Positions 1-64,000 of a stretch of DNA of 64,000 nt are shown piece after piece. How positions within the stretch are numbered: the first letter of the stretch is position 1; each line of letters opens with the position of its first letter. Below the pieces are notes generated by a model. The model was given only the letters and a program-made list of their open reading frames with translations, had not been told where the DNA came from and made no database searches. The stretch comes from Sulfitobacter alexandrii (GTDB lineage: Bacteria; Pseudomonadota; Alphaproteobacteria; Rhodobacterales; Rhodobacteraceae): NCBI RefSeq assembly GCF_001886735.1, contig NZ_CP018078.1, positions 1 to 64,000 on the forward strand, read 5' to 3'. The position numbers and the translations under genes are program-made.

Positions 1-25
1 CAGCGGAAAATAGAGATGTGCCAGA

Positions 26-184
26 ATGCGGATTGAGGGTGCCAGCAGCGGCGACAGCCTGTTGTCAATGGGGTTGGTCTGGGCGCTTTGCGTCCTGCTT
101 GTCCTGTCGTCGCTCGCGGCACTAATCGTCCTCTGTAGGTGGCTCGTAACAAGAAGGCGGAAACTTAGTGAAAAACACGATTAG
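26..184 (+). CDS. Small single-span membrane protein, unrecognised
   Basis: A 52-residue reading frame begins at an ATG preceded by an in-frame stop and ends at TAG 182-184. It has a polar N-terminus, one strongly hydrophobic segment (about residues 15-37, rich in Leu, Val and Ala) and a basic tail (RRRK), which fits a single membrane span with the C-terminus in the cytoplasm. It lies directly upstream of a cytochrome c gene and slightly overlaps that gene's probable true start at 168. I do not recognise a family. It could be an accessory subunit of the cytochrome system or the remnant of something larger to the left of the window. Confidence 0.4.
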   Translation: MRIEGASSGDSLLSMGLVWALCVLLVLSSLAALIVLCRWLVTRRRKLSEKHD

Positions 185-214
185 GCTCTCGGCTGTCCTG
201 CTCGCCAAACGGTT

Positions 215-592
215 TTGCCCGTAGCGGCGCAGAGCGACGTGCTCATGGGCGAGCGCCTTTATCAAGAGAATTGTGCCAGTTGCCATGGGGCAAACCTGGA
301 GGGGCAATCAGATTGGCGCACACGATTGCCGAACGGCAGGTTGCCTGCCCCGCCGCACGACGCCTCCGGCCATACCTGGCATCACCCCGACCGCGTATTG
401 CTCGACATCGTGAAACGCGGACCGGCGGCGATTGTCGGGAACGGGTACGAAAGCGACATGCCCGGATATGAGGATGTGCTGACAGACGATGAGATCACGG
501 CGATCATTGACTACATCAAGAGCACATGGCCCAACCGGATCCGCGCGTCGCAGGAAAGCCGATCCCTTGCCGATGAGCAGGCGCAGCCATGA
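215..592 (+). CDS. Class I cytochrome c, start probably frameshifted
   Basis: Small periplasmic c-type cytochrome: one haem-binding motif CASCH near the N-terminus and a C-terminal helix (DDEITAIIDYIKSTWP) typical of cytochrome c fold proteins. A Met in the loop before it (SDMPGY) is the likely sixth ligand. The open frame from the TTG at 215 has no signal peptide. A better start is GTG 168 with the upstream AAGGCGG sequence; it encodes a basic-hydrophobic leader (VKNTIRLSAVLLA) but is out of frame by one base at the T run 213-216. The gene stop overlaps the next ATG (ATGA), so it belongs to the same operon as the two thioredoxin-like genes. Confidence 0.8.
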   Translation: MPVAAQSDVLMGERLYQENCASCHGANLEGQSDWRTRLPNGRLPAPPHDASGHTWHHPDRVLLDIVKRGPAAIVGNGYESDMPGYEDVLTDDEITAIIDYIKSTWPNRIRASQESRSLADEQAQP

Positions 593-1185
593 CGGAAGAG
601 GTCGAGGGAAATGCCGACCCTGTGTCGCGACGCAGTATCTCCGGGTTCGTGCTGGTTCCGCTGATAGCTTTTGCCCTCATGATCCTGTTCGGTTGGGGGC
701 TTTTCAGGGGTGGCGACGACTTGCCGTCGGCACTTCTCGGCAAACCCGTGCCCGACTTCGCGCTGCCCCCGGTGCTCGGCCGAGAAGAAGGTCTTTCGAC
801 GCAGGACCTGATCGGAGACGTGTCACTGGTGAACGTCTTCGCCTCGTGGTGTGTGCCCTGCCGTGCCGAACACCCGTTGTTCATGGAGTTGAGTGCAACC
901 GGTGAGGTGCCGCTCTACGGAATCAACTACAAGGACCCGCCCGATCAGGCGCGCGCCTGGCTCGACGAGTTGGGTGATCCCTACGCGCGCATCGGGGCCG
1001 ACATCAACGGACGCGCCGGTATCGAATGGGGCGTCTATGGCGTGCCCGAAACCTACGTCATCGCGCCCGACGGCATCATCGCCTACCGCCATGTTGGTCC
1101 GATCACACGAGCAATCCTGCAGGAAACGCTGCTGCCGATCGTCCGTGACCACAAAACCCAATCCGCCAAGGAGAAAACGCCATGA
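589..1185 (+). CDS. CcmG/DsbE-like thiol:disulfide interchange protein
   Basis: Membrane-anchored periplasmic thioredoxin of 198 residues. It has a cytoplasmic N-terminus, one membrane span at about residues 19-40, a PDFALP strand of the AhpC/TSA-Redoxin type, the redox motif WCVPC near residue 87 and a cis-Pro region (GVPETYVI). The VYGVPET segment and the helix inserted between the fold elements are typical of CcmG/DsbE, which keeps apocytochrome c cysteines reduced for haem attachment. It overlaps the cytochrome c gene upstream and the second thioredoxin downstream by ATGA junctions, so the three are co-translated. Electrons would come from CcdA, encoded 2.4 kb downstream. Confidence 0.88.
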   Translation: MTEEVEGNADPVSRRSISGFVLVPLIAFALMILFGWGLFRGGDDLPSALLGKPVPDFALPPVLGREEGLSTQDLIGDVSLVNVFASWCVPCRAEHPLFMELSATGEVPLYGINYKDPPDQARAWLDELGDPYARIGADINGRAGIEWGVYGVPETYVIAPDGIIAYRHVGPITRAILQETLLPIVRDHKTQSAKEKTP

Positions 1186-1694
1186 AAAATCTGAAACCGG
1201 CGCTGATCGCCTGGGCACTGTCCGTCGGCGCGGCTTTCGCGACACCGCAAGGGTTTGCACTTCACGACACCCCGCAGCCTGTCGCCAATGTGCGCTACGA
1301 GAAAGATGACGGCAGCCGCGGAGACATGGAAGATTTTCGCGGCAAAGTGATCCTCGTGAATGTCTGGGCAACCTGGTGCGTCCCCTGCCGCGAAGAGATG
1401 CCGACGCTCGATGCGCTTCAGGCGGAACTTGGCGGCGACGACTTCGAAGTGGTTGCCCTTTCCATCGACCGGGCCGGATCACAAATCGTTCGGCGTTTCT
1501 ACGACGAGATCGGTGTCACCAATCTCAATATGTATGTCGACCAGACCATGCTTTCGATGACCGCGCTGCGCACCGTTGGCCTGCCGACGACGATCCTGAT
1601 CGACGCGCAGGGGCGGGAGCTCGGGCGACTGGTCGGCCCGGCCGAATGGGATGATCCCGAGATGGTGTCCTTTTTGCGAAGCTTTATTGAATGA
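1182..1694 (+). CDS. TlpA-family periplasmic thioredoxin
   Basis: A 170-residue protein with a cleavable-looking signal peptide (about residues 1-26, ending near AFATPQG), followed by a redoxin fold with WCVPC near residue 66 and a cis-Pro segment GLPTTILID. TlpA-like proteins act as reductants of SCO proteins and the CuA site of cytochrome oxidase or in cytochrome c maturation. The presence of a SCO gene 0.7 kb downstream fits the first role. It overlaps the stop of the CcmG-like gene. Two consecutive WCVPC proteins in one operon suggest different targets, one membrane-tethered and one soluble. Confidence 0.87.
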   Translation: MKNLKPALIAWALSVGAAFATPQGFALHDTPQPVANVRYEKDDGSRGDMEDFRGKVILVNVWATWCVPCREEMPTLDALQAELGGDDFEVVALSIDRAGSQIVRRFYDEIGVTNLNMYVDQTMLSMTALRTVGLPTTILIDAQGRELGRLVGPAEWDDPEMVSFLRSFIE

Positions 1695-1721
1695 ATCCCA
1701 GCAAAAGTCCACTGCTCACCC

Positions 1722-1752
1722 TTGACCTTCCAGTTACTGGAATGACTAGCTT
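1722..1752 (+). promoter_or_regulatory. CueR-type operator/promoter
   Basis: TTGACC at 1722-1727 and TAGCTT at 1747-1752 are separated by exactly 19 bp. The stretched spacer contains the dyad CCTTCCAGTTACTGGAA. Spacing and dyad match MerR-family copper promoters of the CueR/copA type. It drives the small membrane protein and the Met-rich protein genes. Confidence 0.8.
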
Positions 1753-1776
1753 TTAATCATCGAAAGGACTTTCTGG

Positions 1777-2058
1777 ATGACCGAAATATCACCTTCCAAC
1801 ATTGCGGGTGCCGCCAACATCGAAAGCGCAGGGAATTGGCCCAGGTGGTTGACGCGCAGACGATTGCTGTTCGTCGGTGCGGCAACCGTGATGGGGGGCG
1901 GCATGGCCCTGAACTGGGGATGGCTCACCGCGATCGGGCTCGCGCCTGTTCTGGTCTCGCTGGCCCCCTGTGCCGCGATGTGCGGCCTGGGTCTGTGCAT
2001 GAAGGGCGGGTCTGGAAAGGGATGCTCCAACTCGCCGGACGGGGCGTCTCCCGACTGA
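1777..2058 (+). CDS. Small Cys-containing membrane protein of the copper island
   Basis: A 93-residue protein with a basic segment (WLTRRR) and two adjoining hydrophobic stretches. Its second half has cysteines at APCAAMCGLGLCMKGG and GKGCS. The pattern CxxxC-x4-C next to the membrane resembles a metal or thiol site but I do not recognise the family. The start is supported by AAAGGA about 9 bases upstream. A CueR-type promoter lies immediately upstream and a Met-rich periplasmic protein follows 40 bases downstream, so a role in copper or mercury-like soft-metal handling is inferred. Confidence 0.7.
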   Translation: MTEISPSNIAGAANIESAGNWPRWLTRRRLLFVGAATVMGGGMALNWGWLTAIGLAPVLVSLAPCAAMCGLGLCMKGGSGKGCSNSPDGASPD

Positions 2059-2098
2059 GTTCTTTCGATAACCACACGATCAACCCAAGGAGAAAACC

Positions 2099-2371
2099 AT
2101 GAGAAAAACACTTACAACTTTCGTCGTTGCGACGGCCCTTACCGCAAGTGCATTTGCCGTCAGCGCCCAGGAACAGACCACGCCGGAAACGGGCGAAATG
2201 ATGCAGAATGAGGGGGCCATGCAAGGCGGCATGATGGACGGCGACATGATGGGCATGATGAAGATGATGGCCGAAATGAAACCCATGATGGAAGCCTGCA
2301 CCGAGATGATGGCGTCCATGACCGAGAATATGGACGGCGGCATGATGCCGTCGGAAAAGTCTGACGGCTAG
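2099..2371 (+). CDS. Methionine-rich periplasmic protein, putative copper binder
   Basis: A 90-residue protein with a typical Sec signal peptide (residues 1-23, cleavage after VSAQ). In the mature part nearly one residue in three is Met, in repeated MM, GMM and MxxM clusters, with several acidic residues and a single Cys. Such Met clusters bind Cu(I) under oxidising conditions in periplasmic proteins. The ribosome site AAGGAG lies 7 bases before the ATG. It follows the CueR-controlled small membrane protein and is closed by a hairpin terminator. Function as a copper sponge is inferred from composition and context only. Confidence 0.75.
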   Translation: MRKTLTTFVVATALTASAFAVSAQEQTTPETGEMMQNEGAMQGGMMDGDMMGMMKMMAEMKPMMEACTEMMASMTENMDGGMMPSEKSDG

Positions 2372-2379
2372 ATTTGCCC

Positions 2380-2413
2380 AAATGCCTGTCGGTCAACGGA
2401 TCGGCAGGCATTT
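2380..2413 (+). terminator. Rho-independent-like terminator
   Basis: Perfect 9-bp arms AAATGCCTG and CAGGCATTT enclose a 16-base loop. The 3' arm ends in TTT followed by ATTGT. It sits between the Met-rich protein and the SCO gene, so it ends or attenuates the CueR-driven transcript. Confidence 0.6.
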
Positions 2414-2431
2414 ATTGTAAGGATACAAGAA

Positions 2432-3127
2432 TTGACAGCACTGACACGGCGCGCCGCTTTAGCGATACTCGCGGCCACGATTTCGTCTCCGGCCTTCGCC
2501 AATCATCCGGGGGAAAACCTGGATGCGCGCATGTTCGAGATGGAGCCCTACTTCCAAGCCATCGATGCAGCGCAGGCTCCGGGTTTCGAGCTGCAGGATT
2601 CCGAGGGGAATCCCGTGCGCCTGTCGGATTTCAGCGACAAGGTGGTCATCCTTCATTTCATCTATGCCAACTGCCCGGATATCTGCCCGCTCCATGCGGA
2701 AAAGATCGCGGCGGTCCAGGCTTCGATCAACGACGGGCCGATGAAGGAGCTTGTGCAGTTCATCTCGATCACGACCGATCCTGTGAACGACACGCCAGAC
2801 GTGTTGCGCGATTACTCGGACCGGCATGGGCTCGATCCAAGCAATTGGGTTATTCTAACCAAACGTCCCGATCAGACTGAAAATGCAACGCGCGTTCTGG
2901 CGCGGGACTATGGGCTGGAGTTCACGATGACCGCCGACAGCGACATGATGATGCACGGAGCGGTCACCCATGTCGTGGACATCGGTGGGCGGTTCGCTGC
3001 AAAATTCCATGGCATGGACTTCAAGAACGTGAACCTGATCCTCTATGTCAGCGAGTTGACCAACAACGCCCAGCATCGACGCCGGGAGCCCAGCTGGTGG
3101 GACCGGCTGACAGGTGTGTTTCAATGA
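2432..3127 (+). CDS. SCO1/SenC-family copper chaperone
   Basis: A 231-residue exported protein: signal peptide ending near SSPAFA, then a thioredoxin-like fold. The copper motif is CPDIC (Cys-x3-Cys, in ANCPDICPLH), with a distal His in MHGAVTHVVD. SCO proteins deliver copper to the CuA centre of cytochrome c oxidase or act as thiol reductants. The start is a TTG at 2432 with TAAGGA 8 bases upstream; no better ATG precedes the signal peptide. It overlaps the next gene by ATGA. The partner reductants TlpA and CcdA are encoded on either side. Confidence 0.9.
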   Translation: MTALTRRAALAILAATISSPAFANHPGENLDARMFEMEPYFQAIDAAQAPGFELQDSEGNPVRLSDFSDKVVILHFIYANCPDICPLHAEKIAAVQASINDGPMKELVQFISITTDPVNDTPDVLRDYSDRHGLDPSNWVILTKRPDQTENATRVLARDYGLEFTMTADSDMMMHGAVTHVVDIGGRFAAKFHGMDFKNVNLILYVSELTNNAQHRRREPSWWDRLTGVFQ

Positions 3128-3615
3128 GTGTCGTCGCGACTGGCGTCAGGCTGTCCTCGACAGACGGAATTTCCCTGACAGCTCTGCGTCGGTATTTTGC
3201 GGTGATCATCCCGGCCAACTTGATCTGGGAGTTCGCGCATATGCCGCTCTACACGATCTGGAACGAGGGCACCTGGGGTGAGATTGTCTTCGCAGCCGTC
3301 CATTGCACGGGTGGCGATATCCTAATCGCCATGAGCGCGCTGATGCTTGCCCTCATGCTGTCGGGCCAGGGCTGGCCTCTGGTCGCCTCGACGCGGCGGT
3401 CTGTGACCGTCCTGACGGTGGTGTTCGGGCTCGGATACACGCTGTTCAGCGAATGGCTCAACATCGTGATCCGCGCGGCCTGGGCCTATTCGGACCTGAT
3501 GCCGATCATTCCGGTCCTCGATGCGGGTTTGTCACCTGTGTTGCAATGGATCGTGATCCCGCTGGTCGCGTTCTGGTGGGCTGCGCAGACTTTCAGCGCC
3601 GATCGTGAGGCATGA
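3124..3615 (+). CDS. Integral membrane protein, unrecognised
   Basis: A 163-residue protein with about four hydrophobic segments and conserved-looking polar residues inside them (WEFAHMPLY, VHCTGGD, SEWLN). ATG 3124 overlaps the SCO stop, and the gene's own stop overlaps the ccdA ATG, so it is translationally coupled between a copper chaperone and the CcdA thiol transporter. I do not recognise the family. Its context suggests a membrane partner in copper delivery or cytochrome maturation. The longer open frame from 3097 was set aside because it would overlap SCO by 31 bases. Confidence 0.75.
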   Translation: MSVVATGVRLSSTDGISLTALRRYFAVIIPANLIWEFAHMPLYTIWNEGTWGEIVFAAVHCTGGDILIAMSALMLALMLSGQGWPLVASTRRSVTVLTVVFGLGYTLFSEWLNIVIRAAWAYSDLMPIIPVLDAGLSPVLQWIVIPLVAFWWAAQTFSADREA

Positions 3616-4352
3616 TGGACATATCCGGCATCGGCATCTTCGCGGCGTTTCTGGCGGGAGCCATCTCGTTCCTGTCACCCTGCGTCCTGCCGCTGGTGCC
3701 GGGCTACGTATCCTATATCGCCGGTCAGCCGGATTTGCGCACGACGCGGTCGGTCGGCTTGCGGGCGCGCGCCGGGGCGCTCGGGTTGAGTGCCTGCTTT
3801 GTCCTGGGCTTTTCGACGGTCTTCGTCGCCCTCGGGGCCGGGGCCAGCGCGCTCGGGTCCCTGCTGCTGACGTGGCGCACCGAGCTGAACTATATCGGAG
3901 GCGCGATCATCATTCTGTTCGGACTGGTCATGCTGGGTGTCTTTCGTCTGGATGCGTTCTCGCGCGATACCCGTTTCAATCTCGACATTCCCGGCGGTCG
4001 CCCGCTCGGGGCCTATGTGCTGGGACTAGCCTTCGCCTTCGGCTGGACACCTTGCATCGGACCGATCCTCGGCGCGATCCTGACGCTCAGTTCGACCTCC
4101 GGCGGCATGTCGGACGGCATCTGGCTGCTATCGATCTATTCCGCCGGGCTGGGCGTGCCCTTCCTGCTGGCGGCGCTGTTCACCGATGCCATCGCCGCGC
4201 GGGTAAGGCAGATCGGCAAGGCCGGTCGCTGGCTCTACAAGGGCGCGGGTGTTGCCATGATCATCATGGGAGTTGCCATCATGACCGGGCAACTGTCACG
4301 GTTTGCCTATTGGCTGCTGGGGACGTTTCCCTTTCTCGCGACGATCGGCTGA
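3612..4352 (+). CDS. ccdA: CcdA-type cytochrome c biogenesis membrane protein
   Basis: A 246-residue protein with six predicted membrane spans and the two redox half-sites of the DsbD-beta/CcdA family: SPCVLPLVPGY in the first span and FGWTPCIGP in the fourth. The family moves electrons from cytoplasmic thioredoxin to periplasmic CcmG/TlpA-type proteins. Here those targets are probably the two WCVPC proteins upstream and possibly SCO. It is coupled by ATGA to the preceding membrane gene. The length and both Cys positions are normal. Confidence 0.92.
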   Translation: MMDISGIGIFAAFLAGAISFLSPCVLPLVPGYVSYIAGQPDLRTTRSVGLRARAGALGLSACFVLGFSTVFVALGAGASALGSLLLTWRTELNYIGGAIIILFGLVMLGVFRLDAFSRDTRFNLDIPGGRPLGAYVLGLAFAFGWTPCIGPILGAILTLSSTSGGMSDGIWLLSIYSAGLGVPFLLAALFTDAIAARVRQIGKAGRWLYKGAGVAMIIMGVAIMTGQLSRFAYWLLGTFPFLATIG

Positions 4353-4455
4353 CGAACCTCGAACCAGCTCTTGGCGCGATGGCTGGTAGGTGAGGATCAT
4401 CTCCACCACTCAGCAAGGTCGTACACGCCGCGCCTCTGTAGAGGTCGCGGGGCCG

Positions 4456-5220
4456 TCAGCCGATCAGGTAGACCCGGATCGGCATCCAGATGCCCATGAC
4501 CATCATCATCAGGTTCTCGGTGAGCGAGACGAACCCCAGCGGCACGTTGCTGTCGCCCCCGACGCAGGCGCATTTCAATTCGCGCTTGTCGATGTATACC
4601 GCCTTGAACACCGATACCGCGCCGACGGTGCCGATGAACAAGGCCACGGGTGCCGAAAGCCAGGTGAGCGCCCCGGCGACCATGAGGATGCCGGCGAATG
4701 CCTCTCCGAAAGGATAGATCTTGCCGTAGCGCACCCAGCGGCGCGCCAGCAGGTCGTAATTCAGGAACATGGTCGAGAAACTTTCCACATCCTGAAGCTT
4801 CTGCACTGCAAGCAAGCACATCGAGATCGCTATGAACCATTCCAGCGCGCGCAGGCTGAGGATGGTTCCAAAGCTGTACCACGACAGGCCGAGCGCCATC
4901 AGGAACGCGACGGCGAAAATCGCGATCACTGGCTGATAGGAGGTGTCCGAGCGTTCGCTTTCCGGCGCGTCGAGACCGAAATGCACCCGCAGATCGTCAT
5001 GGCCGCCGATCCGTTCCTCGCCGATCCACGTTTGCGGCGTGGTCTCGACCCCGTGCTTTTCCATGAAGGCATCGGTTTCCTCACGTGTCGTCAGGTGATG
5101 ATCCTCGACCTCGTACCCTTCCCGTTCAAGCAGGTCTTTGGACTTGAGACCGTAAGGGCAAAGATGATCCTGCATGACCATCCGGTAGAGTTGGGCTGAT
5201 TTCGATGCGTCTTTCGGCAT
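4456..5220 (-). CDS. Glutaredoxin-MauE/DoxX-like membrane fusion protein
   Basis: A 254-residue protein. Residues 1-90 form a glutaredoxin-like domain with HLCPYG as the active-site motif, TTPQTW as the cis-Pro loop and GGHDDL. Residues 95-254 contain about four membrane spans of the MauE/DoxX type, with a Cys pair at LKCACVGG. ATG 5220 has GGAGG 7 bases upstream. It lies downstream of the DUF305 gene on the same strand, and the pair forms an operon. A cytoplasmic thiol domain tied to a redox membrane domain suggests electron transfer to the periplasm, parallel to CcdA. The exact substrate is unknown. Confidence 0.75.
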   Translation of the reverse strand: MPKDASKSAQLYRMVMQDHLCPYGLKSKDLLEREGYEVEDHHLTTREETDAFMEKHGVETTPQTWIGEERIGGHDDLRVHFGLDAPESERSDTSYQPVIAIFAVAFLMALGLSWYSFGTILSLRALEWFIAISMCLLAVQKLQDVESFSTMFLNYDLLARRWVRYGKIYPFGEAFAGILMVAGALTWLSAPVALFIGTVGAVSVFKAVYIDKRELKCACVGGDSNVPLGFVSLTENLMMMVMGIWMPIRVYLIG

Positions 5221-5242
5221 GGTGTTTCCTCCAGTTTCTGGT

Positions 5243-6115
5243 TCAGGCACCGCAACCGTAATATCCGCGATACCCTGCACGCAGACCGGACCCAAGTTCG
5301 AGAACGAGATCGGCGTCCTGCATTTCGCCACTATTTGCGTCCAATATGCCGGGTCCGCTCGGCGCGCTCAACGCCACTGTCATGCCTTCCGTGCCCCAAG
5401 TGCTTCCGGCGTCGCCAGCCTCCAGCCGCACCAGATCGCCGCTGATCTTGGCGAGAGCTACACTCCCACCGTCGATGCGGCCCACCGCCAGCGCAGGCCT
5501 GCTTGTGGTGGTGTAGGTGAACGTGCACGCGGCGCCGCCGGGAAACATCTGCGCAATGTCCTCCGTAGTAAGAAATTCGAGGTCGAGAATGGCGACTTCC
5601 GGGGTTGATAGCGCCTCGTCAAGGCTCATGATCTGCGTCGGTCCGCTTTCTGACTGTGCCGGACTGTCACCGTTGGCGTCGATATCGTTCACCAGATAAC
5701 GCATCTCGGCGATTTCCTTGTCCTGCGCATAGATGATCTCATCCGCCAGCTTGCGCACGCGCGGGTCCGAGATATCGGCGCGGCTGGAGGTCATGATCGC
5801 GATCGAGTGGTGCGGGATCATTGCCCGCATGTAGCTGGTGTCGCCCACCGTCACCTGGCTGCGGACCAGCCAAAGCGAGGCGGCAAAGACCACAGCGGCA
5901 CCGATGAAGATGGTGGCGTTAGCCATCTTGCTGGAATACATCGACAGCATGAAGCCCAGCATGATGATCGCCATGGTGGCACCCATCAGGAGAGCCATGT
6001 AGGCCCGCGTTTCCGACCAGAACACATGCGTCCAGAGGTAGGTATTGAGATACATCAGACCGAACATGACGACGGTAGATGTGGCGATCATCGCGAAAAA
6101 GCGGCCATATGACAT
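5243..6115 (-). CDS. DUF305-containing membrane protein
   Basis: A 290-residue protein with three to four N-terminal membrane spans (about residues 8-95), then a periplasmic DUF305 segment: YMRAMIPHHSIAIM followed by ADEIIYAQDKEIAEM. The helical MxPHH motif is found in copper- and silver-related proteins. A C-terminal domain of about 130 residues follows (from MSLDEALST), with a lone AACTF and a terminal YYGCGA, that I do not recognise. ATG 6115 was chosen because GAGAGGA precedes it; the frame extends further upstream but would cross the putative operator. It is probably co-transcribed with the glutaredoxin-MauE gene. Confidence 0.8.
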   Translation of the reverse strand: MSYGRFFAMIATSTVVMFGLMYLNTYLWTHVFWSETRAYMALLMGATMAIIMLGFMLSMYSSKMANATIFIGAAVVFAASLWLVRSQVTVGDTSYMRAMIPHHSIAIMTSSRADISDPRVRKLADEIIYAQDKEIAEMRYLVNDIDANGDSPAQSESGPTQIMSLDEALSTPEVAILDLEFLTTEDIAQMFPGGAACTFTYTTTSRPALAVGRIDGGSVALAKISGDLVRLEAGDAGSTWGTEGMTVALSAPSGPGILDANSGEMQDADLVLELGSGLRAGYRGYYGCGA

Positions 6116-6158
6116 GAAGTTGTCCTCTCTCGAAATCGTGAAGTCTAGAGGTGGAACA

Positions 6159-6178
6159 ACTTTCCCGCGCTGGAATGT
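6159..6178 (-). promoter_or_regulatory. Possible CueR-like dyad before the DUF305 operon
   Basis: Read on the minus strand the dyad is ACATTCCAGCGCGGGAAAGT, a good inverted repeat of the CueR half-site. However, the hexamers expected 19 bp apart (GAACA- and TTCCAC) are poor. It lies 44-63 bases upstream of the DUF305 start. It may be a weaker copper site or the site of a related MerR regulator. Confidence 0.4.
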
Positions 6179-6247
6179 TCCGAAATAACTACAGTCAGTC
6201 GCACCGTATGGGTGGCGCTGCCCGCTGCGGAACATATCTAAGCCCGC

Positions 6248-6667
6248 TTAATCCGCTGCCCTGGCGGTCCGGGTCTTATCCTCTTCCATAGCCAGATCTG
6301 CGAGAATCGGACAATCAGGCCTGTGATCGCCAGCGCAGGCATCGACAAGGTGCGACAACGTCGCGCGCATCTCGGTCAATTCTGCGATTTTCCGGTCGAT
6401 CCGGTCGAGGTGTTCCTCAGCAATCTGCTTGACCTCGGCGCTGGCGCGTTCGGTATCGGCATAGAGTTTCAGCAGGCTCCGGCAGTCCTCGATGGTGAAG
6501 CCCAAGGCGCGCGCCCGGCCGAGAAATGCCAGCTTGTGGACGTCGCTCTGCCGGAAGCTGCGATAACCGTTGGCACTGCGCAGCGGCTCGACCAGCCCGA
6601 TGTCCTCGTAGTAGCGGATGGTCTTCGCGGGAAGGCCGGACAGGTCGGCCACGTCTCCGATATTCAT
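6248..6667 (-). CDS. cueR: CueR-type MerR-family copper regulator
   Basis: A 139-residue MerR-family protein: winged helix (MNIGDVADLSGLPAKTIRYYE), a long dimerisation helix and a C-terminal metal loop with Cys at DACAGDHRPDCPIL. The C-x7-C spacing with an acidic Asp fits the Cu(I)/Ag(I)/Au(I)-sensing branch. It represses and, when loaded with metal, activates promoters with a 19-bp spacer by untwisting DNA. It lies 18 bases downstream of copA, so it is autoregulated through the copA promoter. At least four matching operators are seen in the window. Confidence 0.9.
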   Translation of the reverse strand: MNIGDVADLSGLPAKTIRYYEDIGLVEPLRSANGYRSFRQSDVHKLAFLGRARALGFTIEDCRSLLKLYADTERASAEVKQIAEEHLDRIDRKIAELTEMRATLSHLVDACAGDHRPDCPILADLAMEEDKTRTARAAD

Positions 6668-6685
6668 GATCGTATTCTCCTTGTT

Positions 6686-9193
<2,508 letters not shown>

Positions 9194-9220
9194 GGGTGAC
9201 TCCTGATCCTGGTCCTCCGA

Positions 9221-9251
9221 GAGATAAGGGTTCCATTCGCTGGAAGGTCAA
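9221..9251 (-). promoter_or_regulatory. CueR operator/promoter of copA
   Basis: On the minus strand TTGACC (9246-9251) and TATCTC (9221-9226) are 19 bp apart around the dyad CCTTCCAGCGAATGGAA. This is close to a textbook CueR-regulated copA promoter. It ends 28 bases before the copA ATG. Confidence 0.85.
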
Positions 9252-9278
9252 CAGATGCATCGAGGAATTTTTCGGGCA

Positions 9279-9308
9279 TTGACCTTCCCATAGGGGAACG
9301 ACCTAGAT
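9279..9308 (+). promoter_or_regulatory. CueR operator/promoter of copZ
   Basis: TTGACC at 9279-9284 is followed by the dyad CCTTCCCATAGGGGAA and a TAGATG-like -10 at 9304-9309 (19 bp) or CTAGAT one base earlier. It faces away from the copA operator, so one regulator controls both divergent genes. Confidence 0.8.
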
Positions 9309-9332
9309 GGCAGCAGTAAGAAGGAGATCGTG

Positions 9333-9533
9333 ATGATTAGGTTCAGCGTGCCGGACATGAACTGCGGACATTGCACCGCGTCGATAGAGAAGGCCATTGT
9401 GACGATAGACCCACACGCGACTGTCACCTGTGACCTGACTGCGCGTTCCGTCGAGGTAGATAGCGCATTGGATGAAAGCGCTCTGAAGGCAGCGATTCAC
9501 GATGCGGGCTACGGATCGCAAAGACTGAGTTAG
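9333..9533 (+). CDS. copZ: CopZ-type copper chaperone (HMA protein)
   Basis: A 66-residue single HMA domain with MNCGHC as the Cu(I) site. It carries cytoplasmic Cu(I) to CopA HMA domains or to CueR. ATG 9333 is preferred over GTG 9330 because AAGGAG (9321-9326) then has a 6-base spacing. It is divergent from copA and has its own CueR promoter. Confidence 0.9.
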   Translation: MIRFSVPDMNCGHCTASIEKAIVTIDPHATVTCDLTARSVEVDSALDESALKAAIHDAGYGSQRLS

Positions 9534-9731
9534 TCCCGGCACTTCCAGTCATTACTGAAGTACTCACTACCATTTTCGCGTCTTCTGTCTGACTGGTGAA
9601 CGTTGCTATGTATCTATTGCGCAACAGTTTTGAGCGCTCGCAGCAAGAATTCGCCTGCCTCGCTAGAATGTGCCAAACCTTCCCGCGCTGTAAGCGTTGA
9701 CTAATTTGTCAAAACGTCCAAGTTTCCGTTC

Positions 9732-10154
9732 ATGAGAATGCGTGTCGCCACTTCGGTATGGGTGAAATTCCTCACTTGCTTCGCTTTTGCGTTGGCATTG
9801 GTTCTGTCTCCACCTTCTGCGGCACACGCGGCCTCGGGAATGCATGATGGTCAGCATTCTGGATCGATCAGCGCCCTTCTCAGCGAACCGACAGTTGGTC
9901 AGGGAACTGATATCCACGCCGACCACATGAAACATCCGGCGACAGTTGACGTGGATGACATATCCTCCGACATTGGTGAAACAGAGCATCAATCAACTCA
10001 GTGTTGTAACGGAATATGCATTTCTGTCGTCATTCCAGACGCAGACTTGGTATTCCCGGATCCTATTGCTGCGAAGGAATATATGATCCTGAGCGGTCAG
10101 ACGCATTCCTTCGAAACATCAGGGTTTCTGCGGCCCCCTCGATTCCTGATCTGA
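9732..10154 (+). CDS. Secreted His/Asp-rich protein of the copper island
   Basis: A 140-residue protein with a long signal peptide (cleavage near AAHAAS). A His-rich mature start follows (MHDGQHSG, DIHADHMKHP, TEHQST), then CCNGICISV and a C-terminus ending FLRPPRFLI. The layout (signal, His-rich stretch, Cys pair, short tail) is like small uncharacterised copper-island proteins, but I cannot name a family. A degenerate CueR-like half-site (ACCTTCC at 9677-9683) precedes it. A metal-binding role is inferred from composition. Confidence 0.65.
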   Translation: MRMRVATSVWVKFLTCFAFALALVLSPPSAAHAASGMHDGQHSGSISALLSEPTVGQGTDIHADHMKHPATVDVDDISSDIGETEHQSTQCCNGICISVVIPDADLVFPDPIAAKEYMILSGQTHSFETSGFLRPPRFLI

Positions 10155-10227
10155 AACGGCGCCCAATCCGGGTGTGAGCCTTGCGCAGACTCTGCGTGAG
10201 ACATCGTTCTTCAATCAGGTCACGTTC

Positions 10228-10449
10228 ATGAAAACTCATCTACTGATGGGGGCTTCGGCCCTCGGGCTTGGCGCGTGCGCCTATGAGCCAACTCCCTTGC
10301 CGATCATCGCGACACAACAGGCCGTCGTCAACGCGACCGTTTCGTCTCCGATCAGCTATCAAGATCCATTGGCTGGCTACACCTATCGTGGTCCGACCGG
10401 CCCCCGTGATTGGCGTTCCGTCAATCAAGAGCAGACGGAGGGCAACTGA
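10228..10449 (+). CDS. Small lipoprotein before the TolC-like gene
   Basis: A 73-residue protein with an N-terminal lipoprotein signal whose lipobox is LGAC (Cys near residue 17). The mature part is short, Pro- and Tyr-rich (YRGPTGPRDW) and has no recognised domain. Its stop overlaps the ATG of the outer membrane efflux gene (ATGA), so the two are coupled. It is probably an outer-membrane accessory lipoprotein of that channel. Confidence 0.65.
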   Translation: MKTHLLMGASALGLGACAYEPTPLPIIATQQAVVNATVSSPISYQDPLAGYTYRGPTGPRDWRSVNQEQTEGN

Positions 10450-11912
10450 TGCGGGTATCTAAGATTCCGCTGGTTCTTGGCTTTCCCCTAATTTTGGGTG
10501 CCTGCGCTACCGCAGTACCGGGTATCTACACGGAACCGAAAGCCGGCTTCGCCAACATTTCCAGCCAGGTCACACCGGCCATCGGCAAACGGACGGCCTT
10601 CGCCGAAACCCAGGCCGAAAACGAAGCTCTCAAGAAACAGGTGCACAGCATGGTGCATCGGAAGACGATCTCGGCCGATACGGCGGTTCAGGTTGCGCTG
10701 CTGAACAATAAGGGTCTGCAAGCGTCTTACGCCAATGTTGGCCTCTCGGCCGCTGAGGCTTGGCAGCAATCGACGCCGGAAAACCCGATCGTCTCAATTG
10801 GTGTCTTGGGAATCGGTGCGCCTGAACTCGGTGCCTACAGGGCGATCGAAGGGCTGATCCGGTCGAACGTCCTCGATGCCACCACGCGTAAACAGCGTAT
10901 GGCCATTGCTGATGCAAGCTTCCGGCAGGCTCAGCTCAATGCCGTGAACGACACACTCGCACTGGCAAATCAGACGCGAAAGGCATGGGTCGATGCAGTC
11001 GCCGCCTTCGAGGCAGTGAGTTATCTGCGGCGCGCGAAAGCGACCTCTGACGCCGGCTCTGAACTGGCGATGAGGTTGGGCGAGACCGGCGCACTCAACA
11101 AAGCTGGGCAGGCCCGCGAACAGGCATTCAATGCCGAACTGGCGGGGCAACTTGCACAGGCACGATTGAACGCCACTCGGTCCAAGGAGGCTTTGACCAG
11201 GTTGATGGGTCTCTGGGGCACCGAAGTCGATTACTATGTGCCAGATGCCCTTCCTGCACTGCCGCGTTCTGTCGGCCGTGTGACCGACATCGAGGCCAAG
11301 GCGCTCCGAAACCGGGTGGATCTGCGTGTTGCCAAACTTGGCCTGGAAGCGCAGGCCAAGGCGTTTGGGCTGACCGATCAGACCCGCATTGTCAGCGATC
11401 TTGAGTTCATTGCCGGGTTCGAGGCGGAGCGGGAAATTGAGGACGGAGAAACGGAAACCGTGACCACCCCTCAGGTGGAAGTGGAGTTCGCGATCCCGAT
11501 CTACGACACCGGCAAAGCCCGGATGCGCAAGGCGGAGTTGTCTTACTTACAAGCGGCCAACGTGCTCGCAGAGAAGGCCGTGAACGTCCGGTCCGAAGCG
11601 CGGGGTGCTGAAGCCTCCTATCATGCCGCATACAAAATCGCGCGCCACTATCGCGACGTTCTGGTGCCGCTACGCACGACCGTCGAAGAAGAGGGTTTGC
11701 TGTCCTACAACGGCATGATCACCAACACTTTCGAGCTGCTGACGGACGTGCGCGAGAAACTTGGCGCATCCCTGGAAGCGGCAAATGCAAAACGCGAATT
11801 CTATATGGCACAGGCCGATCTGACCGCCGCGATCTATGGCGGCGGCGAAGGCGGCGGTGGTGCTGGTGGAGAAGGCGCAACGCTTGCCGCCGGTGGCGGC
11901 GCAGGACACTGA
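10449..11912 (+). CDS. TolC-family outer membrane efflux lipoprotein
   Basis: A 487-residue protein with a lipobox (ILGAC) and the long amphipathic helices of the TolC/OEP family. The two internal halves start around AVQVALLNNKGLQASYANVGLS and LRNRVDLRVAKLGLEAQAKAF. It ends in an unusual Gly-rich tail (GGGEGGGGAGGEG). In copper islands such channels pair with multicopper oxidases or Cus pumps. Here the Cus pump is broken (see 17.8-22.1 kb), so this channel may have lost its partner or serve another one. It is followed by the multicopper oxidase after 11 bases, which indicates an operon. Confidence 0.87.
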   Translation: MRVSKIPLVLGFPLILGACATAVPGIYTEPKAGFANISSQVTPAIGKRTAFAETQAENEALKKQVHSMVHRKTISADTAVQVALLNNKGLQASYANVGLSAAEAWQQSTPENPIVSIGVLGIGAPELGAYRAIEGLIRSNVLDATTRKQRMAIADASFRQAQLNAVNDTLALANQTRKAWVDAVAAFEAVSYLRRAKATSDAGSELAMRLGETGALNKAGQAREQAFNAELAGQLAQARLNATRSKEALTRLMGLWGTEVDYYVPDALPALPRSVGRVTDIEAKALRNRVDLRVAKLGLEAQAKAFGLTDQTRIVSDLEFIAGFEAEREIEDGETETVTTPQVEVEFAIPIYDTGKARMRKAELSYLQAANVLAEKAVNVRSEARGAEASYHAAYKIARHYRDVLVPLRTTVEEEGLLSYNGMITNTFELLTDVREKLGASLEAANAKREFYMAQADLTAAIYGGGEGGGGAGGEGATLAAGGGAGH

Positions 11913-11923
11913 AAGGAACTGAC

Positions 11924-13282
11924 ATGTTGAACAGACGTCAATTACTCGGAGCCGGCGCCGCAGGTGCAACGCTGGTCTCTTCAAAAGCCTGGGGTCAAAC
12001 CCTGAACATGGGCCTCCCCGAAGCCGCGCAGATGGACAGTGCGGCAACGGCGATTACGGCGCGTCCGTCGTCAGGGCCGGACTACACACCTGTGGTCACG
12101 CTGAACGGGTGGACCCTGCCGCACCGGATGAACAACGGGGTCAAGGAATTTCACCTCGTCGCCGAACCGGTAGAGCGCGAACTTGCAGACGGCATGATTG
12201 CGCATTTGTGGGGTTACAACGGCCAGTCCACCGGTCCAACGATCGAAGCAGTCGAAGGCGACCGGGTCCGCATCTACGTCACCAACAAGCTGCCGGAAGG
12301 CACCACGGTGCATTGGCACGGGCTCATCCTGCCCTCGGGCATGGATGGGGTCTCCGGGTTGAGTCATCCCAGCATCCCGCCAGGAAAAACGTTTGTCTAC
12401 GAGTTCGACTTGGTCAAATCGGGAACCTTCATGTATCACCCCCATGGCGACGAAATGGCGCAGATGGCGATGGGGATGATGGGCATGTTCGTGGTCCACC
12501 CCAAGGATCCCACCTTCATGCCGGTGGATCGCGATTTTCTGATCATGCTGAATGCCTTTGACATCGATCCCGGCACATATGTGCCGCGCATCATGACGAT
12601 GACGGACTTCAACCTGTGGACGTGGAACAGTCGGATCTTCCCCGACATCGATCCGCTGGTCGTGAACAAGGGCGACAAGGTGCGCGTGCGCGTCGGCAAC
12701 CTGACGATGACAAACCACCCGATCCACATGCACGGCTATGACTTCAAGGTCACCTGTACCGATGGTGGCTGGGTGCCGGAAGCCGCGCAATGGCCCGAGG
12801 TCAGCATCGACATCCCCGTGGGCGCGATGCGCGCCTATGAGTTCGTCGCGGACCATCTGGGTGACTGGGCGATCCACTGTCACAAGTCGCACCACACGAT
12901 GAATGCCATGGGTCACGATGTGCCGACGTTCATCGGTGTCAACAAGAAACCGCTGACCCAGAAGATTCGTCAGTTCCAGCCGGAATACATGCCTATGGGC
13001 ATGTCCGGCATGGGGGACATGGCGAAAATGGAAATGCCGCTGCCCGATAATACCATCCCGATGATGACGGGTTGGGGCCCCTACGGCCCCATCGAGATGG
13101 GCGGCATGTTTTCGGTCGTAAAGGTGCGGGACGGCATCGACGCGGACGATTACTCCGATCCCGGCTGGTACGAAAATCCTCCGGGCGAGATGGCCTACGA
13201 ATGGACCGGCGAATTGCCCGAGTTCGCCTCGAACAACAGTCCAAAGACCATTCTCACACCAAAACCAAACTCGAAGGGCTGA
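11924..13282 (+). CDS. Periplasmic multicopper oxidase
   Basis: A 452-residue protein with a twin-arginine leader (NRRQLLGAGAAG), so it is exported folded by Tat. All multicopper ligand motifs are present: HWHG, HPHGDEM, HPIHMHG and HCHKSHH. Together they form one T1 and a trinuclear T2/T3 centre. Met-rich stretches (MPMGMSGMGDMAKMEM) near the C-terminus resemble the Cu(I)-binding loop of CueO-type cuprous oxidases. It probably oxidises Cu(I) to Cu(II) in the periplasm. It sits between the TolC-like and cupredoxin genes in one transcript. Confidence 0.92.
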   Translation: MLNRRQLLGAGAAGATLVSSKAWGQTLNMGLPEAAQMDSAATAITARPSSGPDYTPVVTLNGWTLPHRMNNGVKEFHLVAEPVERELADGMIAHLWGYNGQSTGPTIEAVEGDRVRIYVTNKLPEGTTVHWHGLILPSGMDGVSGLSHPSIPPGKTFVYEFDLVKSGTFMYHPHGDEMAQMAMGMMGMFVVHPKDPTFMPVDRDFLIMLNAFDIDPGTYVPRIMTMTDFNLWTWNSRIFPDIDPLVVNKGDKVRVRVGNLTMTNHPIHMHGYDFKVTCTDGGWVPEAAQWPEVSIDIPVGAMRAYEFVADHLGDWAIHCHKSHHTMNAMGHDVPTFIGVNKKPLTQKIRQFQPEYMPMGMSGMGDMAKMEMPLPDNTIPMMTGWGPYGPIEMGGMFSVVKVRDGIDADDYSDPGWYENPPGEMAYEWTGELPEFASNNSPKTILTPKPNSKG

Positions 13283-13293
13283 ACGGCCCTTCG
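13272..13293 (+). other. Hairpin at the end of the multicopper oxidase gene
   Basis: Perfect 8-bp arms CGAAGGGC and GCCCTTCG with a 6-base loop overlap the oxidase stop. No U-run follows, so it looks like an RNA-stabilising or pausing hairpin rather than a full terminator. Confidence 0.4.
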
Positions 13294-13328
13294 TCAACTC
13301 CAACCAAACCAACCTACAGGACAATGAA

Positions 13329-14045
13329 ATGAGAAATCTTCTTTTGACGACAAGCTTCGCGTTGGTGCTTTCGGCACCAGCATTTGCCGCAGGCACACAT
13401 GGTGGCGGGCACGGTGAGACCAAGCCGGCCGCAATGATGATCGGCATGCCAGGTGAAGCCGCCAATGTGGACCGCACAATTGATGTCACTCTGCTCGAAA
13501 ACGACGAAGGCGAAATGCTGATCGAGAGCGAAGAGATGACCATCAAGGAGGGTGAAACCATCCGCTTCAACATCACGAACAAGGGTGAGCTGGAGCATGA
13601 ATTCGTCCTTGATACAGTCGAGCGCAACGCCGAGCACAAGATCGAAATGGCCAAGATGGATATGGAACACGACGACCCGAACCGAATCCGTCTCGATGCG
13701 GGCGCTTCGGGTGAGGTCGTCTGGACGTTCGCGAATGCTGGTACGTTCGAAGCGGCGTGCCTGATTCCGGGTCACTACGAATCCGGAATGCACCGCGCGG
13801 TCTCAGTGGGGGACCAGATGGCTGAGGCTGACGTGGAATATACGAGCGGGACCATCAAGAAGATCGACGCAAAGGCCGGCAAGGTCACAATCATCCACGG
13901 CCCTCTGGTCAACCTCGATATGCCCGCGATGACGATGGTGTTCCGCGCGGACGAAGCGATGATGGCCAAGATGGCGGAAGGTCAGGACATCGAGTTCGTT
14001 GCCGACCGGGTCAAGGGCAAGCTTACTGTCACGCAGATGAAGTGA
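13329..14045 (+). CDS. Cupredoxin-CusF fusion protein
   Basis: A 238-residue exported protein (signal to AFAAG). Residues about 40-160 are a plastocyanin/azurin-like cupredoxin with type-1 ligands in LEHEF, ACLIPGH and ESGMH. Residues about 172-238 are a CusF-like OB-fold domain with DMPAMTMVF. At the place where E. coli CusF has the Trp that caps Cu(I), this protein seems to have Met. It joins an electron-transfer or Cu(II) site to a Cu(I) chaperone site in one chain, next to a multicopper oxidase. RBS CAGGACA lies near the ATG; the gene is in the oxidase operon. Confidence 0.85.
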   Translation: MRNLLLTTSFALVLSAPAFAAGTHGGGHGETKPAAMMIGMPGEAANVDRTIDVTLLENDEGEMLIESEEMTIKEGETIRFNITNKGELEHEFVLDTVERNAEHKIEMAKMDMEHDDPNRIRLDAGASGEVVWTFANAGTFEAACLIPGHYESGMHRAVSVGDQMAEADVEYTSGTIKKIDAKAGKVTIIHGPLVNLDMPAMTMVFRADEAMMAKMAEGQDIEFVADRVKGKLTVTQMK

Positions 14046-14056
14046 AGATAGACAAT

Positions 14057-14083
14057 GGGGCCGAGGCGAACACGCCCGGCCCC
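14057..14083 (+). terminator. GC-rich hairpin after the cupredoxin-CusF gene
   Basis: GGGGCCG pairs with CGGCCCC and the inner GGCG with CGCC around an AACA loop, a strong 11-bp stem with one bulge. Only a weak T-rich stretch follows. It may partly end the oxidase transcript before the second cupredoxin. Confidence 0.5.
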
Positions 14084-14131
14084 AACGCTTTGAGGCAATA
14101 AAATCAAGCGCTACGGAGGTAGCCGAGCACT

Positions 14132-14662
14132 ATGAATTTCCTGATAATCTGCACCACCGCCCTTGTGCTCGTCTTTCCGGCTTTCTCAGTGAACGCTTCC
14201 AGTGGCAAAGGCCAGCAACCTCATGCGCGGGCCTTTGAATTGCCTGGCCATGATGCGATCGGGAAGCCCGGTGTCGGTTCCTCATTCGACCGGACGATCG
14301 AAATATCCATCAGGGAGACAGAAAGCGGATACATGCTCTTCGAGCCGGACGCGATCCAGATTGAAAAGGGATCGGTCGTTCGGTTTCTGATCGGCAATAC
14401 CGGCGCTCTGGATCACGAGTTCTTTCTCGGCTCCTTTGACGAAATTGCGAAACATCAGCAGTGGATGCGCGAACACCCCGATATGCAACATGATCGCGCC
14501 AACTCGGTTTTGATCCCAAGTGGACAAAATGCCGACCTGATCTGGGAGTTCTCCGATATGACAAACCTGGAGTTCGTGTGCTTGATACCCGGCCACCGGG
14601 AAGCGGGCATGTGGGGCGTCATCATCGTGCACGATCACCTTGCGCCGAAATCCAAGGGTTAG
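14132..14662 (+). CDS. Second plastocyanin-like cupredoxin
   Basis: A 176-residue exported protein (signal to VNASS) with one cupredoxin domain. Type-1 copper ligands are visible in LDHEF, FVCLIPGH and EAGMW. It resembles the first domain of the upstream cupredoxin-CusF fusion (shared SFDRTIEI/VDRTIDV start and the D/E-H-E-F motif), so the two are likely paralogues by local duplication, with the CusF part missing here. It is probably an electron carrier or copper shuttle for the multicopper oxidase or the downstream membrane cytochrome. Confidence 0.83.
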   Translation: MNFLIICTTALVLVFPAFSVNASSGKGQQPHARAFELPGHDAIGKPGVGSSFDRTIEISIRETESGYMLFEPDAIQIEKGSVVRFLIGNTGALDHEFFLGSFDEIAKHQQWMREHPDMQHDRANSVLIPSGQNADLIWEFSDMTNLEFVCLIPGHREAGMWGVIIVHDHLAPKSKG

Positions 14663-14670
14663 AGTTTTTG

Positions 14671-15975
14671 ATGTCACTCCTGGACAGGTATCACGTGCTT
14701 GTACACAACGTATCTGCCGCGTTTGGGTACGACTACAGCGATGCGACGCCAGACTGGGTTCACCCGTTCATTCATCTGATACTGGTCTTGGCACCCGCGC
14801 TGCTGATCACTGTCGGCTCATATCTTGCTATTCGCGGCATTTTCAAGCTTTGGAAGCGCCGTCACACCTCTACGTTCCACCCCGAACCCATACGGGGGCT
14901 TGAAGGCAGTCTTTTCAGCACGGTCCTGCGCTACTCCAGAAGGCAGCAGGCATTGATGATTGTAGTCAGCCTCATCGCGATGCCTATTCTATATTTGACC
15001 CTCGAACTGCCAAAGCAGATCGTAAACAACGCTTTGGATTCTGATCGTTTCCCCGTTGCCGTTTTGGGACGAGACGTCGATCAGGTCGTTTTCCTAATGC
15101 TTCTCTGTGGTCTCTACCTTTTGGCGATCATCCTGAATGGGCTAAACAAATATGGCCTTAACGTGTTCAAGGGATTTGTAGCTGAGCGTTTTCTGCGGCG
15201 CTTCCGGCTGCTGGTCTATCGGCAATGGCGCAGCGATCCCGACTCCCGAAACCAGAGCGAAATCGTCCCTATTCTCGCACAGGAAGTTGAGCCCATAGGT
15301 GGCTTCGCGGCAGATGTCCTCACGCTGCCAATCCTACAAGGTGGTACACTGTTGACGATCCTGTTTTTCATGTTCGTTCAGGACCCTGTGTTGGGTGCCG
15401 CCGCACTGACGGTGCTGCCAATCCAGCTCGTGCTGCTGCCCAAGCTACAGCGGCGTGTCAACGCCCTTTCACGTACAAGAATCAAGGAAGTCCGACAGCT
15501 CGGCAGACAGCTTAGCGAACAGCTGCATGAACGGCAGGTCAATCCGACCGGACTGCTACCGGCCGGAGCGAGTTTTAGAGAGCTTGAGCACGTCCGCAGG
15601 AAGATTTTCCGCCTGAAGTTCTTCATCAAGGCCCTCAACAATTTTCTAACCGCGCTGACCCCATTCCTGTTCTACTCATTGGGAGGATATTTCGTCATCG
15701 AAGGGCGTATTACACTCGGTGCCCTGGTGGCCGTCCTAGCCGCACACAAAGACTTCTCGGCACCGCTTAAAGAACTCTTCAATTACTATCAGACGCTGGA
15801 AGACACGCGGATCCGGTACCACGAAATCACGACCTTTTTCAACAAATCGATCCAGCAATCCGCAATTGTTCAAGCAGACAACACCATGCCGCAGGAGGTC
15901 AGTCAATTCGAGCAAGCCCCACTGAGATGCCCGGCTTCGTCTCTAAAAAGGCAGGGGGCCATCGCAACATCATGA
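14671..15975 (+). CDS. ABC-exporter-like membrane domain protein lacking an ATPase domain
   Basis: A 434-residue protein whose middle (about residues 85-390) resembles the type-1 ABC exporter membrane region: six hydrophobic segments and the long cytoplasmic helices between them. An extra span lies at residues 30-55. It stops where the nucleotide-binding domain should begin: no Walker A, signature or Walker B is present. The tail is instead a short polar sequence. It overlaps the next gene, a cytochrome c, by ATGA. Either the ATPase half was deleted and the cytochrome brought close, or this is a TMD-only protein using another ATPase. Confidence 0.7.
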   Translation: MSLLDRYHVLVHNVSAAFGYDYSDATPDWVHPFIHLILVLAPALLITVGSYLAIRGIFKLWKRRHTSTFHPEPIRGLEGSLFSTVLRYSRRQQALMIVVSLIAMPILYLTLELPKQIVNNALDSDRFPVAVLGRDVDQVVFLMLLCGLYLLAIILNGLNKYGLNVFKGFVAERFLRRFRLLVYRQWRSDPDSRNQSEIVPILAQEVEPIGGFAADVLTLPILQGGTLLTILFFMFVQDPVLGAAALTVLPIQLVLLPKLQRRVNALSRTRIKEVRQLGRQLSEQLHERQVNPTGLLPAGASFRELEHVRRKIFRLKFFIKALNNFLTALTPFLFYSLGGYFVIEGRITLGALVAVLAAHKDFSAPLKELFNYYQTLEDTRIRYHEITTFFNKSIQQSAIVQADNTMPQEVSQFEQAPLRCPASSLKRQGAIATS

Positions 15976-16430
15976 AAGAGTTTGATAGTATGAGATGGGC
16001 AGCGATATTTTTCGCTCTGGTCGCCGTCGCTGCAGCAGTATGGTTCTTTGTGCAACCGAGCCACACTCGGACGGGCGTCCAGAGGGAGGAGGGCATCGCG
16101 CTTTCCGCGGGTGCTCTCGCTACTGTCAAGCTACCAAACAGTTTCACAGAGCAGGAGCAAATCGGCGCAAGCGCTTATGATGCGGTCTGTTCCGCTTGCC
16201 ACGGTCGAAACGCGCAGGGCCAAGATGGCATCGCTCCTCCGCTTGTTCACAAGATCTATGAACCCAGCCACCACGGCGACATGGCGTTTGTCCTCGCAGC
16301 GCAGAATGGAGTTCGGGCGCACCACTGGGAATTTGGCAACATGCCAGCGGTTGAAGGCGTGACGCGCTCAGACATCCTTGCTATCGTGGCGTACATTCGA
16401 GCTTTGCAGCGGACCAACGGAATTGACTAA
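15972..16430 (+). CDS. Membrane-anchored cytochrome c
   Basis: A 152-residue protein with an uncleaved-looking N-terminal span (about residues 8-25), then a class I cytochrome c with haem motif CSACH, Gly-rich HGRNAQGQDG and a Met ligand in FGNMPAV. The C-terminal helix SDILAIVAYIRALQ is typical. It begins inside the stop codon of the ATPase-less exporter gene. It may accept electrons from the cupredoxins or multicopper oxidase. The C-terminal fold resembles the cytochrome at 215-592. Confidence 0.85.
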   Translation: MKEFDSMRWAAIFFALVAVAAAVWFFVQPSHTRTGVQREEGIALSAGALATVKLPNSFTEQEQIGASAYDAVCSACHGRNAQGQDGIAPPLVHKIYEPSHHGDMAFVLAAQNGVRAHHWEFGNMPAVEGVTRSDILAIVAYIRALQRTNGID

Positions 16431-16525
16431 GCATTTTCGTCGGTCAAAAGAATGGGAGTTGGCTCACGGCCAATTAGCATTCGGGTTGCCACAGAAAAGC
16501 AATAGCTGGTGGGAAAATTCTGTTC

Positions 16526-17767
16526 ATGATTAAATGTTCTGCTGCGTCGACTCTGATCCTTGGTGCATTGTTCGCTTCGTCCACCGCATCATACGCGGAG
16601 GAAACCGGTTTATTCAGATTGACCGACCGCGGATCACCTGTTGGCATCAATGCGCGCGAACCATCACTCGCACCCTTGTCGGATGGCAGGGTTTTACTGA
16701 GCTGGACCGAAGAAAGCGGAACCGAAGCGGAAGTTCGCATGGCCATCCTCAACGGCAGTGAGTGGTCGGACGTCCGCACAATTAATGTATCGTCAAAGAC
16801 TTACATCAACTGGGCCGACTTCCCTTCGGTAGTGGCGCTTGCTGGTGGCGGTTTGGCGGCACAATGGCTAGAGCTGAATGGACCGGGCGATTACCAATAC
16901 GACGTCAAAATCGCTTTTTCCAAAGATGAAGGCAGAAGCTGGACGGACCCGATTGTCCCTCACGATGACAGGTCCCAACGTGAGCATGGTTTTGTTTCGT
17001 TGGTACCCGACCAGTTCGGCGGATTGACGGCTTTATGGCTGGATGGCCGCGAGTATGACAGTCAGACGGAAGGCGAGAGCTTCGAGAATGCGATGCAGTT
17101 GCGCGCGCGGCAGATCAACTCCGACGGGACGTTGAATGCAGAAAGCTTGTTGGATGTGCGCACCTGTACGTGTTGTCAGACGTCCGCAGCCCGGACAGGC
17201 TCGGGCGACATAGTGGCCGTCTATCGTGACCGAACCGCAGATGAAATTCGCGATATATCGGCTGTCCGGCAGGCCGACGGGGAGTGGACGGAGCCCGCCA
17301 CGATCCATAACGACGGATGGGAAATCGCCGGATGCCCCGTCAATGGCCCGGCCATTGATACCATGGGCGACAGGATTTCCGTTATCTGGTTCACGGCAGC
17401 CGAGAACGAGCCGAAGGTTCGTATCGCCTTTTCGGACGATGGCGGTGCGCAGTTCGACGAACCGCTCCGCATTGACCTCGGCGCAGCCGCAGGTCGGGTG
17501 GACGTCCTGCAATTTGCAGATGGCAGCGCATTGGCGCTCTGGATCGAATATGTGGGAGGCGGTGAAGCGATCGTCATGTGCCACGTAACGCCAGATGCCG
17601 GATGTGTCGCGCCTCAGGCGCTCCACATCAATCGAGGCGGCGGATCGGTCGGTTTTCCGAGGATGGCGCTTGGCGGAACCGGGGCGTTTGTGGCCTGGAC
17701 GCAACCAATCAGCGGCGCGGACGGCAGTACCACCATTCGCGTCGTTGAAGTCGCTCTGACGCCATAG
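16526..17767 (+). CDS. Secreted BNR/sialidase-like beta-propeller protein
   Basis: A 413-residue protein with a signal peptide (to SYAEE) and repeated Asp-box/BNR-like blades (SKDEGRSWTD, SDDGGAQFDE), consistent with a six-bladed propeller. An unusual cluster CTCCQT lies in the middle (about residue 212), with further Cys in AGCPV, VMCHV and AGCVA. True sialidase catalytic Arg triads cannot be assigned, so enzyme activity is doubtful. Its place at the end of a copper island and the CTCC cluster suggest a metal-linked role. No clear promoter is seen in the 95-base gap before it. Confidence 0.7.
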   Translation: MIKCSAASTLILGALFASSTASYAEETGLFRLTDRGSPVGINAREPSLAPLSDGRVLLSWTEESGTEAEVRMAILNGSEWSDVRTINVSSKTYINWADFPSVVALAGGGLAAQWLELNGPGDYQYDVKIAFSKDEGRSWTDPIVPHDDRSQREHGFVSLVPDQFGGLTALWLDGREYDSQTEGESFENAMQLRARQINSDGTLNAESLLDVRTCTCCQTSAARTGSGDIVAVYRDRTADEIRDISAVRQADGEWTEPATIHNDGWEIAGCPVNGPAIDTMGDRISVIWFTAAENEPKVRIAFSDDGGAQFDEPLRIDLGAAAGRVDVLQFADGSALALWIEYVGGGEAIVMCHVTPDAGCVAPQALHINRGGGSVGFPRMALGGTGAFVAWTQPISGADGSTTIRVVEVALTP

Positions 17768-17816
17768 GTTTCAAGCATTCATCTCGATTCCCAATGCCTC
17801 TTTAATGCTGTTGCCC

Positions 17817-19771
17817 TTATTCTGCGGCCTGCCCGAGGGCCAAATCAGGCGCTGTACCGGCCTTCTTGAGGCTCCAGCCTTTGATGATGGCATAAACCGC
17901 CGGAATGACGATCAGGGTCAGCAAAGTTGACGACACCATCCCGCCGATCATTGGAACGGCGATGCGCTGCATGATCTCGGACCCGGTGCCATGCGCCCAT
18001 AGGATCGGCATCAGGCCGGCCATGATTGCGACAACTGTCATCATCTTGGGGCGAACGCGGTCTACTGCACCCACCATGATCGCGGCGTAGAGTTCGTCGC
18101 GGGTCAGGTCGCGGCCGCCCGCGCGGTCACGCGCTTCATTCAACGCCTGATCGAGATAGATCAACATGATCACACCGGTTTCAGCCGCCACCCCGGCCAG
18201 CGCGATAAACCCGACGGCCACCGCAACCGACATGTTGAAGCCCATGAACCACATCAGCCAAATGCCGCCCACTAGCGCGAAGGGCAGCGACAGCATCACG
18301 ATCAGCGTTTCCGTCAGACGGCGGAAGTTCAGGTAAAGCAGCAGAAAGATCAGCGCCAGCGTTAACGGCACAACTGTGGCCAGCCGCTGTTTCGCACGTT
18401 CAAGGTACTCGAACTGCCCGCTCCAGCCCAAGGAATAGCCGGGGGGCAGGGTGACGGACGCCGCGACCGCCGCCTGGGCTTCGGCCACGAAGCCACCCAG
18501 ATCGCGTCCGACGATATCGACGAAGATATAGACGGCAAGCTGTCCGTTTTCGGTGCGGATCGAAGTGGCCCCACGGGTGCGTTCGATGGTGGCTACGTCC
18601 CCAAGTGGAATTGTGCCACCGCCCGGCAGCGCCACTTGAACCTCGCGTCCGATGGCCTCCGGATCGGACCTCAGTGTCGCCGGATAGCGCACTGCGACGT
18701 CGTAGCGCTCGCGGCCCTCGACGGTCTGCGTGATGGCCTTGGCCCCCAATGCCATGCCGATCACCTCCTGCACATCCTGCACCGACAGACCGTAGCGGCC
18801 GAGCGCTGTACGATCCGGGGTGATGTCAAGGTAATAGCCGCCGATCACCCGTTCGGCATAGGCGCTGGTCGTTCCAGGCACCGTGCGGACCACGGCTTCC
18901 ACCTCACGGGCGACCTTTTCCATCTCGGTCAGGCTGGAACCGAAGACCTTGATCCCCACTGGTGTGCGGATGCCGGTGGCCAGCATATCAATGCGTGCCC
19001 GAATCGGCATCGTCCAGGCGTTCGATACGCCGGGAAATTGCAGCGCGGCATCCATTTCCTGTCGCAGGCTTTCAATGGTCACACCGGGACGCCATTCGTC
19101 TTCCGGGCGGAGCTGGATGATCGTCTCGAACATCTCCGTCGGTGCCGGGTCGGTTGCAGTCAGCGCGCGGCCTGCTTTACCAAAAACCGACAGCACTTCG
19201 GGGAAGGTCTTGATGATGCGGTCCTGGGTCTGCATCAAGTCGGCGGCCTTGGTGACCGACAGCCCGGGCAGCGTGGTCGGCATGTACATAAGTGTGCCCT
19301 CGTTCAGGACGGGCATGAATTCAGACCCCAGCTGGCGCGCGGGCCAGATGGTGATTACCAGTGCCGCAATGGCCACGATGATCGTGAGGCTCTTAGCCTT
19401 CAACACGGCGCCGATAATCGGGCGGTAGACCGCGATCAGCACGCGGTTTACCGGATTCCTGTGTTCAGGGATGATCCGACCCCGCACGAAAACCACCATC
19501 AACGCAGGCACCAGCGTCAGCGACAGGAACGCCGCCGACGCCATTGCAAACGTCTTGGTATAGGCCAGCGGGCCGAACATACGTCCCTCCTGTCCTTCCA
19601 GCGCAAAGATCGGCAGAAACGAGACGGTGATGATCAGCAAGCTGAAGAATAGCGCGGGGCCGACCTCGCTTGCCGCTTCGATCAGCACCTGGATGCGTGG
19701 CTTGTCAGGGGCGGCCCGTTCGAGGTGTTTGTGCGCATTTTCGATCATCACAATGGCCGCGTCGATCATCG
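17817..19771 (-). pseudogene. cusA: CusA-type RND copper/silver pump, N-terminus lost
   Basis: Encodes about 650 residues of a heavy-metal RND permease of normal length near 1040. It starts at DAAIVMIENAHKHLE, the conserved end of the fourth span, and continues with intact pore domains and membrane helices to the C-terminus (ending LGQAAE). Everything before, including the first spans and the first half of the periplasmic funnel, is replaced by an IS3-family end at 19772. The pump cannot work as such. The upstream partner CusB is broken by the other side of the same insertion, which shows a deletion spanning the cusB-cusA junction. Confidence 0.9.
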
Positions 19772-19938
19772 TGGAGGGCCCCCACGAGGTGGTCCATTCA
19801 AACTGTTAGTGCATGACCGGCTTCTGGTCCATCGGGATGAAGCTCTCCGGGGCAGGTGGCCGGTAGCCAAGGGCGCTGTGCGGGCGCACGGTGTTGTAGT
19901 GGCGCCGCCACTGCTCGATGAGGATCTGGGCCTCGCGG
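19772..19938 (-). mobile_element. Partial IS3-family copy (167-bp 3' end)
   Basis: This segment repeats almost exactly the first 167 bases (reading left) of the adjoining complete element, including the terminal sequence TGGAGGGCCCCCACGAGG and the end of orfB, with a single visible C/T difference. It then stops at CTCGCGG and the full copy begins. It records a previous insertion followed by deletion or recombination. Confidence 0.85.
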
Positions 19939-19972
19939 TGGAGGGCCCCCACGAGGTGGTCCATTCAAACTG

Positions 19973-20788
19973 TTAGTGCATGACCGGCCTCTGGTCCATC
20001 GGGATGAAGCTCTCCGGGGCAGGTGGCCGGTAGCCAAGGGCGCTGTGCGGGCGCACGGTGTTGTAGTGGCGCCGCCACTGCTCGATGAGGATCTGGGCCT
20101 CGCGGAGCGAAAAGAAGATCTCCCCATTCAGCAGCTCATCGCGGAATCGGGCGTTGAAGCTCTCGCAGTAGCCATTCTCCCACGGTGATCCGGGTTCGAT
20201 GAATGCGGTCTTGGCGCCGACGGCGGCGATCCAGTCCCGTACCTTCTCAGCGATGAACTCGGGGCCGTTGTCGGAGCGGATGAACTCGGGTGGCCCCCGC
20301 AGGATGAAGAGATCCGTCAGCGCGTCGACGACGTCGGTCGAGTTGAGCTTGCGATCGACACGGATCGTCAGCGCCTCCTTCGTGAACTCATCGATGATGT
20401 TCAGTGTGCGGAAGATCCTTCCGTCGTGGGTTCGATCCTGGACGAAGTCATAGCTCCAGACGTGGTTGCGGCGTTCCGGCCGGAGCCGGACGCACGAACC
20501 GTCGTTCAGCCAGAGCCGGCCCTTCTTCGGTTGCTTCTGCGGGACTTTCAGCCCTTCGCGCCGCCAGATCCGCTCGACCCGCTTGTGGTTCACATGCCAG
20601 CCGGATTGGTTGAGCATGCCGGTGATCATCCGGTAGCCGTACCGGCCGTACTTGCGGGCCAACTCGATGATGTCGTCGGTCAGGCGCTCTTCATCCGGCT
20701 GGCCTTGCGGGATCTTGCGCTGGGTCGAGCGGTGCTGGCCAAGAGCGCGGCAGGCCCGGCGTTCGGAGACACCGTGAACCTGCCGCAC
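19973..20788 (-). CDS. IS3-family transposase orfB (DDE integrase core)
   Basis: A 271-residue rve-domain transposase: HTH_21-like start (RKYGRYGYRMI), then a DDE core with YDFVQD, RSDNGPEF and ENGYCESFNARFRDE, and a C-terminal YNTVRPHSALGY motif. It is normally made as a fusion with orfA by -1 frameshifting; the separate GTG start at 20788 may not be used. The core is intact. Confidence 0.92.
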   Translation of the reverse strand: MRQVHGVSERRACRALGQHRSTQRKIPQGQPDEERLTDDIIELARKYGRYGYRMITGMLNQSGWHVNHKRVERIWRREGLKVPQKQPKKGRLWLNDGSCVRLRPERRNHVWSYDFVQDRTHDGRIFRTLNIIDEFTKEALTIRVDRKLNSTDVVDALTDLFILRGPPEFIRSDNGPEFIAEKVRDWIAAVGAKTAFIEPGSPWENGYCESFNARFRDELLNGEIFFSLREAQILIEQWRRHYNTVRPHSALGYRPPAPESFIPMDQRPVMH

Positions 20789-20820
20789 GTGGTCGATGCA
20801 CCGCCGGCGGCGCGAAGGGC

Positions 20821-21099
20821 TCAGAAGTTTCCCTGTGCCGCCTCCGTCAGGATCAGCTTGTCCAGCGTCAGGTCAGACACTGCACGTCGCAGCCGCTGGT
20901 TCTCCTTCTCAAGCTCCTTCAGGCGTTTCAGCTGATCACGGCCCATCCCGCCGTAAAGCTTCCGCCAGCGGTAGTACGTCTGCTGCGTGACGCCGATCTG
21001 GCGGACGGCGTCCGCGATCGACATTCCCTGGCCCTGCAGCACCTCAACCTGGCGCAGCTTCGAGACGATCTCCTCCGGCTTCGGTCGTTTCCCTGCCAT
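20821..21099 (-). CDS. IS3-family orfA (HTH protein)
   Basis: A 92-residue protein with a helix-turn-helix (SIADAVRQIGVTQQTYYRWRKLYGG) and a leucine-zipper-like coiled coil (LKRLKELEKENQRLRRAV). It binds the IS ends and forms the N-terminal part of the fused transposase. Its end carries a slippery sequence. Confidence 0.9.
   Translation of the reverse strand: MAGKRPKPEEIVSKLRQVEVLQGQGMSIADAVRQIGVTQQTYYRWRKLYGGMGRDQLKRLKELEKENQRLRRAVSDLTLDKLILTEAAQGNF
20827..20833 (-). promoter_or_regulatory. Programmed -1 frameshift heptamer of the first IS3
   Basis: On the minus strand the end of orfA reads CAG GGA AAC TTC TGA, giving the heptamer G GGA AAC. A -1 slip yields GGG AAA CTT CTG and stays open into orfB. 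This matches the X XXY YYZ rule. Confidence 0.7.
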
Positions 21100-21167
21100 T
21101 CCCTGGTCCTCCTGAAATCGGGCTCATCCGAACCCTCCAAGTGGACCACTTCAATGGGGGCGCTCCA

Positions 21168-22105
21168 GTATCGGCAATACGAAACAGCGTTTCGCCAGCC
21201 TCGGACATCATGCCTTCGACGGCCATTCGTTCCAGAACCACGCCCGACCGCGGTGCCATCAGGCTGATTTGCACCGGCGCACGCCTGTCCGCCGCGATCT
21301 TGTCGATCACTGACACGGGAACACCCAAGTTTGCCAGCCTTTGACGGCTGCCTTCCACGCGCCCTTCACCACTTCGCAGGTCCGAAACATACTGTGCGGC
21401 CGCCGAGACGATATCCGGAGAATAGAGCATCGCCAGCGGTTCGCCCGCTTCAACGATTGATCCGGTCGTTACATCCTCAACTTCTTCGATGAAAGCATCC
21501 GCACGCAATGAAATGACGCTAACTCGACGCTCATCTAGCGCGACGATCCCCGGCGCTCGAACCGTCGTTGCCATGGGCTTGAGCACCGCAACTGACGTAC
21601 GTACGCCGGTGCGCTGTAGTTTGCCGGGCGATACGGTCACCGATCCGGCATCGTTTGCCTCATCGGCAAAAACGGGAAGGTAGTCCATGCCCATGGAATC
21701 CTGCTTTGGCACCGGAGACGTATCAGGCAGGCCCATCGGATGCCGGTAGTAGAGAACGGTTCGTTCGCCAATTTTCGCCTCTAGGGGGTTGGGCGCCTCT
21801 GGGTTAAACGACACATCTTCGCTTGCCAGCACCGGCAGAAACGCCTTGCCATCGACGGTGTCGGTCGGCACCGCGGACCATTCTGCAAGACCGTCAGGGT
21901 GTCGATAGTAGATAATCGGGCCCATCGCCGATCGGATTTCGGCCGGCATCGCATCAGCTTCACGTCCCAAAAGTGCTGTGAACTGCGTCTGCGCCACATC
22001 CGTCAGCATCGCAGGCGTCCAGCCTTTGCCGCCCGCCGCAAGGCCAACCCATCCAGCCGCGCTGCCAACGACGGCGATCAGCACCAGTTTGCCAAAGGCG
22101 CTCAT
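21168..22105 (-). pseudogene. cusB: CusB-type periplasmic adaptor, C-terminus lost
   Basis: Encodes about 312 native residues of a copper RND adaptor. An N-terminal anchor is followed by two copies of a heavy-metal-binding YYRHP segment (IIYYRHPDGLAEW and VLYYRHPMGLPDTS), then the barrel-sandwich domain and helical hairpin. The native sequence ends at ETLFRIAD, and the IS3 end then adds foreign residues before a stop. The beta-barrel and membrane-proximal domains are missing. It overlaps the upstream YtkA-like gene by ATGA, so the ancestral operon was ytkA-like, cusB, cusA. Confidence 0.88.
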
Positions 22106-22500
22106 GGCTGTACCTCGATCACGATCTGTGCCTGAACGGTTTCCATCTCGCCCTGCACCTTGGCCGCAACGGAAAAGCGCCAGTTTCCGTCCATCGTCAG
22201 ATCGGCAGAGAAGCGATAGAGACCCGGCTCTTCGCCGGGTAACGCCAAGACCGGTGAAGTCATCGTCTCCATCCCGTCCGGCGCCATATCCAGCCTTGTG
22301 GCAAAGATGACGGCGCCCTCCACGGGCGCATTGGTGCGGGTATCAATCAGACGAACTTCTAGAACCGCATCGTCTCCTAAGGGATAAGTCGTCTCGACAA
22401 GAACGAGAATGTAATCAGATGCAGCGGCCTGTGCCACCGGCACGGAAAGCTGGGCTGCGACCACGAGGGCAGCAAGGGCGCTGTGAATATAACGGGGCAT
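22102..22500 (-). CDS. YtkA/FixH-like secreted protein
   Basis: A 132-residue protein with a signal peptide (to AQAAASD) and an immunoglobulin-like fold. Motifs are DAVLEVRLIDTRTNAPVEGA, PGLYRFSADLTMDGNWRFSV and a final IVIEV strand, the pattern of YtkA-like/FixH proteins. Such proteins often precede CusB-like adaptors and are thought to help copper insertion or transport. ATG 22500 starts a normal signal peptide; the longer frame to 22539 is not needed. It is coupled to cusB by ATGA. Confidence 0.75.
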   Translation of the reverse strand: MPRYIHSALAALVVAAQLSVPVAQAAASDYILVLVETTYPLGDDAVLEVRLIDTRTNAPVEGAVIFATRLDMAPDGMETMTSPVLALPGEEPGLYRFSADLTMDGNWRFSVAAKVQGEMETVQAQIVIEVQP

Positions 22501-22609
22501 GATACGCCTGTATTGACGGGCAACGGGAACGCCGACCATCGTATCGACCTGGAACTGGTCTAAACGTTACATCGGCGCGCGGCTGTTGGTGCGACTGGCA
22601 CCAGAACCG

Positions 22610-22939
22610 CTATGCTTTGGGCGGTCTTTGCAATCCGCCGTCCGCCTGTTGCAGAATCGCCGTTGCCTCAGTCCGCACGTACCCGGCACGTCCGGACCGA
22701 GGCAGGTTCGCCAGGATCACTCGTTCGAGCTCGGCCACGATCGGGGCCACACGACATTGCGTCGTAGAAATGCAGGCAGCGTCGCATTCCGGCATGTCCG
22801 GGCAGTCGTTCGGGCAGCAATCGCTCTGCATAGCCATAGCAGGCGCTGGGTCCACACTTGAAATGGACGCAAGATTGATTTGCACCAGAACAGCGCCAAC
22901 CAACAGAGCAACCAGAAAAAGGCGCGTTTTGAATAACAT
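22610..22939 (-). CDS. Secreted cysteine-rich small protein
   Basis: A 109-residue protein with one N-terminal hydrophobic signal or anchor (about residues 5-24), then a compact Cys cluster: SDCCPNDCPDMPECDAACIS with CRVAP shortly after. Seven Cys within about 25 residues, with Met and Asp, suggest metal binding or disulfides. No family is recognised. It sits between the broken cus operon and the second copper ATPase on the same strand. The start ATG 22939 gives the best signal peptide; an upstream extension to 23020 is possible. Confidence 0.65.
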   Translation of the reverse strand: MLFKTRLFLVALLVGAVLVQINLASISSVDPAPAMAMQSDCCPNDCPDMPECDAACISTTQCRVAPIVAELERVILANLPRSGRAGYVRTEATAILQQADGGLQRPPKA

Positions 22940-23032
22940 GCAGCATGCTATGCTGAAGTTCTCATAGATCAGCAATACACGTTTTGCTGAAATAGAAGTG
23001 TCGTCCAGCTTCACGCTCAATACGCGGATCGT

Positions 23033-25360
23033 CTAAAGCCTCAATCGCCGTAGTCTGAGCGCGTTCGCGATGACCGAGACCGACGAGAGGCTCATTGCGG
23101 CGGCGGCGAACATGGGCGACATCAACAGCCCGAATACCGGGTAGAGCACGCCCGCGGCTAAGGGCACACCGAGCGTATTGTAGGCAAAGGCCCAGAACAG
23201 GTTCTGGCGTATGTTACGGATCGTCGCCACGGCCAGCGTCCGTGCCTTGACGATACCGTTCAAATCGCCGCGCAAGAGAGTGATGCCCGCGCTTTCAACC
23301 GCCACGTCCGCACCCGTGCCCATGGCAAGGCCGACATCCGCTGCCGCGAGGGCAGGCGCGTCGTTGACACCATCGCCGGCCATGGCGACCTTTTTGCCAT
23401 TCGCGTGAAGCTCGTCCACCAGTGCCTTTTTGTCTTCCGGGAGAACGCCGGCCCGGACTTCGTCGATGCCAAGACGCTGCGCCACAGCCCTTGCTGTGCG
23501 TTCGTTATCACCCGTAGCCATGATTATCCGCAGGCCCGCCTCGTGCAATTCCTTGATGGCCTCGGCCGTCGTTTCCTTGATCGGGTCGGCGACCGCGACG
23601 ATGCCGGACAGTTTTCCGTCTATGGCCACTAACATGGCCGTCTTGCCTTCGCTGCGCAGAACATCCGCTGCCTCCTCTGCTGCGGAGGTGTCGAGGGACA
23701 TGTCGCGCATCATCGCGGTGTTGCCAAGCGCGACGGCTCGGCCCGAGACGGTTCCGCTCACACCCTTGCCGGTCACGGCTTCGAAGTTCTCGGCATTGCC
23801 GACTTTGATACCTCTCTCTTTCGCGCCTTCGACGATGGCCTCTGCCAGCGGGTGCTCGGAGCCTTTTTCCAAGGCAGCCGCGAGGGTCAGAATGGTTTCT
23901 TCGGACTCGTCGTCCAAAGCGTTCACATCGGTTAGCGTCGGCTTGCCTTCGGTCAGGGTGCCGGTCTTATCGACGATCAGCGTATCGACCTTGGCCATGC
24001 GTTCCAGCGCTTCGGCGTCCTTGATCAGGACACCCGCCTGCGCACCGCGACCTGCGGCCGTCGTGATCGAAATCGGGGTCGCCAGACCCAGAGCACAGGG
24101 GCAGGCGATGATCAGCACTGACACCGCCGAGGCGATAGCAAAGACGAGTGCCGGTTCGGGCCCGAAGCCGAGCCAAGCGGCGAAGGAAAGGATGGCGACC
24201 ACGACAACGGTCGGCACGAAATAGGAAGAAACCTGGTCCGCGAGCCCCTGGATCGGTGCACGGGATCGCCGCGCGTTCGAGACCATCTCGACGATCTGAC
24301 TCAGCATCGTGTCGGCCCCCACTCGGGCGGCTTCTATGACAAGCGAGCCGTTCTTGTTGATCGTGCCGCCGGTGACCGTATCGCCGGGGCCTTTTTCGAC
24401 TGGCATTGGCTCGCCAGTGATCATGCTCTCGTCGATGGAAGACGTGCCGTCAATGACCTTGGCGTCGACGGGGACCGCGTCGCCCGGGCGAACCCTTAAG
24501 CGATCTCCCTCCACGATGTTTTCCAGCGGTGCGTCGTATTCGGTGCCGTCGGGCAGGATACGCCGCGCGGTTTTCGGCGTTAGATCGAGCAGTGCCCGGA
24601 TGGCATTGCCGGTCCGTTCACGCGCCCGCAATTCCAGAACCTGCCCGACGAAAATCAGAGTGATGATGACGACGGCAGCTTCAAAATAGGTGCCGACACC
24701 CGCGCCCATTCGGTACTCGTCCGGAAACACACCAGGAAGGAACGTGGCGACCAGCGAATAGAGATATGCCGCGCCGACACCAATCGCGATCAGCGTCCAC
24801 ATGTTGGGTGAGCGGTTCACGATCGACGCCCAACCCCGCACGAAAAACGGCTTCGCCGCCCACAGCACGATCGGCGTCGCCAACACAAACTCGATGTATG
24901 TCGCCAGCCGATGTCCGATCCAGTCCCGGACCGGCAAACCGACCAGCTCTCCCATAGTCAGGATAACCAGAGGAACGGCCGCGGCGGCACTGATCCACAT
25001 TCGGCGGGTAAAGTCGGTCAGTTCTTCGCTGGGTTCATCCGACGGCACCATCGGTTCAAGCGCCATGCCGCAGATCGGACAGGCGCCGGGCTCGTCACGA
25101 ACTATCTCGGGGTGCATTGGGCAGGTGTACTGAGTCCCGGCTTTCGGGGTCATGCTGTGATCCGATGCCGTACCTGAGGCATAGTAGATCGGATCGGCCT
25201 CGAACCTGGTCTGGCACTTATCGGAGCAGAAGTAGAAGGTTTCACCGTCATAATCCGCCTGACGGGCCTCCGGAGACATAGTGACGGACATGCCGCAAAC
25301 TGGATCCTTGGCCTGATCGGATGACTGCTCTCGCGGGTGCGGTTCTGTTACCTGTATCAT
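23033..25360 (-). CDS. Second copper P1B-ATPase with YHS and HMBD domains
   Basis: A 775-residue P-type ATPase. Residues about 18-60 form a YHS domain (DPVCGMSV, FYFCSDKCQ). Residues 78-102 are a heavy-metal-binding domain (YTCPMHPEI, GACPICGMAL), replacing the HMA domains of the first CopA. Core motifs are ACPCALGLATP, DKTGT, SEHPLAE and GDGVNDAPA. ATPases of this architecture often export copper or silver under stress. A consensus CueR operator lies 32 bases upstream of the start, so this gene belongs to the same regulon. Confidence 0.93.
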   Translation of the reverse strand: MIQVTEPHPREQSSDQAKDPVCGMSVTMSPEARQADYDGETFYFCSDKCQTRFEADPIYYASGTASDHSMTPKAGTQYTCPMHPEIVRDEPGACPICGMALEPMVPSDEPSEELTDFTRRMWISAAAAVPLVILTMGELVGLPVRDWIGHRLATYIEFVLATPIVLWAAKPFFVRGWASIVNRSPNMWTLIAIGVGAAYLYSLVATFLPGVFPDEYRMGAGVGTYFEAAVVIITLIFVGQVLELRARERTGNAIRALLDLTPKTARRILPDGTEYDAPLENIVEGDRLRVRPGDAVPVDAKVIDGTSSIDESMITGEPMPVEKGPGDTVTGGTINKNGSLVIEAARVGADTMLSQIVEMVSNARRSRAPIQGLADQVSSYFVPTVVVVAILSFAAWLGFGPEPALVFAIASAVSVLIIACPCALGLATPISITTAAGRGAQAGVLIKDAEALERMAKVDTLIVDKTGTLTEGKPTLTDVNALDDESEETILTLAAALEKGSEHPLAEAIVEGAKERGIKVGNAENFEAVTGKGVSGTVSGRAVALGNTAMMRDMSLDTSAAEEAADVLRSEGKTAMLVAIDGKLSGIVAVADPIKETTAEAIKELHEAGLRIIMATGDNERTARAVAQRLGIDEVRAGVLPEDKKALVDELHANGKKVAMAGDGVNDAPALAAADVGLAMGTGADVAVESAGITLLRGDLNGIVKARTLAVATIRNIRQNLFWAFAYNTLGVPLAAGVLYPVFGLLMSPMFAAAAMSLSSVSVIANALRLRRLRL

Positions 25361-25391
25361 GCTCTAGCCCTCCAAAATGATGCCGACTCCT

Positions 25392-25422
25392 AAGATGAAG
25401 CTTCCATCAACTGGAAGGTCAA
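25392..25422 (-). promoter_or_regulatory. CueR operator/promoter of the second copper ATPase
   Basis: Minus strand: TTGACC at 25417-25422, 19-bp spacer with dyad CCTTCCAGTTGATGGAAG, then CATCTT at 25392-25397. Spacing and dyad are the same as at copA. Confidence 0.83.
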
Positions 25423-25563
25423 GCTTGGATTGCTGATTAGCGAAGGAAAGCTGATTGATACTGCCAATATATTACATAAACTTCATTATGCGTCGTTATA
25501 CTTAGTGTTGCGAGAGTATATTATTGTATGTATGCTGAACTCCTGTCACGGAGGCTCCACAGC

Positions 25564-26310
25564 ATGCGCCATTTACTCAAGAAGCTCCTCCCCCCGGTCG
25601 CGGTCGCTTTGACCGTGACAGGTTTTTCGCTGCCGTTACCCGCCCGCGCGCAGACGTACCCGATCGATTGCGCGATCCTTCTGTGCCTGTCTGGCGGCTG
25701 GCCTGCTTCCGTGCCATGCGCCAGAGCTCGAGCCGAATTCATCCGACGCATTACGCCTTGGCCGGTGGAACCTCCGCTTCAAATCTGGCGCTGTCCTATG
25801 GGCGCTTCCTTTGAGACCGCTCCAGCACCAAACAGTTCAGACCGCATCTTTGAAGCGTTCTTCCAGTACAACGGCACTGGTCCGCGACAATCCTTTCCAG
25901 CGCACGATACCGCTGACCCAATTGCGGCCGCTTGGCGCACCTCAGAAGCCCCAGACTACCTTGTTCCCGCCGAGCAGGCCCTCCGGCTCGTTCAAGATCG
26001 CGCGGACATTGATATCAGCGGACCTGAGTTCAACTTCGTGCGGTCCATCCGCGTCTTTGATGTCCGGTATGCGCGACAGCACGAATCCGGACGCGACGGC
26101 GACTGCAACCGTAGTGCCACCGTGGTCCTCGGCACATATGGAACGCAAGGTGACTTCGCCTGGCAGAGGTCCTCCATAACCGCCCTACCAGCCGCCCATG
26201 CCGGTCTCGAACGATGGGGCCAGAATTGCCCCGGTATCTATCATCGATCCGTTTTCGTCGACTGGCGTGACTACGAGGGCAACTACGGCTTTGAACAGGT
26301 GAACTACTGA
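25564..26310 (+). CDS. Secreted protein with a TrbM-like start, unrecognised
   Basis: A 248-residue exported protein with a basic start (MRHLLKKLL) and signal peptide to ARAQT. The mature start YPIDCAILLCLSGGWP with PCARARAEFIRR and IWRCPM resembles the Cys-rich beginning of TrbM-type conjugation proteins, which is a weak match. The rest is Trp/Tyr-rich with an isolated DCNRS and NCPGIY. GGAGG precedes ATG 25564 by 10 bases. An AT-rich promoter region lies before it (TTGCGA, 17 bp, TATGCT near 25508-25536). Its location just before the VirB operon supports a conjugation role. Confidence 0.6.
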   Translation: MRHLLKKLLPPVAVALTVTGFSLPLPARAQTYPIDCAILLCLSGGWPASVPCARARAEFIRRITPWPVEPPLQIWRCPMGASFETAPAPNSSDRIFEAFFQYNGTGPRQSFPAHDTADPIAAAWRTSEAPDYLVPAEQALRLVQDRADIDISGPEFNFVRSIRVFDVRYARQHESGRDGDCNRSATVVLGTYGTQGDFAWQRSSITALPAAHAGLERWGQNCPGIYHRSVFVDWRDYEGNYGFEQVNY

Positions 26311-26429
26311 ACTTAAGCAAAATGGCTCGGACTGTAAGATTGGTTTCGCGGACATGTGCAATGCCACCTCGCGCGTTAGTCGTCGCAGTGCGGTTTGGCA
26401 TTTCGGCAAACGCCGCAGGGTAGCCCTCC

Positions 26430-26657
26430 TCACCCGCCCTCGTCTCTTCCGATCCGCATGAGCGCCTCGAAGTCGATTTCTTGCTTCTGTTCGTCACTTA
26501 TATCAGGCCGGATTTTCGATACCGGCTGGGGTCCATGGACGTCCCACATCACCGCGTGCGCGCCTGTAGTCCAGCTATAAACCCAACCAACAACGCTGCG
26601 CCCGTCGGTCCCGATCAGATTGGCAATCGCGACGCCTTCACCATTATCATCGTCCAC
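26430..26657 (-). CDS. Small hypothetical protein of the XRE cluster
   Basis: A 75-residue acidic protein with a beta-rich core (AIANLIGTDGRSVVGWVYSWTTGAHAVMWD) followed by a helical tail (SDEQKQEIDFEALMRIG). Coding quality looks real, but the family is not recognised. It starts 3 bases after the stop of the preceding small gene and is third in a minus-strand cluster headed by an XRE regulator. Confidence 0.5.
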   Translation of the reverse strand: MDDDNGEGVAIANLIGTDGRSVVGWVYSWTTGAHAVMWDVHGPQPVSKIRPDISDEQKQEIDFEALMRIGRDEGG

Positions 26658-26660
26658 TGT

Positions 26661-26819
26661 TTACTGACTTCCTGCACTTTGGCGCTGCAATCGCGGCATC
26701 GTGTTCCCAGGCTTCGCCTGCACAGCATGACGCAATTGGTGGATGTTGGCTAACTGCTCTTCCTTGAGGTAGCGGATTTCACGAAGGGACATCCAAAGCG
26801 GTACGCCCCAAATTTGCAT
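26661..26819 (-). CDS. Very small protein between the XRE gene and 26430
   Basis: A 52-residue frame starting at ATG 26819 (MQIWGVPLWMSLREIRYL), with an alternative ATG at 26792. It ends at TAA 26661-26663, only 5 bases downstream of the XRE stop on one side and 3 bases upstream of the next ATG on the other. The centre (REIRYLKEEQLANIHQLRHAV) is strongly helical and basic-acidic. The tight spacing argues that it is translated. Function unknown; it could be an antitoxin or anti-regulator peptide. Confidence 0.4.
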   Translation of the reverse strand: MQIWGVPLWMSLREIRYLKEEQLANIHQLRHAVQAKPGNTMPRLQRQSAGSQ

Positions 26820-26824
26820 TTTTC

Positions 26825-27082
26825 TCAAATTCTGTGGTCGGGCTCCGTGGCGGCGTCGACGATCGCCAGAACCTTGAAGGGGTCAAAGCCGATGGCGCGG
26901 GCGAGAACGACCAGTTCGACGACGTCGACCCGGCGCTGGCCGCTTTCAATTCGCGCCACGAGGGATTGATGGCACTTGAGCTTGATCGCCAAGTCCTCCT
27001 GACCGAGGCCCGCCTTGATGCGGGCGTCGACCAATGCTTGGCAGAGTGCCATCTGTCCCGTGCTTCTGATTGTTTTTGCCAC
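26825..27082 (-). CDS. XRE-family transcriptional regulator
   Basis: An 85-residue Cro/CI-type helix-turn-helix protein (LVDARIKAGLGQEDLAIKLKCHQSLVARIESGQRRVDVVELVVLARAIG). It has almost nothing outside the DNA-binding domain. The start is a GTG at 27082. A 7-7-7 inverted repeat lies immediately upstream and would overlap the ribosome site, so autorepression is likely. It is encoded next to the VirB operon and may also control it. Confidence 0.85.
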   Translation of the reverse strand: MAKTIRSTGQMALCQALVDARIKAGLGQEDLAIKLKCHQSLVARIESGQRRVDVVELVVLARAIGFDPFKVLAIVDAATEPDHRI

Positions 27083-27083
27083 G

Positions 27084-27104
27084 CGTCACATACCTTTTGT
27101 GACG
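27084..27104 (-). promoter_or_regulatory. Inverted repeat operator at the XRE gene start
   Basis: Perfect 7-bp arms CGTCACA and TGTGACG are separated by 7 bases, directly before the XRE start codon. Position and symmetry fit an autorepressor site that also blocks the ribosome site on the DNA level. Confidence 0.6.
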
Positions 27105-27206
27105 TCGCTAGCGGATGAAATCTGTTATCTAAAAAGTAGATATATGAGGGTGTTATCGGCGTCTGGTTTCCATGGGCTGCAAGTCTGATGGTCCCGAGGT
27201 TGCCCA

Positions 27207-27527
27207 TCAATCCCCTACCAATTGCAGAAATCGGCCATAGTCCTCGCTGACTTCGCGCGCTTCCTCGAAAGCGCGGGCGCGTTCGCTGTCGAGGCAACGG
27301 AAGTAGCTCTGGATATCCTGGATGTAGTCTTCGAAATCGCCACGGATGATGTCCGCATAGTCCCGCGCCGCCTGCGAATCGCTTGGCAGGAAAGGACGGG
27401 CCGGGGCGAAGCAGGATTCCGCCAAAACCGGCCAGGGAACGCAGATTAGAAGGACTATAGCTTGCAATTGGAGCAGGCATGTCAACCTTGGGTTTCTCAA
27501 ACCTGTTATCTCCTTGATCGCAGACAC
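27207..27527 (-). CDS. Secreted small helical protein, unrecognised
   Basis: A 106-residue protein with an N-terminal hydrophobic signal (LLQLQAIVLLICVPWPVLAES) and a helical acidic mature part with two Cys (SCFAP, YFRCLD). The segment RDYADIIRGDFEDYIQDIQSYFRCLD recalls small plasmid-transfer-associated periplasmic proteins, but no family can be named. It is divergent from the VirB operon, sharing its 130-base promoter region. Confidence 0.6.
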   Translation of the reverse strand: MSAIKEITGLRNPRLTCLLQLQAIVLLICVPWPVLAESCFAPARPFLPSDSQAARDYADIIRGDFEDYIQDIQSYFRCLDSERARAFEEAREVSEDYGRFLQLVGD

Positions 27528-27590
27528 TGGCCGTGACTAGTGTTTGCGCAACCAAACTACAGCTAAAGCACGATATTACATCTTGCGGTT

Positions 27591-27604
27591 GATAGTATAC
27601 TATC
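27591..27604. promoter_or_regulatory. Perfect palindrome in the VirB operon promoter
   Basis: GATAGTATACTATC is a perfect 14-bp palindrome 53 bases upstream of the first gene of the T4SS operon. The right half extended (TATACTATCGTA, 27596-27607) and the upstream CGATATTAC (27571) both recur before the gene starting at 41043. It is a candidate operator for a transfer regulator. Confidence 0.55.
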
Positions 27605-27656
27605 GTAACTCTGGGCTTCAAGTGGGAATGCCTAGGGTCGCGCCATTGGAGAAAGC

Positions 27657-28052
27657 GTGAGCCGGGCCATGAACTGGGACATCGAAGCACCGAATGTGGT
27701 TACGGAAGCCAGGTTCCGCGAGCTCGTGGAAAGCGGCTATAGCGCAGAAATCCTGTGCCAGGAGTCAGCACACAAGAAGGGCCCCAGCTATTACGGGGTC
27801 TGGATCATGCGCGTCGTGTCGGACGAGGGTGTCGAAAAGCTTCTCGTCACTGCCCGCACCCGAACGACCTACAACGACATCAAGATCCGCGAGTTCAAGA
27901 CCGTCTCCGGCGTGGTGTCTTTCTTTCTGGGTCTCGGCTTTGCGCATGTCGACCTACCCCTCGTCGCAGGCACAAGCCGGAGCCACAAGCTCTCCTCAGC
28001 CGACAAAACTGCCTCGACCAAGACCCCGTCAGACAAGAGCGCTGACAGCTAA
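27657..28052 (+). CDS. First gene of the T4SS operon, hypothetical
   Basis: A 131-residue soluble protein without a signal peptide. The first 90 residues are a compact alpha/beta sequence (WIMRVVSDEGVEKLLVTARTRTTYNDIKIREFKTVSGVVSFFLGLGF); the tail is Ser/Thr/Lys-rich and disordered. GGAG 5 bases before GTG 27657 supports that start; ATG 27669 is an alternative. It resembles small plasmid proteins preceding virB1 but I cannot name a family. It may be a regulator of the operon, given its position behind the palindromic promoter. Confidence 0.7.
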   Translation: MSRAMNWDIEAPNVVTEARFRELVESGYSAEILCQESAHKKGPSYYGVWIMRVVSDEGVEKLLVTARTRTTYNDIKIREFKTVSGVVSFFLGLGFAHVDLPLVAGTSRSHKLSSADKTASTKTPSDKSADS

Positions 28053-28710
28053 CCTCCTCTGGCTGCTGGCCACACCGGCCACGGCGCAGATGGTGCTGGT
28101 GATGGAGAGCGACGGCTCTCTTACCCCGTCCCGCTCACAAGACAGCTTCGCGCGCCATTACCAGGATGGGATTGCCATGGGTCCGGGAACCCGGGCCTTG
28201 GCGATCCTTGGGACAGGGGATGCTTCGGGAGGTCCTGACACTGATCAGTCTGCAGGGTTCAAACGCTCCCCCGCCCGGCCAAGCCCCGAGGTGCTGGCGG
28301 CGATCGAAGCGACGGGGCTGCGCTATGCCAGCCATCCCGGTCTGCGCCGCGCCGCGCTTTCCGTCACTGACTGGCTCAGTCTCTACCGGGCAAACATCGA
28401 GGTTGAAAGTGCCTACCGGCAAGAGGCTGTCTCGACCGCAGGGGCGATTGGTCTCGGACAGCTCATGCCCGGGACCGCAGAGGAGCTTGGCGTCGACCCG
28501 AACGATCCCATCGAGAACCTTGATGGCTCAGCCCGCTACCTCGTCTTGATGCTGCGCGAATTCGGCAACCCGCAGCTGGCACTGGCCGCCTACAACGCCG
28601 GGCCGGACGCTGTGCGCCAATACGGTGGCATTCCCCCTTACCGAGAAACCCAGAACCACGTGGCCCGCGTCATGGCTGTCGTGGCCCGATTGGAAGGATC
28701 GAATTCATGA
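28042..28710 (+). CDS. virB1: VirB1-like lytic transglycosylase
   Basis: An SLT-domain muramidase that opens peptidoglycan for the secretion channel. The domain shows IEVESAYRQEAVSTAGAIGLGQLMPGTAEELGV with the catalytic Glu, then AAYNAGP and YGGIPPYRETQNHV. A signal-like sequence (TANLLWLLATPATAQ) precedes ATG 28090, so the true start must lie upstream. The only plausible in-frame candidate after the previous stop is a CTG at 28042; otherwise translation starts inside the preceding gene. The stop overlaps the virB2 ATG. Confidence 0.82.
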   Translation: MTANLLWLLATPATAQMVLVMESDGSLTPSRSQDSFARHYQDGIAMGPGTRALAILGTGDASGGPDTDQSAGFKRSPARPSPEVLAAIEATGLRYASHPGLRRAALSVTDWLSLYRANIEVESAYRQEAVSTAGAIGLGQLMPGTAEELGVDPNDPIENLDGSARYLVLMLREFGNPQLALAAYNAGPDAVRQYGGIPPYRETQNHVARVMAVVARLEGSNS

Positions 28711-29000
28711 AACAGATTTCAAACCTCTTTGTCGCCTCGCTGGCGCTATTCCTGCTGATTGCCGAACCCGCCCTCGCCCAGAGCATTGATCTCTCCCCGA
28801 TCCAAAGCTTGTTGCAGGGCATTGTCGATGCGCTGACCGGCCCACTTGGCGTTGTCATCGCGACGCTTGCCGTTCTCGGGGTCTTTCTCAGCTGGTTCTT
28901 CAACATCATCGATCTGCGCCAAGCCCTCTGGGTCCTCGTGGGCATCGCTGGTGTTGCCGCCGCCCCCACCATCGTTGCCGCGGTCTTTGCCGGTGGCTGA
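28707..29000 (+). CDS. virB2: VirB2 major pilin (TrbC/VirB2 family)
   Basis: A 97-residue pro-pilin: signal peptide to ALAQS, then two hydrophobic segments (residues 45-66 and 72-95) with a short polar turn (NIIDLRQ). This is the normal VirB2/TrbC layout. It polymerises into the T-pilus. It overlaps virB1 and virB3 by ATGA/GTG junctions. Confidence 0.88.
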   Translation: MKQISNLFVASLALFLLIAEPALAQSIDLSPIQSLLQGIVDALTGPLGVVIATLAVLGVFLSWFFNIIDLRQALWVLVGIAGVAAAPTIVAAVFAGG

Positions 29001-29271
29001 GCGCGCGCCTCTCTTTCTCGGCCTCGTGCGCCCGCCGAAGCTTCTGGGCCTGCCCATCATGTACGCGATGGTCTGGCTCTTCGGTTCGGTGCTCTTGTTC
29101 GTCTGGGTCCAGCACATCGCGGTATTGGGTGTCGCCGCCCTTCTTTATCCGGTGCTGTGGAAGGCCGCAGATTGGGACCCGCGTTTCATCGACGTGATGA
29201 TGACGGCCCTGCAGGAGACACCGCCCACGCGTAATAGGTCCATTCATGGCGGGGACAGCTATGCCCCGTGA
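28993..29271 (+). CDS. virB3: VirB3 inner-membrane T4SS protein
   Basis: A 92-residue protein with the VirB3 signature: PLFLGLVRPPKLLGLP at the N-terminus, two membrane spans and a cytoplasmic tail ending in DPRFIDVMMTALQ. The GTG start overlaps the virB2 stop. It pairs with VirB4, whose gene overlaps its 3' end. Confidence 0.87.
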   Translation: MAERAPLFLGLVRPPKLLGLPIMYAMVWLFGSVLLFVWVQHIAVLGVAALLYPVLWKAADWDPRFIDVMMTALQETPPTRNRSIHGGDSYAP

Positions 29272-31636
29272 TGACGCCCGTGATGCTGCGCTCGATGCCC
29301 GCACGATGACGCCGGAATGGTATGCGCGCGAGATACGCCTTGCGCATATGCTGCCCTATGTCAGCCTCGTCGATGACCAGACCGTACGGACCCGGGTCAA
29401 CGAGCTCTTCCGCTGCATCCGGCTCGAGGGGATCAACAGCTACACGACGGACGATGCCTATCTCGGCAAGGTGACGGCGCTCTTTGCCCGCATCGTCGCG
29501 CAGCTTGGGCCGGAATTCAGCTATTACGTCCACAAGGTCTCCAAGGCCATCACACCGGATCTCGACCCGATCCGTGAGGACAGCTTCGCGGGAGAGGTCG
29601 ACCGCCGCTGGCGCGCAAAACTCGCGACCAGCGGGCTGCGCGACAAGACCCTGACGCTCACCGTCATTCACCGCCCGCCCTCGAAAAGCCTCCTGCCGTT
29701 CCTCAGCCGCAGCGCGCCGGACCGCCTGAGAGAAGAGACCCGCAAACGCCTGCAGCGACTGGGCGAGGCCGTGAACGTCTTCCTCTCGGGGCTTACCGAG
29801 CTCAAGCCACGCCTGCTGTCAGCCGGATCGGGAGAGTTGGTGGGATTTTTGGGCGCGCTCAACACGGGCACCGAGCTGCCGCTCTACCCTGCAAACACCT
29901 ACGGCTTTTTGTCCGTCAACGTCGCCAATACCCGCGTGACGTTTCACGGAGATCATTTCGAGCTTTCCGAAGGCGTCGTGGGCCACCGCTACGGCAAGAG
30001 CTTCACCATCGGAGAATACTCGGAAGGCACCTCCTGCACCATGTTCGACATGCTGAACCTGCCGGTCGACATGATCGTGACGCACTCCTTCACGCCGATC
30101 AATTCGAACCTCATGGCGGGCCGCATCAAGCGGCAAAAGCGCCAGATGCAGGCCAGCCAGGACGCAGCCCTCTCACTCCTGGAAGCCCTCGACATCGCCG
30201 CCGATGATCTCGAGGCCAAGCGCCAAAGCTTCGGCGAGCATCACATGGTCGTGACGCTCTTTTGCGACACGCTCGAAGAACTGCAAACCCTCAGCGCAGA
30301 GATCGTGAATGCCGCCGCGACCGAAGGCGTGAAGATGATCGGCGAGCGGGTCGCGGCCAAGGCGCATTACCTCAGCCAGCACGCCGGCAACCAGCCAAAG
30401 CGCGTCCGCGCCAGCGCCGTCACCAACCGCAACTTCGCGGATTTTGCGGCCTTCCACCGGACACAGCTCGGCAAACCTGCAGCACTTACCCCCTGGGGCC
30501 GGGTCGTCACCTATCTGCCCACGCCGGAGCAGAGCGCCTACCGGTTTTCCTATCACGAGCAGGGATCGCCCGACAAAGAACCGACCAGCGGGCATACCCT
30601 GATCATGGGACGGCCCGGTTCGGGCAAATCGGTGTTGTCGGCCTTCCTGATGACCCAGGCCCGTCGCGCAGGCGCACGGATCTTCGTCTTCGATTACCGT
30701 CTTGGTATGGAGATGGCCGTCCGCGCCAATGGCGGGCGGTACGCGTCGCTGAACGCCGGCCAGCCCACGGGCCTCAACCCGCTCTGGACCGAGACCGATG
30801 CGCGCGGCACGGCCTGGCTCTCGGACTGGCTCACAACGCTGCTCTACCGCGCTGACAAGCCCCTGACGCCCGCACAGACCAACCGCATCCAGGAAGTGGT
30901 GCGCCAAAACGCGCAGGCCACAAACCCGGCCCTGCGGAACTGGCGGGATTTCGCATCGCTTTTTGTGTCCACCGATGATGGCGGCGATCTGCACCAGCGC
31001 CTGCTCGAGTGGACCGAAGACGGCCGCTATGGCTGGATCTTCGGGCAGAGCCTTGAGGACACTTTTTCGCTCAAAGGCGATGTCGTGGGCTTCGATCTGA
31101 CCGGCATTCTCGACAGCGAGGCCGACAAGGAACGGATGGCGGTCCTGTCCTATCTTTTCCGCCGGGTTGAGCGCGAGATCGAGGACCGCCGCCCCACCAT
31201 CATCGTGATCGACGAGGCCTGGAAGGCGCTCGATAACGCATATTTCGCCGAACGGTTGTCGAACTGGCTCGTGACCGCACGCAAGCAGAACACCGTCGCG
31301 GTGATGATGACGCAATATGCCAGTCAACTTGAGCGCACCCGGACCGGCAAGACCATCGTCGAAGCCGTTCCGACGCAGATCCTGCTGCCAAATATCCGCG
31401 CGCAGCCTGCGGACTACGCCATGCTGAACCTCACGGAGAAGGAGCTCGACGTCCTTCTCAACACGGGCAGCAATAGCCGCCTCGCACTGATCCGCGACGA
31501 TCAGGGCTCAATCGTCGTCGATGCCGATCTGAGCGCCCTTGGACCTAATCTCACCATCCTCGGCGGCATGGAAAAGGGAGAGGCGCTCGTCGGCGCCGAT
31601 TACCGCGACCGCCCGGACTTCTGGAGGCTTTCATGA
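29246..31636 (+). CDS. virB4: VirB4 ATPase
   Basis: A 796-residue T4SS ATPase of the CagE/TrbE/VirB4 family. It has an N-terminal CagE domain, Walker A GRPGSGKS near residue 455, Walker B IIVIDEAWKAL near residue 650 and MMTQYASQLERTRTG after it. It powers pilus assembly and substrate transfer at the inner membrane. The frame overlaps virB3; ATG 29261 is an alternative start. The length is normal and all motifs are intact. Confidence 0.94.
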   Translation: MAGTAMPRDDARDAALDARTMTPEWYAREIRLAHMLPYVSLVDDQTVRTRVNELFRCIRLEGINSYTTDDAYLGKVTALFARIVAQLGPEFSYYVHKVSKAITPDLDPIREDSFAGEVDRRWRAKLATSGLRDKTLTLTVIHRPPSKSLLPFLSRSAPDRLREETRKRLQRLGEAVNVFLSGLTELKPRLLSAGSGELVGFLGALNTGTELPLYPANTYGFLSVNVANTRVTFHGDHFELSEGVVGHRYGKSFTIGEYSEGTSCTMFDMLNLPVDMIVTHSFTPINSNLMAGRIKRQKRQMQASQDAALSLLEALDIAADDLEAKRQSFGEHHMVVTLFCDTLEELQTLSAEIVNAAATEGVKMIGERVAAKAHYLSQHAGNQPKRVRASAVTNRNFADFAAFHRTQLGKPAALTPWGRVVTYLPTPEQSAYRFSYHEQGSPDKEPTSGHTLIMGRPGSGKSVLSAFLMTQARRAGARIFVFDYRLGMEMAVRANGGRYASLNAGQPTGLNPLWTETDARGTAWLSDWLTTLLYRADKPLTPAQTNRIQEVVRQNAQATNPALRNWRDFASLFVSTDDGGDLHQRLLEWTEDGRYGWIFGQSLEDTFSLKGDVVGFDLTGILDSEADKERMAVLSYLFRRVEREIEDRRPTIIVIDEAWKALDNAYFAERLSNWLVTARKQNTVAVMMTQYASQLERTRTGKTIVEAVPTQILLPNIRAQPADYAMLNLTEKELDVLLNTGSNSRLALIRDDQGSIVVDADLSALGPNLTILGGMEKGEALVGADYRDRPDFWRLS

Positions 31637-31902
31637 TCCGTAAATGGCGTTTTGAGAATCCAACAAAAAAACCTGCATCGTTTTTCGCGTTCGAGCGAAG
31701 CGAGAGGCAGCGAACAAACGATTCAAGAGAATCTCGAAACGCCAAATTGTTGCTTCTCGCTGCGCTCGGCGTGCTGGCTTCCTGCGCGCAGTACCAGGAA
31801 CCGCAGGCCAATTGCTTCACCTTCCTGGCCTCGACTGCACCCATAGCGCCAGATTGCACCTTCACGCCCCTCGGCGCACCGGAGGGTGACATTGAAGTGT
31901 AG
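31633..31902 (+). CDS. virB7: VirB7-like lipoprotein with an N-terminal insert
   Basis: An 89-residue protein. The lipoprotein signal KLLLLAALGVLASC ends in a lipobox, followed by a short Cys-containing mature part (CAQYQEPQANCFTFL). The position in the operon fits VirB7. Unusually the signal is preceded by about 38 residues; 34 of them come from a 102-base palindromic insertion between AAA (31644) and TTG (31747). Without it the gene would read MIRKLLLLAALG, a normal signal start. The insert keeps the frame, but such an extended N-region may impair export, or translation may restart at TTG 31747 or 31750. Confidence 0.75.
   Translation: MIRKWRFENPTKKPASFFAFERSERQRTNDSRESRNAKLLLLAALGVLASCAQYQEPQANCFTFLASTAPIAPDCTFTPLGAPEGDIEV
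31645..31744. repeat. Palindromic element inserted in-frame in virB7
   Basis: Outer arms TGGCGTTTTGAGAATC and GAATCTCGAAACGCCA pair with few mismatches. An inner pair, ATCGTTT (31678-31684) with AAACGAT (31716-31722), surrounds a central GAGCGAAGCGAG. The whole is about 100 bp and looks like a small transposable palindrome (REP/RPE-like). AAA flanks both sides (31642-31644 and 31744-31746), a possible short target duplication. Confidence 0.6.
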
Positions 31903-33046
31903 CCTGCCTCAAATCCTCGCGCTTTGCCTGCTGCCCGGTCTCGCCTTGTCCCAAGGCTTGCCGACCAATGACAGCGGGCTGACAGCGCGCGATATCATCG
32001 AGACCGGCGACCGTGAGGCGGATCTGGCTGTGCAAGCAGACAAGCTCTCGGTGCGCGAACTCATCGCCGAGATCGAGCGCGAGCAACTGGCCACACTGCA
32101 GCGCATCCTCGATGCCCAGACCAGCTTCGGCGGTCAGGGCCTGCCTGCCATGGTCTCGGACCTAGACGGCGGCAGCGGCGATCCCGCACGTTCCGTCGAA
32201 GCGGTCTATGGTACGGGTGAGATCGATCCCAATCCCGGAGGCGCACAGATGTTCGGGGATGCCTCCGAGAACATCGAGCAGCTCATCATCCGCGTCGCTC
32301 AGGAAACCAGCGGTTTCGCAGGCGTGGGGCGCGCCGGACTGTCCCCGGTGCAGTGGCGCGCCCTGCTGCAGGCGCTCATCTGGCAGGAAAGCCGCTTCAC
32401 GATTGGCGCGCGATCGCCTGTTGGGGCCTTTGGCCTTACCCAGATCATGCCGGGCACCGCCAGCGATTTGGGCATCAACCCGGAATACTATGAGAGCCCC
32501 TATCTGCAGGTACATGGCGGCGCGCGCTATCTCGCGGCTCAACTCAACACCTTCGATGGCAACATCATCAACGCCCTCGCGGCCTATAACGCCGGACCCG
32601 GCCGCGTGTTCGAATATGGGGGCGTGCCGCCCTTCGCTGAGACCCAGCACTACGTCCAAGTCATCCCCGAACGCTACAATCTCTACCTGAGCCGCATCGG
32701 CGGGATCGAAGCGCTAGGAACCATCGATCCGGCGCTTCTCGCCAATGCCAACCTCTCGCTCGCGAGTCATGGTGCAGCCTTTTATGGCAGCAACTCACCC
32801 GCCGCGATCCGGCAGGCCGCCCTGCGTATTGCGGATATCGTCGAGCGGATCTCTGAAACCGAAGACGTGCAGGAGAGCATCGCGCTCAACACCTATGCGC
32901 GCGCCGAACTCGTGCGTCTCGTCGCGGCCCGCATCCGGCTACAGGCGGCGCGCACCCGCGTCCTTTCCGCCGAAGAATTGGCCCAGGCCAGCGCGCGCAT
33001 GGCCGAGGGTGCATTCATGGAATTCACGATCAGGGAGATAGACTGA
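31892..33046 (+). CDS. Second transglycosylase-like protein of the T4SS operon
   Basis: A 384-residue exported protein (signal KCSLPQILALCLLPGLALS). Residues 1-150 are helical and low in recognised motifs. Residues about 155-270 are an SLT domain (IWQESRFTIGARSPVGAFGLTQIMPGTASDLGI, AAYNAGPGRV, YGGVPPFAETQHYV) and the rest is helical. TTG 31892 is preferred because GGAGG lies 6 bases before it; GTG 31886 has no room for the ribosome site. Having a muramidase between VirB7 and VirB5, besides VirB1, is unusual. Its C-terminus overlaps the virB5 start. Confidence 0.8.
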   Translation: MKCSLPQILALCLLPGLALSQGLPTNDSGLTARDIIETGDREADLAVQADKLSVRELIAEIEREQLATLQRILDAQTSFGGQGLPAMVSDLDGGSGDPARSVEAVYGTGEIDPNPGGAQMFGDASENIEQLIIRVAQETSGFAGVGRAGLSPVQWRALLQALIWQESRFTIGARSPVGAFGLTQIMPGTASDLGINPEYYESPYLQVHGGARYLAAQLNTFDGNIINALAAYNAGPGRVFEYGGVPPFAETQHYVQVIPERYNLYLSRIGGIEALGTIDPALLANANLSLASHGAAFYGSNSPAAIRQAALRIADIVERISETEDVQESIALNTYARAELVRLVAARIRLQAARTRVLSAEELAQASARMAEGAFMEFTIREID

Positions 33047-33855
33047 TGAGAGATTTACTCGTGAGGACGGCCTTGGCCACGACGCTTGGAATTGGCCTGC
33101 ATCTCGGCACCCTGTCCCCTGCCCTGGCGCAAGGCGTGCCCGTCGTCGATACCCAGAACATCGCACAAAACATCCAGCAGCTCCGGCAGATGATCGAAGA
33201 CGAGATCCTGCAAAACGAGCAGCTGACGCAGCTCCGCGAACAGCTTGCCACACTCACGGATCAACTCGCGGAGCTGCAAAGAACCTATGAAGCGCTCACT
33301 CGCCTTGCCGAGCTTCCAGAAATCATCCGCACCGAGATGGAAGACGAACTCAATGGCCTGCTCGACCAGGAGTTCGGCGACATCCTCGCCACGATTGAGG
33401 CGATCAAGACTGGGGATTTCTCGGGCCTCTCGGGCTCCGGCGCAGGCGAAATCGAAACCCAGATGGACCGGGTGCTGGCCGATCTTGGCTTCGATGAAGA
33501 CACGCTCTCGGAAATGGCCACCAGCGGCAATCCCGGGGCCAACCGTGTGGCCACGCAGGCAACAACCGGCGCACTCGTTTCGGCCGCGGCCCAGAACAGC
33601 TACGAGGACGCCGGCCAATCGCTTGAGCGGGTAGACCGCCTTGTCGGGCTTATCGACGACATGGACGAATTAAAGGAAAGCATCGATCTCAACACGCGCG
33701 TGACGGCGGAACTGGCCATTGCGCTGGTCGCCATGTGGCAACTCGAAGCCATCCAAACCGTGGGCGACGGCACGGGCGGCGTGATTGATGCCGCCACCAT
33801 CGCCGAAGAGCAGCGCTTCATGGATTTTACCTTGCCAGACCTCCGGGCAGACTGA
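33046..33855 (+). CDS. virB5: VirB5-like minor pilin
   Basis: A 269-residue exported protein (signal to PALAQG) made almost only of helices and coiled coil (NIQQLRQMIEDEILQNEQLTQLREQLATLTDQLAELQRTYEAL). It ends with a helical domain (RVTAELAIALVAMWQLEAIQ) typical of VirB5/TrbJ proteins, which tip the pilus. TGATG junction with the preceding gene. Confidence 0.8.
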   Translation: MRDLLVRTALATTLGIGLHLGTLSPALAQGVPVVDTQNIAQNIQQLRQMIEDEILQNEQLTQLREQLATLTDQLAELQRTYEALTRLAELPEIIRTEMEDELNGLLDQEFGDILATIEAIKTGDFSGLSGSGAGEIETQMDRVLADLGFDEDTLSEMATSGNPGANRVATQATTGALVSAAAQNSYEDAGQSLERVDRLVGLIDDMDELKESIDLNTRVTAELAIALVAMWQLEAIQTVGDGTGGVIDAATIAEEQRFMDFTLPDLRAD

Positions 33856-33872
33856 TCGTGGGGGCATGACGG

Positions 33873-34526
33873 GTGGCGAGTGAACAAGAGATCATCGAGG
33901 AAGAACTGGTCTACGGTGCCCTGCGCCGTGAACGGCTTTGGCAGCGTCTTGGCCTGATAGGCCTTGTCTTCGGCATCATCGGCTGTCTGAGCGCAGCAGC
34001 AGTCTCGATCCTTGATGTCGACCCACCCCCCGTCGTTGTCCCCTATGATCCCGCCACTGGTTTTGCCCTGCCCGAGGCGTCCGTTGGGGCCACATCCGTC
34101 ACCGCCAACCAAGCGATCATCGAGGCGGAGGTCTTCCGCTATGTGACCGACCGGGAGGTCTATAACCAGCTCGACAACGATCTGCGCATCCGCAGCGTTC
34201 TGCGCCGCTCGGACGGGGCCGCTGAGAGCGGGCTGCGCCAGATCTGGAACAGCGCCAACGAGAATTACCCGCCGACCGTCTATGGCCCCAACGCCCGGCT
34301 CGACGTGGAAATCCTCAGCATTAACCGGATCGGCACCAACCGCGCCACTGTGCGCCTGCGCAAGCGTCTGACCTCCATCAACGGCACCCAAACCGGGCTC
34401 TTCACTGCGACGCTTCTCTTCGAGTTCCGACCGGAGACCCGACGCTCCATCGATGAGGTCTGGACCAATCCATTCGGCTTCACCGTCCTCGAATATTCCA
34501 TCCGCTCCGACAGATTGGAGAACTGA
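33873..34526 (+). CDS. virB8: VirB8 inner-membrane T4SS protein
   Basis: A 217-residue protein with a short cytoplasmic part, one span (about residues 25-46) and a periplasmic VirB8 domain. The domain shows ANQAIIEAEVFRYVTDREVY, GLRQIWNSANENYPP and NPFGFTVLEYSI. It nucleates the inner membrane complex and contacts VirB10. The start is GTG 33873, 17 bases after the virB5 stop. Confidence 0.87.
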   Translation: MASEQEIIEEELVYGALRRERLWQRLGLIGLVFGIIGCLSAAAVSILDVDPPPVVVPYDPATGFALPEASVGATSVTANQAIIEAEVFRYVTDREVYNQLDNDLRIRSVLRRSDGAAESGLRQIWNSANENYPPTVYGPNARLDVEILSINRIGTNRATVRLRKRLTSINGTQTGLFTATLLFEFRPETRRSIDEVWTNPFGFTVLEYSIRSDRLEN

Positions 34527-34528
34527 CG

Positions 34529-35224
34529 TTGTTGTTTATAAGATCGCTTATTTTTGTCATTGCCCTCTTGCCCGGCCTCGCCTCTGCCGAAGCCATCCCG
34601 CGTGGCGGTCCCAACGACAGCCGAGTGCGCTTGGCCACCTACCAGGAGGGTCAGGTCTACCGTCTCAGCATCTCGCTTACCCATGTCACCACGGTCGAAT
34701 TCGGTGAGGGTGAAAGCATCCGCTCGATCATCGCGGGCGATACCGAGGGCTTCGAGATCGATGGCGTGCCGGGCGGTCAGGCCTTCGCGATCAAGCCCGT
34801 CGCGCGCGGTGTCCATACCAATGTGACGGTCTACACGAACAGGCGAAGCTACTATTTCAACGTCCAGGAAACCCGCAGCCCGACCTTTTACGTGGTCCAG
34901 TTCCGCTACCCCGAGGACGATACACGTCCGACGCGCGCCATCGCGGCCCAAGCACCGAACTACAATTACGGCGCCAGCGCGCGGACCGAGTTCACGCCAA
35001 CCCGGGTCTGGGACGATGGGACCTTCACGTACTTCGAATTTCCGCGGAACGCGCCGGTGCCCGCGATCTTTCGCTACGCGGGCGGCCGTGAACGCACGGT
35101 CAACACGCAAACCCCTGAAGACGGCGTGATCCGCGTCAGCGGCGTAAACCGCCAATGGGTCCTGCGACTTGGCGAGGAGGTGGTCTGCATCGAGGCGATC
35201 TCGCCCGCGGAGGCCGCCTCATGA
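34529..35224 (+). CDS. virB9: VirB9 outer-membrane core protein
   Basis: A 231-residue exported protein (signal to LASAEA) with the VirB9/CagX pattern: PRGGPNDSRVRLATYQEGQVYRL in the N-terminal domain and a C-terminal beta domain with PTRVWDDGTFTYFEFP and VNRQWVLRLG. With VirB7 and VirB10 it builds the outer-membrane core ring. The start is TTG 34529, two bases after the virB8 stop; its stop overlaps the virB10 ATG. Confidence 0.92.
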   Translation: MLFIRSLIFVIALLPGLASAEAIPRGGPNDSRVRLATYQEGQVYRLSISLTHVTTVEFGEGESIRSIIAGDTEGFEIDGVPGGQAFAIKPVARGVHTNVTVYTNRRSYYFNVQETRSPTFYVVQFRYPEDDTRPTRAIAAQAPNYNYGASARTEFTPTRVWDDGTFTYFEFPRNAPVPAIFRYAGGRERTVNTQTPEDGVIRVSGVNRQWVLRLGEEVVCIEAISPAEAAS

Positions 35225-36600
35225 GCGATACCGAGAACACCGAGCTGGAAAAGCGCCTCGCCGCCCTAGAGAAAGGCAGTGCCCGCGCCCCCATGGCGGC
35301 GCAGCGCCGGTCGCCCCTTCTCGCGCTGATCGTGGTCCTCGTCATCGGCGCAGGTGGTGCCCTGCTCTATCTCCTCTCACAGCCCGACGAAGAGGAAGCC
35401 TTGCCGACGGCCACCCCGGACGTCTTCCAAAACGAGGGGGACGGCTTTGGCGCTATCGAGACCTTGCCCCCGCCCGAACCCGAGGTTGTGTTCGTCGGAC
35501 CAGACCCCGTCGAGCCCAACGCGGAACTTCTGGCGCAGATCACCGCGCTGCAGGCCCAGATCGAAGAATTGCGCAACGCTCCCGAACCGGTCGTCGAGGA
35601 AGACACGGCCGCCGCAGAGGCGATCGACGCGCTGACCGCTCAGATCGCGGCGCTGCAAGCCGCCTCGGAAGCCGCACAGCAACGATTCCAGGACGAACTG
35701 ACGGCGCGGGATCGCAGCCTTGAGCAACTCCGCATGGATCTGGAATTGGCCCAACTCGAGGCCAGCCGACCCCAACCCGCTCCAGGGGGCCCCACGGAAG
35801 ATGAGCTGCTCGCACGCGAGCAAGAGCGACTGCGCCGCGAAGAAGAAGCCCGGCGCATGGCCGAGCTGGAGCGCCGCGCCGCGGATGAACGCGCCTTCCA
35901 GGAGCGGCGCATCACCTCGCCCACCATCGCTTTTGGCGGTGCCTCCGGAGCGAATGAAACGGCTCTGACTGAACGCACTTTTGGCGAGGTGACGGATTTC
36001 GTGCTGAACGGGGCGCTGCCCTCGACGGTGACGCAGGCCGAGGTGATCGCCAATCCCTCCAACACGATTCTACAGGGCACCATGATCCAAGCCGTCATGG
36101 AAACTGCCCTTGACAGCTCCCTGCCCGGCCAGACCCGTGCCGTGGTGTCCGAGGATGTCTACAGCGTCGATGGCGCGCGCCTCTTGATCCCCCGCGGATC
36201 CCGTCTCGTCGGGCGCTACCGCGCTGGCGTCGATATCGCGCAGCGCCGCGTCACGATCGCCTGGGACCGGATCATCCTGCCCGCGGGCCAGACCGTCCAG
36301 ATCAGCTCATTCGGGGGCGATGAACTGGGACGTTCCGGTGTCACGGGTTTCGTGGACACGCGCTTTGCCGAGCGTTTCGGGTCGGCCGCCCTGATTTCGC
36401 TGATTTCGGCCGCGCCAAGTGCCGCCGCATCCGAGGTCCAGGATGAGACTGCCGCCGACGTTCTCGAAGACGTGGGCGATGATCTGGCAGATGCGACGGA
36501 CAGCGTCATCGGCGACTATCTCTCAATCGGCCCCGTCATCTATGTCGACCAGGGCGCCCGCGTCACGGTCATGGTCGACCGCGATCTGGAGATATTCTGA
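35221..36600 (+). CDS. virB10: VirB10 T4SS core scaffold
   Basis: A 459-residue protein with a cytoplasmic start, one span (about residues 32-50), a Pro/Glu-rich linker and a long coiled coil (about residues 100-235, QAQIEELRNAP to RRAADERAFQERR). A TrbI-type beta-barrel follows (QTRAVVSEDVYSVDGARLLIPRGSRLVGRY). It spans both membranes and senses ATP use by VirB4/11. ATG 35221 overlaps virB9. The coiled-coil section is longer than in compact VirB10 proteins. Confidence 0.92.
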   Translation: MSDTENTELEKRLAALEKGSARAPMAAQRRSPLLALIVVLVIGAGGALLYLLSQPDEEEALPTATPDVFQNEGDGFGAIETLPPPEPEVVFVGPDPVEPNAELLAQITALQAQIEELRNAPEPVVEEDTAAAEAIDALTAQIAALQAASEAAQQRFQDELTARDRSLEQLRMDLELAQLEASRPQPAPGGPTEDELLAREQERLRREEEARRMAELERRAADERAFQERRITSPTIAFGGASGANETALTERTFGEVTDFVLNGALPSTVTQAEVIANPSNTILQGTMIQAVMETALDSSLPGQTRAVVSEDVYSVDGARLLIPRGSRLVGRYRAGVDIAQRRVTIAWDRIILPAGQTVQISSFGGDELGRSGVTGFVDTRFAERFGSAALISLISAAPSAAASEVQDETAADVLEDVGDDLADATDSVIGDYLSIGPVIYVDQGARVTVMVDRDLEIF

Positions 36601-36604
36601 GCCC

Positions 36605-37591
36605 ATGTCGCTGAGCTATCTCGAAACCTCCCTCGACCGGATCGACGCCGCCGCCCGCGACGATGTCATCGAGCTCTGCATCAACCCCGACGGGACCTGT
36701 TGGGGCGAATTCCAGGGCGATCATTTCATGCGGGCGCTGGATCAAAAGCTGACGGGCGTTCAGGTCAGGGACCTCGGCAATCAGATCGCCTCATCGGCCA
36801 ATACCACGATGAGCAAGGACCGCCCCATCGTCTCGGTTTCGATCACCTACAAGGGGCGCCCGATCCGCGCACAGGTCATCACCCCGCCCGCCGTGCTCTC
36901 GGCCATGTCGATCAGCCTGAGGTTTTTCTCAAGCCTGCCACTCGAGGGCATTGCGCTCGATTTTCTCTATGGCAAGGAGCGCAAGCTCGAAGATCTGCGC
37001 GTGGAAAAGAAGCGCGCCTTGCGCGCCGTGGTGGCCGCGGGTTTGATTGATGATGCGCTTGCCTTCTGCGTCGAGAACAAACTCAACATGATCGTCTCGG
37101 GTGGCACCTCCACCGGCAAAACCGTGGCCGCGCGCAAGATCCTCTCTCACGTACCAGCCGAGGAACGCATCGTGACCATCGAAGAAGCGGCCGAGCTGCT
37201 GCCGACCCAGCCAAATGCCGTGACCCTCATCGCCAATCGCGACGCGGAATTCCAGACCGCCGATGTGCTTCTCACCGCCACGCTGCGCATGCGCCCCGAC
37301 CGGATCATTCTGGGCGAGGTGCGCGGCAAGGAGGCCATGACCTTCCTGGAAGCCATCAACACCGGCCATGGCGGGTCCATGACCACGCTGCATGCCGAAA
37401 CCCCGCAATTGGCCGTGCAGCGCCTCGCGATCGCAGCACTAAAGACCGAGATCCCGATGACCTATGCCGACATGATCCAGTACATCGAGAATTCCATCGA
37501 CGTGATTATCCAGGCCGGTCGGCATGACGGCAAACGCGGCATCACGGAATTCTACCTGCCCGGCGCAACCGAGATTGGAACTTCCCCATGA
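36605..37591 (+). CDS. virB11: VirB11 traffic ATPase
   Basis: A 328-residue hexameric ATPase of the PulE/VirB11 family: N-terminal domain, Walker A SGGTSTGKT near residue 165, Asp box RIVTIEEAAEL, Walker B MRPDRIILGEVRG and His box HGGSMTTLHAE. It switches the apparatus between pilus assembly and transfer. ATG 36605 follows the virB10 stop by four bases. Complete and of normal length. Confidence 0.94.
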   Translation: MSLSYLETSLDRIDAAARDDVIELCINPDGTCWGEFQGDHFMRALDQKLTGVQVRDLGNQIASSANTTMSKDRPIVSVSITYKGRPIRAQVITPPAVLSAMSISLRFFSSLPLEGIALDFLYGKERKLEDLRVEKKRALRAVVAAGLIDDALAFCVENKLNMIVSGGTSTGKTVAARKILSHVPAEERIVTIEEAAELLPTQPNAVTLIANRDAEFQTADVLLTATLRMRPDRIILGEVRGKEAMTFLEAINTGHGGSMTTLHAETPQLAVQRLAIAALKTEIPMTYADMIQYIENSIDVIIQAGRHDGKRGITEFYLPGATEIGTSP

Positions 37592-37782
37592 AGACCTTTG
37601 AATACGATATCCTGTCCTTTCCCATGACCCGCAAAACCAGCCTTGCCGACATGCAAGGCAGCCTGAATGCCAAAGGTGCGGAAGGCTGGGAGGTGGTGTC
37701 GATCAGCTCCTCGGAATTCGCCAATATCGGGCACACCGTTTTCCTGAAGCGCGAAACCACACCCGCTGGAGCCACGGCATGA
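37588..37782 (+). CDS. DUF4177-like small protein
   Basis: A 64-residue protein matching the small DUF4177 pattern: a starting strand FEYDILSF, a middle helix and GAEGWEVVSISSSEF followed by a final strand TVFLKRE. Function unknown. It is coupled by overlaps to virB11 and to the next secreted protein. Confidence 0.7.
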   Translation: MKTFEYDILSFPMTRKTSLADMQGSLNAKGAEGWEVVSISSSEFANIGHTVFLKRETTPAGATA

Positions 37783-38189
37783 GGCAGGCGCAGCACCTTG
37801 CCTTGGCCGCGCTGGCCCTAAGCCTGACGCCTACCTTCGCCGTTGCCGAGCGCAACCTAGTGCCAACCCTCGATCGCAGCTTTGACGTCTGTCCGGACCG
37901 GCCCGCCGAGCCCGTCTGGATGCAGGAGATCCCCCTGCGCCAAGCCTATCAGCGGGTTCTGGTTCAGGACATCTATCGCGCCCAGAATCTCGAGCGGGTC
38001 GTCGAGATCGGCAACTGCGACTGCGCGACCCGGTTCCCCTCTTGGGACGCGGCCGAGGCCGTGTTTCGGGAGAGCTACGCGAGCGACGAACGATGGGAAA
38101 TGCTCGAAGCCTCGGACGGCTACAACCGCCGCGCCAACGCCGCCCGCCCTGCAGCGAAAGCAATCTGCGACGCCGCAGGCAATTGGTAA
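37779..38189 (+). CDS. Secreted T4SS-associated protein, unrecognised
   Basis: A 136-residue exported protein (signal to AVAERN) with mostly helical mature sequence and Cys at DVCPD, GNCDCAT and AICDA. The GNCDC pair and the segment RFPSWDAAEAVFRESYASDERWEML are features of small periplasmic proteins in rhodobacterial VirB operons, which I cannot name. It lies between DUF4177 and virB6. Confidence 0.65.
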   Translation: MRQAQHLALAALALSLTPTFAVAERNLVPTLDRSFDVCPDRPAEPVWMQEIPLRQAYQRVLVQDIYRAQNLERVVEIGNCDCATRFPSWDAAEAVFRESYASDERWEMLEASDGYNRRANAARPAAKAICDAAGNW

Positions 38190-38201
38190 GGCAGCCCCGC
38201 G

Positions 38202-39206
38202 ATGAGTGTCGTCACCTACTTTGTTGAAACCTCCCAAGCCTATCTCGACACCGCCGCTGAGACCCAGTTTGGTGCGGTTGCGGCAACGGTCGGCACGCTC
38301 CTGGTTTTGGGGACAACGCTGGTGGTGATCCTCGTCGGCATCAACATGATCTATCAATACCGGGCCATGGATGGGCACACGGCCTTCTGGCTCGCGGTCA
38401 AGATCGGGCTCATCGGGATATTCGCGACCAATTGGATGCAGTTCAACGCGTTCTCGTCTGCCATTCTCTATGGGATCGACAGTATCGCGGGCGCGCTGGT
38501 GGCCTCCGTCGGCGGCGGCAGTCCGGGACCCTCTGGAACTTTCGCCGAAGAATTCGACCGGCTGATCGCGGAGCTGGGCGACTATCTGAACGCTGCCGGG
38601 TCCGAGCTCAACTGGATGGCCGGCGCCATGCTCGACATTGTCGGTGTGCTTCTGCTCTCGATCCTCGGCGGGTTGGCCGCCTTTATCCTAGTGGCCTCCC
38701 GACTGATGATCGCGCTTCTGATCGGGATCGCCCCGGTGATGATTTTCCTGACGCTGTTCGAGGTGACCAAGGATTACTTCGCGCGTTGGTTATCCGCGCT
38801 GATTTCCTTTGCGCTATACCCCATCGTCGTCGCAGGCGTGTTCGCAACGATCACAGGCGTTTCCTCCGCGCTCATCGGTGAACTAGGCGATCCCGAAGGG
38901 GCCTCAAACATCGGCGCGCTCATCCCCTTCTTCATGATGGTGCTCATGGCCAAGGGCTTCATTATCGCCACGCCCTTCATCGTCCGCGCGATCTCCGGCA
39001 ACATCATGATGCCCGCCCTCTCCGGAGGTCTCGGCGGCGGCTACAGCTTTGCCCGCGCCGCCATGGGAAGCCAGCAGGCCTACAATCGCTACCTTATCGG
39101 CGGGGCCAGTGACCTGAGACCCGATTCTCCTCCGGCCGTTCGGAGAATCCGCGGGTTGATTTCTGGGGCTACGCGGCGCGCATTTCCAGCCCCTTCTTTG
39201 CCATGA
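38202..39206 (+). CDS. virB6: VirB6 channel protein, 3' end replaced by an IS
   Basis: A 334-residue frame, of which residues 1-303 are native TrbL/VirB6 (N-terminal periplasmic part, several spans, [59 protein letters not shown]). The last 31 residues (from DLRPDSPP) are encoded by the end of an IS3-family element inserted at 39110. The spans appear complete and only the cytoplasmic or periplasmic tail is lost, so partial function is possible. No VirB6-like sequence is seen beyond the IS. Confidence 0.85.
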
Positions 39207-40008
39207 ACTCGGCCGGGCTCATGTTCCCGAGGCCAGAGTGCGGGCGGTGGTGGTTGTAGTCATGCTGCCAGGCGCGGATTTTCTGCCGCGCTTCGCCGAG
39301 CGTCGAGAACAGTGTCTCGTTCAACATCTCGTCCCGGAACCGGCCGTTGAAGCTCTCGACGAAGCCGTTTTGCATCGGCTTGCCGGGTGCGATGTAGTGC
39401 CAGTCGATCCCGGTGCGCTGGCACCACGACAGGATCGCCATCGAGGTCAGCTCGGTGCCGTTGTCGCTGACCACCATGGCCGGGCGACCCCGCCGGGCGA
39501 TCACGGCATCGAGTTCCCGAACGACGCGGTGGCCGGACAGCGACGTGTCGGCCACCAACGCGAGGCACTCGCGGCTGTAGTCGTCGACAACGGCCAGCAC
39601 CCGGAACCGGCGCCCGTCCGTCAGCGCGTCGCTGACGAAGTCGAGGCTCCAGCGGATGTTGGGCGCGTCAGGCAGCAGGATCGGCCGACGCGTGCCGAGG
39701 GCGCGCTTCCGGCCGCCCCGGCGGCGCACCTGGAGCTTTTCCTCGCGATAGAGCCGTCTGAGCTTCTTGAGGTTCATCACGATCCCCTGTCGTTCGAGCA
39801 TGATGTGGATACGACGGTAGCCGAAGCGCCGCCTTTCTGCCGCGACGGCCTTCATCGCCGCCCGCGCCTCGGCGTCGTCTGGACGCACGCTGCGATAGCG
39901 CACGCTCGACCGATCTACTGCCAGGGCTTGGCACGCCCGGCGCTGGCTCACCCCGTGTGTCGCAACGACGTGGGCCACCGCTTCCCGCCTGACACCGGGC
40001 GCTACCAT
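39169..40008 (-). CDS. IS3-family transposase orfB
   Basis: A 279-residue DDE transposase: HTH-like start ([12 protein letters not shown]), DDE core with [15 protein letters not shown] and [15 protein letters not shown], and a final HHRPHSGLG. Produced as an OrfAB fusion by slippage at 40008-40014. Confidence 0.92.
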
Positions 40009-40271
40009 TTTTTTGCCGCGACATCCTTCAGGATCGCGTTGTCGAGCATCGCCTCGGCAAGCAGCTTCTTGAGCTTGCTGTTCTCGTCCTCGAGCGCCTT
40101 CAGCCGCCGGGCGTCCGACACCTCGAGCCCGCCATACTTCGCTTTGTACTTGTAGAAGGTCGCAGAACTCACCCCGTGCTTCCGGCAGACATCAGCCGTG
40201 GGCATCCCGGCCTCCTGTTCCTTCAGCATCGCGATGATCTGCTCCTCGCTGAACCTCGATCGCTTCATCAT
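40002..40271 (-). CDS. IS3-family orfA
   Basis: An 89-residue HTH protein ([42 protein letters not shown]) with a coiled coil ([22 protein letters not shown]). It ends AAKKW, the standard end of orfA in this IS group. Confidence 0.9.
40008..40014 (-). promoter_or_regulatory. A7 slippery site for OrfAB fusion
   Basis: On the minus strand GCG GCA AAA AAA TGG TAG ends orfA; seven consecutive A give the A AAA AAA heptamer for -1 slippage into orfB. Confidence 0.75.
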
Positions 40272-40506
40272 CCGTCTCCTCGTTTGGAGCGGATTCTACC
40301 TCAAACTGGACGAAGATGCGGGGCTCAGGTCAAAATCTGAAGGTGATACAGAATGGCAACTGCGGGTTCACGCGGAACGAAATGCTGTCGCCCATTGACT
40401 TCGAGCGACAACAGAAACCGAGGAGCAAGCGCGCCTTTGATGCGCGCGGCAACTCACGTAGATCAAGTCACGAAACGCCAGAACAAGGAACCGATTTGTC
40501 GCAGTA

Positions 40507-41043
40507 TCATACTGTTTTGCCAGGCCGCTGCGGCATGATTTCACGCTCGGGGCGCTTCAGGGCTTCGGCATATTTGCGGGCGTTATCATCAATCGTGCCG
40601 TGCCAAAGCTTCGAGACGAAGGCCCGGGCGTCTTGGACTGTCATGTCTTTGAGCGAAGAGGACAGCACCATGAAAAGCTCATCCTCGCTTATCGCGGCCG
40701 CATGGTGCATGGCGTCCGCGTAAAATGACGGGTCGTCGAGAACCTGCTCGCGCAGCGGCATCTGCGCGAGGTTTTCTTCCGGGATCGCCATGAAGATCGT
40801 GTCCTGGATCTCGGTCAGAAAGGCGCGCCGCGACGTAGACAGCAGCTGTCCCGCCGTCTTGGCCTCCTGATAAGCCTGCCTGGTCTTATCGAGCTTCGTG
40901 TTGGCATAGGCCATGACGACGGTGCGTTTTCTGGAGGGCAGCGCAAATTCTGTCCAGCGCTCGATATGGGCAAGCAGAGTCTCAACCTCTGCTTCAACGT
41001 CGAAGCTGTCGAACCATGGATTTGCCTCTGATCTTGCCGCCAC
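40507..41043 (-). CDS. Hypothetical soluble protein beyond the T4SS
   Basis: A 178-residue acidic, mostly helical protein without a signal or membrane span (ELFMVLSSSLKDMTVQDARAFVSKLWHG; HHAAAISEDEL). It starts at GTG 41043 with GAGGGCAGG upstream. Its promoter region shares CGATATTAC and TATACTATCGTA with the VirB operon promoter, so it is probably under the same regulator. Family not recognised. The 174 bases between its stop and the IS hold no gene that I can support. Confidence 0.65.
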   Translation of the reverse strand: MAARSEANPWFDSFDVEAEVETLLAHIERWTEFALPSRKRTVVMAYANTKLDKTRQAYQEAKTAGQLLSTSRRAFLTEIQDTIFMAIPEENLAQMPLREQVLDDPSFYADAMHHAAAISEDELFMVLSSSLKDMTVQDARAFVSKLWHGTIDDNARKYAEALKRPEREIMPQRPGKTV

Positions 41044-41054
41044 GCGCCTGCCCT

Positions 41055-41080
41055 CGATATTACGTTAATATACTATCGTA
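41055..41080 (-). promoter_or_regulatory. Operator-like element shared with the VirB promoter
   Basis: CGATATTAC (41055-41063) and TATACTATCGTA (41069-41080) recur from 27571-27607. Their start-to-start distance is 14 here and 25 there, a difference of 11 bp, near one helical turn. GTATCTCATTTG, found in the toxin-antitoxin operator at 48385, follows directly (41078-41089). Confidence 0.5.
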
Positions 41081-41198
41081 TCTCATTTGCATGTGATCGC
41101 AAGTGGGTGCCGTCCTTCACGCAAACACACATGGAAAAAGGGGAACCGTGTTCCCACGGCTCCCCTCGCTGTTCAGGTCTTTTGTCCTAATGCCAAGG

Positions 41199-41927
41199 TC
41201 ACGCCACCAGCGACAGCCCCGCGGCCGCGTCCTGCGGCTGCTCACCGCTGTCGACGAACGGGATGATCGAGAAAGTCTGCCCGCCGCGCTGTTCTTCGTT
41301 CTGCACGGCGTTGACGCGCAGATCGCCATCGGGCGTGTTGATCAGCAGCGACAGGTAGTCATTGCCGGTGCGACTGCTCTTGGCCATCCAGGCCGAGCCG
41401 ACCCGGATCGGCGTGCCGCGGGGCGAGCTAACCTCGATCCGGTAGTCAGGGTGGGTCTCCTCGGTTTTGTAGCTGTTCTCGATCAGCATGAACTCCAGAT
41501 CGAACATCATGTTGGCGATGTAGCCGGTGAAGGCGTTGTCGGCGTCCATGGCGGTGAGCTCGCCCGAGATCGAGCCGGATTTCATCAGGCCGTTCGAGAC
41601 GAGCGGGATGATCTCGAACTCGCCGCTTTGGGCCGCGCGCGCCTCTTTCGTCTGCACCGCGTTGACCCGGAAGGGGCCGAGGCCAACATCGAGTTGCATC
41701 GAAATGTAAGGGTTGCCGCTTGTGTTGCCGGTCTCGTTCCAGGCCGTGCCGATGCGCACCTTGCGGCCCGACTTGTTGATCGCCGTCACGTCGTAATCCG
41801 GGCTGCGTGCGGACATCTTCGGGCGGGTTTCAAGCTGAATGGCGATGTCGAAACGCGTCGAATGGATCATGCCGGTGTACTGAGCGGCTGCGGTCTCGAC
41901 ATTGCGGGTGAGGGTTCCTGCGAACAT
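41199..41927 (-). CDS. Tandemly duplicated DUF736 protein
   Basis: A 242-residue protein made of two copies of a DUF736-like domain. The first copy contains SPDYDVTAI, VRIGTAWNETG, NPYISMQLD and FRVNAVQTKEAR. The second contains HPDYRIEVS, IRVGSAWMAKSS, NDYLSLLIN and LRVNAVQNEEQR. Ordinary DUF736 proteins have about 100 residues and a single copy and are common on alphaproteobacterial conjugative plasmids. Their function is unknown. ATG 41927 has AAAGGAACC upstream. A leader element with a hairpin precedes it. Confidence 0.8.
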   Translation of the reverse strand: MFAGTLTRNVETAAAQYTGMIHSTRFDIAIQLETRPKMSARSPDYDVTAINKSGRKVRIGTAWNETGNTSGNPYISMQLDVGLGPFRVNAVQTKEARAAQSGEFEIIPLVSNGLMKSGSISGELTAMDADNAFTGYIANMMFDLEFMLIENSYKTEETHPDYRIEVSSPRGTPIRVGSAWMAKSSRTGNDYLSLLINTPDGDLRVNAVQNEEQRGGQTFSIIPFVDSGEQPQDAAAGLSLVA

Positions 41928-41975
41928 GGGATGGTTCCTTTCAGATTGGTCGGTGCCTGACGTTCTTGCCAGCGC

Positions 41976-42008
41976 ATCCGGGATTGCTTTCGTGACCCCT
42001 CCCGGGAT
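41976..42008 (-). other. Leader hairpin of the DUF736 gene
   Basis: ATCCGGGA pairs with TCCCGGGAT across 16 bases with one bulge, 49 bases before the start codon and just downstream (minus strand) of the purine-rich element at 42016-42040. Confidence 0.45.
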
Positions 42009-42015
42009 CACAAAT

Positions 42016-42040
42016 CAGAAAGCCTTCTTTCCTTTCAGCC
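42016..42040 (-). repeat. Leader element copy D
   Basis: Plus-strand core AAAGCCTTCTTTCCTTTC. One of five related sequences in the leaders of minus-strand plasmid genes (others at 43405, 51952, 53901, 58111). Confidence 0.5.
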
Positions 42041-42051
42041 CCGCCCACGGG

Positions 42052-42354
42052 TCAAAGCTGCCGTCCGAGTGGGAATGCCCCCGCGCCTCCGGGTGCTACG
42101 CCCCTCCCCTGCCCGTCTGGTCTTGATTGGTTGCCCGGATTTTCTGCGGCGTCCTTCGATTGCGCGACGAAGAACTCCGTTTCTTTTCCGTTCAACCGGT
42201 GCCCGCCCCGGTCGGTCAGACCGATGCAGCTACCATTCGGCACATAGGTGATCAGGTACTGACCGAGCCGGTCCTTGTGGACAACGTAGCCGGTATTGGC
42301 CCAATGCACGGTCTGCCCGGCATCGACGGCCGCCTTGATTTCATCTAGTGTCAT
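42052..42354 (-). CDS. Small plasmid protein, unrecognised
   Basis: A 100-residue protein. The first 62 residues (MTLDEIKAAVDAGQTVHWANTGYVVHKD to GKETEFF) form a compact fold with a putative substrate-like phrase NGSCIGLTD. The tail is Gly/Pro-rich and low complexity. ATG 42354 has GGAGG close upstream. It follows a terminator-like hairpin and is part of the minus-strand plasmid gene block. No function known to me. Confidence 0.65.
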   Translation of the reverse strand: MTLDEIKAAVDAGQTVHWANTGYVVHKDRLGQYLITYVPNGSCIGLTDRGGHRLNGKETEFFVAQSKDAAENPGNQSRPDGQGRGVAPGGAGAFPLGRQL

Positions 42355-42392
42355 GCGAACCTCCTTACGAAGAATGGTGGGTAAACGACGCA

Positions 42393-42420
42393 AGAAGCCC
42401 GATCGTCCGACCGGGCTTCT
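42393..42420 (-). terminator. Hairpin between 42455 and 42354 genes
   Basis: AGAAGCCCG pairs with CGGGCTTCT over a 10-base loop; on the minus strand it is followed by TTGCG. It ends the transcript of the upstream DUF6915-type gene or acts as a leader hairpin for the next one. Confidence 0.55.
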
Positions 42421-42454
42421 CTGCAGAATTCGTTTGGCAAACGACCGAGAGCTG

Positions 42455-42916
42455 TCAGGCGCTTTGCGTGGCTTGCGTCGTGCGCGACGCCATCCAATCT
42501 TTCAGGCCAAGAACCGTTCTTCCGGCGGCGACTTCGGAGGCCCAGGCAACCCTTGGGTCGCCGTAGGGCTCGGAGCCGACATGCCGGTCGATATGGCCAT
42601 TGGCCATCCATGGCTCGGGCTGGATCCGTCGCAGCCAGTCCGCCATGCTCGGGATACGGCCCTGACAGTCTTCGCGGACATGCTGCTCGCCGATCCAGCG
42701 CACGGGTATGTCCCGACCCGCGCTATTGGTCAGGGTCAGGCCGAAAACCCGTTCCGCCTCGAACAGGCCTTGAGCGTGATGGCGCATGGCTCGGTGCGTG
42801 AAGAGCGCGAGGTGCTCTTTCGAGGCATCGAACCAGTCATGTATGGACTGATAGTCAGACGGCACTCCGCCGAATTTCCGGGCAGAGCTTTCAGCATGAT
42901 GAAGCGGATGGGCCAT
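42455..42916 (-). CDS. DUF6915-like protein
   Basis: A 153-residue protein beginning MAHPLHHAESSARKFGG, with DWFDASKEHLALFTHRAMRHHAQG in the middle and WMANGHIDRHVGSEPYGDPRV near the end. It is His-rich and resembles the DUF6915 group found on plasmids and phages. No function is established. One base separates its start from the stop of the upstream DUF6878-type gene, so they form an operon. Confidence 0.65.
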   Translation of the reverse strand: MAHPLHHAESSARKFGGVPSDYQSIHDWFDASKEHLALFTHRAMRHHAQGLFEAERVFGLTLTNSAGRDIPVRWIGEQHVREDCQGRIPSMADWLRRIQPEPWMANGHIDRHVGSEPYGDPRVAWASEVAAGRTVLGLKDWMASRTTQATQSA

Positions 42917-42917
42917 C

Positions 42918-43304
42918 TCACAGCCCCTCGTCATAGCTGTGCGAGCATTCGACATAGCGGTCGGCATGATCGAGGGTGATGCTGTCTAGTGCTATGTCCC
43001 AGGTCAGCGTGCCGTAGCCGCCCTCGTTGTTTTCAAACCCCGGGTGATGATGATAGGCGAGCGACCAGGCGAAATCGCCAACCTCTGTGGCAAGCACCTC
43101 CGGCAGTTGGACCTCTGCAGGCTGCACCGTCACATCCTCGACATTGCCGGAGTCGCCATAGCCTTCGTATTCGGCCGTGACCCCGCTGATGCCAAGCGCA
43201 CGTAGTTGCGCGAGCAGCTCCGCTCGGGTCGCCTTCAAGGTGGTTTCGCGCTCCGCGCGCCACTGAGCCGCCATCGCGGCATAATCGATCTGGGGATTGG
43301 TCAT
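42918..43304 (-). CDS. DUF6878-like protein
   Basis: A 128-residue acidic protein: a helical start (MAAQWRAERETTLKATRAELLAQLRALGI), then a beta-rich part (VTAEYEGYGDSGNVEDV) and a His/Tyr segment (YHHHPGFENNEGGYGTLTWD). It resembles small plasmid proteins classed as DUF6878. ATG 43304 has AGAGGAC upstream. Its leader contains an element copy and a large hairpin. Confidence 0.65.
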   Translation of the reverse strand: MTNPQIDYAAMAAQWRAERETTLKATRAELLAQLRALGISGVTAEYEGYGDSGNVEDVTVQPAEVQLPEVLATEVGDFAWSLAYHHHPGFENNEGGYGTLTWDIALDSITLDHADRYVECSHSYDEGL

Positions 43305-43331
43305 GGGTCTGTCCTCTTGTCTGCAATTGGG

Positions 43332-43407
43332 GGGCCGGGCGTGGCATTGGTCAGCGCGCGCCCGGAAAGCGCAGACCGGCCAAATCCCGATCCGCGACGC
43401 CCGACCC
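43332..43407 (-). other. Long leader hairpin of the DUF6878 gene
   Basis: Arms GGGCCGGGCGT (43332-43342) and ACGCCCGACCC (43397-43407) pair over 11 bases with one G-T type mismatch, enclosing 54 GC-rich bases. It lies right after element copy E. Confidence 0.45.
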
Positions 43408-43430
43408 AAAGCTCGCTTTGACTTTTCAGG
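43405..43430 (-). repeat. Leader element copy E
   Basis: Plus-strand AAAGCTCGCTTTGACTTTTC: the dyad AAAGC-N2-GCTTT followed by CTTTTC. It starts at the stop codon of the large helicase gene. Confidence 0.5.
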
Positions 43431-46400
43431 CGGCTTGTTCTGCCGCTCTAGCGGCTCGCTGCCCCACGATCCGGGCCAGAATGCTTCCCGTGTCGATCCC
43501 GTCCCCATGCGGCAGGAACACCCGCAACTGGAAGGCAATGATCTCGGTAGAGCAGCCGAGGGCCTTGAGGCCATCAATCATGCCCCTGTCCACGCCGCCC
43601 AGCTCGAGACGCATCTCGCCTGCGACCCGGCGACGGGTCAGGGTCAGACCCCGGCCCAGATCGACCGGCGCGGTGGTGCCGAGGGCGGCGGTCAACATCT
43701 CCTGTGGCGTTTGCGGATTGGAGACGAGGAAGCGGGCGCGCAACGCTGCCGCCCCTTCCTCGCTCAGCGTGCGCCCGATCATGGCGGGCGCCCCGTCGGG
43801 CGTGACGCGGTAGATGCGCTCATTGGTGGTCGGAATGTCCTTCCAGATCGGCAGCAGCAGCCCGGTCAGCAGGTAGAGCTTGGTCGTGGTGGTTTTTGGC
43901 AGGGACGCAGCCTCTGCGTCCCAAAGCTGGGTCAACTCGCGTCGCTCAATATCTTCCCAAGCCGAGGACTCGAACCGCGCCTCTTCGAGATAGCTCGACC
44001 CGTTGGGCCGCACCACCTTGCGCATCAGCGTGACGATGTCCTCGTCATACATCTGCATGGGCCGCGCCGAGATGAGCGCCGCGCGACCCGAGGCGCGATT
44101 GACCATCGGCAGCTTGTCGGGGTTGCGCGACAGGGCGTCATCCGCCGACAGCACGTGGACCGGGTCCGTCACCTCAAGTCCGATGATCCGCGTCACGGCG
44201 CCAGATTTCGGGCAGGTCCAGAGATCTTCCGTGGAGACCTGTTCTATCTTGTCGCCGCGTAGGGTTTCCACGCCGAGATCGAGCGTGCCCGCCGCCCGCG
44301 CCCGTTCAGTCTGATCGGCAATCCGGCGCATGAACTCGGCAAAGAGTGCGTTCTGCATGTGGATGGGCAGGGCCAGAACCCGGTTCAGAAACCGCTGGAT
44401 CGGGGGAAGCTCCTCAAGGAGCACCCCGTCCTTGTCGATCAGCCGCAGGGCCGTCCAGTCGGTGAAGCTCTCGTAGCTCATCGCCTCGGCGCGCCCGGCG
44501 GCAAGATCGGCGAAACACCCACGTAGTGCGGCCCGCGCGATCGGGCTTTCGAGATTGTCCTCCTCGCGGAACATGCCCTGCGAGCCGGTCTCGCGCTGAC
44601 CCTTGGTCAAGGCCCCTAGCTGGTCGAGGCGCTTGGCGATCGTCGAGGTGAAGCGCTTTTCGCCATGCACATCCGAGGTGCAGACCCGAAAGAAGGGCGC
44701 GCTGACCTGAGCCGAGCGATGCGTGCGGCCCAGCCCCTGGATGGCCGCATCGGCGCGCCAGCCAGGCTCTAGCAGGTAGTGCCGGCGCCGTTTCTGGTTC
44801 TTCGCCGTTTGGGCCGCATGGTAAGATCGGCCCGTGCCGCCCGCATCGGAGAAGATCAGGATATCCTTCTCGCCGTCCATGAAGGCTTGAGTCTCGGACG
44901 AATTGCTGCTGGCGGCGCGCTTCTCGATGAAGAGATGACCATCCTCGGCCTCGAGGGGCCGGATGGACCGCCCCGTGACTTCTGCCACGGCCTCGTCGCC
45001 AAAGGCCCAGAGGATCTGATCGAGCGCCGAGGGGATCGGGGCGAGCGTCATCAACTCCATCATGGCCGCATGGCGCAGGGCAAGCGCTTCGCGGGAGACA
45101 ACCAGCGCGCCATTGGCGTCGCGCAAGGGTTCAGCCACCATGTTGCCGTCGATCTCGACAAGCTTTTGCGCATGGATCGGGAAGGCCTGTTCGAGGTAGC
45201 CCAAGACGTAGTCGCGCGGCGTCAAGGCACCCTCGACGAGTTCATCCTCCGGATCCATCGTCTCAAGCCGACGCTTCAGCAGGCTCTCACCCGTCGAGAC
45301 CACCTGGATGACGCAAGCGTTGCCTGCCGCCAGATCGTCCTTGATGGCGCGGATGATGGTCGGGGCTTTCATGCCCAGCAGGAGATGGTTGAAGAAGCGC
45401 TGCTTGGTGCTTTCAAACCGGGACTTGGCCGAGGCGCGTGCTGCCGAGGCATTGGTCTCTCCCGAGGCGTCGTTGACGCCGGTCGCTGTCAGCGCGGCCT
45501 CGAGATTGTGGTGGATCGTCCGAAACGAAGCCGCGTATGCGTCGTAGATCTCGATCTGGGCCGGGGTGAGCGCGTGTTCGAGAACATCATACTCCACCCC
45601 ATCAAAGCTGAGGGCGCGGGCCGTGTAGAGCCCGAGCGTCTTGAGATCGCGCGCGACCACCTCCATGGCGGCGACACCGCCGGCTTCCATCGCCGACACA
45701 AAGCTCTCGCGGCTTGGGAAGGGGTATTCGGGACCCTGCCCCCAGAGCCCCAGCCGCGCGGCATAGGCCAGATTATGCACGCTCGTGGCGCCCGTGGCCG
45801 AGATGTAGAAGACGCGTGCGCGGGGTGCTGCCAGTTGCAGACGCAGGCCCGCAAGGCCCTGCTGGGAGGGTTTGACCCCCCTGCCCTGCTCGGACCCTGC
45901 GGCGTTCTGCATGGCATGGGCTTCATCAAAAGCCAGCACGCCCTCAAAGTCTTCGCCCATCCAGTCGAGGATCTGGCTCAGCCGCGTGGTGCCGCATTTG
46001 CCCGCGGACCGCAGCGTGGCATAGGTGACGAAGAGGATACCGTCGCCTATCGGGATGGGCTGGTCCGGTTTCCATTTGGAGAGCGGCTGGATGTCGGCGG
46101 GCGAGCCGCCGAGATCGGTCCAGTCGCGGATCGCGTCCTCGATAAGCGTTGCGGATTTGGAGACCCAGATGGCCTTTCTGCGTCCGGCCAGCCAGTTCAC
46201 AAGGATGAGCCCCGCGCATTCACGCCCCTTGCCGCAACCGGTGCCGTCGCCGAGGAAATAGCCAAGGCGATAGGCACGTGCATCCGGGTCATCATCGGCG
46301 CGCGTCAGCTTGGTCTGGTCGTCATCGATGGTAAACCGACCGGGCAGATCACGCCCATGGGCATCATGCGCCATGATGATGGTTTCCAGCTGCGCCTCGG

Positions 46401-47688
46401 AGAGATCTCCCTCCTCGATCAACCGTGTGGGCAGGCGCAAGTCATCACTGCCCGTGTTTGAGGGCATGGGCGGGGCAACCGAGGCCATGGCGATGCTTTC
46501 GACGAGCGGGGTGGGATGTTCCTGCGCACCCGCAATCTCGATCCGCTGCGGCCGGTAGCGCGCATAGATGTCCGAGATCGGCGTGTTGTCGCGCGGGGTC
46601 TCAAAGCTTGTGAAGCTGAGCGGACGGACGGCATTGGCCCGGGGTTTGGAGGCGGCAACAGGCGAAGCGGCGGTCTTGCGCGGGGCAGCTGATGGAACGG
46701 TCAGTCGAGCATGAGGGATCGCTTCAACCCGTTGGGCCGGGCGCATCTCGGTCCGTGTTGCGGCCACGGCATCGACATATGCCAAGGCTTCATCCAGATC
46801 CCGCACAGGGACGCGGATCATCTCGCCGACCTCCTGCACCTTGTCGAAGACCATCAGCTGGGTTTCGACAGAGGTGCCGAGCTTGCGGTAGACCTGCCCC
46901 GGCATCGGCAACGCCAAGCGCGGCGTGAGCAAACCGCAGGCGCGGGACCAATACGCGGAATCGCGTTCGGGCGTGAATCCCGGCGGCATGATCGCCACCA
47001 GCCGCCCGCCGGGTGCCAGACGCTTTGCAGCCGCGATAAGATGTTTGGCGGCGATGTGCTTGTCTCGGGAGCGATCGACCGAGGAAGCGAAAGGCGGATT
47101 CATCACCACGACGTCGGGTAGAACCGGCGTCTGCAGTAGATCATCGATATGTTCGCCGTCATGGCCTGTGACCTCGCCGCCGAAAACCGCGCGCAGGAGA
47201 CGCTGGCGAAAGGGGTCGATCTCGTTGAGCAAAAGCGTGCCACCGGCCCGGGCGGCAAAAGCAGCCAAGGCACCGTTGCCAGCCGAGGGCTCAAGCACGG
47301 TCTCGCCTCTGCGAATGGCTGCCGCCCGCAAGACCAGCGCCGCAAATGGCAGCGGCGTGGAAAACTGCTGCAGCCGGATCTGCTGCTCGGAGCGGCGGGT
47401 TTCCGTCAGCAGCCGTGAGGCAAGCAGCTTTGCAGCGGCGATATCACCTGCCGCGCCGTCCCCACGCAGCAGCACCTGGACAGCCGCAGCCTGCATCAGG
47501 TCATATGCCATGCGCCAGTCCCAGGCACCGCCGGCATCGCTGCCATGAAACGTCTCGCGCATGATGCGCGCCAGCGCTGAACTGCGCAGGGGTTGGTGGT
47601 CGACCTCCGCACCGATCTGCACGAGGGCAGAGGCGAGGTCAGTGTCGGAGATTGAGAGAGCCGGATTTGCCGGTTTGGGCTTGGACAT
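43426..47688 (-). CDS. Methyltransferase-strawberry-notch helicase fusion (DarB-like)
   Basis: A 1420-residue protein. Residues about 100-310 are a Rossmann methyltransferase with EPSAGNGAL (residues 133-141) and catalytic NPPF (197-200) of the N6-adenine/amino type. From about residue 410 follows an SF2-like helicase core of the strawberry-notch family: GDGTGCGKGRE (near 480), DEAHAMQNAAG (near 588), SATGA and a late SDAGGTGRSYHA with GLGRTHR. The arrangement recalls phage P1 DarB, an antirestriction protein injected with DNA. A role in shielding incoming plasmid DNA is inferred. An alternative is a plasmid regulatory or epigenetic factor. Confidence 0.85.
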   Translation of the reverse strand: MSKPKPANPALSISDTDLASALVQIGAEVDHQPLRSSALARIMRETFHGSDAGGAWDWRMAYDLMQAAAVQVLLRGDGAAGDIAAAKLLASRLLTETRRSEQQIRLQQFSTPLPFAALVLRAAAIRRGETVLEPSAGNGALAAFAARAGGTLLLNEIDPFRQRLLRAVFGGEVTGHDGEHIDDLLQTPVLPDVVVMNPPFASSVDRSRDKHIAAKHLIAAAKRLAPGGRLVAIMPPGFTPERDSAYWSRACGLLTPRLALPMPGQVYRKLGTSVETQLMVFDKVQEVGEMIRVPVRDLDEALAYVDAVAATRTEMRPAQRVEAIPHARLTVPSAAPRKTAASPVAASKPRANAVRPLSFTSFETPRDNTPISDIYARYRPQRIEIAGAQEHPTPLVESIAMASVAPPMPSNTGSDDLRLPTRLIEEGDLSEAQLETIIMAHDAHGRDLPGRFTIDDDQTKLTRADDDPDARAYRLGYFLGDGTGCGKGRECAGLILVNWLAGRRKAIWVSKSATLIEDAIRDWTDLGGSPADIQPLSKWKPDQPIPIGDGILFVTYATLRSAGKCGTTRLSQILDWMGEDFEGVLAFDEAHAMQNAAGSEQGRGVKPSQQGLAGLRLQLAAPRARVFYISATGATSVHNLAYAARLGLWGQGPEYPFPSRESFVSAMEAGGVAAMEVVARDLKTLGLYTARALSFDGVEYDVLEHALTPAQIEIYDAYAASFRTIHHNLEAALTATGVNDASGETNASAARASAKSRFESTKQRFFNHLLLGMKAPTIIRAIKDDLAAGNACVIQVVSTGESLLKRRLETMDPEDELVEGALTPRDYVLGYLEQAFPIHAQKLVEIDGNMVAEPLRDANGALVVSREALALRHAAMMELMTLAPIPSALDQILWAFGDEAVAEVTGRSIRPLEAEDGHLFIEKRAASSNSSETQAFMDGEKDILIFSDAGGTGRSYHAAQTAKNQKRRRHYLLEPGWRADAAIQGLGRTHRSAQVSAPFFRVCTSDVHGEKRFTSTIAKRLDQLGALTKGQRETGSQGMFREEDNLESPIARAALRGCFADLAAGRAEAMSYESFTDWTALRLIDKDGVLLEELPPIQRFLNRVLALPIHMQNALFAEFMRRIADQTERARAAGTLDLGVETLRGDKIEQVSTEDLWTCPKSGAVTRIIGLEVTDPVHVLSADDALSRNPDKLPMVNRASGRAALISARPMQMYDEDIVTLMRKVVRPNGSSYLEEARFESSAWEDIERRELTQLWDAEAASLPKTTTTKLYLLTGLLLPIWKDIPTTNERIYRVTPDGAPAMIGRTLSEEGAAALRARFLVSNPQTPQEMLTAALGTTAPVDLGRGLTLTRRRVAGEMRLELGGVDRGMIDGLKALGCSTEIIAFQLRVFLPHGDGIDTGSILARIVGQRAARAAEQAA

Positions 47689-47732
47689 GGGGGTTTCCTT
47701 TGGATCAGGGTCTGAGTTCCAAAGGACAAAAA

Positions 47733-47765
47733 GCCCGCTCTACACTTTGAAGGCGTAGAGCGGGC
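47733..47765 (-). terminator. Strong rho-independent terminator
   Basis: GCCCGCTCTAC pairs with GTAGAGCGGGC (11 bp); on the minus strand the stem runs straight into TTTTT. It ends the toxin-antitoxin operon before the large helicase gene. Confidence 0.8.
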
Positions 47766-47794
47766 AATTTCTTAGCGGAGGGCCTGCACGCCGA

Positions 47795-48070
47795 TCATGG
47801 CCACTGCTGCGCAGCATGAAGTACGCGCAAAATGGTCACCATCTCAGGGCTTTCAGCATAAACCACGATGTAGTTTGGCCGAACAACCATCTCCCTAGTC
47901 CCGTCCACACGGCCCGCGCGGTACATCTGAGGGCGTTCTGGAAGGAGGGACGTCTTGTGTTCAATCTCGTCTTTGAGAACTTGGGCGGCATCCGGGTTGT
48001 CGTCAGAGATGTAGTCAATGATTGCCAACAAGTCGGCGATGGCCGTGGCTTTCCATTCAAGATTTGGCAA
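47795..48070 (-). CDS. RelE/ParE-family toxin
   Basis: A 91-residue protein of the ParE/RelE fold: N-terminal helix (IADLLAIIDYISDDNPDAA), RMYRAGR-like PQMYRAGRVDGTREMVV and the final strands YIVVYAES and VTILRVLHAAQQWP. ParE-like members inhibit gyrase, RelE members cleave mRNA; the long first helix favours the ParE side. The start is probably TTG 48070 (LPNLEWK, with GGGAAG before it); TTG 48085 is possible. It overlaps the antitoxin gene. Confidence 0.85.
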   Translation of the reverse strand: MPNLEWKATAIADLLAIIDYISDDNPDAAQVLKDEIEHKTSLLPERPQMYRAGRVDGTREMVVRPNYIVVYAESPEMVTILRVLHAAQQWP

Positions 48071-48356
48071 GGCGCTTCCCGTCAATCAATGCCTGGGCGT
48101 CTTGCATCGCCTTGGCATGGGGCGTTGTGGGCCTTGGATCGTCCAGCGCTTCCTGTACCTTCGCCCGGAACCAGGCATCATAGGCATCCGGATCAGCGGT
48201 CAATCCGGCAGGCAATCCGCCTTCTGCGGCCACGCGGGTCAGAAGAATACGCACCGCATCGGAGAGCGTCAGACCGACGCCCGCAAGTGCGTCCGAAGCC
48301 TGTGCTTTCAGCTGATCGTCAACACGAACATGAAGCATGGATGTTTGGGCAGGCAT
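48057..48356 (-). CDS. RelB/DinJ-family antitoxin
   Basis: A 99-residue antitoxin: ribbon-helix-helix start (MLHVRVDDQLKAQASDALAGVGLTLSDAVRILLTRVAAEGGLP) and a helical toxin-binding tail (FRAKVQEALDDPRP, AKAMQDAQALIDGKRLAKS). GGAGGACC precedes ATG 48356. It binds the upstream palindrome to repress the operon and neutralises the toxin. Confidence 0.88.
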   Translation of the reverse strand: MPAQTSMLHVRVDDQLKAQASDALAGVGLTLSDAVRILLTRVAAEGGLPAGLTADPDAYDAWFRAKVQEALDDPRPTTPHAKAMQDAQALIDGKRLAKS

Positions 48357-48384
48357 GAATGGTCCTCCAGTTGATGGGAGTGAT

Positions 48385-48402
48385 GTATCTCATTTGAGAT
48401 AC
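48385..48402. promoter_or_regulatory. Palindromic operator of the toxin-antitoxin operon
   Basis: GTATCTCATTTGAGATAC has perfect 8-bp arms with a two-base centre, 29 bases before the antitoxin start. It is a typical ribbon-helix-helix operator. Confidence 0.75.
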
Positions 48403-48460
48403 GATTTCAAGTCGGTATTATGTGCGCGCGTGGTTCCGTGGTGTTGTCTCAGCGAGAAAC

Positions 48461-49117
48461 TCAACCACCCTGCCCCGCCAGAAACTCCGCCAGCACAGGA
48501 CTGGCCGCACCCTTCGCGGAACTGAGCAGCTCCGAACCCGCAAGCGTGGCCTTCGAGAGGCGTACGAGCCCACCGGTTTCCTCGATGCGGTAACAGCGGC
48601 GTTTTTGCCGACCCCGCCTGTAGTGGGTCGCGGTGACGATCTGGCAGGTGCTGCCATCGGTGAGCGTCACGGGCGTGGCGAGCCTGATCTTGTCGCCTTC
48701 CTCGTAGTCCGGGATCGACGCCCAATCCCGGCAGCGCTGGCGCCAGGCATGGGCGTAGCTGTCCGGGTCTTTCAGGTTGGAGAGAAGCTCGATCAGCCCA
48801 AGCGGAGCACGAGACTCGTTCGGGCCAGCGCTTTCCTCCATGTCCTTATAGCCCCAGCAGCCGTCATCGTATCGGGTGAGGAAGACAGCGCCGAAGGTGA
48901 TCGAGCCGTCAGGATCGGTGATATAGGTCGTGTCCTCGACAGGGGTGCCGTCGCTATTGGTGACCTTTGCCGCCGCATACCAGGTGGAACCGACCTTACA
49001 GGCTTTGACCAGTTCGGTTTTGCGCGTGTCGCTCTCGAAGCTGCAAAGCCGGGTGATTTCCGCTTTCTCATCCGCGTAGGTCTGGACGCGGCCGTCGGTG
49101 TAGAAGAGCCAACCCAT
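48461..49117 (-). CDS. DUF6927-like protein
   Basis: A 218-residue protein starting MGWLFYTDGRVQTYADEKAEITRL, with AVFLTRYDDGCWGYKDMEESAGP in the middle and a basic C-terminal half (THYRRGRQKRRCYRIEETGG, LSKATLAGSELLSS). It resembles the DUF6927 group of plasmid proteins. No catalytic motif is evident. ATG 49117 overlaps the preceding gene's stop, showing coupling. Confidence 0.65.
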   Translation of the reverse strand: MGWLFYTDGRVQTYADEKAEITRLCSFESDTRKTELVKACKVGSTWYAAAKVTNSDGTPVEDTTYITDPDGSITFGAVFLTRYDDGCWGYKDMEESAGPNESRAPLGLIELLSNLKDPDSYAHAWRQRCRDWASIPDYEEGDKIRLATPVTLTDGSTCQIVTATHYRRGRQKRRCYRIEETGGLVRLSKATLAGSELLSSAKGAASPVLAEFLAGQGG

Positions 49118-49710
49118 CACGCCGCCCTCCGGTCATCGAGTTCCATCAGGGCATCAAGCGGCACGCGGTAGGGCTGCATGGCGTCGAAATCCTCGCAATT
49201 GCCGCAGTTCTGCACGATCGCGAAGGTATCGCAGGCATCCTTGAGAATGACCCGAAAGGTGCCGCCAAGGCCCGAGGGCACCTCGTAGGTCCCGCCGATG
49301 AGATAGTCCGAGGCCCGGCGCACGAAGACGCGGATGCTGTGGCCATCGGTGGCGAGCCGGATCGCCCCCTGCCCCCGATCGATGAGCACCTGCACGTCAT
49401 CCAGGATGTCGGTGTAGAACTGGCCGGTCAGATCGCGAAACGCCAAGCGGCGCTGTGCCATCCAGTCGGTGTCCCGAAACGGGTTCATGCCGTCGGCGAA
49501 GGCGAAAGAGGGATCGGCCCGCTCGGTGGTGACGATGCGGGTGGTCGTGTCGTCGATCCCGTTCGAGCGCAGATGCACGCCATTGCCGACGATGAGAATC
49601 AGGGCAGGCCTGTTCACCGGTCCGTTCCAGTTGGGCAGGAAGGTTTTGCAGGCGCGCGCATGGGCGATCTGCGCCGCAACAGCGGAGGCAGAGAACTTGA
49701 GAATAGCCAT
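49117..49710 (-). CDS. DUF3085-like plasmid protein
   Basis: A 197-residue protein. A helical start (FSASAVAAQIAHARACKT) is followed by ALILIVGNGVHLRSNGIDD, which resembles the L-VG-x-G-V-x-L-x-SNG core of DUF3085 proteins. The C-terminal half (YTDILDDVQVLIDRGQGAIRL, GGTYEVPSGLGGTFRV, NCGNCEDFD) is not assigned. Function unknown. It lies in the minus-strand plasmid gene block. Confidence 0.5.
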   Translation of the reverse strand: MAILKFSASAVAAQIAHARACKTFLPNWNGPVNRPALILIVGNGVHLRSNGIDDTTTRIVTTERADPSFAFADGMNPFRDTDWMAQRRLAFRDLTGQFYTDILDDVQVLIDRGQGAIRLATDGHSIRVFVRRASDYLIGGTYEVPSGLGGTFRVILKDACDTFAIVQNCGNCEDFDAMQPYRVPLDALMELDDRRAA

Positions 49711-49784
49711 GGGGATGTCTTTCGGTTGAGTGTGGGAGGGTCGACCCGCGCAGGCAGAAGGGCTTGCACGGGTCGTGTGGTGGC

Positions 49785-51767
49785 TCAGGCCGCTTGCGCG
49801 ACCTCGCTGTCAGGCTCGGGGGTTTCCGCAGCGGGCTTCGCCTCATCACAGGCGATACCGGCGGTCTGCATCATGGGCGGGCACCAGGCGGCCACGGCAG
49901 CGCGCTGCGCGTCCGTGAGCGTGGCGAAGGGCTCGGCGAAGAGCTTGTCACAAAAGGCGACGATTTCTTTCTTGCTCGACGAGGCCAGCGTCTCCGCCTC
50001 CTGGGCGAGACCCAGATCCTCACCGAGGATCTTCAGGAGCCAGGCCTTCTTGAAGCGGTTGAAGAACGCCGCGTTCGGCGTCCAATGGGCGCGGATATCG
50101 GGCATGATCTCGATCTCGAAGTCATGCATCAGGCTGTCGCGCTGCCGGTCCCGCGCGAAGCAGGCCTGCGTGGTGCTTGCCGTCGCATAGGCGACGAGCT
50201 TGGCCTTCTCGCCTGGCTTCAGCGCGCGAAACGCCGCGAACTGATCGGCGGGAGACCGGGCGTCATCGAGCCAGGACAGATCAAGCGCATCATGCGCCGC
50301 CGCCACCTGCTCAAGCGAGGTCTCGTCGATCTCGTCCATCTTGGCGTGGTTGCGGTATTCCTTGCGGGCGTCGACCTTGATTGCCTGCGTGACGCTCATG
50401 CCGCTGCCAAGGACGTCGCTGACCAGCTTGAAGAGCGTCAGATTAAGCGTGGCCTCCGGATGCAGCGCCATCGCTGCCCCGAGCGCCATGGCCCGTTCGG
50501 TCTTGAGGTCCTCGGCGAGCGAAGCAGGGTAGGTGATTTCGCCGGCGTCCGGGGCCTCCTCCCCGGTCGGGTTGGCCGAGGAGCCGCGCGCGCCCTCCTC
50601 TTTCGCGGTGTCCTCCGGGCGGACGAGACCAACATAGAGGGTGATCTTACCGCTCGACCACGACGCGATCACCCCAGACCGCGCGAGGTCCTCGGCGCTG
50701 TAAGCCTCCTGCAGATCCCGGGCTTCCTCTTCCAGAGCGTCAACGCGGTCGTAAAGCGCGTTGTAGGCGTCGTCCTCGAGCCCCTCATCCTCCATCTCGA
50801 GCTGAAGTTTCTCGAGCTCGGAGGTGATCTCGTCGATGCGCTTCTGGGCAGCCTCATCAGGTTCGATGGGACCGGGATAGACGCGGCCGTAGTCAGCCAT
50901 GGTCGCGTAATCATAGCGCAACATCGCATCCGCCCAGGCAAAGCCCAGCTTTATGCGAGCCTCTTCGGCGGCGGCACCGAGCTTCTCGAGCAAGATGGTC
51001 TCGACCAACGTCGCATCTTCCAGCACCGAATGCTGTTCTAGCAGATCGGCTGCGACGGCGCCGCCACGCGCCTCATAGTCCTCACGCACGAAGGCTCCGA
51101 TATCGTCGCTGACCTGCACCCCGCGGGATTTGAGCGCCTGACGGACGGTGTAGGCCTGCAGGTAGCTGTCTTCCTTGGTCAGCGCCTCATAGACCTCCTT
51201 CTGCACCTCCTGGCTCGGATGCTCGGCGAAAGCCTTCATCGTATCGAGCGTGATCGTCTTGGCCCGTGCCGCGGCGCGAATGTCGGGGTGGATCAGCCCA
51301 TAGCGCAGCCGGCCCTTCACGGCAGCGACCGTGGTGCCAAAGGTTTTTGCGATCGTCTCGGGGGTCTGGCCGTCGACTTCCATCATCCGCGCGAAAGCCT
51401 CGAACTCGTCAATCGCGTTCATCGGGGCTTGCGTGATGTTCTCGGCGAGCGACAGGGCCGTGGTGACATCGCAATCGTCGGGTACGAGGCGGCAGTCCAC
51501 CTTGGTCTTCGCGGTGAACCCCTTCTCGCTCTTGTCCGCGACCAGTTCCTTCAGGGCGGCATGGCGGCGACCACCTGCGAGTACAGCATATTTGCCGTCG
51601 ATCTTCTGAACCAGGAGCGGCTGGAGCAGGCCCAGAACGGCAATGCTGGCCTTGAGATGCGCGATGTTCTCGGGGTCATAAGTTTCCGGCGCGTTGCTGC
51701 GCACATTGGCGGGGTGAGCTGTCAGATCGCCGATAGCGACGGTAAGGGGAGCAAAACTTGTGGTCAT
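49785..51767 (-). CDS. Large ParB-like N-terminal domain protein
   Basis: A 660-residue protein. Residues about 8-110 are a ParB/Srx nuclease-like domain (IGDLTAHPANVRSN, GLLQPLLVQKIDGKYAVLAGGRRHAAL, ALSLAENI). An HTH follows (ETIAKTFGTTVAAVKGRLRYG), then a long acidic helical region with coiled coil (residues 280-350). It is separate from the RepB partition protein at 61-62 kb, so it is unlikely to be the plasmid centromere binder. Such large ParB-like proteins are common in conjugative accessory regions. Function not established. Confidence 0.8.
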   Translation of the reverse strand: MTTSFAPLTVAIGDLTAHPANVRSNAPETYDPENIAHLKASIAVLGLLQPLLVQKIDGKYAVLAGGRRHAALKELVADKSEKGFTAKTKVDCRLVPDDCDVTTALSLAENITQAPMNAIDEFEAFARMMEVDGQTPETIAKTFGTTVAAVKGRLRYGLIHPDIRAAARAKTITLDTMKAFAEHPSQEVQKEVYEALTKEDSYLQAYTVRQALKSRGVQVSDDIGAFVREDYEARGGAVAADLLEQHSVLEDATLVETILLEKLGAAAEEARIKLGFAWADAMLRYDYATMADYGRVYPGPIEPDEAAQKRIDEITSELEKLQLEMEDEGLEDDAYNALYDRVDALEEEARDLQEAYSAEDLARSGVIASWSSGKITLYVGLVRPEDTAKEEGARGSSANPTGEEAPDAGEITYPASLAEDLKTERAMALGAAMALHPEATLNLTLFKLVSDVLGSGMSVTQAIKVDARKEYRNHAKMDEIDETSLEQVAAAHDALDLSWLDDARSPADQFAAFRALKPGEKAKLVAYATASTTQACFARDRQRDSLMHDFEIEIMPDIRAHWTPNAAFFNRFKKAWLLKILGEDLGLAQEAETLASSSKKEIVAFCDKLFAEPFATLTDAQRAAVAAWCPPMMQTAGIACDEAKPAAETPEPDSEVAQAA

Positions 51768-51850
51768 GGGATATCCTTCCAGGTGGGTGAGGTGTGGCCC
51801 GCGCGTTCACGCGCGTGACCAATCCCCGGCTTCAGGGATCACCACGACAA

Positions 51851-51880
51851 AAGGCCCACTTCCGTAATGGGGCGGGCCTC
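51851..51880 (-). terminator. Leader terminator before the ParB-like gene
   Basis: On the minus strand AGGCCC and GGGCCT enclose an 18-base loop and run into TTTTGTC. It may terminate transcripts coming from the right or attenuate the ParB-like gene 84 bases downstream. Confidence 0.6.
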
Positions 51881-51951
51881 TGTCAAGGGTATCGGGCAAG
51901 TCAAGAACTCCGGCGAAGAACTCATTCTTCACCGGTTGTAAGACACAGATT

Positions 51952-51976
51952 CAAAAGCCTACTTTTTCTTTTTCAC
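51952..51976 (-). repeat. Leader element copy A
   Basis: Plus-strand AAAGCCTACTTTTTCTTTTT, the clearest purine/pyrimidine run of the five copies. It sits between the IS110 end and the leader terminator. Confidence 0.5.
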
Positions 51977-52005
51977 TGCAACCGCACGTCAGTACTTAAG
52001 GGTAC

Positions 52006-53476
52006 CCCCTGTCCGGGCTTCGCTCTTCCGTCCGTAGTCAGCCATCGGCCGCCACTCTATGCCTGGTTCAATTCTGCTCCCTGGGTGCCCATCTTTCCCG
52101 CGTATTCAGCGCTAGCTGATAACCAGCGGGCCTGCGGCATCTCCAGGAACCTCGTCCCGGCAAGGGACCTCGACGTACCTGTAGTCAGGTGCAGCTCATA
52201 CCTCCGTCTCGAAAAGCCTTGGAACGTCTCGCTCAGGCTATTGCGCCGGAGCTCTGCGTGTAGCGAAACGGCGTTCCGTCGATCCACATGCGGTGCAATA
52301 CAACTCCAATTCGTCGAGCGAGAGCAATCAGGGCTCTCTTCGATCCGCGCCTGTGTGCCACTCTACGTCCCCAGGCCTGGAGCCAGTTCGGAGCGCCTCG
52401 ATGCATCAGGATCATCGCCGCCTGATACAGAGCCGTGCGTAGGCCGCGATCGCCGGTTTTGGTGATCTGTCCGACGATATCCATTTCCCCCGATTGAGTG
52501 CGCCTCGGCGTCAAACCCGCCCACGGACCGACGTCTTTCGATCGCGCGAAGCGGGTCGGGTCATCGATCGCGGATCTTACGGTCAGAGCAACGATTGGGC
52601 CGACACCCGGCATCGTCGTCATCAGGCGGCATACATCGTCGTGCTTTGCCAACCCAGTGATCATCGTGTCCAACGCCGCCAGCTCGGCCCGCAATTGCTC
52701 CCGTGCACGCAGAAGCGTCGACGCCGAGGCGGACAGGATTTTGTTCTCGGCAACCAGTTCTCTCACCCGGTCATCGTATCTGATTCGGGTGACGTGTCCG
52801 AGCTTCAGGCCAAAGTTCCTGAGAACACCTCTCATTGAGAGTTCGATGTTGATGATCGCCTGCTGAAGAGACTTTCGCGCCGTCAGCAGAGCGCGGATTT
52901 CCTGGGAGGACACAGATTTGCGGTGCACCGGCCGGTACCAACCCATTTGCAATAATCGAGCAATCCCCTGGGCATCGCGCCTGTCGGTCTTGATCGGCAT
53001 TGCTTTCAAGGCGGCTTTTACCAACCGCGTTTCCATCAGGATCACGTCAAATCCGGCGTCTTCGATCCCTTTGCTCAGCCATTGGGAAAGCGGTCCGGCT
53101 TCAAGCCCGATGGCATCAATCGTGTACGGCAGCGAGCCGATTGCAAGCACCAAGGCTTCAGGCTCGCTGGCCGCTTGGAATTCTTTAACAACTTTACCCT
53201 GCGGTCCCAGCACACAAATCGCAGTGCTTGCCAGTGAAACGTCCAATCCGATAAATACATTCATGTCGTTGCCCTTCTATTCTCAGGAATTGAGGCGCAT
53301 GGAGACATACGACCTCGTAGACGCGCTGCAGGCGCATCAAGGGCAACGGCACTTCAAGTCATCCTGACAGACAAGCGAAACGTGTTCGATTCGCCGACAG
53401 CCCCATTACGGCATCTTTCCCTTTGAGGGGTCAGCGGGCCTTCATCGTCTGAGATGTCAGGGTGAGGAGTCCCCTG
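52006..53476 (-). mobile_element. IS110-family element (ends approximate)
   Basis: About 1.47 kb between two copies of CCCCTG (52006-52011 and 53471-53476), which may be the duplicated core of the target. One DEDD transposase is flanked by noncoding ends of about 227 bases (52006-52232) and 212 bases (53265-53476). The left noncoding part folds into clear hairpins (GTCCC-GGCAA-GGGAC; ACCTG-TAGT-CAGGT). No terminal inverted repeats are expected for this family. The element separates the DUF3768 gene from its downstream terminator. Confidence 0.65.
52233..53264 (-). CDS. IS110-family DEDD transposase
   Basis: A 343-residue recombinase with an N-terminal RuvC-like DEDD domain (FIGLDVSLASTAICVLG; GLEAGPLS; KTDRRDAQGIARLL). 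The C-terminal domain has TMPGVGPIVALTVRS and DVGPWAGLTPRRTQSG, where the catalytic Ser of the family is expected. It acts with a structured noncoding RNA from the element's ends. The length is normal and no stop interrupts it. Confidence 0.93.
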   Translation of the reverse strand: MNVFIGLDVSLASTAICVLGPQGKVVKEFQAASEPEALVLAIGSLPYTIDAIGLEAGPLSQWLSKGIEDAGFDVILMETRLVKAALKAMPIKTDRRDAQGIARLLQMGWYRPVHRKSVSSQEIRALLTARKSLQQAIINIELSMRGVLRNFGLKLGHVTRIRYDDRVRELVAENKILSASASTLLRAREQLRAELAALDTMITGLAKHDDVCRLMTTMPGVGPIVALTVRSAIDDPTRFARSKDVGPWAGLTPRRTQSGEMDIVGQITKTGDRGLRTALYQAAMILMHRGAPNWLQAWGRRVAHRRGSKRALIALARRIGVVLHRMWIDGTPFRYTQSSGAIA

Positions 53477-53478
53477 CC

Positions 53479-53868
53479 CTACCAGTCGCGCGCCAGCATG
53501 ATGGTCAGCACGCGCATGGTGGTGGCAGGATTGTCCGGGGTCTCAGCCCCATAGCGGAAGTCCGAGTCTGCTTCATAGAGATCGATCTTCCAGAACACGG
53601 TCTCTCCCCGGATCTCGACCGCCCCGAAATCGTGCCAGCCCTCGGGATCATTCTCAGGCTCGAACGTGGCAAACTCACCGGTTGCCTTGACCGCCTCGGC
53701 CATGAAGCCGTCGCCGGCCTCCATAAGCGAGCGGGTGACATGCATGCGGCCCTGGATGGGTTGCGCGGGCGGCACTCCAAGGCACGCGAGCTTGCGAAAC
53801 GCGTCGTTCTGCGCCGCGATCACACTCGGATCTGGCCGGTCTTGCTGGGGTTGAACGGTCATGGTCAT
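53479..53868 (-). CDS. DUF3768 protein
   Basis: A 129-residue protein of the DUF3768 family: VIAAQNDAFRKLACLG at the start, HVTRSLMEAG, ENDPEGWHDFGAVEIRGETVFWKIDLYE and the C-terminal TTMRVLTIMLARDW. Common on alphaproteobacterial plasmids; function unknown. ATG 53868 has AAAGGAG 8 bases upstream and was chosen over the longer frame to 53991. A leader element copy lies 33-58 bases upstream. Confidence 0.8.
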   Translation of the reverse strand: MTMTVQPQQDRPDPSVIAAQNDAFRKLACLGVPPAQPIQGRMHVTRSLMEAGDGFMAEAVKATGEFATFEPENDPEGWHDFGAVEIRGETVFWKIDLYEADSDFRYGAETPDNPATTMRVLTIMLARDW

Positions 53869-53900
53869 GGGGGACTCCTTTGAGAAGTTGAAACACCCTT

Positions 53901-53926
53901 CCCAAAGCCAGCTTTTTCTTTTCCGC
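53901..53926 (-). repeat. Leader element copy B
   Basis: Plus-strand AAAGCCAGCTTTTTCTTTTC. The dyad AAAGC-N2-GCTTT is imperfect here by one base in the spacer side. It precedes the DUF3768 gene. Confidence 0.5.
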
Positions 53927-54060
53927 TTGGCAGAAGACCCCGTCCAAACCTGCCCGAACCAAACAGTTCCGAAAGTCCGCTCAGCGGACAAAGTGAGCTT
54001 TCGCTATAAGTGCGCATGTGTCCGCTTCGTCGTCAGTGACCCATGAACGTGCGCCAAGCC

Positions 54061-55398
54061 TTATCCCCTCTTGCCCCACAGGATCGCTAGAGCACCGAGC
54101 AGGAAGCTACCGAGCAGCGCCAACAGAGCTGCATTCGTTGAAGCCGCTCCGATCAGGGAGCCAAGAACAGCCACACCGAAGGCACCACCGGCTTGTCGGG
54201 ACGTATTCAACACAGCGGAACCGACACCGGTGCGCCCGGAAGGGACGTTCTCAAGAGTGGCCGATACAATCGCCGGCAGGGTGGCTCCGCCGACGCCTAT
54301 GAGCAGTGAGCCAACCAAGAATGGCGCCGCCGCCAAGCCGCCGAACATGAGTACTGCGGTGCCAAGAGCACCGGCAGTCAGTGTGACGACGGCCGGCCGT
54401 TCAGGCCCGAACCGGGCAACGATCCGACCGAGTGCAAAGGCGACGATAGCCGTGGTCGCCGTCATTGGTGCGAACTTGAGGCCGACCTCGACCGGCACTG
54501 CACCGTCCGTCTGCAAGACAAAGGAAAGTGCGAACAGCGCTCCATAGTAGGCGAAGTTGTAGAGGAATGCACCCAGGATAGCCCCAGTGAAAGCGCGCGA
54601 GCGGAAGAGCGCGGGCGGCAACATCGGGTTGTCATGGCGTCGCTCGGCGACAACAAACCCGAAAGCCGCGGCAACACCAATGGCCAAAGCTCCGATCACG
54701 ATGCCAGAGGTCCATCCGAGCTCGCGGCCTTCCGTAGCCGCAAACACCAGCGTCGCCAGCGCGACGATCCCGAGGACTTGGCCAATCGGATCGAGCGCGC
54801 GGTCCTGACGCTCAGGCCGCCCTACAGAGGCCGCCGCGGCCGCCAGGGCCAGAAGCCCCACCGGCAGGTTCAGCAGGAAGATCGCCCGCCAGCCCAGCGT
54901 GCCTGCGAGGAAGCCTCCGAGTAGAGGACCCGCAACCAAGGCGATGGCCGAAATTGCGCTCCAGCTGCCGAGCGCGCGGGCGCGTGCTTTCGGATCGGGA
55001 AATGCGTCAACAAGGAGCGCCATCGAGCTTGGCAAGATCGCCGCCGCCCCGATACCCTGGATGGCGCGGGCTGCGATCAGGACCTCGGTGCTCGGCGCGA
55101 GGCCGCAGAGCGCGGAGGCGCCGACGAAGAACATCAGGGCCCAGAGAAACACCGTCCGCGCGCCCATCCGGTCCGAGAGCGCTCCGGAGGACAGCAGGAG
55201 GCCGGCGAAGACCAGCGTGTAGGCGTTGGCGATCCATTGGAGCGCCGTCAGGCTCGCCCCGAGATCCTCGGCGATCGTCGGCAGCGCGACATGGAGGGCA
55301 GTCGCATCGAGCGTGATCATAAACGAGCTTGCGCCAAGCGCTGCTAGTGCGACGGCGGGTGGCAAGCTGCGCGTCTGGGTCGTGCTGAGGTCTGTCAT
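54061..55398 (-). CDS. MFS drug efflux transporter (DHA2/EmrB-like)
   Basis: A 445-residue transporter with about 14 hydrophobic segments. Family motifs are DATALHVALPTIAEDL (first span), GALSDRMGARTVFLWAL (motif A), GIGAAAILPSSMALL and SAISAIALVAGPLLGGFLAGTLGWRAIFLLNLPVG (motif C region). It probably exports organic drugs using the proton gradient. It is divergent from a LysR regulator with a 92-base gap. With it, it forms a cargo pair interrupting the plasmid gene block. Confidence 0.9.
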   Translation of the reverse strand: MTDLSTTQTRSLPPAVALAALGASSFMITLDATALHVALPTIAEDLGASLTALQWIANAYTLVFAGLLLSSGALSDRMGARTVFLWALMFFVGASALCGLAPSTEVLIAARAIQGIGAAAILPSSMALLVDAFPDPKARARALGSWSAISAIALVAGPLLGGFLAGTLGWRAIFLLNLPVGLLALAAAAASVGRPERQDRALDPIGQVLGIVALATLVFAATEGRELGWTSGIVIGALAIGVAAAFGFVVAERRHDNPMLPPALFRSRAFTGAILGAFLYNFAYYGALFALSFVLQTDGAVPVEVGLKFAPMTATTAIVAFALGRIVARFGPERPAVVTLTAGALGTAVLMFGGLAAAPFLVGSLLIGVGGATLPAIVSATLENVPSGRTGVGSAVLNTSRQAGGAFGVAVLGSLIGAASTNAALLALLGSFLLGALAILWGKRG

Positions 55399-55490
55399 CT
55401 TTTGCTCCAGCAGTCGCGGCTATCCTTCCATAACTTGGGGTGAAGTGCTACTTAGGTATGTAGAAATATGGTATAAGCTAAGCTGATGTC

Positions 55491-56375
55491 ATGAACCTTT
55501 CCCAGATCAAGGTGCTGGTCGCCATCGCCGACACCGGAAGCCTCACCTTTGCCGCCGAACGGCTGAGCCTGTCTCAATCCGGCGTCAGCCAAGCCATAGC
55601 CGCGCTGGAGGAAGACCTCGGTGTTCAGCTCTTCACCCGGGGGCGCCGCGGCGCTGTCGCCACCGCGGTGGGGGAGGAAGTCGTCCGCGAGGCGCGAGCG
55701 GTTCTTGCCGGCCTCGACGCGATCCGCCGAAAGGCGGATGCGGCGGCCGGGATCGAGCAGGGCAAGCTCCGCCTCGCAGCCTTTCCGTCCGTCTTCTCCA
55801 CGCTCCTGCCGCCGCTTCTGCGGCGCTTCAGGGACCTTCATCCCGGCATAGAGGTCGTGGCCCTGGAGGCGAGCGATGCGGAGATCGAGACCTGGCTTGC
55901 GAACGGAACCGTCGATCTGGGTGTCACCACCGCCGAAAGCTTCGAGGCCACCGACTGGCCCCTTGGTCAGGACGACTGGGTCGCGGTGCTGCCCTCGAGC
56001 CATCCCATCGCCCTCTCGCCCTCGCGGGCCGTCGCCCTCACTCGCCTGGCAGATGAGCCATTCGTTCTGGCAACCGGTGGCTGCACGATTCATGCAGGCT
56101 CGCTGGCGGAGCGGTTGGGGGCGCCCTTGGAACAGATCAAGATCGAGGTTCGGGACTGGGTGAGTGCCTTCGCGCTGGTCCGCGAGGGCTTGGGCGTGAC
56201 TGTCGTCCCCGAACCGACCCTTCCGGCCGACCGCCGTGGGCTGCGGGTCCTGCCGCTGAAGGAGGGCTTGCACCGGTATTTCGGGCTCCGGTGCAGCAAA
56301 ACTGCGCTGAACACGCCAGCGGTTACATCCTTTCTTGGGCTTGCCAAGGCGGCTAGCTCAGCCAAAGCGGCTTAG
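55491..56375 (+). CDS. LysR-family regulator of the MFS gene
   Basis: A 294-residue LysR protein: N-terminal winged HTH (IKVLVAIADTGSLTFAAERLSLSQSGVSQAIAALEEDLGVQLFTRG) and a periplasmic-binding-like effector domain (GKLRLAAFPSVFSTLLPPLL to the end). It likely controls the divergent transporter through the AT-rich spacer near 55450-55485. It is complete, and only the effector remains unknown. Confidence 0.92.
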   Translation: MNLSQIKVLVAIADTGSLTFAAERLSLSQSGVSQAIAALEEDLGVQLFTRGRRGAVATAVGEEVVREARAVLAGLDAIRRKADAAAGIEQGKLRLAAFPSVFSTLLPPLLRRFRDLHPGIEVVALEASDAEIETWLANGTVDLGVTTAESFEATDWPLGQDDWVAVLPSSHPIALSPSRAVALTRLADEPFVLATGGCTIHAGSLAERLGAPLEQIKIEVRDWVSAFALVREGLGVTVVPEPTLPADRRGLRVLPLKEGLHRYFGLRCSKTALNTPAVTSFLGLAKAASSAKAA

Positions 56376-56571
56376 GTTTCGAAAAGTTCGAATTTGGCGC
56401 TTACACCGCCGATGCTTGGGTTCTAGGCCCCAAATATTTGAGATAGAGACCCGCGCCGCTGGACTCACCCAACCTTCCCACCCGAACATTTGAAGCTGCC
56501 GTTTGTACATCCTGCAGCATCAGTCATTATGGGCTCACAGCTGCCATTTTCTGCTTCGCTGCAAAGCATAG

Positions 56572-57510
56572 TCAAGCAGCCTCGGCGCTGCGACCTGCCC
56601 TGCCCGCCTCCGATCTGGCAATCAGGTAGTCGCAAGCACGTTGCGCGTCCGCAGCGTGCCGGAAGATCGAGCCCTTGTCGGAGCGAAGGACACGCAACCA
56701 GTTGTGGAGGTAGGCAGCATTCATCTCGAGCGTATGCGCGGTGAAGCCAAGCGTTTGTCCCAGGAACACCGAGGTCAGTTCCGCGACGATCTCCTCGCGC
56801 GCATAGGACGTGTTGCCGAACTTCGAGAGACCGAAATCACGGTTCAGTCGATGGGGGGCTTTCGTAGCATGGGCCAGCTCATGGGCCCAGACCCCGTAGA
56901 AATTGCGCGGGTCCTGGAACCGCGTGATGGACGGCATGTAGACCTTGTCCACGGGCGGCAGGTAGTACGCTTCCGTTCCCGTGAAGACGGTCGTGATGTC
57001 GATGGCATCGAAAAACGCCTGCATGTGCGGGATGGGCTCGGACGGCGCATGCTCGGGCACGGGCTCCGGGTCGGGGAAGAAACTGTCGGGCAGGCCATCG
57101 ATCTGGCAGGCATTGAACACGCGGTAGGATTTCTGGAAGCGGAAGATGCGGGCTTCTTCGGAGCGATCATCGCCATCGCTGCGGTCGTCCTCGCCGCCGG
57201 CGTCTTTCCGGCTTTGACCGTAATAGACAACGACAGAGGACTTCTCGCCCTTGCGAACCTTTGCATCCAAAGCATTGGCCTGCGGAAGCGTCATCCAGAA
57301 GGGCGAGCTGTGGCCCGCCATCACGGTGCGCATGGTCAGCAGGAAGTTGTTCACGCCCTGGTAGGGTTCACCGCCCACGCGCAGGGGGCGAGAACTGCCT
57401 CCTGCCGTCCAAGGCTTGCGCCACGGCAGAACGCCGCGCTCGATGATACGGATGATTTCGTTTGTGATGACCTCGGAGGCATCGAATTTGGGCGTACGGG
57501 ATCGTGCCAT
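56572..57510 (-). CDS. ardC: ArdC-type antirestriction protein with metalloprotease domain
   Basis: A 312-residue protein. The N-terminal ArdC domain binds ssDNA (EIIRIIERGVLPWRKPW, PYQGVNNFLL, GHSSPFWMTLPQANALDAKVRKGEKSSVVVYYG). The C-terminal zincin-like domain (MPSITRFQDPRNFYGVWAHELAHATK) has HELAH at residues 210-214. ArdC protects incoming single-stranded plasmid DNA against restriction in the recipient. A short acidic insert (GGEDDRSDGDDRSEE) separates the two domains. The 196 bases downstream hold nothing I can assign. Confidence 0.9.
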   Translation of the reverse strand: MARSRTPKFDASEVITNEIIRIIERGVLPWRKPWTAGGSSRPLRVGGEPYQGVNNFLLTMRTVMAGHSSPFWMTLPQANALDAKVRKGEKSSVVVYYGQSRKDAGGEDDRSDGDDRSEEARIFRFQKSYRVFNACQIDGLPDSFFPDPEPVPEHAPSEPIPHMQAFFDAIDITTVFTGTEAYYLPPVDKVYMPSITRFQDPRNFYGVWAHELAHATKAPHRLNRDFGLSKFGNTSYAREEIVAELTSVFLGQTLGFTAHTLEMNAAYLHNWLRVLRSDKGSIFRHAADAQRACDYLIARSEAGRAGRSAEAA

Positions 57511-57549
57511 GGATGGCGTCCTTTCGTGTGTTGGTGAGAAGATTGGGGG

Positions 57550-58020
57550 TCAGGTTGACTGACGGGGCCGCGGATCGTTGACGATCCTCGCGCCGAGCCC
57601 TTCGACGATGTCGATGTAGGTGGTCAGCAAGACGGAACTTCCAGGGCCCCAGGGTTCAGAGGCGTCCGATCCGTCCCGCGTCACCCGCGGCAGGTTCGCG
57701 AAGGCAATCACATCGGTGACGGGTCGGATATCGATGAACGGGGTCCCTCGTGCGACCGCAAGAGTGGCCAATGGAAAGCGCTCGATCGGCGCGAGAGTCG
57801 AAACAGTAGTCCAACCAAGATGGATGAATGTCCCGCCCTCTCCGCAGATCACATGCGCGTTTGGCAATGACGCCGCCTGCTTCAGATAGCCGAGGTCACG
57901 CAGGACAGTCTCGCGCTCGAGCCGTTGTGCCTGCCCCGTCTGGCCGGCTCGGCGTAGTTCCTTGTGTCGCCACCACGAGGCAGCGGTGGCGCGCAACACG
58001 CGCAAGACACCTGTTTGCAT
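57550..58020 (-). CDS. Hypothetical protein beside ardC
   Basis: A 156-residue protein: a basic helical start (VLRVLRATAASWWRHKELRRAGQTGQAQRLERETVLRDLGYL) followed by an alpha/beta part (NAHVICGEGGTFIHLGW, PFIDIRPVTDVIAFANLPRV). The N-terminal WWRHKELRRAG resembles the beginning of DUF1127-like peptides, but this is a weak similarity. Start ATG 58020 has AAGGG upstream; ATG 58035 is an alternative. It lies directly upstream of ardC and has a leader element with a hairpin, so it probably shares the expression pattern. Confidence 0.6.
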   Translation of the reverse strand: MQTGVLRVLRATAASWWRHKELRRAGQTGQAQRLERETVLRDLGYLKQAASLPNAHVICGEGGTFIHLGWTTVSTLAPIERFPLATLAVARGTPFIDIRPVTDVIAFANLPRVTRDGSDASEPWGPGSSVLLTTYIDIVEGLGARIVNDPRPRQST

Positions 58021-58071
58021 GGGAATGCCCTTCATCAGGAAAGACAGACCGGAATCCGGCCCGGACCCATC

Positions 58072-58093
58072 TGAGGGACCCCAAAGGCCCTCA
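58072..58093 (-). other. Leader hairpin of the 57550 gene
   Basis: TGAGGG pairs with CCCTCA over a 10-base loop, located between leader element copy C and the start codon. Confidence 0.35.
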
Positions 58094-58110
58094 TCCGTCA
58101 GTCACAAAAC

Positions 58111-58136
58111 CCGAAGAACGCTTTCTCTTTTTCCGG
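58111..58136 (-). repeat. Leader element copy C
   Basis: Plus-strand GAAGAACGCTTTCTCTTTTT, the most diverged of the five copies but with the same order: short dyad, then CTTTTT. Confidence 0.4.
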
Positions 58137-58211
58137 CCCCTTTGGGCACACAACAAAACCGAAAAGCCCGGCGCATCTGCCGAAGCCATTGATTTCATGC
58201 AGCAATTCTAG

Positions 58212-58311
58212 ATCGGCAACCAGGATCGGCAACGCATATCGGCAAAACCTTGCTTGAAAGTACGAAATGTGTTTATTTTTCAATTACTTTGCAAACACGG
58301 AAGATCGGCAA
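58212..58311 (+). repeat. Four direct repeats ATCGGCAA before the fic gene
   Basis: ATCGGCAA occurs at 58212, 58225 and 58238 with exact 13-base spacing, and again at 58304-58311 touching the start codon of fic. The AT-rich stretch between the third and fourth copies is the likely promoter. Regular spacing suggests binding sites for a regulator, or iterons. Confidence 0.5.
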
Positions 58312-58312
58312 A

Positions 58313-59515
58313 ATGCTGGAAACACCCGCCAGGATCGAACCCTGCTTCTTCGAGGAGCATATTCCTACAGAACTGGCAGACCTTTCGGTCGACATCCAGA
58401 GGGAAGCCACCGGGCTGGGACAAGGGTTGCATCCTGACAGCGCAGCCGAACTTGCCGATCTCGTCCGTGTGATGAACTGCTACTACTCCAACCTGATCGA
58501 AGGACACAACACGCGCCCCCGCGACATCGAAAGGGCGCTGGCTGGTGCAGAGCTTGAGGAAGAAACCCGCCCTCTCGCCCTTGAGGCCCGGGCCCACGTC
58601 ATCGTTCAACGGGCCATCGACGAGATGCACCGCAAAGGCACCCTGCCCCGCCCCACATCTATCGAATTCCTGACTTGGGTCCATAAGAGCTTCTACGACG
58701 AGATGCCGGATGAGTTTCGGGTCATCGAGCATTCTGACGGCACACACGAGCCCATCGTTCCGGGACGCATGCGCCAGGATGACGATCGGGAAGTTGCGGT
58801 CGGGCGCCACCTACCTCCTTCATCGTCGCGCGTTGCGGCATTCATGGACCATTTCGACAAACGGTTTCAGATTGCGGCGCGGTCTTCGAGCGGACGGATC
58901 ATCGCGATCGCGTCTGCACATCACCGGCTGAACTACATCCACCCTTTCCCGGATGGTAACGGCCGTGTCAGCAGACTGATGTCTCATGCCATGGCCCTCA
59001 CAGCGGGGATTGGTGGCCAAGGGCTCTGGTCCGTATCACGTGGGCTGGCCCGCGGGCTAACCGATCGGGGCGAGTACAAACGGATGATGGATCTGGCCGA
59101 TAGTCCACGCCGCGGAGACCGCGACGGACGGGGGAACCTGTCAGAAGCGGCACTGAAGACGTTCAGTGAATGGTTCCTAAAGGTAACGCTCGACCAGATC
59201 ACCTTCTCAGCAAGATTGTTCGATCTCGGCGGACTGGACCAACGGTATCGTCGTCTTGTTGCAGATACCATCGATGACAAGCGAGCGCCGGAACTAATCT
59301 CGGCGGTTCTTCGGCATGGGGCACTGGAACGAGGCGATGCGCAGATTGTGCTCAAGACGTCCGAGCGTACTGCTCGCAACACGCTGAGTAAACTGACCGC
59401 CGCCGGATACCTGACTTCCGTCTCGCCGAAGACGCCAGTTCGGTTGGCGTTTCCGTTGGATTATCGAGAGCGGCTCTTTCCAAACCTCTTTGGAGATGGT
59501 GACCTCCCACAATAG
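58313..59515 (+). CDS. Fic-family AMPylase with N-terminal inhibitory motif
   Basis: A 400-residue protein. The FIC core motif HPFPDGNGR lies at residues 210-218. S59-NLIE-G64 matches the inhibitory pattern S/T-xxx-E-G/N, so this is a class II, self-inhibited Fic protein. A C-terminal winged helix (IVLKTSERTARNTLSKLTAAGYLTSVS) suggests DNA binding, possibly to the four repeats in its own promoter. It transfers AMP or a similar group to a target protein. ATG 58313 was chosen because the upstream extension enters the repeats. It converges with repC. Confidence 0.88.
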   Translation: MLETPARIEPCFFEEHIPTELADLSVDIQREATGLGQGLHPDSAAELADLVRVMNCYYSNLIEGHNTRPRDIERALAGAELEEETRPLALEARAHVIVQRAIDEMHRKGTLPRPTSIEFLTWVHKSFYDEMPDEFRVIEHSDGTHEPIVPGRMRQDDDREVAVGRHLPPSSSRVAAFMDHFDKRFQIAARSSSGRIIAIASAHHRLNYIHPFPDGNGRVSRLMSHAMALTAGIGGQGLWSVSRGLARGLTDRGEYKRMMDLADSPRRGDRDGRGNLSEAALKTFSEWFLKVTLDQITFSARLFDLGGLDQRYRRLVADTIDDKRAPELISAVLRHGALERGDAQIVLKTSERTARNTLSKLTAAGYLTSVSPKTPVRLAFPLDYRERLFPNLFGDGDLPQ

Positions 59516-59527
59516 CTTTAGGTATTT

Positions 59528-59728
59528 AGGGTTTAATGTCTGGCCGCCGATTTCGTCCATGGCCTGCGAGATTTTCATCAAGGCTTGCTCGTGTGTCACT
59601 TGTCCACCGCGGTGGACATCTGCTGGTCTGAGATAAACTGAAGAACAACCACGCGCCGCTAGGTGCGTTTGGACAGTTTTGGTTGCCACAAGCGCCGCTT
59701 CTCGTTCGAAGTCCACCGCGGTGGACAT
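59528..59728 (-). CDS. Possible small gene downstream of repC
   Basis: A frame starting at ATG 59728, overlapping the repC stop (TAATG), runs through both parS-like palindromes: MSTAVDFEREAALVATKTVQ, later ADVHRGGQVTHEQALMKISQAMDEIGG. It stays open past 59528 and would overlap the end of fic antisense down to 59294. The first 65 or so residues look protein-like, but the palindromes constrain this sequence anyway. The end given here is where the protein-like part stops, not a stop codon. Confidence 0.25.
59602..59617. other. parS-like centromere palindrome 1
   Basis: GTCCACCGCGGTGGAC, a perfect 16-bp palindrome downstream of repC. With the identical copy at 59711 it is the best candidate for the RepB partition site. 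Confidence 0.8.
59711..59726. other. parS-like centromere palindrome 2
   Basis: Second identical copy of GTCCACCGCGGTGGAC, 109 bases from the first and two bases beyond the repC stop codon. The pair lies at the usual place for parS in some repABC replicons. Confidence 0.8.
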
Positions 59729-60783
59729 TAGACAGTTCGCTCATTGGTTTCGGACAGTCGCTTGATCAAAGCTAATGGATCAAATTGGTTTTGCCTTTGA
59801 CCCAGGGTGATACTGTGAAAATACGCCCCAAAATCCCGGATGCGTTTTCCAAGTTGTAGCATGATGAAGATCGCGCATGACGCTTTCTGAGCTCCTACAG
59901 CATTCTTGGCTTTCTCGAAAGTTTCTGGGTGAATGCCCATCATGGGTGCAAGTGTTCGCGCATGGTTTTCAATGTCCAACCAGTTTCTAAGTCTGTCTGT
60001 GGAGAACGATGTCGCCTGATCGCAGACTGAGGTCAGCAAGTCTGGTTTCAGGGCCTCATCGCATATGTTGCTATCTAAATCTTTTTTTTCTTCTTCAGAC
60101 TTAGATTGATGCCGGACAGTTTGTCCGTCATTGGCGGGCAATTCCATAGTTTCAGGCGGGTCATCCGGGGTAGACAAACTCTGGCATTCTGCATCTGTAT
60201 TGGCGAGCAGAGCGTGGTATTCGGGGAGGCTCAGCTTCCTGCGTAGAGCTTTCCGTGCGTGGTTGATGAATGCGTTGCTAGGATCGTGCTCCTCCAAATG
60301 GGCGAGCTTTGTAAGGATCTGTTTGCGGACAAATATCCGATCTCGCCGGTTATTCTCCATCTCTTGCGCGATGGCTATAAGCTCGCTCGCACGTTGGAGC
60401 AGGGGGGTGAGAGACAATCCATAACTGATGCACTTCCCGCCGGATGAACGAACGCGGTAGCGCTTTCGGTTCGAGCTGTCATTGCGCTTGATGAATCCGA
60501 GTTCAACGAAGCGGTTGATGTGCCTCCGGAGTGTCCGTTCGTCGATTCCGCCAACGCGCTGGCAAAGTGAATTGTTAGACGCAAAAACCGTTTCGCCATG
60601 GCCAGGTTTTAGAAAACTGAGCATTGCTTGAAGTGTCTGTATGTGGCCAGGACGTAGACCAAACACGCTGCGTGCATCTCTCAGGGCTCTGAAGATGGTC
60701 CAGACGTCGGTTTCAGATGGGGGAAATGAGCCGCGGGTTGCATCAGCACCTGCGGCTTCGATCGAGAGTTTTGTAAATGCCAT
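59728..60783 (-). CDS. repC: RepC replication initiator of a repABC replicon
   Basis: A 351-residue initiator: N-terminal winged-helix region (FGLRPGHIQTLQAMLSFLK, NSLCQRVGGIDERTLRRHINRFVELGFIKRND) and a C-terminal domain with ARTLAPMMGIHPETFEKAKNAVG. RepC opens the origin, usually located inside its own gene; an AT-rich part (60070-60125) is a candidate. It is controlled by a small antisense RNA upstream. It lies downstream of repB with a 238-base gap. Confidence 0.92.
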   Translation of the reverse strand: MAFTKLSIEAAGADATRGSFPPSETDVWTIFRALRDARSVFGLRPGHIQTLQAMLSFLKPGHGETVFASNNSLCQRVGGIDERTLRRHINRFVELGFIKRNDSSNRKRYRVRSSGGKCISYGLSLTPLLQRASELIAIAQEMENNRRDRIFVRKQILTKLAHLEEHDPSNAFINHARKALRRKLSLPEYHALLANTDAECQSLSTPDDPPETMELPANDGQTVRHQSKSEEEKKDLDSNICDEALKPDLLTSVCDQATSFSTDRLRNWLDIENHARTLAPMMGIHPETFEKAKNAVGAQKASCAIFIMLQLGKRIRDFGAYFHSITLGQRQNQFDPLALIKRLSETNERTV

Positions 60784-60884
60784 GGCTTGTTCACGACGAC
60801 CGTTCGGCCCACAACTTCCCCGTCTCTTTCCTCGAATTTTCGCGGAAAAAGGAAAAAAATATCAGTCCACCGAATCGGTGACTC

Positions 60885-60975
60885 TTGACCGGTATGCTGG
60901 AGGTTGCTACATCAAAGATGCTAATCAGATGATGAGGGCTCTCCAGGGGAAACTTTGGGGGGCTCTTTTCTTTCG
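60885..60975 (+). ncRNA. Candidate antisense incompatibility RNA (ctRNA)
   Basis: In the repB-repC gap, on the strand opposite to the rep genes: TTGACC (60885-60890), 17-bp spacer and TACATC (60908-60913). A transcript from about 60920 would end at the GC-rich hairpin GGGCTCTCCAGGGG...GGGGGGCTC followed by TTTTCTTT (to 60975). The size is about 55 bases. Location, orientation and size fit the ctRNA that represses repC in repABC plasmids. Confidence 0.7.
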
Positions 60976-61021
60976 GGTCTTCGCTTTTCTCCTCTGCTCG
61001 TGTTGCTCTATGTGGCCTGGG

Positions 61022-61990
61022 TTAGGACCCAGAGCCTCTCTTATTCCGCCACTGTATGAAGAGTTGCAAAAGCGTAGCTTCAGCGTGTTCTTCGAGCCAT
61101 TGGCCGAATTCTGGATTGTCCTTCTTGGTGACCTTGAGAGCGATCGCCTTCTCATCGATTGTCAGCGTGCCCAATGAACTGCCGTTCTCATCATTGATGA
61201 CCGAAGTCAGCCCACGAGTGGGCGGCTTCTTGTCGCTACGTGCTTTGCTCGAGCAAGCCGAATAGACCGCTTGGAACTTTTCGGAACTAGGAGTGTCGTC
61301 GGGCAGGGCGGCGAGCGCCTCTTTGGCGATGTCCACCAAATCTACCTTCACCGATAAGGCAGCTAGCTCACCCCACTGCCGTCGTCCGATCCCATGTGCT
61401 GGCCCGATGAGTTGAACAAGACCGTCTGGCAGTTGTTCTATGACGACCCTGTGGTTGGATACGCCTTGCCGGGTCAGACCTAGAGCATCTTGAATGACAC
61501 CGGGTTTGTACCCGGATTCTTGCATCTCTTTGATAAAAATAGACTTTTCTATAAAAGACGGATCAAGCCTGAGGTTGTTCTCCTGGCCTTGAGCGACCAG
61601 AGATGCGTCATCGTCCAAGGTTCGAACAATTGCCTTGACCGTTCCACCGACCTTACGGATCGCCGCAAGCCTGCGGCGGCCGTAGATGATGCGGTATCTG
61701 TCCGGTTGGGCTGATGGACGGACCATGATGGGCACTTGTTGGCCATGCTTGCGAATGCTCTCGGCCAACTCATCGATACTGGAATCTTCCAGCACCAACC
61801 GATCGCGCAGCCCATCCATGTCAATCTGATCGGGTTCGATATCGCGAATCGAGTTTGCTGTGATCTCGCGCAAAGAGTCGCGCAGTCCTCCAACAGATCC
61901 CGGCAGCTTTGCCGCTTTTGGCGGGGTAGGGGAGGGGGCTCCGCTCTCCGTCTCATTCCTTGGAGGCTGGTTGAAGATGTTTCGGGCCAT
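61022..61990 (-). CDS. repB: RepB (ParB-like) partition protein
   Basis: A 322-residue ParB-family protein: a ParB box (DRLVLEDSSIDELAESIRKHGQQVPIMVRPS, RYRIIYGRRRLAAIRKVG), a central HTH (GYKPGVIQDALGLTRQGVSNHRVVIEQLPDGLV) and a C-terminal dimer domain. It binds parS (probably the palindromes at 59602 and 59711) and works with RepA. Its ATG overlaps the repA stop (TAATG). Confidence 0.93.
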   Translation of the reverse strand: MARNIFNQPPRNETESGAPSPTPPKAAKLPGSVGGLRDSLREITANSIRDIEPDQIDMDGLRDRLVLEDSSIDELAESIRKHGQQVPIMVRPSAQPDRYRIIYGRRRLAAIRKVGGTVKAIVRTLDDDASLVAQGQENNLRLDPSFIEKSIFIKEMQESGYKPGVIQDALGLTRQGVSNHRVVIEQLPDGLVQLIGPAHGIGRRQWGELAALSVKVDLVDIAKEALAALPDDTPSSEKFQAVYSACSSKARSDKKPPTRGLTSVINDENGSSLGTLTIDEKAIALKVTKKDNPEFGQWLEEHAEATLLQLFIQWRNKRGSGS

Positions 61991-63189
61991 TAGCGACGCC
62001 CCCATGCCATTTGGATCGTCTGCTCTAGCTCATCGCCAACGCCATTCACGCTGGTCAGGGCGCGATCAATTGTCTTTCTGATGAATTGGCTTGGATCGAC
62101 TTCGTAGACGGTCTGCTGGGTCATCCCCGCGTCGGAGATCGCCGTAGACTTCAGCATCGGCTCTGTCATGACCTGACCTGCCAGAATTGATCTCAGGTAG
62201 CCTGCCATTTGGGTCTGCGGACCGTCCGACGGTTCATATCTGGTAATCAGGAACTTGACAAAATCCCATGTGACACGCCGACCGATGGCTTCCTCCACCG
62301 CCTTGACCGTTTCTGAAGCAAGCTTCAGGAATTGGCTCATGGATGCGATGTCAAGCATGCCAGGTACCACGGTAACCACAAGCCCCGTCGAGGCTGCCAG
62401 CGCAGTCAGGGTTAGAAACCCAAGCTGAGGCGGGCAGTCAATCAGGACGATGTCGTAGTTTGCCTCAACCTCTTCAAGCGCCAAGGCGAGGCGCTCTGCA
62501 AAGATGGGTTGTACGCGACGGGCGAGAGCGTTTGCGGTCTCGGTTTCGTACTCGGAGAGCATCAAACCGGCGGGCACCATGTCGAGCTTATGGAAGTAGG
62601 TCTTTTGGATGACGTTCGAGAGAGGAACTTGGTCCTCATATCTCAAAGCATCATAGATTGTGCCACCATCGGCGAACTCAAGCTCGGGCCGAAAGCCGAA
62701 AAACGTGGTCAAACTTGCTTGCGGATCGAGGTCTAGGACCAGCACGCGGTAACCCCGCAAGGCATACCTTTGCGCAAGGTGAATCGTTGCAGTAGTCTTT
62801 GATGAACCGCCTTTGAAGTTGACGACGGATATCACCTGGAGACGATCGCCATCACGTCGACCTGGGCGGTAGCTTTCTGCGTTCTTTCCAGTGCGTCCAA
62901 GAACATCGCGCAACTCATCAATCTCTTGGGCTGTGTAGAACCGGTGTCCGCGGTTGTCTGTATGCACTTCCGGGAAGCTGCCGTCCTTGTGCCGGTTGCG
63001 CAGGTTAGATGTGCTTACGCGCAGGAGGCCGGCGACTTCGGTGGAACTGAAGCGGCGTAGGGACTTTCGTTCTTCGGGTTCGAAAGCGATCTTCATCTGG
63101 CGATCCAAAGACTCAGCCAGATTGTCGGCAAATGCTCCGATATCGGAAGAGCCTATGCCTTGCGTGTACCCAATGTTACGATCATCCAT
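61990..63189 (-). CDS. repA: RepA (ParA-like) partition ATPase
   Basis: A 399-residue ParA-family protein. It has an N-terminal HTH (RRFSSTEVAGLLRVSTSNLRNRHKDGSFPEVHT), a deviant Walker A NFKGGSSKTT (residues about 124-133), Walker A' VLDLDPQAS and Walker B VLIDCPPQLG. It segregates the plasmid and represses the repABC promoter together with RepB. It is the first gene of the operon, with operator-like repeats upstream. Confidence 0.95.
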   Translation of the reverse strand: MDDRNIGYTQGIGSSDIGAFADNLAESLDRQMKIAFEPEERKSLRRFSSTEVAGLLRVSTSNLRNRHKDGSFPEVHTDNRGHRFYTAQEIDELRDVLGRTGKNAESYRPGRRDGDRLQVISVVNFKGGSSKTTATIHLAQRYALRGYRVLVLDLDPQASLTTFFGFRPELEFADGGTIYDALRYEDQVPLSNVIQKTYFHKLDMVPAGLMLSEYETETANALARRVQPIFAERLALALEEVEANYDIVLIDCPPQLGFLTLTALAASTGLVVTVVPGMLDIASMSQFLKLASETVKAVEEAIGRRVTWDFVKFLITRYEPSDGPQTQMAGYLRSILAGQVMTEPMLKSTAISDAGMTQQTVYEVDPSQFIRKTIDRALTSVNGVGDELEQTIQMAWGRR

Positions 63190-63230
63190 GTCCTGCCGCC
63201 CACTCTCGGCCTCTGTTGAGGCTCTTAGTC

Positions 63231-63275
63231 ATTCTGACGGTGTACAGCGTGTCTGACGCGTTTTGCCGTCAGAAT
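63231..63275. promoter_or_regulatory. Inverted repeat, probable RepA operator
   Basis: Perfect arms ATTCTGACGG (63231-63240) and CCGTCAGAAT (63266-63275), 25 bases apart, with a third partial copy (TCTGACGCG) between them. Located 42-86 bases before the repA start. Confidence 0.6.
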
Positions 63276-63330
63276 GGGAATGCCACGATCCAGTGAGTCC
63301 GGCAAGAAGAATCTAAATGTAGTGTGAAAG

Positions 63331-63356
63331 TTATCCACAACACCTATAGGTGTTGT
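63331..63356. other. DnaA box overlapping a 20-bp palindrome
   Basis: TTATCCACA (63331-63339) is a perfect DnaA box. It runs into ACAACACCTATAGGTGTTGT (63337-63356), a perfect 20-bp palindrome, followed by AT-rich DNA. The arrangement resembles an origin or a strong operator for the repABC promoter. Confidence 0.6.
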
Positions 63357-63530
63357 CGTATAAAAAACTCAGCAAGTCATTGATATAGATATATTAAATG
63401 CAGATCTAACCGAATCGAGCCGCTACTCTGTTGAGTTGGCACATTAGCAGCTAACCCCAAGCAACTAATGGCACTTTCTGCCTCCTGCGGAGTTTTCTCC
63501 CGGTGAAATTTTTTGGATTCGGGTCAGAAG

Positions 63531-64000
63531 CTACATCTGATCTTGGCTCGATTCGTACGGCATGAGGCCTAGTCGTTCCGCCCGCTCCAACAGCATTTTC
63601 ACCGAAGACGGCTGCCATCTTGTTCGGCCACGAGGCGTGCGTTCGCGCATAGATTCCAGCCGTTCACAGATCGCTTGAAGCGTGATGTCGGGATCTGCGC
63701 CCTTGATGCCAGCAATAATTGCGGGCAGGCGGTCGTCGGTTTCGCGGCGCCCGGCGCGGGCCAGCACCTCGGCAGGCAGGAAGCCGTCGCGGACATAGGC
63801 CTTCACAGCGCGCAAGAGACGGCTTTGGGTCCAGCGACGCGCCTCGGGCAGGGGGCCGTTGATGATGCGCACAACGTCTTCCCAGGCCAAGTCGGGGCGC
63901 AACCGGCGCACTTGGGGCACCCAGTCTTGAGCCGTCTCGTTCAGCCGCTCCATGTAGCCGTCTTGCCGCGCGAGCCGCACCTTGCGAAGAGCGGCAGGGT
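63531..64000 (-). CDS. Recombinase family protein, C-terminal part (cut by window edge)
   Basis: The frame stays open to the end of the window (upstream residues PAALRKVRLARQDGYMERL), so the N-terminal catalytic part lies outside. What is visible is a C-terminal region with WVPQVRRLRPDLAWEDVVRIIN, RWTQSRLLRAVKAYVRDGFLP and WQPSSVKMLLERAERLGL. This kind of sequence follows small serine-recombinase/resolvase domains in rhodobacterial plasmids. It probably acts in resolving plasmid dimers. The domain with the catalytic Ser is not seen, so the assignment rests on resemblance of the tail. Confidence 0.55.
   Translation of the reverse strand, partial: PAALRKVRLARQDGYMERLNETAQDWVPQVRRLRPDLAWEDVVRIINGPLPEARRWTQSRLLRAVKAYVRDGFLPAEVLARAGRRETDDRLPAIIAGIKGADPDITLQAICERLESMRERTPRGRTRWQPSSVKMLLERAERLGLMPYESSQDQM

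What the first reader, a model, noticed from the sequence alone, without database searches (positions are those of the whole stretch)
41199..58136. Five copies of a shared leader element before minus-strand plasmid genes
Related sequences occur at 42016, 43405, 51952, 53901 and 58111, all in the same orientation relative to the following gene (DUF736 pair, DUF6878, ParB-like, DUF3768, 57550 protein next to ardC). Plus-strand core: AAAGC-N2-GCTTT-like dyad then CTTTTC. Four of the five are followed within about 100 bases by a hairpin (41976, 43332, 51851, 58072) before the start codon. Nearly all genes of this 17-kb block point the same way and include ArdC and a DarB-like protein. In conjugative plasmids, leading regions carry anti-defence genes transcribed from single-stranded DNA promoters that fold into hairpins. 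The elements may be such promoters, or sites for one plasmid regulator. This could be an undescribed expression system of rhodobacterial plasmids.
Basis: partly seen in the sequence, partly recalled or inferred. Interest (0 to 1): 0.75.

Follow-up and report, generated by a model that had tools for sequence, protein, structure and literature searches.

The report
Plasmid leader element hunted by transposon
A short conserved DNA signal sits in front of the gene groups that these marine bacterial plasmids probably deliver first when they spread, and an RNA-guided jumping element is programmed to land inside that very signal while carrying its own copy of it.

Summary
The five sites are real, but they are not one class. 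Four (42017, 43406, 53902, 58111) are leader elements kept at the same place in dozens of Rhodobacterales plasmids (gene-sense consensus GAAAAGNNAAAGCNGGCTTT). A weaker sixth, before the strawberry-notch gene, was missed. The fifth (51952) is not a leader: it lies inside an IS110-family, IS1111-type insertion sequence (51859-53414) that split the ParB-like gene's leader. Of 17 distinct copies of this IS found, 16 sit at the same point inside such leaders (ParB, DUF3768, SNO, DUF6878, g57550), one in the window genome's largest contig. The predicted guide matches its own target with 0-1 mismatch in 8 bases in 17 of 17. All 17 also carry their own copy of the element near the right end, with 2-4 mismatches to the guide. 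Upstream of most elements the sequence is interchangeable; element and downstream leader are kept. Hairpin single-strand promoters are not supported: as DNA, four leaders fold no better than shuffles. Geometry in six relatives (nic-like site, relaxase) fits a leading region. Best reading: a double-stranded promoter/operator site for leading-region operons, exploited by a guide-programmed IS that brings a substitute. The element's function is inferred, not shown.

The parts
42017..42039 (-). leader element before the DUF736 double-domain gene (41199-41927)
   Evidence: profile score 23.9; present in 47 of 47 orthologous leaders
43406..43428 (-). leader element before DUF6878 (42918-43304), starting at the stop codon of the strawberry-notch gene
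   Evidence: score 30.9; native element in 38 of 39 orthologous leaders, the 39th scores through an IS copy
47728..47750 (-). terminator-fused form of the element before the strawberry-notch/methylase gene (43426-47688)
   Evidence: score 13.4; native element in 35 of 62 orthologous leaders; terminator-like stem 47765-47733
53902..53924 (-). leader element before DUF3768 (53479-53868)
   Evidence: score 32.1; native element in 72 of 78 orthologous leaders
58111..58133 (-). leader element before the 57550 gene, first gene of the ardC operon
   Evidence: score 27.0; native element in 56 of 59 orthologous leaders
51859..53414 (-). IS110-family, IS1111-type insertion sequence, 1556 bp, inserted in the ParB leader element
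   Evidence: subterminal inverted repeats CCGTAATGGGGC/GCCCCATTACGG; relatives without it mostly have AARGYGGGCCTTTTGTC or close variants here
52233..53264 (-). IS110-family RNA-guided transposase, 343 aa
   Evidence: NF033542, 236.7 bits against cut-off 140
52123..52135 (-). predicted guide segment complementary to the target top strand (AGGCCCGC)
   Evidence: 0-1 mismatch to the own target in 17 of 17 copies
52089..52101 (-). predicted second guide segment (GGAAAG), same sense as the target left half
   Evidence: follows the first, as described for IS1111 seekRNA
51952..51974 (-). IS-borne copy of the leader element, same orientation, 93 bp from the IS right end
   Evidence: score 29.8; such a copy is seen in 17 of 17 IS copies; 31 of 40 positions of the stretch invariant
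53415..53430 (-). left (upstream) half of the split ParB leader element, CTCAAAGGGAAAG
   Evidence: flank of the IS
51846..51858 (-). right (downstream) half of the split ParB leader element, TGGGCCTTTTGTC
   Evidence: flank of the IS
49785..51767 (-). ParB-like protein, 660 aa, candidate regulator
   Evidence: ParB_N and HTH_ParB
43426..47688 (-). strawberry-notch helicase with methyltransferase-like N-terminus
   Evidence: AAA_34 and Helicase_C_4; MTS domain just below its cut-off
56572..57510 (-). ArdC antirestriction protein
   Evidence: ArdcN and MPTase-PolyVal

Best explanation
Shown: a 23-bp, sequence-constrained, one-way element marks the 5' boundary of several transcription units in a leading-region block of Rhodobacterales conjugative plasmids; an IS1111-type insertion sequence inserts between AAAG and YGGGC (or its equivalent) of these elements. 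Strongly supported by covariation: the choice is made by its guide RNA. Inferred: the element is a double-stranded DNA control site (promoter core or operator of one plasmid regulator, the ParB-like protein being the obvious candidate) that switches the leading operons together. Inferred: because insertion splits the site, the IS carries a substitute copy just inside its right end, in the gene's orientation and mismatched to its own guide, so the interrupted gene keeps its control and the IS does not target itself.
For: Native element (profile at least 18, IS-borne copies taken out) before DUF736 47/47, DUF6878 38/39, DUF3768 72/78, g57550 56/59, SNO 35/62, ParB 19/86, ArdC 4/65, and 0 leaders of ten other families: hyp42, DUF6915, DUF6927, reg, DUF6330, DUF2493, RelB, PrlF, YhaV, StaA (88 loci and the window, orthologues not independent). 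It persists in diverged relatives, e.g. DUF3768 at 51% identity. Boundary: for g57550 mean pairwise identity is 0.41 in the 60 nt upstream, 0.86 in the element, 0.91 in the 25 nt after it; DUF3768 0.53/0.85/0.82, SNO 0.52/0.94/0.88, ParB 0.49/0.89/0.89. Promoter-like sites are at chance level, and the SNO gene has about 45 nt between a terminator-like stem and its start. IS: 17 distinct copies, 16 in leader elements of five genes, at the same point and in the same orientation. Guide against own target, 8 bases: 0 mismatches in 8 copies, 1 in 9; guide against the IS's own element copy: 2-4. Three relatives of the IS have no such copy: best profile scores 12.1, 13.7 and 6.9 in the whole fetched stretches.
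Against: No transcript start, binding or expression data. The boundary is weaker for DUF6878 (0.82 upstream) and DUF736 (0.74), where an upstream coding region adjoins, and the element stretch was chosen by the profile, so its own conservation is biased upward. Some diverged leaders lack it: DUF3768 and DUF736 of L242 (best scores 1.3 and -7.1), most diverged SNO leaders. The IS-borne copy is only mildly more conserved than the rest of the non-coding region (0.944 against 0.912; 82 of 307 windows score higher), so it could be a fossil. IS copies are not independent: window, L015 and L137 share a genome; L019 has two; L037 and L039 share an assembly; L131, L132 and L134 share a species. One copy (L137) is outside any leader. 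The sigma-factor-like hit in the ParB-like C-terminus is far below its cut-off.
Confidence: 0.42

Rival explanations
1. RNA-level leader: the element acts in the transcript, as an antitermination, processing or attenuation signal that lets a long leading-region transcript pass the intrinsic terminators placed before SNO and ParB.
For: Terminator-like hairpins close before the SNO and ParB starts, RNA z -6.42 and -5.08; DUF736 leader z -2.14; the terminator forms keep the right half of the element; purine-rich repeated leaders also occur in a Sphingobium plasmid.
Against: DUF6878, DUF3768 and g57550 leaders fold like shuffles as RNA; terminator-like sites over the whole block are at chance number, 15 against 14.0; no compensatory changes in the dyad; the first gene of the block (g57550) also has it although no gene of the same strand lies just upstream.
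Confidence: 0.25
2. Recombination boundary without regulatory role: shared short homology (and an IS target) at which upstream modules are exchanged, kept because modules spread through it.
For: Upstream sequence is swapped right at the element; at least 14 of 56 g57550 leaders have a stretch ending CATCAGATCCC abutting it, in the one printed in full with the inverted partner GGGGTCTGATGCCG; different toxin-antitoxin modules lie upstream of SNO.
Against: Same orientation, at median distances of 33-101 nt before a start codon; the core persists where flanks have diverged; the IS carries its own copy.
Confidence: 0.15
3. Single-stranded T-strand signal: promoter or priming site used on incoming DNA.
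For: Block genes use the presumed T-strand as template; leading-region anti-defence genes have that orientation in other plasmids (PMC11541004, passages).
Against: No folding signal in four leaders as DNA; promoter-like sites at chance level; dyad arms do not covary.
Confidence: 0.1
4. About the IS only: the IS-borne element copy is a captured fossil of a former target, without function.
For: Conservation only slightly above the rest of the non-coding region; it may go back to one event in one clade.
Against: Present in 17 of 17 copies and 31 of 40 positions invariant although guides and targets changed; it differs from the leaders where the guide reads and stays close to leader variation.
Confidence: 0.35

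Closest known systems
IS1111-family insertion sequences with seekRNA (ISEc11, ISPa11, ISKpn4, ISPst6)
   Same: IS110/IS1111-type transposase, 12-bp subterminal inverted repeats, non-coding region after the transposase gene, top-strand guide before bottom-strand guide, fixed site and orientation; natural re-direction of the guide is known there too (PMC11187229, parts 1-3 of 9 of the text read)
   Different: Targets are leader elements in a plasmid leading region, with guide variants tuned to single leaders, and the IS carries a copy of its target class
Frpo/ssi single-strand promoters of leading regions
   Same: Leading-region genes in the template orientation, anti-restriction genes (PMC11541004, passages only)
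   Different: No long hairpin in four leaders and no -35/-10 pair above chance; the element is a 23-bp sequence
KorB operators of RK2 (recalled, no call)
   Same: ParB-family regulator with many short palindromic sites before plasmid operons
   Different: This element is asymmetric and binding by the ParB-like protein is untested
ops/RfaH antitermination elements (recalled, no call)
   Same: short repeated signal near the start of plasmid transcription units
   Different: Sequence unrelated (recalled); no NusG/RfaH-like domain appeared among the block proteins scanned with Pfam

Membership tests
IS1111-type IS110 family | IS110-family RNA-guided transposase | tested here: met
   NF033542, 236.7 bits, cut-off 140
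IS1111-type IS110 family | subterminal inverted repeats of 11-13 bp | tested here: met
   CCGTAATGGGGC / GCCCCATTACGG, read
IS1111-type IS110 family | long non-coding region downstream of tnp | tested here: met
   374 nt between the tnp stop (52233) and the right end (51859)
IS1111-type IS110 family | terminal extensions of 7 bp left and 3 bp right | tested here: inconclusive
   right AAG; the left end is 3 or 7 bp because AAAG is shared with the target
IS1111-type IS110 family | guide to the top strand precedes guide to the bottom strand | tested here: met
   predicted segments at offsets 1279 and 1313 of the IS; assignment is by sequence match only
IS1111-type IS110 family | seekRNA bound to the transposase | not testable with these tools
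   needs biochemistry
Frpo-type single-strand promoter | T-strand folds into a hairpin mimicking a double-stranded promoter | tested here: not met
   z -0.08, 0.62, 1.27, -0.98 for four leaders; SNO and ParB fold well but as terminators
Frpo-type single-strand promoter | -35 and -10 elements | tested here: not met
   4 promoter-like sites in 17 kb against 3.2 expected; one (9 of 12 matches, 58232-58205) lies about 72 bp upstream of the g57550 element, none overlaps an element
Frpo-type single-strand promoter | genes templated by the T-strand in the leading region | tested here: inconclusive
   nic-like site on that strand in 6 of 6 relatives, nick consensus recalled; none found in the window or the next 20 kb
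Frpo-type single-strand promoter | sequence similarity to known Frpo/ssi | not tested
   no comparison with the known sequences was made
KorB-like operator system | ParB-family protein binds the site | not testable with these tools
   ParB-like protein present; binding unknown

The most novel reading that the evidence does not exclude
An RNA-guided insertion sequence has specialised on the control elements of a plasmid's leading region: its guide RNA is retuned to one leader after another, and it brings along a guide-resistant replacement of the very control element that it splits, so that insertion is nearly silent for the plasmid and the IS travels in the first DNA to enter each new host.
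Probability: 0.35. Interest if true: 0.76.

Novelty: new variant of a known kind. Interest (0 to 1): 0.6.

Why it matters
It gives a short, testable handle on how these alphaproteobacterial plasmids may switch on their entry genes, where the scan recognised no promoter, and it shows natural retuning of IS110-type guide RNAs across five target genes of one plasmid block, a natural experiment for guide-target rules. If the substitute element works, it is a way for a programmable transposon to insert at functional sites without harming its vehicle.

Tried and rejected
Rfam: 4 matches up to E 5 in 38000-64000, all below their gathering scores; none coincides with an element. The AAAGCNNGCTTT dyad as a structure: the left arm AAAG is near invariant while its partners vary (pair 9-20 is A-C in 30 of 105 distinct gene-sequence entries), so no covariation. 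The idea that the 51952 copy is itself the IS guide: dropped when guide segments that covary with the targets were found about 150 nt upstream of it. Chromosomal regulon: a perfect pattern match in L098 lies inside a long ORF and looks like chance. Virus collection: 31 stretches with one exact match each, not examined further. Other plasmid families: L005, L006 and L007 gave no profile hit at 13; Rhizobium L013 one at 13.4 inside a coding sequence; Phaeobacter L004 three (13.1, 16.7, 21.1) on the minus strand, the 21.1 one before a plus-strand gene and the 16.7 one about 180 nt before a minus-strand small gene; none was followed further. Sphingobium L007 and Sulfitobacter L174 show other repeated leaders. 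ParB-like homologues: the 120 listed of 396 were too alike (81-100%) to say more; no structure was predicted. Literature: none of the rows listed by the searches was about such an element or this IS target, judged by titles and abstract starts; beyond listings I saw passages of PMC11541004, PMC4886583 and PMC13386836 and parts 1-3 of PMC11187229.

Slips: the database wrongly included protein records (warnings printed); it was rebuilt. In one search the patterns for the second guide and the element copy returned nothing; both were then read. L039 has an SNO-type left flank and a DUF3768-type right flank at a contig end, so it may be a rearrangement or an assembly join. Rows dropped: tblastn matches starting after residue 10; leaders under score 18, those with too little upstream sequence, and IS-borne copies for four of the six genes.
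Full report
What is there. The window is the first 64 kb of a 95-kb contig (C3) of a 4.69-Mb genome in 6 contigs. The minus-strand block 41199-58136 encodes DUF736, a small protein, DUF6915, DUF6878, a strawberry-notch helicase, a ParE/RelB-type pair, DUF6927, a 197-aa protein, a ParB-like protein, DUF3768, ArdC and a 161-aa protein, with an IS and an MFS/LysR pair inserted. A similar block, 82% identical over the DUF736 stretch, lies on contig C6. A megablast of the block matches 236 of 72,556 plasmid records, mostly Roseobacter-group genera. In six relatives read in full the order is relaxase, small genes, DUF2493, variable cargo, the block, then Fic and repC in five or other cargo and repC in one.

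The element. A profile from 21 leader stretches (four of them window copies) finds the five reported sites at 23.9-32.1; every other site in the window scores 16.3 or less. In 88 other loci (two of them C6 of the same genome) and the window, hits of at least 18 within 400 nt upstream were found for DUF736 47 of 47, DUF6878 39 of 39, DUF3768 74 of 78, g57550 57 of 59, SNO 36 of 62, ParB 23 of 86 and ArdC 4 of 65, and for 0 of ten other families. Of these 0, 1, 2, 1, 1, 4 and 0 are IS-borne copies. With a strict core AAAGNNAAAGN3-4CYT the counts over distinct 180-nt upstreams of a wider set are g57550 41/57, ArdC 10/82, DUF3768 82/94, ParB 49/100, SNO 28/59, DUF6878 35/39, DUF736 2/62 (there the two AAAG boxes are one base closer) and 0 in the ten other families. 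It persists in many diverged relatives, but not in all: the DUF3768 and DUF736 leaders of L242 and most diverged SNO leaders lack it. Across 196 genomes of the order the pattern gives 61 hits in 34 genomes against 20 for the reversed pattern; of 30 loci returned, 21 have block genes alongside and 9 do not.

What it is not. It is not a structured single-strand promoter by these tests: as T-strand DNA four leaders fold like shuffles and only SNO and ParB leaders fold well, as terminators; as RNA DUF736 is mildly better than shuffles too. The dyad does not covary. Promoter-like and terminator-like sites over the block are at chance number, 4 against 3.2 and 15 against 14.0; one promoter-like site lies about 72 bp upstream of the g57550 element. 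The SNO and ParB leaders carry the right half of the element inside the terminator's 3' arm.

Boundary. For g57550, DUF3768, SNO and ParB the sequence upstream of the element is nearly unrelated between orthologous leaders (0.41-0.53) while element and downstream leader are kept (0.82-0.94); for DUF6878 and DUF736 the contrast is smaller. This places the functional start of these units at the element. At least 14 of 56 g57550 leaders have a CATCAGATCCC-ending stretch abutting it, and different toxin-antitoxin modules lie upstream of SNO.

The insertion sequence. 51859-53414 is an IS110-family element of IS1111 type. I found 17 distinct copies with both ends. Sixteen sit in leader elements: ParB-type leaders (window, L015, L019, L130, L131, L132, L134, L136), DUF3768 (L019, L037), DUF6878 (L011, L135), g57550 (L079, L133), SNO (L096) and the mixed L039; one (L137) sits in the largest contig of the window's genome at GACGAGAAAG/AGGGCCTTTTCG. 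In the sixteen the transposase reads in the direction of the downstream gene. The predicted guide next to GAGATGCCG reads GCGGGCCT for the nine GGGCCT targets, GCGGGCTT for the six GGCTT targets, and GTGTTCTT and GTGTCCTT for the two g57550 targets; over 8 bases it matches its own target with 0 mismatches in 8 copies and 1 in 9. A second segment resembling the left half of the target follows it, as published for IS1111 seekRNA. The element copy is present in 17 of 17, 93-96 bp from the right end; over the same 8 bases it reads GTAAGCTT, GTAGGCTT, GAAAGCTT or GCAAGCTT and has 2-4 mismatches to its own guide, while staying close to the variation of true leaders. Three relatives of the IS, which share 66% and 48% of the transposase sequence or 70% of part of the non-coding region, have no such copy: best profile scores 12.1, 13.7 and 6.9. 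Its conservation is only mildly above the surrounding non-coding DNA, so function rests on identity, orientation and position.

Geometry. In 6 of 6 relatives an invariant CCCCCTATTTCCTGCCACC lies beside the relaxase operon on the strand that templates the block genes; the nick consensus is recalled. The window shows only a 3-mismatch match, expected by chance, the next 20 kb none, and the two relaxase matches of this genome lie on C6.

Mechanism. I commit to a double-stranded control site, promoter core or operator, at 0.42. The RNA-level reading (0.25) and a pure recombination boundary (0.15) remain open; single-strand use is least likely (0.10). That the IS hits these elements rests on direct sequence comparison; that its guide chooses them is inferred from covariation; that its element copy is a working substitute is inferred.

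Noticed in passing
L007 2286, 3206, 7499, 20118: A Sphingobium plasmid has its own repeated leader, a purine tract (GAGAGGGGAGGG type) before toprim, strawberry-notch, ParB-like and another gene.
   Followed up: partly
L174 upstream of 13995, 14494, 14872: A Sulfitobacter plasmid has a hairpin followed by a shared TTTTCCTGCTGGCGGA-like leader before DUF3768, a small gene and, in looser form, strawberry-notch (by eye).
   Followed up: partly
L137 (G000:C1:2365500-2371500): The same IS inserted in the largest contig of the window's genome at a site that matches its guide but is not a leader element.
   Followed up: partly
54061-56375: An MFS transporter and a divergent LysR-type regulator lie between DUF3768 and ArdC where relatives such as L003 have DUF6330.
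   Followed up: partly
58313-59515: Fic-domain protein beside the block resembles a PADLOC SoFic model (E 1e-23); the strawberry-notch protein has a PADLOC mad2 hit (E 5.9e-16) in its N-terminal part.
   Followed up: no
27694-39206: Type IV secretion genes (VirB4-, VirB10-, VirB11- and VirB6-like) on C3, while the relaxase matches in this genome lie on C6.
   Followed up: partly
49785-51767: C-terminus of the ParB-like protein (569-654) has a weak hit to an RNA polymerase sigma factor model, far below cut-off.
   Followed up: no
L198: A g57550 leader with what looks like the IS-borne element copy, so probably a further IS insertion; not counted among the 17.
   Followed up: no
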